From a virus, in IMG/VR virus record IMGVR_UViG_3300022074_000292, positions 1 through 27,816 of that record: a stretch of DNA of 27,816 nucleotides. One strand, written 5' to 3'. The notes beneath the pieces were generated by a model. It did not search any database. It was not told the DNA's origin and worked only from the letters and a program-made list of their open reading frames with translations. How positions within the stretch are numbered: position 1 is the stretch's first letter; every line of letters starts with the position of its first letter. A program made the position numbers and the translations under genes. Of the stretch, positions 1-27,816 are shown piece by piece.

Positions 1-1356
1 ACTGGTAATGGTGGATCTGGAGTTGATGGAGTGTATCAAATAAATGTAGGACTTGATACCTCCGTTGGTGGTGTTGGATGGGGTGCAGGTGGATATGGTG
101 GTGTTAATTCAGATCTTTCAACATTTGGTTGGGGATTGGCTGCATCTACTGGAACAACTGCTGAAATAAGAGTATGGACACATGATAATTTTGGTGAGGA
201 TTTATTAATAAACCCAAGAGATGGTGCTATTTTTTATTGGGATAAATCTGATGGTTTAGGCAGTAGAGCAGTGTTGCTATCAAGTGAAAGTGGAGCATCA
301 GATGTTCCGACCATCGCAAAACAAATTATGGTTTCAGATATAGACAGACATATTATAGCATTTGGAGCGAACACATTAGGAACTACTACACAAGATCCGT
401 TACTAATACGATTTGGATCACAAGAATCTCTAATAGATTTTACACCAACAGCTACAAATACTGCTGGTGATTTAAGGTTAAGTAGTGGTTCTACTTTTGT
501 GCAAGCTGTTGAAACAAGACAACAAATTCTCATTTTTACTGACAGAAGTCTTTTTAGCATGAAATTTATTGGACCTCCGTTTACTTTCGGTTTGCAAGAG
601 TTATCTAAAAGCATAACCATTATTAGTCCAAAATCGGCTGTGGCAGTTGAAGACTCTGTATTTTGGATGGGTATAGATACTTTTTACATTTATACTGGAG
701 GTCAAACTACACAATTACCATGCACAGTAAGAGATAAGATTTTTCTTGATTTTAATACAGCACAATCAGACAAGGTTTTTGGAGCAGTAAATACACAATG
801 GACAGAGGTTTGGTGGTTTTATCCATCTGCAAGTTCAGATGAAAATGATAAGTATGTAATTTATAATTATGCCAACAAAACTTGGTACTACGGAACTTTA
901 ACAAGAACTGCATGGCATGACCGAGGTATTAGAAGATTCCCAATAGCAGCAGGATCATCACACCTTTTTGAGCATGAAAATGGTAATGATGATGATGGAT
1001 CTGCAATGACAGCATCCGTTGAATCTAGTCAACTAGATATTGGAGATGGCTATCAATTTAATTTTATAAGGCAACTAATTCCAGATGTTAGCTTCAACGG
1101 ATCAACAAGTAACACTGGCAATCCTAATGTTACTTTTACATTGCAAGCAAGAAATGGACCTGGTAGTACATATGATACAAATTCTAGTGGGATTGCAACA
1201 CGAACTGCAACAACTCCAGTTGAACAATTTACAGATCGTGTTGATTTAAGGTTACGAGGCAGATCGTTTAACATAAAACTTGAATCAACAGATCAGGGTG
1301 TATCATGGAGATTAGGCACACCAAGAGTTGATATTAGACCAGATGGAAGACAATAA
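1..1356 (+). CDS. Phage tail/stabilisation-like structural protein (5' truncated)
   Basis: The reading frame is open from the first base, so the true start lies outside the window; the GTG at 31 is only an internal codon. At least 451 residues are present. The N-terminal visible part is Gly/Trp-rich (GWGAGGYGG), followed by a long beta-rich body with repeated aromatic patches (PTIAKQIMVSDIDRHIIAF, VFWMGIDTFYIYTGG). From memory this resembles the family related to P22 gp10-type packaged-DNA stabilisation or tail-nozzle proteins of short-tailed phages, which close the portal channel. That assignment is inference from sequence style and from the following ejection-type genes; a structure-based search would settle it. 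The stop overlaps the next start (TAATG), showing translational coupling. A generic tail protein is the main alternative. Confidence 0.75.
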   Translation, partial: TGNGGSGVDGVYQINVGLDTSVGGVGWGAGGYGGVNSDLSTFGWGLAASTGTTAEIRVWTHDNFGEDLLINPRDGAIFYWDKSDGLGSRAVLLSSESGASDVPTIAKQIMVSDIDRHIIAFGANTLGTTTQDPLLIRFGSQESLIDFTPTATNTAGDLRLSSGSTFVQAVETRQQILIFTDRSLFSMKFIGPPFTFGLQELSKSITIISPKSAVAVEDSVFWMGIDTFYIYTGGQTTQLPCTVRDKIFLDFNTAQSDKVFGAVNTQWTEVWWFYPSASSDENDKYVIYNYANKTWYYGTLTRTAWHDRGIRRFPIAAGSSHLFEHENGNDDDGSAMTASVESSQLDIGDGYQFNFIRQLIPDVSFNGSTSNTGNPNVTFTLQARNGPGSTYDTNSSGIATRTATTPVEQFTDRVDLRLRGRSFNIKLESTDQGVSWRLGTPRVDIRPDGRQ

Positions 1357-1736
1357 TGTTAATTACTACTATACCTCAATATATACAAAATATTACAAAT
1401 GCTAAAGCCGACTTAACAGCAAATACGGCTACAACTTTATACACAGCTCCGAGTGGTGCAGATTTTAATGCAACTGTTATTTCATCTATTTTAGTTTCAG
1501 AAGATTCTGGTAATGCAGATACAATAACTGTAACCATAACAAATGGCAGTGATGTATTTAGTTTATTTAAAGTAAAAGCAGTGGCTGCAAACACAACTAT
1601 TGAACTACTGACAAGGGATCTTGTTTTACAAGGTGGAGAAATATTAAAAGTAACGGCAGCAACAGCAAATAGACTTCACGTTGTTGCAAGTGTCCAAGAA
1701 TTTGCACAGAATAGAAATACGACAAGTGGTATATAG
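1356..1736 (+). CDS. Small predicted virion protein
   Basis: Encodes 126 residues, starting on the A of the preceding stop codon (TAATG). The sequence is rich in Thr, Ala and Val and alternates polar and aliphatic residues (VISSILVSEDSGNADTITVTITNGSDVFSLF), as expected for an all-beta protein such as a small head-decoration, tail or fibre-base component. No signal peptide, membrane segment or catalytic motif is visible. Its position between the tail/stabilisation-like gene and the glycine-rich protein argues for a particle component made late in infection. I do not recognise a named family; the structural role rests on context. Confidence 0.7.
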   Translation: MLITTIPQYIQNITNAKADLTANTATTLYTAPSGADFNATVISSILVSEDSGNADTITVTITNGSDVFSLFKVKAVAANTTIELLTRDLVLQGGEILKVTAATANRLHVVASVQEFAQNRNTTSGI

Positions 1737-1768
1737 ACAGTAAAACATTATTAAGGTAAGATGAAGCC

Positions 1769-2572
1769 ATGAGTTTAGGTAAGTTATTAAAACAAATAGC
1801 TCCCATAGCAATAAGTGCTTTTGCAGGACCTGCTTTAGGAGCTTCTTTTGGAGCCAGCAGCCCTTTTTTAAGTAGAGCTGTAACAGGAGCTTTAACATCA
1901 AAGCTTATGGGTGGTAAAACTAAGGATGCACTAAGGAATGCTTTAATTTCAGGTGTTACTGGTTCTGTGTTTGATCAGTTTGGTGGTGGTGAACAGGCTG
2001 TTCCTACTGGTGGAGAGGGAACAATTGTTCGTAGTGGAGCTGGAAAACCTCCTCCTCCAAACCCTGATCTTGCAAATAAAATGGGTATAAGTAATGTGCC
2101 AACAGAACAAGCATCAAAACAAATAGCAGAAACATTTAAGCCAAGAACATTTAGTGCTGAACTTTTGAAATCTGCTGGTGTAGGTGGAGATAATCTTTTT
2201 TCTAGATTGCTCAATACACCATTAGGTGAGGGTTTAACAGCAGGTTTAATCGCACAATTGCTATCTGGTGGTGATGAAGATGAGGACACAAGAACATCTT
2301 TTGAAAGAAGACCTTTTGGTACAGGAGGTCCTGGTGGTAAGCTAGGTGGAATAACATTTGCTAGAGAAGGTGGAGAAATGGGTTTTCCAAGACGTAATGG
2401 TGGTATAGATCCATCAGAAGGCTCTGGCACAAAAGATGATGTGCCTGCTATGTTGATGGCAGGTGAATTTGTGTTGACAAAAGACGCAGTTAAAGGTTTA
2501 GGTGATGGTAATCAAAGAAAAGGTATACAAAGAGCCTATAATATGATGGATAACTTGGAAGCGAGGGCATAA
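1769..2572 (+). CDS. Glycine-rich virion protein
   Basis: Encodes 267 residues. The N-terminal third is hydrophobic and small-residue rich (IAISAFAGPALGASFG), compatible with membrane contact during DNA ejection. The middle is Gly/Pro-rich and probably flexible. The C-terminal segment carries DDVPAMLMAGEFVLTKDAV, a DDVPA...PGEFV-like motif found repeatedly in phage virion and tail-associated proteins. The gene follows a 32-base gap with an AAGGT sequence before the ATG, and its stop overlaps the next start (TAATG). Function beyond virion component is unknown. Its place directly ahead of three long ejection-type proteins suggests it belongs to the same internal or tail-proximal assembly. Confidence 0.7.
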   Translation: MSLGKLLKQIAPIAISAFAGPALGASFGASSPFLSRAVTGALTSKLMGGKTKDALRNALISGVTGSVFDQFGGGEQAVPTGGEGTIVRSGAGKPPPPNPDLANKMGISNVPTEQASKQIAETFKPRTFSAELLKSAGVGGDNLFSRLLNTPLGEGLTAGLIAQLLSGGDEDEDTRTSFERRPFGTGGPGGKLGGITFAREGGEMGFPRRNGGIDPSEGSGTKDDVPAMLMAGEFVLTKDAVKGLGDGNQRKGIQRAYNMMDNLEARA

Positions 2573-3570
2573 TGGCTGTTCAAACTGTAGAAAACATACA
2601 AAGATTACCTCCATTCTTAGAAGGTTTGCAAAAAAGATTGTTGCAAACTGGATTTGGTGAATTTGATGGTGAAGACCAAACCACGCCAGGTTTACTAGAC
2701 AGCCCACTAAACCTTCCACAATTTCAAATTGCAGGCATGGATCCTTTAAGAAGTCGTGCAGTATCATTGGGTGAAAATTTAGTAGGATCGTTTAAACCTT
2801 TTATTCAGGGAGCAAGGGATCAAACTTTAGCTGGTCAACAAGCACTGACATCAGGGTTGCAATTTTTACAACCAGGTCAAGGTAAAGGCTTTACCGATTC
2901 ATTGGTAGATCAGACGACTGCTAATATTTCTAAATTTCAAAATCCATTTCAACAACAAGTTATTGATGCTTCTATGAGAGAGCTTGATCGACAAGCAGAT
3001 ATGCAAAGAGCAGGTGCTAGAGCGCAAGCTATACAATCTGGTGCATTCGGTGGATCAAGAGAAGGTATTAGACAAGCCGAAGCTGATAGAGGTTTACAAC
3101 AAGTTAAAGCTGATACTTTGTCAAGATTATTAGCATCAGGCTTTGGGACAGCATTGCAAGCGTCACAAGGAGCTGCTGGAGCTGGTTTAAAATCAGCTCT
3201 AGATGCAGGAAGACTATCTGGTGGACTTGGACAGGCTTTTGGCACTCTAGCAGGCACTACGGGTGATGTAGGACGTTTACAGCAGGCACTAGGTCAAGCA
3301 GATATATCACAATTAACACAATTAGGTGCTTTGAGGCAGGGACAGTCTCAAGCAGAACTAGATGCAACACGTCAAAATTTAATGCAACAAGCACAAGAAC
3401 CATTCACAAGGTTACAATTAGGACAAAACTTACTGCAAGGTATGCCGAGTGCTTCTATACCTTCGACATTCCAGCAGGCAACATCACCTGGTGCAAATCC
3501 ATTCTTACAGGGTATTGGTGCATATACAACATTGTCACAAATTGCACCTTTTGGTGGTAATTCTAAGTAG
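2572..3570 (+). CDS. Predicted internal virion / DNA-ejection protein
   Basis: Encodes 332 residues that are strikingly rich in Gln, Ala and Gly. The region from about residue 130 to 260 (MRELDRQADMQRAGARAQAI, SGAFGGSREGIRQAEADRG) reads as long amphipathic helices with a flexible centre. Such Q/A-rich helical proteins are typical of the ejection (internal core) proteins of short-tailed phages, released through the tail to help DNA cross the envelope. No enzyme motif was seen. The gene is translationally coupled to the previous one by TAATG and followed after nine bases by another long helical protein. The ejection role is inferred from composition and gene order. Confidence 0.7.
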   Translation: MAVQTVENIQRLPPFLEGLQKRLLQTGFGEFDGEDQTTPGLLDSPLNLPQFQIAGMDPLRSRAVSLGENLVGSFKPFIQGARDQTLAGQQALTSGLQFLQPGQGKGFTDSLVDQTTANISKFQNPFQQQVIDASMRELDRQADMQRAGARAQAIQSGAFGGSREGIRQAEADRGLQQVKADTLSRLLASGFGTALQASQGAAGAGLKSALDAGRLSGGLGQAFGTLAGTTGDVGRLQQALGQADISQLTQLGALRQGQSQAELDATRQNLMQQAQEPFTRLQLGQNLLQGMPSASIPSTFQQATSPGANPFLQGIGAYTTLSQIAPFGGNSK

Positions 3571-3579
3571 GATACAAGC

Positions 3580-5361
3580 ATGGCAAAGCAACCAACATTA
3601 AGTTCTAATTTATTTAATTTAGGAATTGGCTCTAACAATCAACAAGGTTTAATAGGTAGTGATTTATCAAACATAGGAATTTTACCTCTACAAGATCAAT
3701 TAGCAAAAGAGATTGAAAAAAAACAAGAATTTAGAAAAAATGTAGCTGGACAATTAGATACAGATAAAAAAATTCCTTTAGGACCTATTACTTTTGCTGA
3801 TGATTTAGAAAACTTTATAAAGCAAGAGGCACAAAACAAAAAAGTAGATCAATCGAATCAAGGACTTGATGTAGACACTGATGTAAAAAAAGACATTAAA
3901 CTTTTTCCTGTTGATCCTAAAGCTGGTGTTGATATGTCACCTACAAGTCAAGGTGTGGGTAGAATAGATGAAAAAATGGAACTTGGAGCCATGTCTGATG
4001 CAGACATAGACTATACTGATGTAGGTGAGCCAGGTTCCTTAGAGCCAGAGCCAGAAGAAAAGACAACATTAGCTAAAGAACAGCAAGCATTACAAGATTT
4101 GTTTAAAGACACCATGAAAGAAACTATGGATTTATACGGAGATGCTGAAAAAGATGCTAAAGTAAAGACTATAGAAGAATATAAAGATGATTTTCAAAAA
4201 GCAACAGGTATTGATATATCAGGAGAGCCTGATAATAAAAATGCTTTGATGGCTTTAGGCTTTAGACTCATGGCAAACAGAGCTGGTAAAGATTTTGATT
4301 TATCGAATATTTTACAAGAAACTGGTAAAATAGGACTAGAGTCATTGCCAGATTTTGAAAAAGCAAAAGACAAAGCAAAAGCTGGTCAATTAGCTTCTGG
4401 TAAATTTGCATTAGGACAGAAGTTGGCTGACACAAAAGCATTAACAGCTCTTAATAAAGAGAAAAGATTAGCTCTGTTAGGTCTTGGAAAAGAATTTAGA
4501 TCATTGGCTGAAAAGAGAAGAGCAGAAGCAGCCAAACACCTTAATTCTGTAGAATTAAAAGAATTAGAGTTTACTGCAAAAAGGTTAGAAGCATATCGTA
4601 AGGGACAAGCAAAGTTATCTGAAATAACTAAAAATCAAGGTTTTGCACCTATTGATGGGCAACCTGGCTTAAAAGTTCAAAAAGCTTTAAGAAAAGATGC
4701 AAGTGTAGGCAACCCTCTTGTTTACACACAAGCAGGTGATGATATTAGAAGATTTAAAGATTCTTACGGAAACATAACAAGAGCAAGAAATACTTTATCT
4801 AGCATAGGTGGATTAGTTAAAGATTTAGGAGATCAAACTGGATCTCCTTTAGCTGATCAAGTTTTAGAAAAAGTACAAAATCTTGGTGTAGCTATAGGAT
4901 TAGATCCCAAAAAATTATTTCCTAAACTTGTAACAATTGGCAAAGATGGTAAAGCAAAGCTTGTAGAAGGTGTTGGAAGAAAAGACATGATAGAAGTTCT
5001 TAATAGAACTTTAATAAACGAATATAAAAAGTTTTTAACACAAGAAACTGGTAATGGTATATCAAACCAAGACGTAGATAGACTAGAAAAAGCTTTAGGT
5101 AAAATAGATTTGTTTGGAAATCCACAATTAGCATTACAAAGAATAAACGAAATTGATCAGATATTTGCTAAAACACAAGATCAAATAACCAATACATTAA
5201 CAGGTTTCAAAGATAGAAATAGTTATTTAACTGACGATCAATTCAATAGAGCGCAAAAAGAACTTAAAGCAGGGACTGTTGAGCAGTTTGGTAATTCAGG
5301 ACCTAAGTTTAATGTATCTACTGCTGATGATGGAACACTTACTTATACATTGGTTAAATAA
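3580..5361 (+). CDS. Long helical virion protein, ejection-type
   Basis: Encodes 593 residues, mostly charged and helical. About residues 150-190 are acidic (EPEPEEKTTLAKEQQALQ), and about 260-350 are strongly Lys/Glu/Ala-rich (FEKAKDKAKAGQ, LAEKRRAEAAKHL), likely coiled coil. No membrane segment and no lysozyme or transglycosylase motif was seen. The final codon overlaps the ATG of the next gene (TAATG). It sits between the Q/A-rich protein and the very large protein, matching the set of several successive internal-core or ejection proteins in podovirus genomes. The function is inferred from context only. Confidence 0.7.
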   Translation: MAKQPTLSSNLFNLGIGSNNQQGLIGSDLSNIGILPLQDQLAKEIEKKQEFRKNVAGQLDTDKKIPLGPITFADDLENFIKQEAQNKKVDQSNQGLDVDTDVKKDIKLFPVDPKAGVDMSPTSQGVGRIDEKMELGAMSDADIDYTDVGEPGSLEPEPEEKTTLAKEQQALQDLFKDTMKETMDLYGDAEKDAKVKTIEEYKDDFQKATGIDISGEPDNKNALMALGFRLMANRAGKDFDLSNILQETGKIGLESLPDFEKAKDKAKAGQLASGKFALGQKLADTKALTALNKEKRLALLGLGKEFRSLAEKRRAEAAKHLNSVELKELEFTAKRLEAYRKGQAKLSEITKNQGFAPIDGQPGLKVQKALRKDASVGNPLVYTQAGDDIRRFKDSYGNITRARNTLSSIGGLVKDLGDQTGSPLADQVLEKVQNLGVAIGLDPKKLFPKLVTIGKDGKAKLVEGVGRKDMIEVLNRTLINEYKKFLTQETGNGISNQDVDRLEKALGKIDLFGNPQLALQRINEIDQIFAKTQDQITNTLTGFKDRNSYLTDDQFNRAQKELKAGTVEQFGNSGPKFNVSTADDGTLTYTLVK

Positions 5362-8300
5362 TGGCAACAGTAAAAATAAATTTACCAAATGAAAGTTTTA
5401 ACTTCACCATAGAAGGTAATGAACCTACAGAAGAAGAACGATCTGCTATAAATCAAATAGTACAGCAAAAGATGGCTGAATCACAAAAAGCTGAAGAAGT
5501 TGCAGCACAAACAAGTGAGCCATCACCAGAAAAAAACAAACAATTGTTCGATGTTGAAACAGGAATTAAGAACAACGCACTTAGATCTGCACTTGGTGTG
5601 GCTGAAACAAAAGAAGAAGAAGAAGCCATATTAAGAAAGTTTGATCTTACAGATGATGATTTTACCAGAGACAACAGAGGTCGACTAGCTCTAACTCCAA
5701 CAGGAGCCTCAAAGTTTGGTCAAGAGACAGATAAAAATGTTCTTATAGATGAAGAAGGTTTTAGTCGTTATGATTTTTCTGATTTGTCTGGGATAGCACC
5801 AGAACTCATAGCTGGTATTGGTGGAGCTATTGCTGGTCAAATACTAGTTCCAATACCTATTTTTGGAGCAGCTTTAGGTGCAGGTGTAGGAGCCGCCACA
5901 GGTCAAGGTATTGAAGAAGGTGTTGAGGCTTTAGCTGGTGTTTCCAAACAATCTGGAGAAGAAATAGCAGCAGATTTAGGTAGAGAATTTGCTTATGGTT
6001 TTATTGGTGAAGGTATTCTTGGTGGTGCATTTGCTGCTTTTAGAGCTTTACGAAGAGGAGTTACACCTGGTAAAGGACTTACTTCTAAGGAAGCAAGCAC
6101 AGCAGGACAATCTATATCCGAGCCAATTGATGAAGCTGGTAATGCAATTAAACCAAAAGAATTTGCAAACCTTTCTGCTGATGAACAGATTGCTGCTACA
6201 AGTCGTGTTGTCACTAAGGCAGATGGAACAGTTGTTCGTGGTGGATTTGGTGTAAGACCAACTTTATCAGCAATAAAAGCACCATCTCTTGTAGCTAGAA
6301 TACAAGCTATTGGTGAAAAAATATTTAAAACATCAGATCGTTTAAAAAATAACAATGATCAAATTAAACAATTATTAGATTCATACAAACAAAAGTATGG
6401 AGTTACGGATGATGTCATTGATGCAGATGTAGGACAAATACTTAAAGATGGCATGGTAGAAAACAACACCAGACTTCTTAATGTAGAAGAGCAATTAACA
6501 AATTCTGTTGTCAAACATTTAGAAGATTCTGTAAATACTTTTAAACAAGCTGGAGTTAGAAACTCTAATGTAGAAGATGATTTATTTGAAATTATTAGAG
6601 ACGCATCTATAAATTTTGACACTATGATTTCAGGTAAATTTCGTGCAGTTGATAAAGTATTAAGAAACTCAAGTCTAGGTGGTGATGCTGTTATTACTAC
6701 ATCAAGATTTAAAGATGATATAGCGAGACTAAAAAAAGATTTTGCACCTGCAATAGCTGGTGGCACAGATGATGGTAAGGCAATAGGTCAAATTATAAGT
6801 GCTTTTGAAAGTGTAGGAGGTTCTACATTTACAAAACCTGCTTCATTTAATCAACTTTACAATCTTAGAAAAGCAATAAGTGACATAAGAATGAAATTAC
6901 CTGCCAATGCGAAAACAGTTCGTGGAGAACTTGTAACAAAAGATGGTGATGGATTGCTTGATAAAATAGATGGTATTTTCAAAGAAATAGGTGATGAAAA
7001 TAGCACTATATTTAGAGAGATGACACAGAGGTCATCAAATTCTCCTGCTGAAATGAAAAAATTCATTAACGCTGGTAAGGCAATAAAAAAAGCACAAACT
7101 CAATTTTTCTTAGGCAAGAAGATTATAGAAGATTTAAATGCTTCTAAAACTATCAAAAATTTAGAAAAATACAAATCACAACCTGGTGATATAGTTGATG
7201 ATGTCCCACAAAATATAGATATATATCAAAATATTGTTAAGAACGACAATCCAAACTTTATACAACAAGCTAGAAAATTTATTACAGAATATGGTGGTCG
7301 AGTTGAGGGTGGCAGAGTAATTGAAGGCACTGGCGCACAATTGGCTGACGAATTTGTTGCACGAGCCGCTAACCATACTTTGGAATCTGCTTTAGAAAAA
7401 TCAGGTATTAGAAATTTTACAAATATTAAAAACTTTAATTCTGAAAAATTTGCACAATCAATTAAAGGTTTAGGAACTACTGCAAAAGAATTGTTCGGAG
7501 AACAAACAGATCAAATACTTAAATTAGCAGATGAGATAGGGTCTGTTAAGATTACGGGATTAGAATCAAATCAAGTTCTTAGACAATTTAGAAATATAAG
7601 AGGTGACACACGATCTAATGCCTTACTTGTTAGAAAGTTAGAAGCATTATCAAACACACAAAAAAGATTAGCCGCTAACCAAAAGAACGTAATACTTAGA
7701 AAATTAGCAGATGACACAGGTGACTTAGATCCAGTTGAAGCGGCTCGTTTCCTTGTGCAAAAGACCACCAAAAACTCACAGATTAAGCCAATCATGGAGT
7801 ATTTTGAAAAACAAGGTGCAGGTGGTGAGCAGGCTATTAATAAAATTAGAAGTTACTACATAAATAGTATGATAGATGATTTTGGTGAGTCTATTATGAC
7901 TGATGGCAAATCTTTAAATGCCTTTGCTGACAGACTACTAGCCGCCTCAAAAGACAATAAATTGGTGACAGTGTTCGGCAAGCAAGTCGGTAACAATATG
8001 AAAAACTTTGGTAAAATACTTAAGTTTAATGCAAGAACGGCTGAAGGTGGTGATCTTGTTGCCGCTAACATAGCTGCTTCACCATTTCAAAATGTAGGAA
8101 AGATTGTTAAGTTTAGTATTTTAGGTAACAGACTTTTATCAAATGGCTATTATGACGATATACTTAAACAATATAATGGTGTTGTTCGTAACGTAGATTT
8201 AAGTACAAGAGAAAGAGCAAAGTTAACAGGATCAATTATAGGTAAGGGTTTAAGTATAGGCACAGGACAGACAATACAAACTGCTGTTGATGAAGCAGAA

Positions 8301-8564
8301 AATCAAACAAAATCATTTCTTGAGAGTCAAGGTCTAAATGTAGAGCTTCCTGACATAAAAGCTGAAGATTTAAAAAGAACTAATTTATCTACATTTTTAT
8401 CACCGACTAGACCTAATGTGCCGTTGAGTGAATTAAAAATACCAGAGCCAGTTTCGGGTTCTACATTAGGCAATATAGATGTAACTAATCCAGCCAATGC
8501 TTTTTCATTAGGACTAAATCCATCTGATATAGCAATAGCACAGAGAGCAAGAGGTAGACAGTGA
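5361..8564 (+). CDS. Very large internal virion protein with glycine-zipper segment
   Basis: At 1067 residues this is the largest gene in the window. The first 150 residues are charged. At about residues 145-200 there is a hydrophobic stretch dense in GxxxG spacing (AGIGGAIAGQILVPIPIF, AALGAGVGAATG), which could insert in a membrane. The remaining 850 residues are helical with many Lys, Asn and Ile and no recognisable enzyme signature. Size, composition and place at the end of the structural operon match the largest ejection protein of short-tailed phages, proposed to form a trans-envelope channel. A peptidoglycan-cleaving domain could be hidden but I see no motif for it. The stop overlaps the lysozyme GTG start by four bases. 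Confidence 0.7.
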   Translation: MATVKINLPNESFNFTIEGNEPTEEERSAINQIVQQKMAESQKAEEVAAQTSEPSPEKNKQLFDVETGIKNNALRSALGVAETKEEEEAILRKFDLTDDDFTRDNRGRLALTPTGASKFGQETDKNVLIDEEGFSRYDFSDLSGIAPELIAGIGGAIAGQILVPIPIFGAALGAGVGAATGQGIEEGVEALAGVSKQSGEEIAADLGREFAYGFIGEGILGGAFAAFRALRRGVTPGKGLTSKEASTAGQSISEPIDEAGNAIKPKEFANLSADEQIAATSRVVTKADGTVVRGGFGVRPTLSAIKAPSLVARIQAIGEKIFKTSDRLKNNNDQIKQLLDSYKQKYGVTDDVIDADVGQILKDGMVENNTRLLNVEEQLTNSVVKHLEDSVNTFKQAGVRNSNVEDDLFEIIRDASINFDTMISGKFRAVDKVLRNSSLGGDAVITTSRFKDDIARLKKDFAPAIAGGTDDGKAIGQIISAFESVGGSTFTKPASFNQLYNLRKAISDIRMKLPANAKTVRGELVTKDGDGLLDKIDGIFKEIGDENSTIFREMTQRSSNSPAEMKKFINAGKAIKKAQTQFFLGKKIIEDLNASKTIKNLEKYKSQPGDIVDDVPQNIDIYQNIVKNDNPNFIQQARKFITEYGGRVEGGRVIEGTGAQLADEFVARAANHTLESALEKSGIRNFTNIKNFNSEKFAQSIKGLGTTAKELFGEQTDQILKLADEIGSVKITGLESNQVLRQFRNIRGDTRSNALLVRKLEALSNTQKRLAANQKNVILRKLADDTGDLDPVEAARFLVQKTTKNSQIKPIMEYFEKQGAGGEQAINKIRSYYINSMIDDFGESIMTDGKSLNAFADRLLAASKDNKLVTVFGKQVGNNMKNFGKILKFNARTAEGGDLVAANIAASPFQNVGKIVKFSILGNRLLSNGYYDDILKQYNGVVRNVDLSTRERAKLTGSIIGKGLSIGTGQTIQTAVDEAENQTKSFLESQGLNVELPDIKAEDLKRTNLSTFLSPTRPNVPLSELKIPEPVSGSTLGNIDVTNPANAFSLGLNPSDIAIAQRARGRQ

Positions 8565-9010
8565 ACATAGAAGAGCTAAGAGAAACCCTTAAGGTAGACG
8601 AGGGAAATGTAAAATCCATATACCTCGATCACTTAAATTTACCTACCACGGGGATTGGTCACCTTATAACAGAGTGGGATGAAGAGTACAACAAACCAGT
8701 TGGAACACCAGTATCAGAAGAAAGAATTAATGAATTATTTGATAAAGACGTAAAAGTAACCATAGACGAGTGCGAACAATTATTCGATAACTTTCAAGAT
8801 CTGCCAGAAGAAGTAAAACAAATATGCGCCAATATGATGTTTAATATGGGCAGACCTCGTTTGAGTAAATTTTTGAAGTTTCGTGAAGCTATTAAAAATA
8901 AAAACTGGAAAGAATGTGCCGTCCAAATGGAAGATTCGAGATGGCACAAGCAGGTAACCAATCGCGCAAATAGGTTAATCTCTCGTATGAATGCTGTTGA
9001 TAGCACCTAA
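8561..9010 (+). CDS. T4-type lysozyme (endolysin, GH24)
   Basis: A 149-residue muramidase that cleaves the peptidoglycan glycan backbone for host lysis. The N terminus aligns by eye with T4 lysozyme: VDEG places catalytic Glu at residue 14, YLD places Asp at residue 23, and the TTGIGH motif supplies the threonine (residue 29 or 30) and structural His34. The C-terminal half keeps the family pattern (NMMFNMG, then SRWHKQVTNRANRLI). The start is GTG, overlapping the upstream stop (GTGA), so it is coupled to the structural operon. No signal peptide is visible, so a holin would be needed; none is recognised next to it. The last 36 bases overlap the convergent regulator gene. Confidence 0.93.
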   Translation: MNIEELRETLKVDEGNVKSIYLDHLNLPTTGIGHLITEWDEEYNKPVGTPVSEERINELFDKDVKVTIDECEQLFDNFQDLPEEVKQICANMMFNMGRPRLSKFLKFREAIKNKNWKECAVQMEDSRWHKQVTNRANRLISRMNAVDST

Positions 9011-9187
9011 TCCAAGACTAGTAACCTTAGTTTTATATTTACTATATTCTTCTTTATCAAACTCTTGATCAATCATAAGACTTAATTGTTGCCTAATGTT
9101 TCTTCTTTGATGCTCACATATCTTAACCAGTTTATCATAACTCTTACGATCTAAACCAACAGACTTGTATTTTGAAATATCTGTCAT
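8975..9187 (-). CDS. Ribbon-helix-helix-like DNA-binding regulator
   Basis: Encodes 70 residues and is the only convincing leftward gene. The start at 9187 is chosen because GGAGG (complement of 9195-9199) lies seven bases upstream; the in-frame ATG eight codons earlier lacks such a site. The sequence fits an Arc/MetJ-type ribbon-helix-helix: a short strand (YKSVGLD), helix 1 (RKSYDKLVKICEHQ), a turn, then helix 2 (NIRQQLSLMIDQEF). Such dimers bind tandem operator repeats. It has its own promoter (9218-9246), and three ACCCA repeats spaced ten bases apart overlap that promoter, suggesting autoregulation. It may be the phage's early/late switch, but that is inference. Its 3' end is antisense to the end of the lysozyme gene. 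Confidence 0.75.
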   Translation of the reverse strand: MTDISKYKSVGLDRKSYDKLVKICEHQRRNIRQQLSLMIDQEFDKEEYSKYKTKVTSLGLGAINSIHTRD

Positions 9188-9199
9188 TATACTACCTCC

Positions 9200-9577
9200 A
9201 TGACCCATACATACCCATTTATACCCAAAAAAAGTAGAACAAGCAACAATAAGTATTTTGCAAAAAAAACTATTGCTATGGGTTTAAAGTTTGATTCTAG
9301 ATGGGAAGCAGAAAGATGGGGACAACTTAAAGCTATGGAAAGAGCTGGTGTTGTAACAGAATTAGAACGTCAAATTAAATATGACTTATCTATTAATGAT
9401 GTTAAAATTTGTAGTTACATAGCTGATTTTAGATATTTACAACAAGAAGAAGATGGATTCTCAAGACTCATTGTAGAAGATGCAAAAGGTGTGCTGACAC
9501 CTGAGTTTAAGCTCAAAAAAAAGATGATGAAAGCTATACATAATATAGACATTCTTCTGTCTTACAAAAAAAAATGA
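9200..9577 (+). CDS. DUF1064 nuclease (PD-(D/E)xK superfamily)
   Basis: A 125-residue protein matching the DUF1064 pattern. The region around residues 28-40 (GLKFDSRWEAERWG), the Q58 region, YIADF (Asp76) and VEDAKG (Asp94-x-Lys96) form the metal-binding core of a PD-(D/E)xK nuclease. In this superfamily the closest comparisons are RecU-like or VRR-type nucleases; the substrate is probably branched or recombining DNA. The ATG at 9200 has no clear ribosome site, and the only other in-frame ATG (9278) would delete conserved residues, so 9200 is kept. The start lies twelve bases from the divergent regulator start, so its 5' end overlaps that gene's promoter and operator repeats. It precedes the recombination operon. 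Confidence 0.8.
   Translation: MTHTYPFIPKKSRTSNNKYFAKKTIAMGLKFDSRWEAERWGQLKAMERAGVVTELERQIKYDLSINDVKICSYIADFRYLQQEEDGFSRLIVEDAKGVLTPEFKLKKKMMKAIHNIDILLSYKKK
9203..9227. promoter_or_regulatory. Three phased ACCCA repeats (operator candidate)
   Basis: ACCCA occurs at 9203-9207, 9213-9217 and 9223-9227, exactly ten bases apart, so all on one face of the helix. They cover the -10 box and start point of the regulator's promoter. Tandem short repeats are the usual target of ribbon-helix-helix dimers. Confidence 0.55.
9218..9246 (-). promoter_or_regulatory. Leftward promoter of the RHH regulator
   Basis: On the complementary strand TTGCTT (9241-9246) and TATAAA (9218-9223) are separated by 17 bases. 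The predicted start is about 24 bases before the regulator's ATG. The promoter lies inside the first codons of the rightward nuclease gene. Confidence 0.5.
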
Positions 9578-9588
9578 TAGTTTAGGTA

Positions 9589-9616
9589 TTGACATTGTTG
9601 TAATGATGTCTATATT
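9589..9616 (+). promoter_or_regulatory. Promoter of the recombination operon
   Basis: TTGACA (9589-9594) and TATATT (9611-9616) with a 16-base spacer holding the operator-like GTAATGATGTC (9600-9610). It reads into the coiled-coil, recombinase, SSB-like and helicase genes, and its transcript would start after the ATG at 9603. Confidence 0.75.
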
Positions 9617-9656
9617 AACCCTTGCAAGTAGAAATTTAAACGAAAGTGAGGTTAGT

Positions 9657-10091
9657 ATGGAACAGAATTTCTATGACATGAGTGATCACGAACTTTTACA
9701 GGCAAAGTTGTCTATAAAACGTGATATTGATCGCCACAAGAAGAGAATGGAAGAGCTTAACGGCTATCTTAATGAAAGATACTTTGGTATTGCTCGTGAT
9801 GATTTGCAGAGACAAGGCAAAGATTTCGGTACAACCACAGTATTTTCTGATCAGGAAGATAAAGTTAAGGTTTCCATTGCTAAAAAAGTAACATGGGATC
9901 AGCAAGCACTTCGTGATGCGTTCGATAGTATGAACTCTGATGATGCTAGACACTATGCAAAAGTCACATACTCTGTTGACGAGAGGAAGTATACAAATGC
10001 TCCTCCAGCTATAGTAGAAAAGCTTCAACCAGCTAGGACTGTCGAGCAAGGTACGATTAATGTTGATCTTGTACAAACAGAGGAGGCTTAA
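9657..10091 (+). CDS. Coiled-coil protein of the recombination operon
   Basis: Encodes 144 residues from the ATG at 9657, supported by GTGAGG just upstream and by a promoter at 9589-9616 whose transcript would begin after the upstream in-frame ATG at 9603. The first 50 residues form a likely coiled coil (DHELLQAKLSIKRDIDRHKK, then KRMEELNGYLNERY); the rest is mixed alpha/beta (KVKVSIAKKVTWDQQALRDA). I do not recognise a named enzyme. It resembles the small host-nuclease-inhibitor or Gp157-like helical proteins often seen ahead of phage recombinases, but this is weak. It is the first gene of the operon, followed directly by the Sak4-like ATPase. Confidence 0.75.
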   Translation: MEQNFYDMSDHELLQAKLSIKRDIDRHKKRMEELNGYLNERYFGIARDDLQRQGKDFGTTTVFSDQEDKVKVSIAKKVTWDQQALRDAFDSMNSDDARHYAKVTYSVDERKYTNAPPAIVEKLQPARTVEQGTINVDLVQTEEA

Positions 10092-10955
10092 TTGGCTTTA
10101 GAAATAATAACTGCCGAACAACGTATGGCAGAAAAACGAGGTCATAAGATAGTCATCTGTGGTCAAAGTGGTGTGGGCAAGACAACTCTTGCCCGAACCC
10201 TTGATCCTGATAAGACTTTATTTATTGATCTTGAGGCAGGTGATACTGCCATTAAGGATTTTCCTATTGATGTGATACGTCCAAAGACATGGCAAGAGTG
10301 TCGTGATTTTGTGTGTTACATCGGTGGTATAAATCCATCTCTGTCAAGAGAGCCATATGATGCCATTCATTATGAAAGAGTGATGCAGGAATTTGGAGAC
10401 AAACTTGTGCGAATGAATAAGTACGATACTATTTTTGTTGATAGTATTACTGTCGCAGGTCGTTTGTGCTTTCAATACTGTATGTCTCATCCCGATAATA
10501 TTACAGAAAGATCAGGTAAAGTAGATACTCGTTCTGCCTATGGTATGCACGGAAGGGAAATGATGGCATGGCTAACTCATTTACAACATATTAGAGATAA
10601 GAATGTCATATTAGTCGGCATACTTGACTCTAAGGTAGATGACTATGGTCGAACCAACTACGAGTTACAAATCGAAGGCTCTAAGACTGCACGAGAACTA
10701 CCAGGCATCGTTGATGAAGTTATTACAATGACAGTCATGGGTGGTACAGATGGAGTGCAACCATATAGAGCTTTTGTTTGTCAAACTCTAAACGAATGGG
10801 GTTACCCAGCTAAAGACAGATCTGGAAAACTTAATGTGGTTGAGGAGCCACATCTAGGCAAGCTTGTCCAAAAGTTAAACGGATCAATAGAGAAAAAGGA
10901 TTTAACATTCGTTAATCCACAATCACAACCAACACAGGAAGGAGAAGTACAGTGA
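10092..10955 (+). CDS. Sak4-like RecA-fold ATPase (single-strand annealing recombinase)
   Basis: Encodes 287 residues. Walker A is GQSGVGKTT (residues 24-32) and Walker B is TIFVDS with Asp117, on a RecA-type core (LFIDLEAGD; VILVGILDSKVDDYG; ELPGIVDEVITM). This matches the AAA_24/Sak4 family, phage recombinases that promote annealing of single-stranded DNA and usually need a phage SSB partner. The start is a TTG at 10092 placed five bases after a full AGGAGG; the first ATG would be residue 12. The stop overlaps the GTG of the next gene, an SSB-like protein, which is the expected partner. An ATP-dependent replication accessory factor is the alternative. Confidence 0.88.
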   Translation: MALEIITAEQRMAEKRGHKIVICGQSGVGKTTLARTLDPDKTLFIDLEAGDTAIKDFPIDVIRPKTWQECRDFVCYIGGINPSLSREPYDAIHYERVMQEFGDKLVRMNKYDTIFVDSITVAGRLCFQYCMSHPDNITERSGKVDTRSAYGMHGREMMAWLTHLQHIRDKNVILVGILDSKVDDYGRTNYELQIEGSKTARELPGIVDEVITMTVMGGTDGVQPYRAFVCQTLNEWGYPAKDRSGKLNVVEEPHLGKLVQKLNGSIEKKDLTFVNPQSQPTQEGEVQ

Positions 10956-11551
10956 TTGATTTAAATAATATTGAAAGTGGGGGTGGTTCTGATTTTGAAC
11001 TTATTCCTGATAGCACTATTGTAAGAGCAATTATTACTATCAAACCTAATGCAGTGACTATGCCTGAATTTAGTAATACACCTATATTTAAGGCTTCACA
11101 AAGCACGTCAGCTAAGTGGCTTGAGGTTGAATATACCATCATAGGTGGTCAATTCGATAAACGTAAGTTTTGGCAAAATCATTTTTTTGATGGTGATGCT
11201 AAAGACGATAGTGGTGTATCTAAGTCCAAAAAGATTGGATTGCAGTGGTTAAAGTCTGTGGTTGAAAGCCACAATAATATCTCTGCTTTAGATGCTTCAG
11301 CACAAGCTCAAGCAGTTAGGCAAATCGATATGCAGAAAGGTGGAGTTGCATCCATCAATGGCATGAATGTTTGTGTCAAGATCGGCATTGAGAAATCAAA
11401 CGATCCTATGTATTCTGATAAGAATAGATGTAAGATCATCTTAACTCAAGGCATGGAAGGATACATTCCCAATGGTTCTGCACCAACTGTTACACCATCA
11501 CAACCACAGACACCACAAGCAAGTGGTACTGTACCTGATTGGGCTAGGTAA
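10952..11551 (+). CDS. Putative single-stranded DNA-binding protein
   Basis: Encodes 199 residues from a GTG start (GTGA overlap with the Sak4-like gene), with GGAGAAG upstream. The N-terminal two thirds look like an OB-fold type domain (TIVRAIITIKPNAV; WLEVEYTIIGGQFDKRKFW; NGMNVCVKIGIEKSNDP). A flexible Pro/Gln/Thr tail follows, ending in PDWAR. This layout is common in phage proteins next to Sak4-like recombinases (DUF669-like). It would coat single-stranded DNA and load the recombinase. It lacks the acidic IPF tail of cellular SSB; such a tail is found on the small protein at 13887 instead. The SSB function is inference from layout and neighbourhood. Confidence 0.72.
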   Translation: MIDLNNIESGGGSDFELIPDSTIVRAIITIKPNAVTMPEFSNTPIFKASQSTSAKWLEVEYTIIGGQFDKRKFWQNHFFDGDAKDDSGVSKSKKIGLQWLKSVVESHNNISALDASAQAQAVRQIDMQKGGVASINGMNVCVKIGIEKSNDPMYSDKNRCKIILTQGMEGYIPNGSAPTVTPSQPQTPQASGTVPDWAR

Positions 11552-11559
11552 TGATGGCA

Positions 11560-11631
11560 GGCATAGCAAGGGCTAACTGACCTTAGTCTACTTGCAAGTC
11601 GCTTGGGTAGTGCGATGCCCTAAAACTACCC
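11560..11631 (+). promoter_or_regulatory. Candidate structured RNA leader with pseudoknot
   Basis: This lies in the 105-base gap before the helicase gene. Seen directly: GGCAT (11560-11564) pairs with ATGCC (11615-11619); nested inside are GCAAG/CTTGC (11566-11570 with 11591-11595) and CTAA/TTAG (11573-11576 with 11583-11586). Separately, GGGTAGT (11605-11611) pairs with ACTACCC (11625-11631). The last stem crosses the first, so both together would form an H-type pseudoknot. It ends 25 bases before the helicase ATG. No family is recognised; a translation control element is one reading. Confidence 0.4.
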
Positions 11632-11656
11632 ACCATTTATAGCCAATGAGGGAAAG

Positions 11657-13339
11657 ATGATTTTAAGACCATATCAAGAGATAGCAGTACAAGATGCTTC
11701 TAATGCTTTAGACAAGCATAAGAATACGATTGTTGTTGCACCAACGGGTGCAGGAAAAACAATTATGCTATCTGCATTGATTGGCAAACGATACAAAAAA
11801 GGCAAAAAGATTTTAGTATTGCAACACCGAGACGAGCTTGTTGGACAGAACAAAAACAAATTCTCTCGTGTTAATCCAAAAATATCTACGTCTATCGTAG
11901 ATGCTTCAGAAAAAAATTGGGATGGTAGCACAGTATTTAGTATGGTGCAGACACTATCGAGACCGAACAATTTGGATAATATGTCCAAAGTAGACATGAT
12001 GGTAATAGATGAAAGTCATCATGCAATAGCCGATACATACATGAGAATTATCAATAAGGTTAAGGAAGCCAATGAGTCCGTAGAGATTGTTGGCTTTACT
12101 GCTACACCTAATCGTGGAGACAGAAAAGGTCTCAAGGGTGTGTTCAATAACTGCTCTCATCAGATTGAAATAGCCAACCTTATACGAGAGGGTTTCCTTG
12201 TACCACCGAAGACATTCGTGATTGATGTCGGGGTACAGAAAGATTTACAAAATGTTCGTAAAACTGTGTCAGATTTTGACATGGGACAAGTCGAGCAGAT
12301 TATGAACAAACGTGCCATCAACGAGAAGATTGTTGAAGAGTGGCAGGAAAAAGCAGGTAGTAGAAAGACAGTTATATTCTGTAGCACAGTTAATCATGCA
12401 CAAGATTTATGTGATGAGTTTAGAAGATCGGAAATCCGTGCAGAGATTGTAACGGGTGAAACACCATCAGCAGACAGAAAACAAATACTACATGATCTTG
12501 AACATAGTGACGTACAAGTTGTAGTCAATGTTGCAGTATTAACAGAAGGCTTTGATGCTCCACCTGTTAGTTGTATTGTGCTTACAAGACCATGCTCATA
12601 CAAATCTACAATGGTGCAGATGATTGGTCGTGGACTACGAACAATAGATCCAGAAGAGCATCCAAACGTAATTAAGAAGGACTGTATTGTATTAGACTTC
12701 GGAACAAGTGTCTTGACACATGGATCGTTGGATGAGGGTGTTGATCTCGATGGTAAAGAAAAGATGCAACAAGGATCAGGACCTGAGAAAGTTTGTCCTA
12801 ATTGTAAGTGTCTTATACCATTAAGTGTTCGTGTTTGTCCTATGTGTGGACATGAGATTGAAATGCAGGCTAAAGAACTGCTTGAGACATTTGACATGAC
12901 AGAGGTTGATCTTATTGACAGATCACCATTTAGATGGATTGATTTATTCAATAATGGCAGGTGTATGTCAGCTAGTGGATTTAATGGATTTGGTTTAGTA
13001 GCACATTTAGATGACGTTTCCGTAGCATTAGTCAAACGTACAAGAGGTAAACTTAGAGTTGTGGGCATTGGAACCAAAGAACAAGCTTTGGCTTCTGCTG
13101 ACGATTTTTTAAGGCAAATAGAAGATAGTGATGGAGCCAAGAAAGGTAAGAGATGGTTAAATCAAGGTATGACAGATAGACAAAGAGAAGCTTTGGCAAG
13201 AGAGAACAAGATCGTAAGTCAATTGGATCTTAGTTTTAGTAAATATAAAGCGGCGTGTTGGTTGAATTATTTGTGGAACAAGAAACAAATAGATGGCAAG
13301 GTTTTAGATTATTACGAAGGAGATGAGAATGGAGCGTAG
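11657..13339 (+). CDS. SF2 DEAD/DEAH-type helicase with C-terminal zinc ribbon
   Basis: A 560-residue ATP-dependent DNA helicase or translocase. Motifs in order: RPYQ near the start; APTGAGKT (Walker A, residues 28-35); DESHH (motif II, 118-122); GFTATPNR (motif III); the second RecA domain with TEGFDAP and QMIGRGLRT (motifs V and VI); then a CPNC...CPMCGHE four-cysteine zinc ribbon near residue 385, and a C-terminal region of unknown role. It belongs to the UvsW/RAD25/type-III-restriction-like group used by phages for fork reversal and branch migration. The ATG follows GAGGGAAAG. It sits between the recombinase/SSB pair and the exonuclease. The end overlaps the next gene by eleven bases. Confidence 0.93.
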   Translation: MILRPYQEIAVQDASNALDKHKNTIVVAPTGAGKTIMLSALIGKRYKKGKKILVLQHRDELVGQNKNKFSRVNPKISTSIVDASEKNWDGSTVFSMVQTLSRPNNLDNMSKVDMMVIDESHHAIADTYMRIINKVKEANESVEIVGFTATPNRGDRKGLKGVFNNCSHQIEIANLIREGFLVPPKTFVIDVGVQKDLQNVRKTVSDFDMGQVEQIMNKRAINEKIVEEWQEKAGSRKTVIFCSTVNHAQDLCDEFRRSEIRAEIVTGETPSADRKQILHDLEHSDVQVVVNVAVLTEGFDAPPVSCIVLTRPCSYKSTMVQMIGRGLRTIDPEEHPNVIKKDCIVLDFGTSVLTHGSLDEGVDLDGKEKMQQGSGPEKVCPNCKCLIPLSVRVCPMCGHEIEMQAKELLETFDMTEVDLIDRSPFRWIDLFNNGRCMSASGFNGFGLVAHLDDVSVALVKRTRGKLRVVGIGTKEQALASADDFLRQIEDSDGAKKGKRWLNQGMTDRQREALARENKIVSQLDLSFSKYKAACWLNYLWNKKQIDGKVLDYYEGDENGA

Positions 13340-13646
13340 TGAAGCATTAAAAAAAGCTGAAGAGTTGATTAATGGATCAAGAGCAAGAACATATGGAGAT
13401 GCTTTTGAAACACATGAATCTATGGCTAAAATTATGAACGTATTGCTTGCACATAAACTAAAATTAGATCTTACATTTGAAGATATGTACAAGTTTTTTA
13501 TAGTTGGGAAATTAGTAAGAGATAGAAATAATGCCGAAAAGAAAATAAAACATATGGACAATCCCATAGATGTGATTGGATTCGCTGCTTTGTGGGCAGA
13601 GGGTAAAAGTCAAGCTGATCAAGGCACAAAAAATGGCAAAAATTAA
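13329..13646 (+). CDS. DUF6378-family phage protein
   Basis: Encodes 105 residues. The start at 13329 is preferred over the ATG at 13323 because AAGGAG (13317-13322) would touch the latter but is correctly spaced from the former. Conserved features of the DUF6378 type are present: an N-terminal helix with ELINGSRARTYGDAFETH, and a C-terminal LVRDRNNAEKKIKHMDNPID-type helix ending in VIGFAAL. The family is common in phages next to nucleotide- or DNA-metabolism genes; its helical pattern suggests a MazG-like relative, but no activity is shown. It overlaps the helicase at the 5' end and the next gene at the 3' end. Confidence 0.75.
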   Translation: MERSEALKKAEELINGSRARTYGDAFETHESMAKIMNVLLAHKLKLDLTFEDMYKFFIVGKLVRDRNNAEKKIKHMDNPIDVIGFAALWAEGKSQADQGTKNGKN

Positions 13647-13926
13647 CGTGAATTATCAACTCAATATGAAGTCTAAAAGTAGTGAAGAGTATGTTCGTGA
13701 AGGTAAAATAGTGATACCAATTTTTTTAGATCAAGATAATGATCATGTCTTAGATCACATTGATACATATATTGAGAAAGCTATTGAAGACATAGAAGAT
13801 GAGTTGTTAGGTGGCACTATAGTGGCTGAGTTTTTAGGAACCAGTCATTATTTTGATTTTATAGTAATGGAAGAAGGAGATAAAAGATGGACGAACCTAG
13901 CTCTGGGAACAGACACAGTACACTAA
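13633..13926 (+). CDS. Small acidic phage protein, unknown function
   Basis: Encodes 97 residues from the ATG at 13633, which overlaps the upstream gene end by 14 bases; the earlier in-frame ATG at 13576 lies deep in that gene and gives an unlikely N terminus. The AAGG upstream is weak. The sequence has two strands (KINVNYQLN; KIVIPIFLDQ), an acidic helix (YIEKAIEDIEDELL) and another strand (FDFIVMEEGD), suggesting a compact alpha/beta fold. I do not recognise a family. It lies within the recombination operon with overlaps on both sides, so it probably shares its expression. Confidence 0.6.
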   Translation: MAKINVNYQLNMKSKSSEEYVREGKIVIPIFLDQDNDHVLDHIDTYIEKAIEDIEDELLGGTIVAEFLGTSHYFDFIVMEEGDKRWTNLALGTDTVH

Positions 13927-14102
13927 AAAAACTTTCCGAACAATTTGCAAAAATAGGTTGGGATAAAAAATTGCTACATTTGACACAGGACGATGCTCTT
14001 GCCATAATTGATGCCATTCAATCAGCTAATGGAGTCAGCAGTGGCGTTCTCGACCTTAATCCAAACTCAAACATACTCGAAGATGACGAAATACCCTTTT
14101 AA
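13887..14102 (+). CDS. Small protein with SSB-type acidic C-terminal tail
   Basis: Encodes 71 residues; the ATG follows GGAGATAAAAG, a strong ribosome site, even though it lies inside the end of the previous gene. The N-terminal half is a short helical domain (LKKLSEQFAKIGWDKKLLHL, then TQDDALAIIDAIQ). The rest is Asn/Ser-rich and ends in LEDDEIPF. Bacterial SSB proteins end in an acidic tip of the form DDDIPF, which recruits partner enzymes. Here the tip is on a protein too short for an OB fold, while the SSB-like protein of the operon lacks it. Whether it binds SSB partners is inference. The stop is one base from the exonuclease start. Confidence 0.72.
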   Translation: MDEPSSGNRHSTLKKLSEQFAKIGWDKKLLHLTQDDALAIIDAIQSANGVSSGVLDLNPNSNILEDDEIPF

Positions 14103-14103
14103 G

Positions 14104-14811
14104 ATGTTAGAGCAAGAAATATCAAATATAATAGATAAAGCTATTGTTGATCGGAACAAAAAGGTCAAGAAAAGAACTTACATTGGTGCTTCTACTTTAG
14201 GAGATTCCTGTTCTCGTAAGATACAATATCGTTACATGGGTCAGCCAATTGATGACAATCGGGATTTTGATGCCAAGACCTTGCGTATATTTCAGTTTGG
14301 TCACGAGATAGAATTTAGTGTAGCTGGGTGGCTTAGACAAGCTGGTTTTGATCTACGAGTGGAGGACAAAAATGGCGAACAATTTGGTTTCAGTATAGCA
14401 GAAGGTGAAGTCAAAGGTCATATAGATGGTGTTATATGTAACGGACCTTTGGAAACACAGTATCCTATGTTATGGGAATGCAAGTCAGCCAATGATAAAA
14501 AGTTTAAAGAGTTTCAAACAAAAGGTGTATCAATAGCAAATCCTGTGTATGCAGCACAGGTTGCTTTGTATCAAGCCTATATGCAATTAACAGACAATCC
14601 GTGTTTGTTCACAGTATTAAATAAAAATACAAGTGAGATATATTATGAGCTTATACCTTTTAACAAAGCTTTGGCACAAGAGGTTAGTGATAAGGCTGTA
14701 TTAATATTAGAAGCCACAAAAGCAAATGAGATGTTGCCAAGATTAGCACAGTCTCGTGATTATTTTGCTTGTAAGTTTTGTGAGTTTCAAGATAGTTGTT
14801 GGAGTGTTTAA
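14104..14811 (+). CDS. Cas4/RecB-like exonuclease with predicted Fe-S cluster
   Basis: Encodes 235 residues from the ATG at 14104, one base after the preceding stop (TAAGATG, reinitiation); an in-frame ATG at 14083 is the alternative. PD-(D/E)xK nuclease residues are GHIDG (Asp108) and WECKS (Glu125-x-Lys127), followed by QVALYQAYMQL, the conserved helix of the RecB-like group. One cysteine near the N terminus (C36) and three at the C terminus (C223, C226, C232) have the Cas4/AddB arrangement that holds a 4Fe-4S cluster. It would resect DNA ends to make single strands for the Sak4-like recombinase. There is no CRISPR array or cas1 here, so a CRISPR role is not supported. Confidence 0.87.
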   Translation: MLEQEISNIIDKAIVDRNKKVKKRTYIGASTLGDSCSRKIQYRYMGQPIDDNRDFDAKTLRIFQFGHEIEFSVAGWLRQAGFDLRVEDKNGEQFGFSIAEGEVKGHIDGVICNGPLETQYPMLWECKSANDKKFKEFQTKGVSIANPVYAAQVALYQAYMQLTDNPCLFTVLNKNTSEIYYELIPFNKALAQEVSDKAVLILEATKANEMLPRLAQSRDYFACKFCEFQDSCWSV

Positions 14812-14812
14812 A

Positions 14813-14842
14813 TATGAGGGAGAAGGTAGCATCCCCCTCATA
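14813..14842 (+). promoter_or_regulatory. Stem-loop between exonuclease and primase-helicase genes
   Basis: TATGAGGG (14813-14820) pairs with CCCTCATA (14835-14842), an eight-base-pair stem with a 14-base loop. It begins immediately after the exonuclease stop. No U-rich tail follows, so it is not an intrinsic terminator; it could stabilise an mRNA end or be a processing site. Confidence 0.45.
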
Positions 14843-14872
14843 CACTTCAGCCAATGAAGCAGGGGTAGTATA

Positions 14873-17047
14873 ATGAACATTATAAAAATTGGCAATAAGA
14901 ATAGGGATATGTCAGCCAATGAACTAGTTGATTTAATTAGTCAGAAAGTCCCAGCCAGTGTCCAGATAAGTACTTTAAGAGATACTTATCCACAAGGAAT
15001 TGTTCGGGGTGACGTGTTTACAATTGGGTCACTAGACGGAGAATCTGGCAAATCATTAAAGATAGACATAAATCCTAGATCACCTTACTTTATGAAGGGA
15101 TCGGATTTCAACGGATCACAAGGTGTCGGTGGTATAGTGAAGATATTAATGGAAGGTAGAGGTATGCGCCTTCCTGAGATCAAAGAATTGTTCGGAAACT
15201 ATCTGGATAATAATGCTCCTCCACCAGTTGAACAAGATATACCACAAGAACTGAGTGTGACATTTAAAAGAGCTATTGATGTCAATACACCATTTGACTC
15301 CGAACATTTATACCTGTCTGGTGATGGTGAAATCCTGTGTCGTGTCAGAAGATACAACATGAAAGACAATGCAGGCAATCCTCTTATGGACAGTCATGGT
15401 AAGCCAAAGAAAGAGTTTAGGCAATTTACAGACTCACCATATCCAAAGATACCTGATGTAAGACCTTTGTATAATATACCAAACATAATTGCTTCTGAGA
15501 AAGTTATATGGGTAGAGGGTGAGAAATGTGCTGATGCACTTAATGAATTAGGATACACAACAACCTGTACTATGGGTGGTGCAGGAATGTTATCTCGTAA
15601 GTCAGCCAGTCGTTTTGACTTTAGTCCTTTGCAGGACAAAGAATTAATTATATGGGGTGACAATGACAATGCAGGTCGTAAGGTTGCTGAACTGGTGCAA
15701 GAACTGGCACTAAATGCAGGAGCCAAATCTGTTACAACATTAACTCCACCACGAGGTAAACCAGAGGGTTGGGATGCAGTTGATGCTATATCTGAAAGCT
15801 TTGATGTACAGCACTTCCTAAACACAACAGTCAAGCATACTAAACGTAACATAAATTTACTGGACGATAGTTTACTGGTCAGCAGGTTTGACGGAAAAGC
15901 ACCCGAACAAAAGTTCTTAGTCGATGGCACATTTCCATTGGCTGTGCCTATAATATTTTCTGCGGCAGGTGATGCAGGTAAAGGTATGATGACACTGGAT
16001 CTTGGTATGAAAGTAGCATCGGGTCAGCCTTTAGCAGAGAGTTTTGGTAGTACAATAGGTGAGTTTGGCAATGTTGTGATCTTTACAGCAGAGGATGATG
16101 AGTCAGAAATGCACAGGAGAATTGAGCGTCTGGATCCGAACAATTTGAGATTTTCGTACCAGCATGAGCTTCGTGTAGTCTCATTACCTAATGTCGGTGG
16201 TGTATTTCCAATACTTCAGGACACAAGAGATGGTTATAGCACCAGTGATGAGTTTGATAAACTTTACGAACAAATTCTGCAAATGAATGATTTAAAACTG
16301 ATTATCTTTGATCCGTTGGCATCTTTTGTCCATGCTGATGTAAATTCTGATCCAGCAGCAGGAGCTGCCTTGACTGGTCTTTTGGCACAGATCGGAACTG
16401 AAACTGGAGCTTCTGTAGTTATGTGTCACCATATGACTAAGATTAAAGATGATACAATCATAAATACTCCTGAACAAGCAAGGTTACTTATCAGAGGTAC
16501 GTCAGCATTGGTAGATGGTGTGAGGTGTGCTTTTGCACTGTGGCAAGTCGATGAAGCTACTGGTCGTAGACGTTGTATGGATATAGGTGTTGAATATCAA
16601 AGAAATAAATGCTTTGATGGAGCAGTAGTCAAATCAAACGGACCTGCAAACAGAGATATTAGGAACTTCATTAGAGATAGTTTTTCTGGATTACTGGAGG
16701 ATAGAACTGAAGAGATTAAAAGATTACATTCTGGAACTAATCGTCAGATTAAGAAAGATGCCCTGTATGCTTGGATTGCAACGTGTGAACGTGAGGGTAG
16801 AGCTTTGACTCAACAGTCAGGAGCAGATGCTATTACGCAGAGATTAACGTCAGATCGTGATGCACCACAGGTCTTGAACAACTTAACACAACGAAGCATT
16901 GACGGAATTGTTCGGGAACTTATACAAGAAGCACGTATCGGAAAGTATTCTTTTACTGCTTCTGGTGGTCGTAAATGGCTTGGTACAACAGAAGGTGTAA
17001 TGTCAACTGGAGAGTACGAAGCAACAACAGCTACAGATAATGTCTGA
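14873..17047 (+). CDS. Primase-helicase: TOPRIM domain fused to RepA-like helicase
   Basis: A 724-residue replication protein. The TOPRIM domain shows WVEGEKCADAL (catalytic Glu215) and WGDNDNAG (Asp263, Asp265), the metal-binding residues of DnaG-type primases. The C-terminal half is a RecA-fold ATPase of the RepA/AAA_25 type: Walker A GDAGKG (366-371), Walker B LIIFDP (Asp480), and a CHHMTK motif. The usual Ser/Thr after the Walker A lysine is Gly371. No zinc-binding domain was seen at the N terminus. It would unwind and prime phage DNA for the host polymerase, as no phage polymerase is in the window. The upstream gap has AGGGGT before the ATG. The stop overlaps the next start (TGATG). Confidence 0.88.
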   Translation: MNIIKIGNKNRDMSANELVDLISQKVPASVQISTLRDTYPQGIVRGDVFTIGSLDGESGKSLKIDINPRSPYFMKGSDFNGSQGVGGIVKILMEGRGMRLPEIKELFGNYLDNNAPPPVEQDIPQELSVTFKRAIDVNTPFDSEHLYLSGDGEILCRVRRYNMKDNAGNPLMDSHGKPKKEFRQFTDSPYPKIPDVRPLYNIPNIIASEKVIWVEGEKCADALNELGYTTTCTMGGAGMLSRKSASRFDFSPLQDKELIIWGDNDNAGRKVAELVQELALNAGAKSVTTLTPPRGKPEGWDAVDAISESFDVQHFLNTTVKHTKRNINLLDDSLLVSRFDGKAPEQKFLVDGTFPLAVPIIFSAAGDAGKGMMTLDLGMKVASGQPLAESFGSTIGEFGNVVIFTAEDDESEMHRRIERLDPNNLRFSYQHELRVVSLPNVGGVFPILQDTRDGYSTSDEFDKLYEQILQMNDLKLIIFDPLASFVHADVNSDPAAGAALTGLLAQIGTETGASVVMCHHMTKIKDDTIINTPEQARLLIRGTSALVDGVRCAFALWQVDEATGRRRCMDIGVEYQRNKCFDGAVVKSNGPANRDIRNFIRDSFSGLLEDRTEEIKRLHSGTNRQIKKDALYAWIATCEREGRALTQQSGADAITQRLTSDRDAPQVLNNLTQRSIDGIVRELIQEARIGKYSFTASGGRKWLGTTEGVMSTGEYEATTATDNV

Positions 17048-17265
17048 TGGCTGGCAAGAGTAAATCAGCCACACAAAACTATAATGAGCTTCGTGCTTTG
17101 ACCAAAAAATTGCTGAAAGAAGGCAAGAAAAAACAACGCAAAGGTCAAGATGAGTCCGAACAATTATTCGAGGACGATCCCAGAGCTGCACAAGAACAGG
17201 ATTTTGGTCGAGTCAGAAAAAATTCTACATATGTATTTTCCAGAAATATTTTAAGTGATTTGTAA
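17047..17265 (+). CDS. Small basic protein, unknown function
   Basis: Encodes 72 residues, coupled to the primase-helicase by a TGATG overlap. It is Lys/Arg/Gln-rich in the first half (LTKKLLKEGKKKQRKGQDE) and more acidic in the middle (EQLFEDDPRAAQEQDFGRV). It probably binds nucleic acid or a replication protein, but no family is recognised. It is the last gene of the replication operon; the next promoter begins 18 bases after its stop. Confidence 0.6.
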   Translation: MAGKSKSATQNYNELRALTKKLLKEGKKKQRKGQDESEQLFEDDPRAAQEQDFGRVRKNSTYVFSRNILSDL

Positions 17266-17283
17266 AAAAATTTATTTTTATAC

Positions 17284-17311
17284 TTGACTTGTATGTAATG
17301 AATACCATATA
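17284..17311 (+). promoter_or_regulatory. Promoter of the first accessory genes
   Basis: TTGACT (17284-17289) and CATATA (17306-17311), spacer 16, with GTAATGAATAC (17295-17305) inside the spacer. It precedes the DUF3846-like gene. Confidence 0.65.
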
Positions 17312-17346
17312 CAACTATTATGAACTATCATAATGGGAGCAAGTAG

Positions 17347-17601
17347 ATGAAGTTTAAAATCATAGAAGATAAAAAAGATCAGCCAACTTTAGAAGAGGCT
17401 CAAAAGTTTGTTGGTGGTTGGGTTGAGTGTGTGTCTCTTAGAAATGGAGATATTTTGCTTATTGATGAAGAGGGCAAATTAAAAGAAAATAGTATTAATG
17501 CTGAAGCTAGTGTTCATTTTGTTGAAAGTTTTGGTTCAGTTGATTGTATTGTTGGTAATGCCATGTTGATCAAAAAGGGAGCCAATACAAAATGGAAATA
17601 A
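17347..17601 (+). CDS. DUF3846-like small phage protein
   Basis: Encodes 84 residues after GGGAGC and a promoter at 17284. The pattern LEEAQKFVGGWVECVSLRNG, LLIDEEGKLKENSINAEAS and CIVGNAMLI matches the DUF3846 type (YVGG.VE...NG, DEEG...N..A, IVGNA), small proteins of unknown function common in phages and plasmids. There is no signal peptide or catalytic motif. It opens the accessory block, and its last ten bases overlap the next, much longer gene. Its leader, GGAGCAAGTAGATG, is nearly the same as that of the gene at 18875. Confidence 0.65.
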   Translation: MKFKIIEDKKDQPTLEEAQKFVGGWVECVSLRNGDILLIDEEGKLKENSINAEASVHFVESFGSVDCIVGNAMLIKKGANTKWK

Positions 17602-18815
17602 ATGATAAGCCATTGATGGCAAGTGAAATTATTGGTGCTATGGCTCAACCTAAAAGGGCTATGGCAAAATATCAAGGTGGGTCTATTGCCGAGGGTAAGA
17701 TAAGAGAAACTCAATCTATGTTTGTCAATGCTCAAAAGTTTAAAGTTTCTAATCAGCTAATTGATCATGCAGGTGAGGCATCTATGTCTAAACCTCATGT
17801 ATTGCTTGAGATGATTAAAACTGCAATACCACCATTTAAAAATATGTTTATAGAATGGGATGAACATTATCGTGTTCATCTTTTAAAAAATCTTTATCAT
17901 AAATATTTGCCACAGTATGTGGGCAAGATTGAGGAACCTACAGATTATCTAGATCGTATAGGTTATCATATATATGAGTATGAACATCCTAGTGGGGATA
18001 GTTGGTATATGTACGATATGTGGTGCATGATTGATGGTAAGTGGTTTTGTTCTCCATTATCTTCAGTTGTTCGTAACGAAGAAGAATGGAATATGAATAT
18101 TGCTTATTCTAATTATGTGTTGAAAGAGCAAGCATCAAGAGAACTTACTTCTGATTATAGAAGTTATATGATGGATGCAGAAAATTTTACTAAGGAAACT
18201 GCACATCAAAGTATTAAGATTATTGGACATCCATATTCTTTGGCACACTTTAAAGACAATGATAAGTTGTTTAGAGCAAAGTCATTGGACAATAATCGTG
18301 AAGAATATAAGTTGATGCTTGATATTTATTCGAGGTTTACGACTGTGCAAAGTAGAGCCATGCATTGGCTTATTCCAAAGCATAAATTTTTAGAAGGTTG
18401 GAGTAATGAAGAGATGGAAGAAATCTCTAAAACTCATTTGCAGTTGATCCAAGGTGGTGACGTTAGGTTTATCATTAGTGTGCTTTCCATACTTAATTAC
18501 GATTTAATCGTCAAGGAGACACAGAAACCTGCAAGTCATAAGGTAAAGCACGTTAGATTTGGAAGAAGTGTCCCTACGAATGAATATAGCCTTTTAAATA
18601 TAGAATTGCCCAAGCCTAGAGGTAAGACTGTTTATGAAAAGATATTCACGGGTCAAGGCACTCCAAAGAAGTGGCATATGAGACGTGGGCATTGGAGACG
18701 TTATCGTGATAAGCAAGGCAATGTCACCAAAAAGGTTTGGGTAGATCAATGTGAGGCAGGCAGTAAAGAGCATGGTCAAAAGATTAATGATTATAATTTG
18801 CAAAAAAGCAGTTGA
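17592..18815 (+). CDS. Conserved phage-type protein with His/Arg/Trp-rich C terminus
   Basis: Encodes 407 residues; I do not recognise a named family. About residues 80-180 carry many Trp, Tyr and His (IEWDEHYRVHLL; SGDSWYMYDMWCMIDGKWF). A helical middle follows. The C terminus holds KKWHMRRGHWRRYRDKQGN followed by KVWVDQC and an AGSKEHG segment, a compact basic motif of the kind found at the end of several phage hypothetical proteins, perhaps a nucleic-acid-binding module. The start overlaps the previous gene by ten bases, with AGGGAG upstream. The stop TGA lies inside the -35 box of the following promoter (18812). A DNA-takeover or host-modifying role is possible but not shown. Confidence 0.65.
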   Translation: MEINDKPLMASEIIGAMAQPKRAMAKYQGGSIAEGKIRETQSMFVNAQKFKVSNQLIDHAGEASMSKPHVLLEMIKTAIPPFKNMFIEWDEHYRVHLLKNLYHKYLPQYVGKIEEPTDYLDRIGYHIYEYEHPSGDSWYMYDMWCMIDGKWFCSPLSSVVRNEEEWNMNIAYSNYVLKEQASRELTSDYRSYMMDAENFTKETAHQSIKIIGHPYSLAHFKDNDKLFRAKSLDNNREEYKLMLDIYSRFTTVQSRAMHWLIPKHKFLEGWSNEEMEEISKTHLQLIQGGDVRFIISVLSILNYDLIVKETQKPASHKVKHVRFGRSVPTNEYSLLNIELPKPRGKTVYEKIFTGQGTPKKWHMRRGHWRRYRDKQGNVTKKVWVDQCEAGSKEHGQKINDYNLQKSS

Positions 18816-18840
18816 CTATGCAATCAATGCAATGTAACAA
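18812..18840 (+). promoter_or_regulatory. Promoter overlapping a stop codon
   Basis: TTGACT (18812-18817) contains the TGA stop of the preceding gene. The -10 is weak (TAACAA, 18835-18840, spacer 17). GCAATCAATGC (18820-18830) is the operator-like motif. It precedes the small charged helical gene. Confidence 0.5.
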
Positions 18841-18874
18841 TATCAATAACTATCATTTTTAAAGGAGCAAGTAG

Positions 18875-19114
18875 ATGACAGTGGTTAAACTAAAAAATGG
18901 AATATCATTGCTAGATCAAAAAGATGTAGATGATATGGATAAGTATAAATCAATCGTCAATAAAATCAAAAAGCATATTGCTTATGAAACTAGAGAATAT
19001 AAGCAGTATTTAAAATCTGGTTATGAAGACAGTTTTCAAGATGCTTTGTTTGAGGGCAGAAATGAGTATGCCGAGTATTTACTTAAACAAATAAACGAAT
19101 GGGAGAACTCATAA
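18875..19114 (+). CDS. Small charged helical protein
   Basis: Encodes 79 residues, preceded by AAAGGAGCAAGTAG and its own promoter. It is rich in Lys, Asp, Glu and Tyr and predicted helical throughout (KYKSIVNKIKKHIAYETREY; EYAEYLLKQINEW). No motif is recognised. It is the first of a run of tightly packed small genes reaching to the methyltransferase. Confidence 0.6.
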   Translation: MTVVKLKNGISLLDQKDVDDMDKYKSIVNKIKKHIAYETREYKQYLKSGYEDSFQDALFEGRNEYAEYLLKQINEWENS

Positions 19115-19297
19115 ATGACTGCATATAAACATCAGTTGCAAGGTGTGATGGAAGAGTTTTATTCATACCTCAATATCGATGGCATGACAAATGAGCAGGC
19201 TATCACAAAAATTAAAAAAGATCATGGTGAGCATTGGGAAGAATATGTTCGTGATGAAGTCAAAAGAGAGGAGCAGGCATATGACAATATTAGTTAA
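19115..19297 (+). CDS. Small acidic protein, unknown function
   Basis: Encodes 60 residues, starting directly after the previous stop with GGGAG upstream. Helical and charged (LQGVMEEFYSYLNIDGMT; KKDHGEHWEEYVRDEVKREE). Its last 17 bases overlap the metallopeptidase gene. No family is recognised. Confidence 0.55.
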   Translation: MTAYKHQLQGVMEEFYSYLNIDGMTNEQAITKIKKDHGEHWEEYVRDEVKREEQAYDNIS

Positions 19298-19697
19298 AAG
19301 AATTGATATGGCATTGCACATACAAGAGTTGTGTGCAGTCAATCATATAACTGTTAGCTATCAAAGACTTGATGCTGAAGTACCAAACTATTATGCTGAT
19401 GTTACAAAAAAGCATATCCATATTAGACCGACAAAAAACACGGGATATTATGTGTCTGCTTTGCATGAGATTGGACATATACTTGGTGATAATCAAACTT
19501 ACAATAATACTGTAAAGGAGAGGGAAATTGGTGCATGGATTTGGGCAATGCTTAATGCAAAAGTTTGGACGGATACGGCAGATCGTGTCATGTCGAGGGC
19601 TTTATTATCTTATGGTGTTAGTGAAGAGGAAAGCAGGGAAATCCAAAGAACTTGGAATCCCTGCCACAGAGACGATGAACAACAAATTGCAGTTTAA
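19281..19697 (+). CDS. Small HExxH metallopeptidase-like protein
   Basis: Encodes 138 residues from the ATG at 19281, which has GAGGAG upstream; the longer in-frame start at 19191 lies within the previous gene and lacks such a site. The motif SALHEIGHILG gives zinc ligands His62 and His66 with catalytic Glu63; Glu82 in EREIGAW is the likely third ligand. The protein is essentially a minimal zincin domain, like the ImmA/IrrE-type peptidases that cut repressors, but without a partner repressor adjacent. Targets could be a phage or host protein. No secretion signal is present, so it should act inside the cell. Confidence 0.78.
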   Translation: MTILVKRIDMALHIQELCAVNHITVSYQRLDAEVPNYYADVTKKHIHIRPTKNTGYYVSALHEIGHILGDNQTYNNTVKEREIGAWIWAMLNAKVWTDTADRVMSRALLSYGVSEEESREIQRTWNPCHRDDEQQIAV

Positions 19698-19809
19698 CAA
19701 AGTCTTTATGAAAAATCTCATAAACCACATTAACAATGCAACTCCCACAAGGGAGTTGTCGTTGTTTGAAAAGGTGTATGTCAAGGTGGTCAAACTATGT
19801 CGAAGATGA
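19675..19809 (+). CDS. Possible small basic protein
   Basis: A 44-codon frame overlapping the metallopeptidase end and the next start, filling what would otherwise be a 99-base gap. The product is basic (NNKLQFNKVFMKNLINHINN; EKVYVKVVKLCRR). There is no clear ribosome site, and an eight-base-pair hairpin lies within it (19739-19758). It may be real because gene packing here is tight, but it could equally be a non-coding spacer. Confidence 0.35.
   Translation: MNNKLQFNKVFMKNLINHINNATPTRELSLFEKVYVKVVKLCRR
19739..19758 (+). promoter_or_regulatory. Perfect 8-bp hairpin
   Basis: CAACTCCC (19739-19746) and GGGAGTTG (19751-19758) surround the four-base loop ACAA. The following sequence, TCGTTGTTTG, is T-rich but not a clean run, so this is at best a weak terminator or an mRNA processing hairpin between the metallopeptidase and the next gene. 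Confidence 0.45.
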
Positions 19810-20027
19810 TCGTATACATCTGTGTAATTTGGATCTCTGCCACAGAAAATAATGAGGGTCTTACTCGTTGTATGTGGCATGAGAGCCAAGTTGCTTATCA
19901 AAACATATCAGAGTGTCAAGATGATTTAATTCACTCTATGGAACTCCTAAGGCTACGAATTAGGCAGGAGTTTGGTGGTGTTCCCGAAAAGATATTTATT
20001 GAACCTAAATGTGTGTTGAGGTCGTAA
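19797..20027 (+). CDS. Small cysteine-containing protein with possible signal peptide
   Basis: Encodes 76 residues. The N terminus is short and hydrophobic (KMIVYICVIWISATE), like a signal peptide or membrane anchor. The rest holds three further cysteines (TRCMWHE, SECQDD, EPKCVLRS) that could pair in the periplasm. Phages often carry such small exported proteins of unknown role. The start could be either Met1 or Met4. The stop overlaps the next start (TAATG). Confidence 0.55.
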   Translation: MSKMIVYICVIWISATENNEGLTRCMWHESQVAYQNISECQDDLIHSMELLRLRIRQEFGGVPEKIFIEPKCVLRS

Positions 20028-20209
20028 TGATACGAAGAGAACCAAAGAAAAAGTTTGTTATACATTGTAAGGAAGTCAAATACTACAATGTTGACATTGA
20101 GGCTGATAGCTACGAAGAAGCTGAAAAGAAGTGGAAGTCAATTGCTAAGAGACGTGACTACACAACATTACACAATGAATTTGAAGTATTAAGCATTAGT
20201 GAGGAATGA
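20027..20209 (+). CDS. DpnD/PcfM-like small protein
   Basis: Encodes 60 residues from the ATG at 20027, chosen because it overlaps the previous stop (TAATG) and follows GAGG; the track-long frame from 20009 would start inside the previous gene. The pattern KFVIHCKEVKYYNVDIEADS then YEEAEKKW, and FEVLSISEE, resembles the DpnD/PcfM-type small beta-alpha-beta fold (strand, strand, EA.S.EEA helix, strand). The function of that family is unknown. Confidence 0.55.
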   Translation: MIRREPKKKFVIHCKEVKYYNVDIEADSYEEAEKKWKSIAKRRDYTTLHNEFEVLSISEE

Positions 20210-20211
20210 CA

Positions 20212-20373
20212 ATGAATTGTTGGGCTTGTGGGCATGAATTAATTTGGGGTGGTGATCACGATGGTGAGGATTATGGTGACGAAGATTATTTAATAGTCAC
20301 CAATTTATCCTGCCCAAAGTGTGAGGCATTTGTACTCGTTCACCATCAGAAAAGGGAAGAGAATGAAACATAA
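20212..20373 (+). CDS. Phage zinc-ribbon protein
   Basis: A 53-residue gene with GAGG upstream of the ATG at 20212. Two CxxC pairs, CWAC at residues 3-6 and CPKC at residues 34-37, are separated by an acidic stretch (WGGDHDGEDYGDEDY), forming a zinc ribbon. The opening NCWACGHELIWGGDH matches a small zinc-ribbon family common in phage accessory regions. The role is unknown; binding to RNA polymerase or nucleic acid is plausible for such proteins but not shown. It overlaps the next gene by eleven bases. Confidence 0.75.
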   Translation: MNCWACGHELIWGGDHDGEDYGDEDYLIVTNLSCPKCEAFVLVHHQKREENET

Positions 20374-20524
20374 GAAAAACAAACTGACAAAAAAAGAAAT
20401 CAAAGATTATATAGATAGAATTGAAAATGATAGGTGGGATTTGGCTTGTCGTGTCCTTAGTAGAATTAAAAAAAGATCTAAACCCCTACCACAAGAATTT
20501 TTTATTCTAGAGACAGATAGATGA
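20363..20524 (+). CDS. Small basic protein, unknown function
   Basis: Encodes 53 residues from the ATG at 20363, which has GGAAGAG upstream and overlaps the zinc-ribbon gene end. The N terminus is Lys-rich (KHKKNKLTKKEIKDYIDRI), followed by a helix (WDLACRVLSRIKKRS). The stop overlaps the next ATG (ATGA). No family is recognised. Confidence 0.55.
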   Translation: MKHKKNKLTKKEIKDYIDRIENDRWDLACRVLSRIKKRSKPLPQEFFILETDR

Positions 20525-20649
20525 AACATAAAGATACATTATCTAAAACCCATTCTACGTCTCGTAAATGGGAAAAGAGCATGAAGAAAAGAACTAAGAA
20601 GTCACAAAGACAATTAGATAAAAAGGTAGCTAAAGATGATCGATATTAA
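20521..20649 (+). CDS. Tiny basic protein ahead of the methyltransferase
   Basis: A 42-codon frame with an ATGA overlap at the front and a 14-base overlap with the methyltransferase start at the end. The product is strongly basic (SRKWEKSMKKRTKKSQRQL) with no recognised family. Support is the seamless packing with neighbours on both sides; the ribosome site is weak. Confidence 0.5.
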   Translation: MKHKDTLSKTHSTSRKWEKSMKKRTKKSQRQLDKKVAKDDRY

Positions 20650-21910
20650 GATCGGAGATTGTAGAGAAAAGCTGAAGGAATTACCGAACAATTTCTTTCA
20701 TACAGTCATTACATCACCTCCATACTGGGGATTACGAGACTACGGAACTGGTAAATGGATCGGTGGAGACCCAAATTGTTCGCATATTGCTGGTAAAGCC
20801 CGTAACGATGCTGATCGGGAATTTGGCACAAAAGAGACATTAACTGTGCAATATCGTGACGTTTGCAAGGATTGTGGTGCAGTCAGGGAGGATAATCAGA
20901 TTGGTATGGAAGCCAGCCCTGAAGAATATGTCCGTAAAATTGTTCGGACTTTTCAGGAAGTAAAACGGGTGCTTCGTGATGATGGAACTCTTTGGCTTAA
21001 CCTTGGTGATAGTTACTCAAGTGGTGGCAGAACGTCTACAACTAATCAAACTGTTAGAGGTGATAAGGATTACGGGGTCACTAGACCTCCCGTATCGGGC
21101 AGTATAAAGCCTAAAGACCTTGTAGGTATACCTTGGAGGGTTGCTCTGGCACTTCAGGAAGATGGATGGTATCTCAGGCAGGACATTATTTGGCATAAGC
21201 CTAATCCTATGCCTGAAAGTGTAAAGGATAGATGCACGAAGGCACATGAATATATATTTCTGCTTACGAAGTCAGAGAAGTATTACTACGACAGTCAAGC
21301 TATTATGGAAGAAGCACAGGACTGGGGAACTCGTGATCGGGCTGATGGTAAGTATCACAACGAAGGAACTGGACTAAGCCCACATACTGGTCTTGAGAAG
21401 TCATATACTCACAGGAACAAAAGAAGCGTGTGGACTGTTGCAGTAAAGCCCTACAACGAAGCCCATTTTGCAGTGTTTCCAACCAGTTTGATTGAACCAG
21501 CGATTCTTGCTGGTTGTCCTCCGAAGATTTGTTCGGAGTGTGGCACTCCATATGAACGGGAAATGGTCACTGTTGAGGTTCCTGAACGGGAAACTAGGGA
21601 CAATATGGTAGGTGTTATACCAAAAAGAGACAAAACTAGCCGTATGAATAGCAAAGATATGAAGTCACTGGTACAGGAAGATAAAGGGTTTACGAAAAAT
21701 TGTTCGTGTTCAGGTCACCAAACTTCTGCTGGTCGGGTGCTGGATCCATTTGGAGGGTCAGGCACAACTGCACTGGTAGCTGATCGACATAAAAGAGATG
21801 CTACAATCATAGAGCTAAATCAAAAATACGTTGATATAGCTGAAACAAGGCTTGGTTCTGATGCACCATTGTTTACACAAATTAAAAGGGAGGTTGTAAA
21901 TGAAAGCTAA
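20636..21910 (+). CDS. DNA N6-adenine/N4-cytosine methyltransferase with zinc-binding inserts
   Basis: A 424-residue SAM-dependent methyltransferase acting on an exocyclic amino group. Motif IV TSPPYWG (SPPY at residues 27-30) comes first and the SAM-binding motif DPFGGSGTT (370-378) last, the order of the beta class. A CxH...CxxC site (C48, H50, C77, C80) and a second Cys cluster (CSECG, later NCSCSG) suggest zinc-stabilised inserts within the target-recognition part. No restriction partner is next to it, so it probably protects phage DNA or controls gene expression. The recognition sequence cannot be read from sequence. The gene itself carries four exact copies of the AATTGTTCG/CGAACAATT motif. 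Confidence 0.92.
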   Translation: MIDIKIGDCREKLKELPNNFFHTVITSPPYWGLRDYGTGKWIGGDPNCSHIAGKARNDADREFGTKETLTVQYRDVCKDCGAVREDNQIGMEASPEEYVRKIVRTFQEVKRVLRDDGTLWLNLGDSYSSGGRTSTTNQTVRGDKDYGVTRPPVSGSIKPKDLVGIPWRVALALQEDGWYLRQDIIWHKPNPMPESVKDRCTKAHEYIFLLTKSEKYYYDSQAIMEEAQDWGTRDRADGKYHNEGTGLSPHTGLEKSYTHRNKRSVWTVAVKPYNEAHFAVFPTSLIEPAILAGCPPKICSECGTPYEREMVTVEVPERETRDNMVGVIPKRDKTSRMNSKDMKSLVQEDKGFTKNCSCSGHQTSAGRVLDPFGGSGTTALVADRHKRDATIIELNQKYVDIAETRLGSDAPLFTQIKREVVNES

Positions 21911-22241
21911 AGGAAAGACCTGTTGCAACTGCAACGAAGAAATTGTTCGGGGTATGGCATTCCCGATAATGAAAAAAAGTATCTGTATGAGCTGTTTTGT
22001 TCATTTTGGACTGGCACAAAAACTGGACATAAGTATGCTTCATTACCAAAATTGTTCGGATGAACATTGCTTCAAATGTGAACTTGCTTTTATGAAAGCA
22101 CTCTGGGCAATGGACTACAAACAGACACAAATGGGCAACTGGTATAAGCGTACCTCAAACCCGAAAATTGTTCGGATTTATGACGATTTACTTACCAACA
22201 TACCAACTTACTCGGTAAGTAGAATGGAGGGTAAGTTATAA
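21900..22241 (+). CDS. Cysteine-rich zinc-binding protein
   Basis: Encodes 113 residues with GGGAGG upstream of an ATG that overlaps the methyltransferase end. Cysteines occur in pairs: CCNC (residues 8-11), CMSC in the thirties, and NCSDEHC plus CFKC near residue 60, enough for two zinc sites in the N-terminal half. The remainder is helical and basic. Probable role is nucleic-acid or protein binding. Three exact copies of the AATTGTTCG motif fall in this short gene, and the first hexamer of the repeat cluster that follows lies in its 3' end. Confidence 0.65.
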   Translation: MKAKGKTCCNCNEEIVRGMAFPIMKKSICMSCFVHFGLAQKLDISMLHYQNCSDEHCFKCELAFMKALWAMDYKQTQMGNWYKRTSNPKIVRIYDDLLTNIPTYSVSRMEGKL

Positions 22242-22392
22242 GTTGTTGATATTACTGGATAAAATCAATCTACTTACACTGGTTACCAAAGGGCTTGGTA
22301 AGTATTTTATGCCCTGTAAGTCATTGATTTTATTGAAACTTACCAACTTACCGAACTTCCCCCCCTATAGGGGGTATAGGGGGGTGGTAAGT
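22190..22392 (+). repeat. Iteron-like cluster: ten ACTTAC/GTAAGT hexamers
   Basis: ACTTAC occurs with its C at 22191, 22207, 22273, 22339 and 22347, and the complement GTAAGT starts at 22215, 22231, 22298, 22316 and 22387: five per strand in about 200 bases. One pair forms ACTTAC-TCG-GTAAGT (22206-22220); another is a direct repeat of period eight (22338-22352). TTACCAA/TTGGTAA and an 11-bp inverted repeat (22259-22269 with 22323-22333) add hairpins. Such arrays bind replication initiators or packaging proteins; here the terminase small-subunit gene follows directly. Confidence 0.7.
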
Positions 22393-22408
22393 AACCACCA
22401 CCCCCTAT
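22361..22408 (+). promoter_or_regulatory. Competing GC-rich hairpins before the terminase small-subunit gene
   Basis: CCCCCTATAGGGGG (22361-22374) is a perfect 14-bp palindrome. Next to it ATAGGGGGGTGGT (22376-22388) pairs with ACCACCACCCCCTAT (22394-22408) around a five-base loop with a two-base bulge. CCCCCTAT is present twice and ATAGGGGG twice, so the two hairpins could exclude each other. The element ends 33 bases before the next ATG, which has its own AAGGAG. It is not followed by a T-run. Confidence 0.6.
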
Positions 22409-22441
22409 CCCAAATAACGTAACGACAAGGAGTAAAAGCTA

Positions 22442-22954
22442 ATGCCCAAAGTAGGTCAGAATTTACCAGAAGAACAAAGACAAAAGGGACTGAAAAGATT
22501 AACTCAGAAACAACAAGCTTTTCTGGATAACTTTATGCACAAGGATATGACTCAGACTAACGCCGCTCGACAAGCTGGGTATAGTAACCCCTCAGTAGAT
22601 GCAGTTAGGTTGCTCCGTAGTGAAGTGGTTCAGGAACGATTTCAGGAGATGCAGGAGGAGAATAGGAGTCGTTTTGGTGTAACGATAGACAAGTCAGTCA
22701 GGGACTTGCTCAAGATCCGTAACGAAGCATGGGAGTCAGGCAAGTTTGGTGAGGCTATTCGGGCTGAAGAACTCCGTTTAAAGGCTACTGGATTGCTTGT
22801 AAACAAGGCTCATGTGCTACATGAGAAAGTAGATAGCATGACAAAGGAAGAAATACTGGATGAACTCCAGAAATTACAACACTTAGCACAGGATCGGATG
22901 AAAAAAGCTAACGTCACCCACATAAACCCAAAGAAGATAGGCAAAAGTAGTTAA
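22442..22954 (+). CDS. Terminase small subunit
   Basis: A 170-residue DNA-packaging protein that recognises the phage packaging site and recruits the large terminase. The N-terminal domain LTQKQQAFLDNFMHKDMTQT then NAARQAGYSNPSVDAVRLL is the helix-turn-helix typical of phage terminase small subunits. The C-terminal half (RNEAWESGKFGEAIRAEELR; LHEKVDSMTKEEILDELQKL) is helical, matching the oligomerisation and portal-contact part. The ATG follows AAGGAGTAAAAGCTA. It is separated from the head genes, and no large subunit is in the window. The hexamer cluster upstream and the structured stretch downstream are candidate binding sites for it. Confidence 0.85.
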   Translation: MPKVGQNLPEEQRQKGLKRLTQKQQAFLDNFMHKDMTQTNAARQAGYSNPSVDAVRLLRSEVVQERFQEMQEENRSRFGVTIDKSVRDLLKIRNEAWESGKFGEAIRAEELRLKATGLLVNKAHVLHEKVDSMTKEEILDELQKLQHLAQDRMKKANVTHINPKKIGKSS

Positions 22955-23340
22955 ATATGGGTACATCTGGGTCTGCACTTGGCGAGTCCGTGGGCAGGGT
23001 CACCGAACAATTTCCATAGGCTACAGGTTATCGGGCTGTGATCGGGGTTGAAACCGACCAATTGTTCGGAGTTGCGTAGCTAATCGGGCTGGTATCGGGT
23101 TGGTATCGGGCTTCCTTCGGGCTACTGTTTGGCTTCCAGCTTGGGTTTCCTTCGGAACCAGCTCTGGGTCAGGAGGCGGATCGGGCTACGCAACTCCCCG
23201 TCCAGACCTGAATACGCACAATTGTTCGCGTTCACGCACAGGTAAGCTGTTGGGTTCGTCCAGCTCTGACTCCGAACAATTGTCCGAAGTCACCAGTTGG
23301 GACAGCAACAGCAGATGCTTCAAAAAAAAATAAAAAAATT
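22955..23340. other. GC-richer structured stretch without credible gene
   Basis: About 380 bases clearly richer in G and C than all surroundings. A 13-bp perfect inverted repeat (23068-23080 with 23185-23197) encloses a 104-base interior with the hairpin AGCT..GGTT.CC-TTC-GGAACC-AGCT (about 23138-23163) and five copies of ATCGGG (two as GGTATCGGG). Four AATTGTTCG/CGAACAATT motifs lie here (23004, 23060, 23220, 23273). The only frame of note (23100-23333) is low-complexity Ser/Gly and not believable. The stretch could be a folded RNA, a packaging site or a recombined remnant. Confidence 0.5.
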
Positions 23341-23351
23341 AATATTAACTG

Positions 23352-23380
23352 TTGACAGGTAGAAATCATTACTATATTAT
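23352..23380 (+). promoter_or_regulatory. Cassette promoter
   Basis: TTGACA (23352-23357) and TATTAT (23375-23380), spacer 17, with GAAATCATTAC (23362-23372) inside. An A-rich tract upstream (23322-23340) may act as UP element. Confidence 0.75.
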
Positions 23381-23410
23381 ATATACATATTCAGCCAAAG
23401 GAGTTAGAAA

Positions 23411-23578
23411 ATGAAAATAGGCGATAGAATAAAAGTAAAGGATCAAGAGATTTATGGAAATGTAGTTTGGATTCACCCCAATGAAGTTGTCATTGAAGAT
23501 GAAGATGCAGATTTATTTAATGATCCTGAAGATAAACAATTAACTTTTAAAAAATCAGAGGTAGAGGAAATAAAATGA
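23411..23578 (+). CDS. Small beta-rich acidic protein
   Basis: Encodes 55 residues. The ATG follows AAAGGAGTTAGAAA, the leader CAGCCAAAGGAG shared with other cassettes, and a strong promoter at 23352. The sequence KIGDRIKVKDQEIYGNVVWI reads like an SH3/KOW-type barrel, followed by an acidic loop (EDEDADLFNDPED). The stop overlaps the next start (ATGA). Function unknown. Confidence 0.65.
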   Translation: MKIGDRIKVKDQEIYGNVVWIHPNEVVIEDEDADLFNDPEDKQLTFKKSEVEEIK

Positions 23579-23985
23579 AAATGGATATTAAAAAAGTAGA
23601 AGCAATCTCAAAGCAGATGGAACTTAACGAAGAACAAGCCAAGCACGTAACACATCAAGACGATCATTATTACACATACGGAAATGAGGAATACATGGTT
23701 TTGACTGATGCAGAAGCACAAGACAAAGTTTTTGAATACATCAAGGAAACTGCTTGGGCATTTACTCCAAGTTTTTTGAGTTGTCATTCAATGATTGATG
23801 AAAAGGTTTTTGAAAAGCTTCAAGAAAGTTGCGAAACATCAAATGATGCGATTCTTACTTTGATCAAAGACTTCAATAGATTTGTAGAAGATGCAGTTTA
23901 CACAGATGGAAGGGGTCATTTTCTAGCTAGTTATGACCACGAAGAACACGAGCAAGGGGACTTTTACCTATATCGTACAAACTAG
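23575..23985 (+). CDS. Conserved phage hypothetical protein
   Basis: Encodes 136 residues, coupled to the previous gene by ATGA with GAGG upstream. It carries an N-terminal YYTYGNEEYMVLTDAEA segment, a helical middle (AQDKVFEYIKETAWAFTPSF) and a C-terminal DGRGHFLASYDHEEHE followed by FYLYRTN. The last pattern is widespread in phages, especially T4-like and cyanophage genomes, but its function is not known to me. The product is acidic and soluble with no signal peptide. A terminator follows 30 bases after the stop. Confidence 0.72.
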   Translation: MKMDIKKVEAISKQMELNEEQAKHVTHQDDHYYTYGNEEYMVLTDAEAQDKVFEYIKETAWAFTPSFLSCHSMIDEKVFEKLQESCETSNDAILTLIKDFNRFVEDAVYTDGRGHFLASYDHEEHEQGDFYLYRTN

Positions 23986-24014
23986 ATCGGGCAGGTTGCC
24001 CAGCAACAATCGGG

Positions 24015-24043
24015 ATCGGGGAAACCTGCTCCCGATTTTTTTT
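24015..24043 (+). terminator. Intrinsic terminator
   Basis: ATCGGG (24015-24020) pairs with CCCGAT (24031-24036) around a ten-base loop, followed by a run of eight T; AATCGGG at 24008 can pair with the same 3' arm. It ends the cassette 23411-23985. Confidence 0.82.
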
Positions 24044-24083
24044 GTGCTGGTACTGGCTCTGCCTCCTGTAGTTAGGTTAAGTA

Positions 24084-24097
24084 CGAACAATTGTTCG
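24084..24097. repeat. Palindrome CGAACAATTGTTCG
   Basis: Perfect 14-bp palindrome about 40 bases after a terminator and before the bidirectional hairpin. Same sequence as at 24824 and in the core of 25552-25569. Confidence 0.85.
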
Positions 24098-24113
24098 AAC
24101 TCAAACACCAGAC

Positions 24114-24156
24114 AAAAAAAAGAGCCGAAGTGGAAAGGTTCCTCGACTCTTTTTTT
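24114..24156. terminator. Bidirectional terminator hairpin
   Basis: Eight A (24114-24121), a stem GAGCCGA/TCGACTC (24122-24128 with 24143-24149) with an inner GGAA/TTCC, and seven T (24150-24156). In leftward RNA the stem has a G-U pair where rightward RNA has a C-A mismatch, so leftward use is favoured. Confidence 0.75.
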
Positions 24157-24275
24157 CATGCTCTCACATTAACTGGGGGAGTTGCTATTTTAGGTCTGTG
24201 AACCCCCTACCCCGAACTTTTGACCTCATATTGTTGTGGTGGGATACTGTAAACCATTACTGTCTTGCCATCACA
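24114..24275 (-). ncRNA. Candidate small RNA with its own promoter and terminator
   Basis: On the complementary strand, TTGACA-N17-TATATA (24305-24310 and 24282-24287) predicts a start near 24275. About 160 bases on, GAGTCGA...TCGGCTC pairs with an inner GGAA/TTTCC stem and runs into eight U residues (complement of 24114-24121). One outer pair is G-U in this strand but a C-A mismatch in the other, so the hairpin favours leftward RNA. The only frame is 16 codons, without a ribosome site. The RNA is inferred and unnamed; its targets are unknown. Confidence 0.5.
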
Positions 24276-24281
24276 TTTATA

Positions 24282-24310
24282 TATATAGCAATCATTACAA
24301 ATAGTGTCAA
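24282..24310 (-). promoter_or_regulatory. Leftward promoter of the candidate small RNA
   Basis: On the complementary strand TTGACA (24305-24310) and TATATA (24282-24287) are exactly 17 bases apart, the closest match to consensus in the window. The operator-like motif (24288-24298) fills the spacer. Confidence 0.75.
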
Positions 24311-24343
24311 GAAGAAAAATAAAAAAAAATAAAATAAAAGTGC

Positions 24344-24371
24344 TTGACTTATATTATGTAATGATTACTAT
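24344..24371 (+). promoter_or_regulatory. Cassette promoter
   Basis: TTGACT (24344-24349) and TACTAT (24366-24371), spacer 16, with the perfect palindrome GTAATGATTAC (24358-24368) over the -10 side. An A-rich tract (24311-24340) shared with the divergent leftward promoter precedes it. Confidence 0.7.
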
Positions 24372-24401
24372 ATAAATATAAACAGCCAATAGGAGATAAA
24401 A

Positions 24402-24680
24402 ATGGTTAAATCAATAAACTTAAAGCTTACACCTGAAGCTAAGTACATATGCTCATGGAATGGCAACAGTATTGTTCAGCTTCATACAAGTGATACTCTT
24501 TATAAAGAATACAAAGAAACTAACTTGTTTGATGAAAACATAGATAGTTACTTTGAGTGTATGGGTAATGGCTTTGATAATTTTATAATGAAAGATTATT
24601 TAGAGCATTCAAGCACAGACAGTGACTTCATAGATGTGAAGTTTTATAACGATAACATGATAATAACAAGAGTAGCATAA
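24402..24680 (+). CDS. Hypothetical protein of a single-promoter cassette
   Basis: Encodes 92 residues with AGGAGATAAAA before the ATG. Beta-rich at the start (KSINLKLTPEAKYICSWNGN; IVQLHTSDTLY), acidic in the middle (ENIDSYFECMGNGFDNFIMK), and ending in a strand (FYNDNMIITRVA). No catalytic motif, signal peptide or recognised family. The stop overlaps the start of a tiny membrane protein (TAATG). Confidence 0.62.
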   Translation: MVKSINLKLTPEAKYICSWNGNSIVQLHTSDTLYKEYKETNLFDENIDSYFECMGNGFDNFIMKDYLEHSSTDSDFIDVKFYNDNMIITRVA

Positions 24681-24769
24681 TGGATAGTTGGGAAATAGCA
24701 TTGGTGGTAGCTCAATCCATCTTCTTCTATGCAGTCGTATGTGCTGTTGTAATAATCATACCATTTTAA
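24680..24769 (+). CDS. Tiny single-pass membrane protein
   Basis: A 29-residue frame coupled to the previous gene by TAATG. After the polar MDSWEIA it is almost wholly hydrophobic (LVVAQSIFFYAVVCAVVIII), enough for one transmembrane helix. Its coupling and its position before a terminator support translation. Such mini-proteins can act as membrane modulators or superinfection factors; nothing more specific can be said, and a holin role is unsupported because the lysozyme lies far away. Confidence 0.55.
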   Translation: MDSWEIALVVAQSIFFYAVVCAVVIIIPF

Positions 24770-24782
24770 GAAGGGAGGAGTT

Positions 24783-24813
24783 GAAGCTGGGTTCGTAGCC
24801 CAGCTTCTTTTTT
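24783..24813 (+). terminator. Intrinsic terminator
   Basis: GAAGCTGGG (24783-24791) pairs with CCCAGCTTC (24799-24807), a nine-base-pair stem with a seven-base loop, followed by six T. It closes the cassette of the hypothetical and membrane protein genes. The GCTGGG/CCCAGC core recurs in two later terminators. Confidence 0.88.
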
Positions 24814-24823
24814 ATCCTGTAAC

Positions 24824-24837
24824 CGAACAATTGTTCG
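24824..24837. repeat. Palindrome CGAACAATTGTTCG
   Basis: Perfect 14-bp palindrome between the terminator and the next gene, identical in core to those at 24084 and 25554. It resembles a GAAC-N4-GTTC operator of the Gram-positive LexA type, but its many half-sites inside genes do not fit a simple operator. Confidence 0.85.
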
Positions 24838-24858
24838 TATTCAAAGAAGGAGAAGCAG

Positions 24859-25044
24859 TTGGAAAAAATTTATTATTATTATGACCACACTTATGGTGAG
24901 GGTTTTGTTATTGGAGATTTTGGAGAGTTAATGAACTTCATTGATGATTCATATGACAAAGACAGACATACGATCCAAGATACTTGGAGAGGTCATAAAG
25001 AAACGTGTAAAGAAAATGATAATATTATCGAAGAAAGGTGTTGA
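24859..25044 (+). CDS. Small acidic protein with TTG start
   Basis: Encodes 61 residues starting from TTG at 24859, with AGAAGGAG seven bases upstream. It is rich in Tyr, Asp and Glu (EKIYYYYDHTYGEG; GELMNFIDDSYDKDRHTI) with two cysteines near the end. No TTGAC-type promoter was found between the preceding terminator and this gene, unlike in the other cassettes, so it may depend on read-through or another promoter near the palindrome. Its stop TGA lies inside the -35 box of the next promoter. No family is recognised. Confidence 0.55.
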   Translation: MEKIYYYYDHTYGEGFVIGDFGELMNFIDDSYDKDRHTIQDTWRGHKETCKENDNIIEERC

Positions 25045-25069
25045 CATCTATTGTAGCAATCATTACTAT
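25041..25069 (+). promoter_or_regulatory. Cassette promoter overlapping a stop codon
   Basis: TTGACA (25041-25046) holds the TGA stop of the preceding gene; TACTAT (25064-25069) follows after 17 bases. GCAATCATTAC (25056-25066) lies at the end of the spacer. Confidence 0.72.
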
Positions 25070-25100
25070 ATAATTATAAACAGTCAATAGGAGATAAATA

Positions 25101-25268
25101 ATGCAAGTTAAAGACTTAATAAAAACTTTGGAAAGACATGATCCTAATAATGAGGTTATTTTTTATAATTTAAGTAATCACAATCTTAAGCAATATAATT
25201 TAGTAGATATTTTGAGTGCAGATGGTCAATGTGAAATTACTACTACAAAGGAGAATGTTGATGTCTAA
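25101..25268 (+). CDS. Small phage hypothetical protein
   Basis: Encodes 55 residues with AGGAGATAAATA before the ATG. The opening QVKDLIKTLERHDPNNEVIF is a pattern often seen in small phage proteins (KDLI..L...DP...V.F). It continues with NLSNHNLKQYNLVDIL. Function unknown. The last eight bases overlap the next gene. Confidence 0.62.
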   Translation: MQVKDLIKTLERHDPNNEVIFYNLSNHNLKQYNLVDILSADGQCEITTTKENVDV

Positions 25269-25509
25269 TTTTTGTTTCACAGACGTTCCTGAAGAGAACG
25301 AACAATTTAGGGTAGCAAAGATCGTTGAGAACGAACATGGTTACTACCCTCTTACAAAAGCCAACCCCAATGATCCACATGAGATCGACAAATTCATAGG
25401 CAGTGCAATGCACGTCAGAGCCATAGTCGATAAATGGAACAAGGAGATAGGAGTTGACAGTGATCGAGAGTGGGAAATTAAGTTCACCACCATGCACAAC
25501 ATAAAGTAG
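25261..25509 (+). CDS. Small hypothetical protein
   Basis: Encodes 82 residues from the ATG at 25261, which has AAAGGAG upstream; the earlier in-frame ATG at 25216 lies inside the previous gene. The product is mixed and acidic (SNFCFTDVPEENEQFRVAKI; IDKFIGSAMHVRAIVDKW). No motif is recognised. An exact CGAACAATT motif falls in its coding sequence (25299). A terminator follows eight bases after the stop. Confidence 0.62.
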   Translation: MSNFCFTDVPEENEQFRVAKIVENEHGYYPLTKANPNDPHEIDKFIGSAMHVRAIVDKWNKEIGVDSDREWEIKFTTMHNIK

Positions 25510-25517
25510 AAAAAACA

Positions 25518-25541
25518 GGCTGGGTTCTCCCAGCCTTTTTT
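25518..25541 (+). terminator. Intrinsic terminator
   Basis: GGCTGGG (25518-25524) pairs with CCCAGCC (25529-25535) around TTCT, followed by six T. It ends the two-gene cassette before the GGCT-like gene. Confidence 0.9.
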
Positions 25542-25551
25542 ACTGGCTGTA

Positions 25552-25569
25552 TACGAACAATTGTTCGTA
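25552..25569. repeat. Extended palindrome TACGAACAATTGTTCGTA
   Basis: The longest copy of the shared palindrome, 18 perfect base pairs, lying eleven bases after a terminator and about 44 bases before the next -35 box. The core is the same 14-mer as at 24084 and 24824. Confidence 0.88.
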
Positions 25570-25612
25570 GTTCCGTGGCTGGATCTGCTGTGAAAAAAAA
25601 TAAAAAAAGATG

Positions 25613-25641
25613 TTGACAGGTGTAGCAATCAATACTATATT
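25613..25641 (+). promoter_or_regulatory. Promoter of the GGCT-like gene
   Basis: TTGACA (25613-25618) and TATATT (25636-25641), spacer 17, with GCAATCAATAC (25625-25635) inside and an A-rich tract (25593-25609) upstream. Confidence 0.75.
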
Positions 25642-25675
25642 ATATATAAATCAATTTCAGCCAAAGGAGATAAAA

Positions 25676-26176
25676 ATGAAAAAGATTTATATTGCTTACG
25701 GAGCAAATACAAATAGAAGGGCAATGGCACGAAGGTGTCCCAATGCCAAACCAATGGGGTCTGGTTTCATTGTCGGTCAAAGGTTTAAGTTTAATAACGT
25801 AGCAGACATCGTTCCAACACAAGTAGGTAGTGGAGTATCAGATGCACCAGCAGTTGCTTGGCAGATCACACCTGATTGTGAAAAAGCACTTGATAGATTT
25901 GAGGGTTTTCCGAGTTTGTACAGAAAGATTGACGTTACCTTTCAAGCAGATGGTGAATACCTTAATGGCTTTGCTTACAAGATGAATTATACAGGATTCC
26001 ATACACCAAGTCCTATATATGTTGATGGTATCAGAACTGGATTGAAGAACTTTTTCAATGCAAGTTACTGGCACATGATCGACAACTCTATTGACTCTGC
26101 AATTATAGAGAGTTTCAGAATGGAGGAAACGGGAAGCCCGTTGACTAAACGGGTTGGTGGCAAGCAGTGGAGGTAA
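25676..26176 (+). CDS. GGCT/AIG2-like cyclotransferase
   Basis: Encodes 166 residues from the ATG at 25676, set by AGGAGATAAAA and by the promoter at 25613; the longer frame from 25610 would start upstream of transcription. The gamma-glutamylcyclotransferase fold is indicated by YIAYGANTN (residues 5-13, the substrate-binding loop, YGSN in most), MARRCPNA, then PAVAWQITPDCEKALDRFEG with Glu76 as likely catalytic acid/base, followed by FPSLYRK. Such enzymes cyclise gamma-glutamyl amines to release 5-oxoproline. The next gene is an amidoligase, a pairing reported in comparative genomics of peptide-modifying systems. The substrate is unknown. Each gene has its own control region. Confidence 0.82.
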   Translation: MKKIYIAYGANTNRRAMARRCPNAKPMGSGFIVGQRFKFNNVADIVPTQVGSGVSDAPAVAWQITPDCEKALDRFEGFPSLYRKIDVTFQADGEYLNGFAYKMNYTGFHTPSPIYVDGIRTGLKNFFNASYWHMIDNSIDSAIIESFRMEETGSPLTKRVGGKQWR

Positions 26177-26195
26177 GTTTCTCCTAAGGCAAAAG

Positions 26196-26224
26196 CCCAG
26201 CTTCCAGTCGGAGCTGGGTTTTTT
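26196..26224 (+). terminator. Intrinsic terminator
   Basis: CCCAGC plus TCC (26196-26205) pairs with GGA plus GCTGGG (26210-26218) around AGTC with one unpaired T, followed by six T. It ends the GGCT-like gene transcript. Confidence 0.85.
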
Positions 26225-26427
26225 CTGGTGTGAATCCGTACAATTGTTCGGGTTGATCGGGCATCGGGGAAGCTGGCTCCTGTAAAATTTTTGATGAAGC
26301 TCCTTATGGTATATAGGGTAATGGGTAAAAAAATTTTTATTTTTTTTTAATTTTTAAAAAATGTAATAAAATCAACAACTTAATCGCAGCTACAAAAAAA
26401 AGTTATAATTGTTCGTATTTAAGTATT

Positions 26428-26456
26428 GCAATCATTACATAAAAAGATTATATAAT
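26428..26456 (+). promoter_or_regulatory. Operator-like motif and -10 box before the amidoligase gene
   Basis: GCAATCATTAC (26428-26438) is an exact copy of the cassette operator motif. TATAAT (26451-26456) is a good -10, but the only -35 candidate is TTGCAA (26426-26431) at 19 bases, so the promoter is tentative. Confidence 0.5.
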
Positions 26457-26498
26457 TACTATACTAAGCAATGTTAAATTTTTGGAAAGGAAACAACA

Positions 26499-27710
26499 GT
26501 GCAAAATTTATTTAATAACAAAACAATAGCAATAGGTTTAGAACCTGAATTAGTAGGTGTAAGCCCAAACAGTATGAATGCTTTCAATAGTGGATCAAAC
26601 AAAATCAAAGGTTTAAATTATAAATCTGATCCTTCTGTTGGAACAGAATGCGATCTTCCCGTTTTAGCAGATTGTCAATTCACACGTGATTATATGACAA
26701 GTGTATATAATCAAATCACTAGCCAAGGTGGAAGAGTTAACGTTAAATGTTCAACACACGTCCATCTTTCCACCATGCCAATCAAACAAGGTTTATCAAA
26801 TGAAGAATTTTCTAGACGTTCTGTTGAAATGAGAAATTCAAACAGAAATTATTTAGAGAATAATAATCTTGTTTCAGAATTGTTTGATACTAGCACTAAT
26901 TCAAGATTACCTTTAGACGTGGTTAAAGATGTTCTTTACAGAGTATCTAAGCATATTGATTTCTTCCATTCATGTGTTGCTAAGTCTAGACGTGACGATG
27001 GTGGATATTGTAACAGTGCAGGACGTCCAAATGGCTATTGGTGTAGAAAACCTGCTAGTATTACTCAAATACTTAATGCTAGAGTTACTCAACATGATCT
27101 AGAACGTGTTCAAAATCATACTAACAGTACAAGAAAATACAGTGCTGTTAATTGCCAACACTATGGATCTAAAAAAACTATAGAATTTAGATCACATGGT
27201 GGAACATTAGAAACCAATAAAATATTTACTTGGATTAACTTTTTACAAAACATGGTTAATCATAGTCTTCAAACACGTTTTAAAGCTGATACAGTGACAG
27301 AACAGTTAACTAGTCCTAGTTATATAGGAAGATCTTCAAACACTGTTAAATCACGTTTATGGTCTTTTTGTAGAACAGAAGGTGGACGTTCTGTTGAAGA
27401 GATTATGTCACATTGTAATATCAATAATGCTCAAAGTGTTAGACGTACAATATCAGAAATTAGAGCTGAGGAAAGATATGATCCTTTTATTGTTACACAT
27501 AATCAGCAGGAATATGGTGTTAGATATGGTACATCAAATGCTTATTCTAACAATGGCTATGAGGTGTTAACATCCACGAATGTTAACAGACCATCAAACA
27601 ATTTAAGTTTTATTTCTAATAGTGATGAACGTGGTAAAAGTGATTTACTTGCAGGTTTAGACAATCAAACAATTGCAGATTTAAATGAAAGAATTTCTTC
27701 ATTTAGATAA
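26499..27710 (+). CDS. Putative amidoligase (PF12224-type COOH-NH2 ligase)
   Basis: Encodes 403 residues from a GTG start with GGAAAGGAAAC upstream. It shows the glutamine-synthetase-like amidoligase pattern: GLEPELVG (Glu15, Glu17), KSDPSVGTECDLP (Asp44, Glu50), KCSTHVHLS (His87, His89), then about 130 residues on YSAVNCQHYGSKKTIEFRSH with Glu229 and Arg231, and ETNKIFTWINFLQNMV. These residues bind metal and ATP in the family, which joins a carboxylate to an amine. Residues of roughly 300-350 (RSVEEIMSHCNINNAQSVRR; TISEIRAEERYD) look like a winged helix. Paired with the GGCT-like gene it may add and remove gamma-glutamyl-type links on a peptide or protein; the target is not known. Confidence 0.83.
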   Translation: MQNLFNNKTIAIGLEPELVGVSPNSMNAFNSGSNKIKGLNYKSDPSVGTECDLPVLADCQFTRDYMTSVYNQITSQGGRVNVKCSTHVHLSTMPIKQGLSNEEFSRRSVEMRNSNRNYLENNNLVSELFDTSTNSRLPLDVVKDVLYRVSKHIDFFHSCVAKSRRDDGGYCNSAGRPNGYWCRKPASITQILNARVTQHDLERVQNHTNSTRKYSAVNCQHYGSKKTIEFRSHGGTLETNKIFTWINFLQNMVNHSLQTRFKADTVTEQLTSPSYIGRSSNTVKSRLWSFCRTEGGRSVEEIMSHCNINNAQSVRRTISEIRAEERYDPFIVTHNQQEYGVRYGTSNAYSNNGYEVLTSTNVNRPSNNLSFISNSDERGKSDLLAGLDNQTIADLNERISSFR

Positions 27711-27731
27711 TTTCTTCATCAAACATTTTAG

Positions 27732-27765
27732 AATATCCTAGTTAATTTACTAGGATATTTTTTTT
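27732..27765 (+). terminator. Intrinsic terminator after the amidoligase gene
   Basis: AATATCCTAG (27732-27741) pairs with CTAGGATATT (27750-27759) around an eight-base loop, running into eight T. The stem differs from the GCTGGG type of the other cassettes. No gene is seen in the remaining 50 bases. Confidence 0.88.
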
Positions 27766-27816
27766 GCCTAAGTCCTTGTTTTTATTGTATAAAATCGGGG
27801 GCGTATACCATAGTAC

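Follow-up and report, generated by a model that had tools for sequence, protein, structure and literature searches.

In a marine phage and its relatives, a 9-bp DNA word, AATTGTTCG (CGAACAATT on the opposite strand), is selected at the DNA level at fixed positions, shares its core across clades, forms palindromes as well as an array beside the gene of the terminase small subunit (terS), and lies at a preferred spacing from intrinsic terminators. We consider it very probable that the word constitutes a real and strongly selected network of DNA-binding sites. Our favoured, albeit tentative, reading of this network is that a ribbon-helix-helix (RHH) protein recognises the sites and acts there as a roadblock to transcription or as a silencer; which protein is involved, that it binds the word and how it affects transcription are inferred. 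The stretch of DNA analysed, hereafter the window, is an entire virus record of 27,816 bases (G000) and apparently a fragment of a longer genome, since its relatives are longer. It belongs to an uncultured marine phage family whose large contigs reach 45-59 kb. Its genes code for structural proteins, a lysozyme, a DUF1064 protein, an AAA_24 (Sak4-like) ATPase, an SF2 helicase, a primase/helicase, a methyltransferase and the small terminase, and in the larger contigs of relatives (G007 and G025; 52-58 kb) transcription runs nearly all in one direction.

Frequency and positional conservation of the word

In the window, 32 exact copies of the word were counted, 19 on the plus and 13 on the minus strand. 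An earlier note on this DNA had reported about 29 copies; all 29 start positions listed were right, but the second copy was missed at three palindromes (24089, 24829 and 25559). Its description of the distribution was accurate with regard to the four copies in the first 11.9 kb, the word-free gap at 17166-20684 and the reading of the word in all three frames within genes. In dinucleotide shuffles of the window, the word reached a mean of 0.21 and a maximum of 2 copies. Coding sequence holds 19 of the 32 copies, compared to a mean of 1.5 and a maximum of 5 coding copies after synonymous-codon shuffling within genes (n=300), so that the claim survived the codon-aware null proposed in the note itself. 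Chance and codon usage as source of the word were ruled out by these shuffles and by the positional conservation of the word relative to other 9-mers. In a pool of 11 carrier genomes, the exact word exceeds expectation 105-fold, and its density in the phages amounts to 5-20 per 10 kb.

The conservation of the word at the same positions in relatives was assessed as the note had suggested. Identical words were found at orthologous positions in 18/18 (G005), 17/19 (G004), 13/14 (G007), 12/14 (G025) and 10/14 (G006) cases, compared to only 12-29% of other 9-mers kept in the same alignments (15% in the genome with 13 of 14 words kept). In G010 and G016, from which the word is largely absent, identity at the word positions was at background level. 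Of seven relatives with 32-69% identity in the protein at site 17157, six have the exact word there; copies of this site are exact in orthologous proteins of only 49-69% identity, and those of site 22050 even at 36-39%. Because the words stay exact in such diverged proteins and are kept far above other 9-mers, selection acts on the DNA and not on the protein, in line with the earlier note. Loss of the word is mostly all-or-none, with the sequence at lost sites usually several changes away.

Within the word, TGTTCG alone is rigid across the 11 carrier genomes, single changes therein being mostly near background, while exchanges between A and T at positions 1-3 show 7-12 fold enrichment. With its rigid TGTTCG and AT-rich lead, the site therefore resembles protein-DNA recognition. 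In clades without the word, TGTTCG occurs at about 3-10 times expectation with C, G or T, not A, as the next base, and the terS arrays of these clades carry CGAATAATTGTTCG or CGAACTATTGTTCG; GC-rich members prefer TGTTCGGGT. Several core sites in the primase are common to word and variant clades. The clade variants are most simply explained by a single protein lineage whose preferences shift slowly.

The terminase is closest to those of the Pelagibacter phages HTVC027P and HTVC023P, its large subunit having 56-58% identity to these and to phage 023Pt_psg01, and the word was absent from the first 50 kb read of each of these three genomes. A search of phage records with the window DNA gave no match, and weaker relatives of the primase were found in alphaproteobacterial metagenome-assembled genomes (MAGs). 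In two host-like MAGs of this group, which may not represent the true host, the density of the word was about 0.1-0.2 per 10 kb, compared to 5-20 in the phages. As far as these two genomes go, this lack of enrichment makes a host word, or a host tag of the Chi, KOPS or uptake type, less likely; an uptake tag had been among the candidates of the earlier note. The GC content of the carriers spans 36-57%, and they therefore probably live in several hosts.

Table 1 Positions of the word and of associated features in the window.
Feature	Position	Strand	Remarks
AATTGTTCG/CGAACAATT, 32 copies	2023..26415		starts: 2023+, 5542+, 7489+, 8773-, 11964-, 13937-, 14376-, 14998+, 15186+, 16137-, 16906+, 17157-, 20685-, 20774+, 20938+, 21698+, 21941+, 22050+, 22166+, 23004-, 23060+, 23220+, 23273-, 24084-, 24089+, 24824-, 24829+, 25299-, 25554-, 25559+, 26242+, 26407+; basis: exact count and position conservation
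RHH protein	8975..9208 (conserved part 8978-9187)	-	small, strand opposite to neighbours; candidate reader
Primase/helicase	14873..17047	+	four words; three (15186, 16137, 16906) exact in 60-66 of 81 orthologues
DNA methyltransferase (N6_N4_Mtase)	20636..21910	+	homologue not found in several carriers
Terminase small subunit TerS (Terminase_2)	22442..22954	+	Pfam E 1.7e-9; adjoins array; second candidate reader
Noncoding GC-rich array	22955..23335	+	directly downstream of terS; four word copies and repeated ATCGGG motifs
Palindrome CGAACAATTGTTCG, 14 bp	24084..24097		two overlapping copies; terminator T-tract starts 48 bp upstream
Palindrome CGAACAATTGTTCG, 14 bp	24824..24837		16 bp after T-tract start of terminator 24783-24813
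Palindrome CGAACAATTGTTCG (TACGAACAATTGTTCGTA), 14 bp	25554..25567		18 bp after T-tract start of terminator 25518-25541
Near-palindrome CGTACAATTGTTCG	26237..26250		18 bp after T-tract start of terminator 26197-26224

Palindromes at terminators and the array beside terS

Three full 14-bp palindromes, each consisting of two overlapping words, are present in the window, in which most copies are half-sites; between genes, the word often occurs as a full or near palindrome. A strong intrinsic terminator precedes 16 of 48 palindromes compared to 37 of 1350 random positions. The spacing between the two was analysed on 557 instances after removal of similar flanks by an identity filter. In this analysis, the T-tract of 20 terminators with different stems began 15-19 bp ahead of the palindrome, compared to 0.8 expected; in 13 of these cases the distance was exactly 18 bp, and the preferred spacing of the palindrome after an intrinsic terminator was 16-20 bp. 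Some of the terminator-palindrome pairs may share ancestry despite the filter. A second peak at 35-44 bp (24 compared to 0.4 expected) is not accounted for by the roadblock reading. At the preferred distance, a bound protein would halt RNA polymerase at a point where the active site of the enzyme sits on the T-tract. Proteins bound to DNA have been reported to pause the polymerase and to promote its removal (PMC4132739). The preferred spacing after terminators may be taken as an indirect sign that a bound protein stops the elongating polymerase at the word.

An equivalent of the array directly downstream of terS was present in all relatives read in this region, among them G026, G027 and G030, whose terS is 50-57% identical. 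In most genomes, the array consists of roughly 300-700 bp of noncoding, GC-rich DNA with ATCGGG or TCGGAC repeats, and in the divergent, GC-rich G030 copies are found in the array with few elsewhere. The absence of strand bias claimed in the earlier note holds for the window overall but not for this array, which is strongly oriented in most relatives: its copies mostly point with transcription there, and less so in the window. The word is densest between terS and the amidoligase gene (2.7-4.2/kb), followed by the replication genes (1.1-1.3/kb), compared to 0.25-0.42/kb elsewhere. A structured RNA in the array found no support, as there was no Rfam match and the array had no stable RNA structure (fold z -1.0). 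We also rejected a tRNA or att-type site, as no tRNA was found, and no GC-skew origin signal was visible beyond the transcription-linked skew. On informal reading, contig ends near terS lie at varying distances from the gene, with no sign of a fixed physical end. In HTVC023P, short tandem repeats follow terS directly.

Candidate readers and alternative explanations

Only TerS and the RHH protein were universal among the DNA-binding candidates examined. The RHH protein has 70-77 residues, and its gene was present in all 17 family genomes first examined as well as in those added later, except for one 17-kb fragment. It had no Pfam match; an RHH fold is predicted with a mean pLDDT of 92-94 over residues 11-30, and a Foldseek search with the model listed Arc of phage P22 and MatP first, with individually weak matches (best E 0.14, probability 0.95). 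Residues K8 and S9 on the presumed DNA-reading strand are invariant. What speaks against it is that its gene is about 13 kb away from the array and that no word is present upstream of this gene. TerS, whose gene adjoins the array, is strongly conserved and no less universal than the RHH protein. The phage methyltransferase, whose target the word might have been according to the earlier note, was dismissed as reader since no homologue was found in the carriers G006, G007, G015, G023 and G025. An XRE-type helix-turn-helix protein, encoded in relatives beyond the window edge, was rejected as universal reader, being absent from G026, G027 and G030, which keep the word beside terS. As both remaining candidates follow the phage tree, clade covariation cannot separate them. 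The RHH protein is favoured because the coupling to terminators points to a regulator, and the position of the array makes TerS its main rival.

We propose that the word, with its strict TGTTCG core and AT-rich lead, would be the recognition site of a phage-encoded, sequence-specific DNA-binding protein, most likely the RHH protein. The intergenic palindromes and the array after terS would represent strong sites, and those inside genes single half-sites. The bound protein would most likely act on transcription: next to an intrinsic terminator, it may hold RNA polymerase on the T-tract and thereby sharpen termination; in the replication genes and in the array after terS, it may form a roadblock silencing or insulating the region, by analogy with the stoperators of mycobacteriophages. 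The words inside genes have no orientation bias, unlike true stoperators, which speaks against a roadblock, and a simple roadblock does not account for their conserved exact positions.

Alternatively, TerS may bind the word for packaging, with the array as pac region and the dispersed copies as auxiliary sites that raise the local TerS concentration or help to choose phage DNA. The location of the array immediately downstream of terS wherever this region was read, even in G030, the mostly uniform orientation of its copies, the strong conservation of TerS and the tandem repeats of HTVC023P are consistent with this explanation. In addition, a TerS homologue was found in 56 of the 63 high-density contigs of a palindrome scan, although location contributes to this association, since the probe of the scan recovers the dense region. 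As packaging leaves both the fixed spacing to intrinsic terminators and the exact conserved copies inside replication genes unexplained, we regard it as unlikely, though worth serious consideration. We see less chance for a genome organiser, i.e. a protein similar to MatP, SlmA or Noc that would bridge, condense or position the phage genome from dispersed palindromes and half-sites. Many exact sites, in genes and between them, without strand bias and concentrated in one region, as well as the relation of the predicted RHH fold to MatP, would suit such a role, but it would not lead one to expect the terminator spacing, and no obvious partition partner was seen among the family genes searched. 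Packaging sites and sites of nucleoid- or partition-type proteins had also been among the candidates of the earlier note, and both readings are compatible with the word as a protein site.

Quite improbable is a Chi-like recombination word, read by the phage Sak4-like ATPase, a nuclease-like protein and a helicase, that would protect or channel DNA ends made near terS. The word is densest near terS, where ends could arise, and its density is high in recombination and replication genes; however, orientation bias is lacking outside the array, the terminator spacing is left unexplained, and the palindromic forms and the tolerance for A/T at positions 1-3 look like recognition of double-stranded DNA by a protein. 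At the bottom of the scale, we place the site of a host factor used by the phage, e.g. an SOS box. GAAC-N4-GTTC is the SOS box of Gram-positive bacteria. A literature search for the word returned unrelated sequences and one paper, on binding of M. tuberculosis LexA to DNA, which contains the string GAACAATTGTTC (PMC8607333). A LexA box is at odds with the probable range of several hosts indicated by the GC content of the carriers, with the loss or alteration of the word by phage clade, and with the predominance of single half-sites inside genes; the full palindrome is found three times in the window and not at each site.

Comparison with known systems

The short sites arrayed in one direction beside terS resemble pac and cos sites, which are read by terminase small subunits and of which the R-sites of lambda cosB are an example. 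To our knowledge, however, known pac and cos systems use few sites rather than dozens dispersed at conserved positions in genes. The predicted fold of the candidate reader is that of the Arc/MetJ/CopG repressors, some of which recognise short half-sites in arrays; Arc and CopG work at a single operator or a few rather than across a phage genome. MatP organises the Ter macrodomain of E. coli through 23 matS sites of 13 bp (PMC3330122), and shares with the phage family a short regional target in many copies and an RHH protein, here the candidate reader, encoded in the genomes. MatP has about 150 residues in solved structures, and only part of it aligns with the much smaller phage protein, whose organising role is putative in contrast to that of MatP in the Ter macrodomain.

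The stoperators of cluster A mycobacteriophages, read by the L5/TipsytheTRex repressor, comprise more than 20 near-identical short sites per genome far from promoters and have been proposed to halt RNA polymerase during elongation (PMC9283540). The word network is similar in its number of short, near-exact copies over a phage genome. The L5 sites are asymmetric 13-bp sequences located between genes and oriented with transcription, and the repressor that reads them is a monomeric two-domain helix-turn-helix protein (PMC9283540), whereas the strong sites of the marine phages are palindromic, more than half of the copies in the window are coding, both orientations occur with only the terS array mostly oriented, and a small RHH protein is the candidate reader. 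In our analysis, the network thus appears somewhat stoperator-like but lacks two defining features, orientation and intergenic placement, and we do not class it as a stoperator system. It is conceivable, if doubtful, that a tiny RHH protein, dozens of fixed, mostly intragenic sites and terminator-coupled palindromes together control or organise the whole phage genome, in a manner that differs from stoperators in the protein, the symmetry of the sites and where they lie. The link to transcription provided by the fixed terminator spacing is new relative to the earlier note and hints at intrinsic termination assisted by a protein. Among phages, binding systems with many dispersed sites are mainly known from the mycobacteriophage stoperators, and the marine phage word represents a second, apparently independent case, in which sites stay fixed inside genes while the surrounding protein drifts.

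Repeats in and after the terS array

In the terS array, the GC-rich noncoding stretch directly downstream of terS, the copies of the 9-bp word are accompanied by repeated ATCGGG motifs, in place of which another clade carries TCGGAC motifs, and an inverted repeat also lies within it. Small genes lie after terS, and a second repeat overlaps several of their TTGACA-type promoters. This repeat is not the same from clade to clade and may serve as operator for the XRE-type HTH protein that relatives encode past the window edge.

Repeats, palindromes and the second RHH-like protein.
Feature	Record	Position
terS array	window	22955-23335 (+)
Inverted repeat GGAGTTGCGTAGC / GCTACGCAACTCC	window	~23068, ~23187
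Second repeat, approx. ATCATTACTATATTA	window	23365, 24361, 25059, 25628, 26452
Second RHH-like protein with its neighbour	L090	14361-15571
	L248	16128-17317
Palindrome after structural gene	L089	13754
	L250	5531
CGAACAATTGTTCG palindromes	L244 (G024)	12912, 14389, 15000, 17930
Tandem repeat	L340 (HTVC023P)	12470-12570

RHH-like protein and palindromes in other phages

The window lacks a pair of proteins found in several relatives, in which a second ribbon-helix-helix (RHH)-like protein of 143 aa adjoins an opposite-strand protein of 252-259 aa, ahead of the phrog_2480 gene. In relatives, a palindrome immediately follows a structural gene, possibly that of the major capsid protein, shortly ahead of a terminator, and a T-run comes directly next. 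The 62.6-kb phage G024, which is apparently unrelated, has four CGAACAATTGTTCG palindromes, but the RHH, TerS and HTH proteins all lack a homologue in it.

Comparison with HTVC023P

Since terS of the Pelagibacter phage HTVC023P is immediately followed by a ~33-bp repeat, present in tandem about three times, terS-adjacent repeats may be common in the wider group that includes this phage.

Follow-up and report, generated by a model that had tools for sequence, protein, structure and literature searches.

A word array around putative IHF sites near terS recurs with different words in uncultured marine phages

The word array upstream of terS

The window, by which we mean the whole 27,816-base virus record analysed here, carries a gene for the terminase small subunit (terS, 22442–22954, plus strand) whose 170-aa product matched PHROG 51 (E 5.3e-15) and the Pfam family Terminase_2 (E 1.7e-9). 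This protein had no match in the phage collection searched, and two TerS profiles compared with genome contigs found no relative. An array of short repeats (22190–22392) ends ~50 bp before the start of terS, and the end of the primase gene lies 5.1 kb from it. The 3′ end of a 113-aa CxxC ORF (21900–22241, plus strand), zinc-ribbon-like as judged by eye, lies inside the array; this ORF occupies the same place in 6 of 6 relatives and is fast evolving (27–88% identity). Just upstream of this ORF and the array we observed an N6/N4 DNA methyltransferase gene (20636–21910), which is present in the relative G006 and absent from G001–G005.

The original prediction had described ten ACTTAC/GTAAGT hexamers at this place, and a recount of exact copies returned the same number, five per strand. 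When the window was shuffled 50 times with dinucleotides preserved, the densest hexamer never exceeded five copies per 220 bp (five in 33 shuffles, four in 17), as compared with ten in the real sequence. Over the whole window ACTTAC is weakly enriched, with 25 copies found versus 15.5 expected, so that the excess corresponds to the cluster. An eight-base period, which had also been proposed, is present at 22338/22346 and at 22190, 22198 (a variant copy) and 22206, and the two inverted copies separated by three bases lie at 22206–22211 and 22215–22220, on either side of TCG. What did not stand was the hexamer as the unit: the repeated word is the heptamer ACTTACC, with seven exact sites (22190, 22338 and 22346 on the plus strand; 22214, 22230, 22297 and 22386 on the minus strand) and five sites with one mismatch (22198, 22206, 22272 and 22355 on the plus strand; 22315 on the minus strand). 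ACTTCC variants occur in the arrays of relatives. Counts, shuffles and conservation outline ~12 sites of the form ACTT(A/C)CC / GG(T/G)AAGT, on both strands.

IHF is a bacterial DNA-bending protein with the consensus WATCAANNNNTTR. The complements of TAAGTTGTTGATA (left site, 22239–22251, minus strand) and TAAGTCATTGATT (right site, 22317–22329, minus strand) fit this consensus and an A/T-rich flank is present; we take both to be putative IHF sites, and both, although missed by the original prediction, belong to the feature as judged from its sequence. The right site lies inside the 21-mer TGTAAGTCATTGATTTTATTG (22314–22334), the most conserved stretch of the region. The pair is exactly 78 bp apart in five of the seven clade records examined, the other two keeping the right site only, and all 30 of the 30 arrays that were aligned contain TAAGTCATTG unchanged. 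A BLAST search of the region against named phages and plasmids returned, with one exception, matches confined to this stretch: all of those to phages and five of the six to plasmids. Exact copies of the 19-mer core of the right site, TAAGTCATTGATTTTATTG, occur in at least 120 viral contig stretches (L097–L216), many of them unrelated; its contexts are varied and include attP-like sites beside tRNA sequence. The core was absent from the open-licence papers searched.

On the terS side of the array lies a set of GC-rich inverted repeats with arms at 22360–22369/22375–22384, 22367–22375/22400–22408 and 22380–22388/22397–22405. Since these repeats overlap they compete with one another, in agreement with the mutually exclusive hairpins that had been suggested. 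The first dyad, CCCCCCCTATAGGGGGTATAGGGGG (22359–22383), is an element with a central TATA, and similar elements stand beside other words, CCCCCCCTATAAGGGGGG in L215 and CCCCCTATAGGGG in L195. The second dyad, GGGGGGTGGTAAGTAACCACCACCCCC (22379–22405), has an inverted heptamer at its centre and competes with the first. Members of the clade have CCCCCCCTATAGGGGG, CCCCCTATAAGGGGG or CCCCCCTAAAGGGGGG as the GC element, with TTTAGGGGG as partner, and the second dyad appears at the same place as GGTGGT/ACCACC, GGAGG/CCTC, GGCGG/CCGCC or GTCGGT/ACCGAC. Symmetry is therefore kept despite the base changes, as judged by eye and without a statistical control.

Conservation of the layout and diversity of its words

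A search with the window TerS led to 80 terS loci, which make up the window clade. An array of at least 11 ACTT(A/C)C-type sites in 230 bp is present in 67 of them, and the remaining 13 are those with only 0–315 bp of upstream sequence available. The repeats are conserved in relatives, so that the lack of conservation named as a refutation in the original prediction did not materialize. In some loci (for example L002, L049, L052 and L071) the 400 bp before terS hold few or no ACTTAC copies and the full array is found further up; in L002 a small extra ORF, recognized by eye, lies between array and terS.

Near terS of other phages the same layout is seen with other words: a word array, IHF-consensus sites and, in many cases, a CCCCTATAGGGG-like element. 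Near the IHF 19-mer we found CTGGAGCA (L117, L099), CTGGCGCA (L162), TTGACGT (L215, L167, L172), TTGCACA (L102 type), GCGGAAA (L195), CCGTAAC (L194), TGGTACA (L098), GTGTGCA (L209) and GTGTCAA (L191). With CTGGAGCA and CTGGCGCA counted as one type and ACTTACC included, there are nine word types, a sample that is not random, as the types were picked via the 19-mer and by eye from repeat counts. In six of the nine, terS lies within ~1.8 kb and the array is upstream of it in all six, with an IHF site to terS distance of ~0.1–0.6 kb in the window, 0.18 kb in L215, 0.47 kb in L102, 1.1 kb in L117, 1.2 kb in L209 and ~1.7 kb in L195. No terS was found for L194, L098 and L191, in records that are partial or in which only some of the ORFs were scanned.

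We then counted words at loci retrieved with three other TerS queries. With that of L215, all 75 loci having at least 250 bp upstream (from 77 taken in and 80 matches listed) carry 4–9 copies of one 7-mer 41–515 bp from the start of the match, and the same zone contains the IHF consensus in 73 of 75 and a TATA/GC element in 70 of 75. In 26 sampled loci of this family the real sequences hold 4–9 copies versus 2–4 in 260 shuffles; these upstream counts are to be read with caution, since the region 3′ of terS is likewise repeat-rich (4–8 copies) because of a GC-rich island. The TerS of L117, which belongs to another PHROG, retrieved 21 loci with at least 1.4 kb of upstream sequence, of which 19 have 6–10 copies 0.66–1.0 kb from terS and the other two have four. 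The HTVC023P query returned 71 loci whose upstream sequence reaches 240 bp or more, and in most of them CTAGGAAA-type words lie 28–138 bp before terS; at least four copies are present in 62 and only three in nine, and the IHF consensus is absent from 70 of the 71, the other locus having one. Sampled loci of the HTVC023P and L117 queries hold 3–7 (n = 22) and 4–10 (n = 10) real copies, respectively, and four copies were reached in 3/260 shuffles for L215, 2/220 for HTVC023P and 3/100 for L117.

Among the named relatives identified by TerL, four have an annotated terS. The array is upstream of terS in HTVC023P, a phage grown on Pelagibacter HTCC1062 whose array has the word CTAGGAAA, seven copies of TGGCACA lie beyond the 3′ end of an inverted terS in 023Pt_psg01, and no clear array was found at terS in HTVC027P or DSL-LC04. 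To judge from these sequences, which apart from the named phages come from uncultured contigs, many uncultured marine phages carry ~10 copies of a short word around one or two putative bending sites near a packaging gene. In the open-licence literature searched we found precedents only, and no description of an array of this kind. The claim that this is a protein-binding array gains support from its retention in 67 of 80 loci, from the IHF-consensus sites and from the concerted change of the word in relatives.

Word and TerS in close relatives

The original prediction had implied that TerS itself might read the repeats. Within the window clade the two are inseparable, since all arrays are of the ACTTACC type. 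Within the L117-type group almost all copies of the nine-base word change from one close relative to another. The records G030 and G031 carry ACTGGAGCA and ACTGACGCA, respectively, and their TerS differ at two residues (T2S and D117G), with TerL matching over 470/470. G033 carries ACTGACGCA and G036/G035 carry ACTGGAGAA, with zero to one TerS residue different (zero over the 119 residues compared between G033 and G036), and G037 and L308 carry ACCGTCGCA and ACTGACGCA with one residue different. The primase-helicase is 93–98% identical in these pairs. One-mismatch forms of the word persist, with seven exact and three one-mismatch copies in G031 and six and four in G033. The L215 group offers a further pair, in which TTGACGT in L482 is replaced by TTGGGTA in L485 and TerS is identical from MPKVG on. 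In two related groups, then, most or all copies have taken on a new word next to an identical or nearly identical TerS, a comparison that speaks against a TerS that reads the hexamers. Conversely, ACTTACC is kept in the window clade while TerS drops to 75%; these two observations indicate that word and TerS evolve apart, and TerS is probably not the sole reader of the word, as far as sequence comparison can tell.

A search among the genes near the array found none that follows the word. In the L117 type, TerS, TerL, primase, endonuclease and a 149-aa gene do not track it, nor do the recognition helix of the repressor (assigned by eye), the zinc-ribbon gene or the Cro-like gene, the last being 98% identical in G030 and G031 despite the change of word. 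In the L215 group the same holds for the small genes next to the array. A DNA methyltransferase was discarded as reader because it is missing in five of six window-clade relatives that keep ACTTACC; two C5 methyltransferases occur in two ACTGACGCA records, which are too few cases. A variable protein encoded between TerL and portal seemed linked to the word and was rejected, only its C-terminal part being shared.

The zinc-ribbon gene, NrdR-like by eye, lies between the array and terS, ~0.3 kb before terS, in nine of ten L117-type records, and its protein is identical in two records with different words. The protein between TerL and portal measures 393–780 aa in G031, G033 and G039, which share its C-terminal part and have N-terminal parts that are for the most part unrelated; in G030 the place is taken by an unrelated protein of 736 aa.

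Packaging, replication or regulation

We read the feature most readily as a cis-acting nucleoprotein site adjacent to terS. IHF would bend the DNA twice and thereby gather the heptamers in a single complex, which a sequence-specific protein would build. This complex would position the terminase, so that concatemeric phage DNA might receive its first cut close by, perhaps in the GC element with the central TATA. The word would be read by a further phage or host factor, probably not by TerS alone, which would leave word and terminase free to evolve apart. Our opinion is evenly divided on whether the array is in this way an IHF-organised site of packaging initiation; the packaging site of the original prediction is favored by the place by terS and by the likeness to P1 pac and lambda cosB, but TerS is probably not the only reader of the word. 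Packaging is also opposed by the array located 3′ of the inverted terS in 023Pt_psg01, by HTVC027P and DSL-LC04, and by the 70 of 71 HTVC023P-type loci in which IHF consensus was not found.

The separation of word and TerS lowers the packaging reading and raises that of a replication origin, its main rival, because an origin needs no contact with TerS. The heptamers would then be iterons for an initiator, with IHF bending the DNA and the GC dyads aiding strand opening or priming. Iterons with IHF are a known origin design in several plasmids and phages, and the independence of the word from TerS fits an initiator encoded elsewhere. The primase-helicase gene lies 0.2–1.5 kb from the array in the L117, L194, L195 and L102 types, and in L117 and L195 the primase is closer to the array than terS, which speaks against packaging. 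Yet the near identity of the primase-helicase in word-swap pairs, the position of the window array, 50 bp from terS and 5.1 kb from the primase end, and a GC-rich core in which no AT-rich unwinding region was noticed by eye make an origin unlikely. R6K and pSC101 have IHF-assisted origins, which resemble the array in combining repeats with IHF, but have longer direct iterons, an AT-rich opening region and DnaA boxes, none of which was noticed at the array. The GC-skew check for an origin gave no turn at the array in five of five long relatives, and says little because nearly all genes are on one strand.

It is distinctly improbable that the array is an enhancer or operator at which a phage activator or repressor on the heptamers, with an IHF loop, controls terS or the late operon. 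In favor of this, most loci have the array upstream of terS, and the words of regulators are known to differ among related phages. Against it, extra sequence or genes may separate array and terS (for example in L002, L049, L052 and L071), in 023Pt_psg01 it lies on the 3′ side of terS, and neither the repressor helix nor Cro of the L117 type tracks the word. The symmetry that the GC dyads keep through several base changes, as seen by eye, would suit a structured RNA leader or a terminator of the upstream operon; this is very doubtful, since all 11 heptamers of L195 run in one direction and cannot be hairpin arms there, the IHF-consensus sites recur and no T-run follows the GC dyads. We give hardly any credence to an attP in which the heptamers are arm-type sites with IHF between them. 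The same IHF 19-mer does occur in attP-like sites beside tRNA sequence in L123, L132 and L145, with arm pairs 10–11 bp apart and an integrase present in each record. The spacing geometry of those sites, however, differs from that of the terS arrays, and a tyrosine integrase was found in 0/9 window-clade and 0/14 further terS-array records (0/23, records that may be fragments), compared with 14/14 control genomes; in L195 and L117 the integrase is ~31 kb and 7.6 kb from the array, respectively.

Cutting across packaging and replication, we tentatively consider a modular "address" as a possible arrangement. A fixed scaffold (IHF bends, TATA-centred GC dyad and site positions) would hold an exchangeable word of 7–9 bases, swapped array-wide with TerS, TerL, primase and neighbours kept, and an unlinked phage or host protein would set self-recognition for packaging or replication. 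A 2022 review (PMC9611059) describes the way in which small terminases locate viral DNA as elusive and controversial. The arrays form a class of sites known in dozens of naturally occurring variants, where nature itself has uncoupled the word from TerS, and this makes it testable which protein reads the word and whether packaging or replication starts there. If it is packaging, sites working like P1 pac would be widespread in marine phages. The layout also offers a simple signature by which metagenomes can be searched for such sites.

The closest precedent is P1 pac, for which a bound, bent structure is described in parts of one report (PMC10028697). In the P1 record (L289) TGATCA/G words lie at 723, 730, 742 and 757 and again at 853, 865 and 876, around an annotated IHF site at 785–797 with annotated cuts beside it at 805–814. 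Like the array, pac thus has short words on both sides of an IHF site over ~160 bp at the small-subunit gene, pacA, and the multiple short repeats flanking an IHF-consensus site at terS are its counterpart here. The P1 words, on the other hand, are Dam sites inside pacA thought to be bound by PacA/PacB, whereas the heptamers lie outside terS, are phage-specific, are not tracked by TerS and are accompanied by two IHF-consensus sites and a TATA-centred GC dyad. Lambda cosB (R3-I1-R2-R1) likewise has TerS-linked repeats around an IHF bend, according to sections of a further paper (PMC4856287), but three R sites versus ~12 heptamers; the ends of lambda DNA are fixed and cohesive.

The genome G001 closes on itself through a 25-bp overlap with the array inside, which fits permuted or end-joined DNA and is undecisive between the readings; the HTVC023P-type genomes, which close circularly according to parts of one publication (PMC9599517), fit the same expectation and are equally undecisive. 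Contig ends were rejected as packaging ends. They pile up in the array and 119–294 bp after terS, spread over tens of bases and not at one base, contigs from the left and from the right overlap at these places, and each of the two contains repeats or sequence shared between strains, so the clusters probably mark conserved sequence or repeats.

Contigs often break in the GC-rich island 3′ of terS, which in the window (22960–23335, in a genome of 37% GC) contains ATCGGGCT-like repeats and GAACAATTGTTC elements; a similar island follows terS in most window-clade and L215-type loci examined. A further repeat, AATTGTTCG, and the palindrome CGAACAATTGTTCG are scattered over coding and non-coding sequence of the whole window (57 matches with at most one mismatch versus 8.4 expected), most densely at 20600–26500, and are also common in G001, G002, G004 and G006 and rare in G003 and G005.
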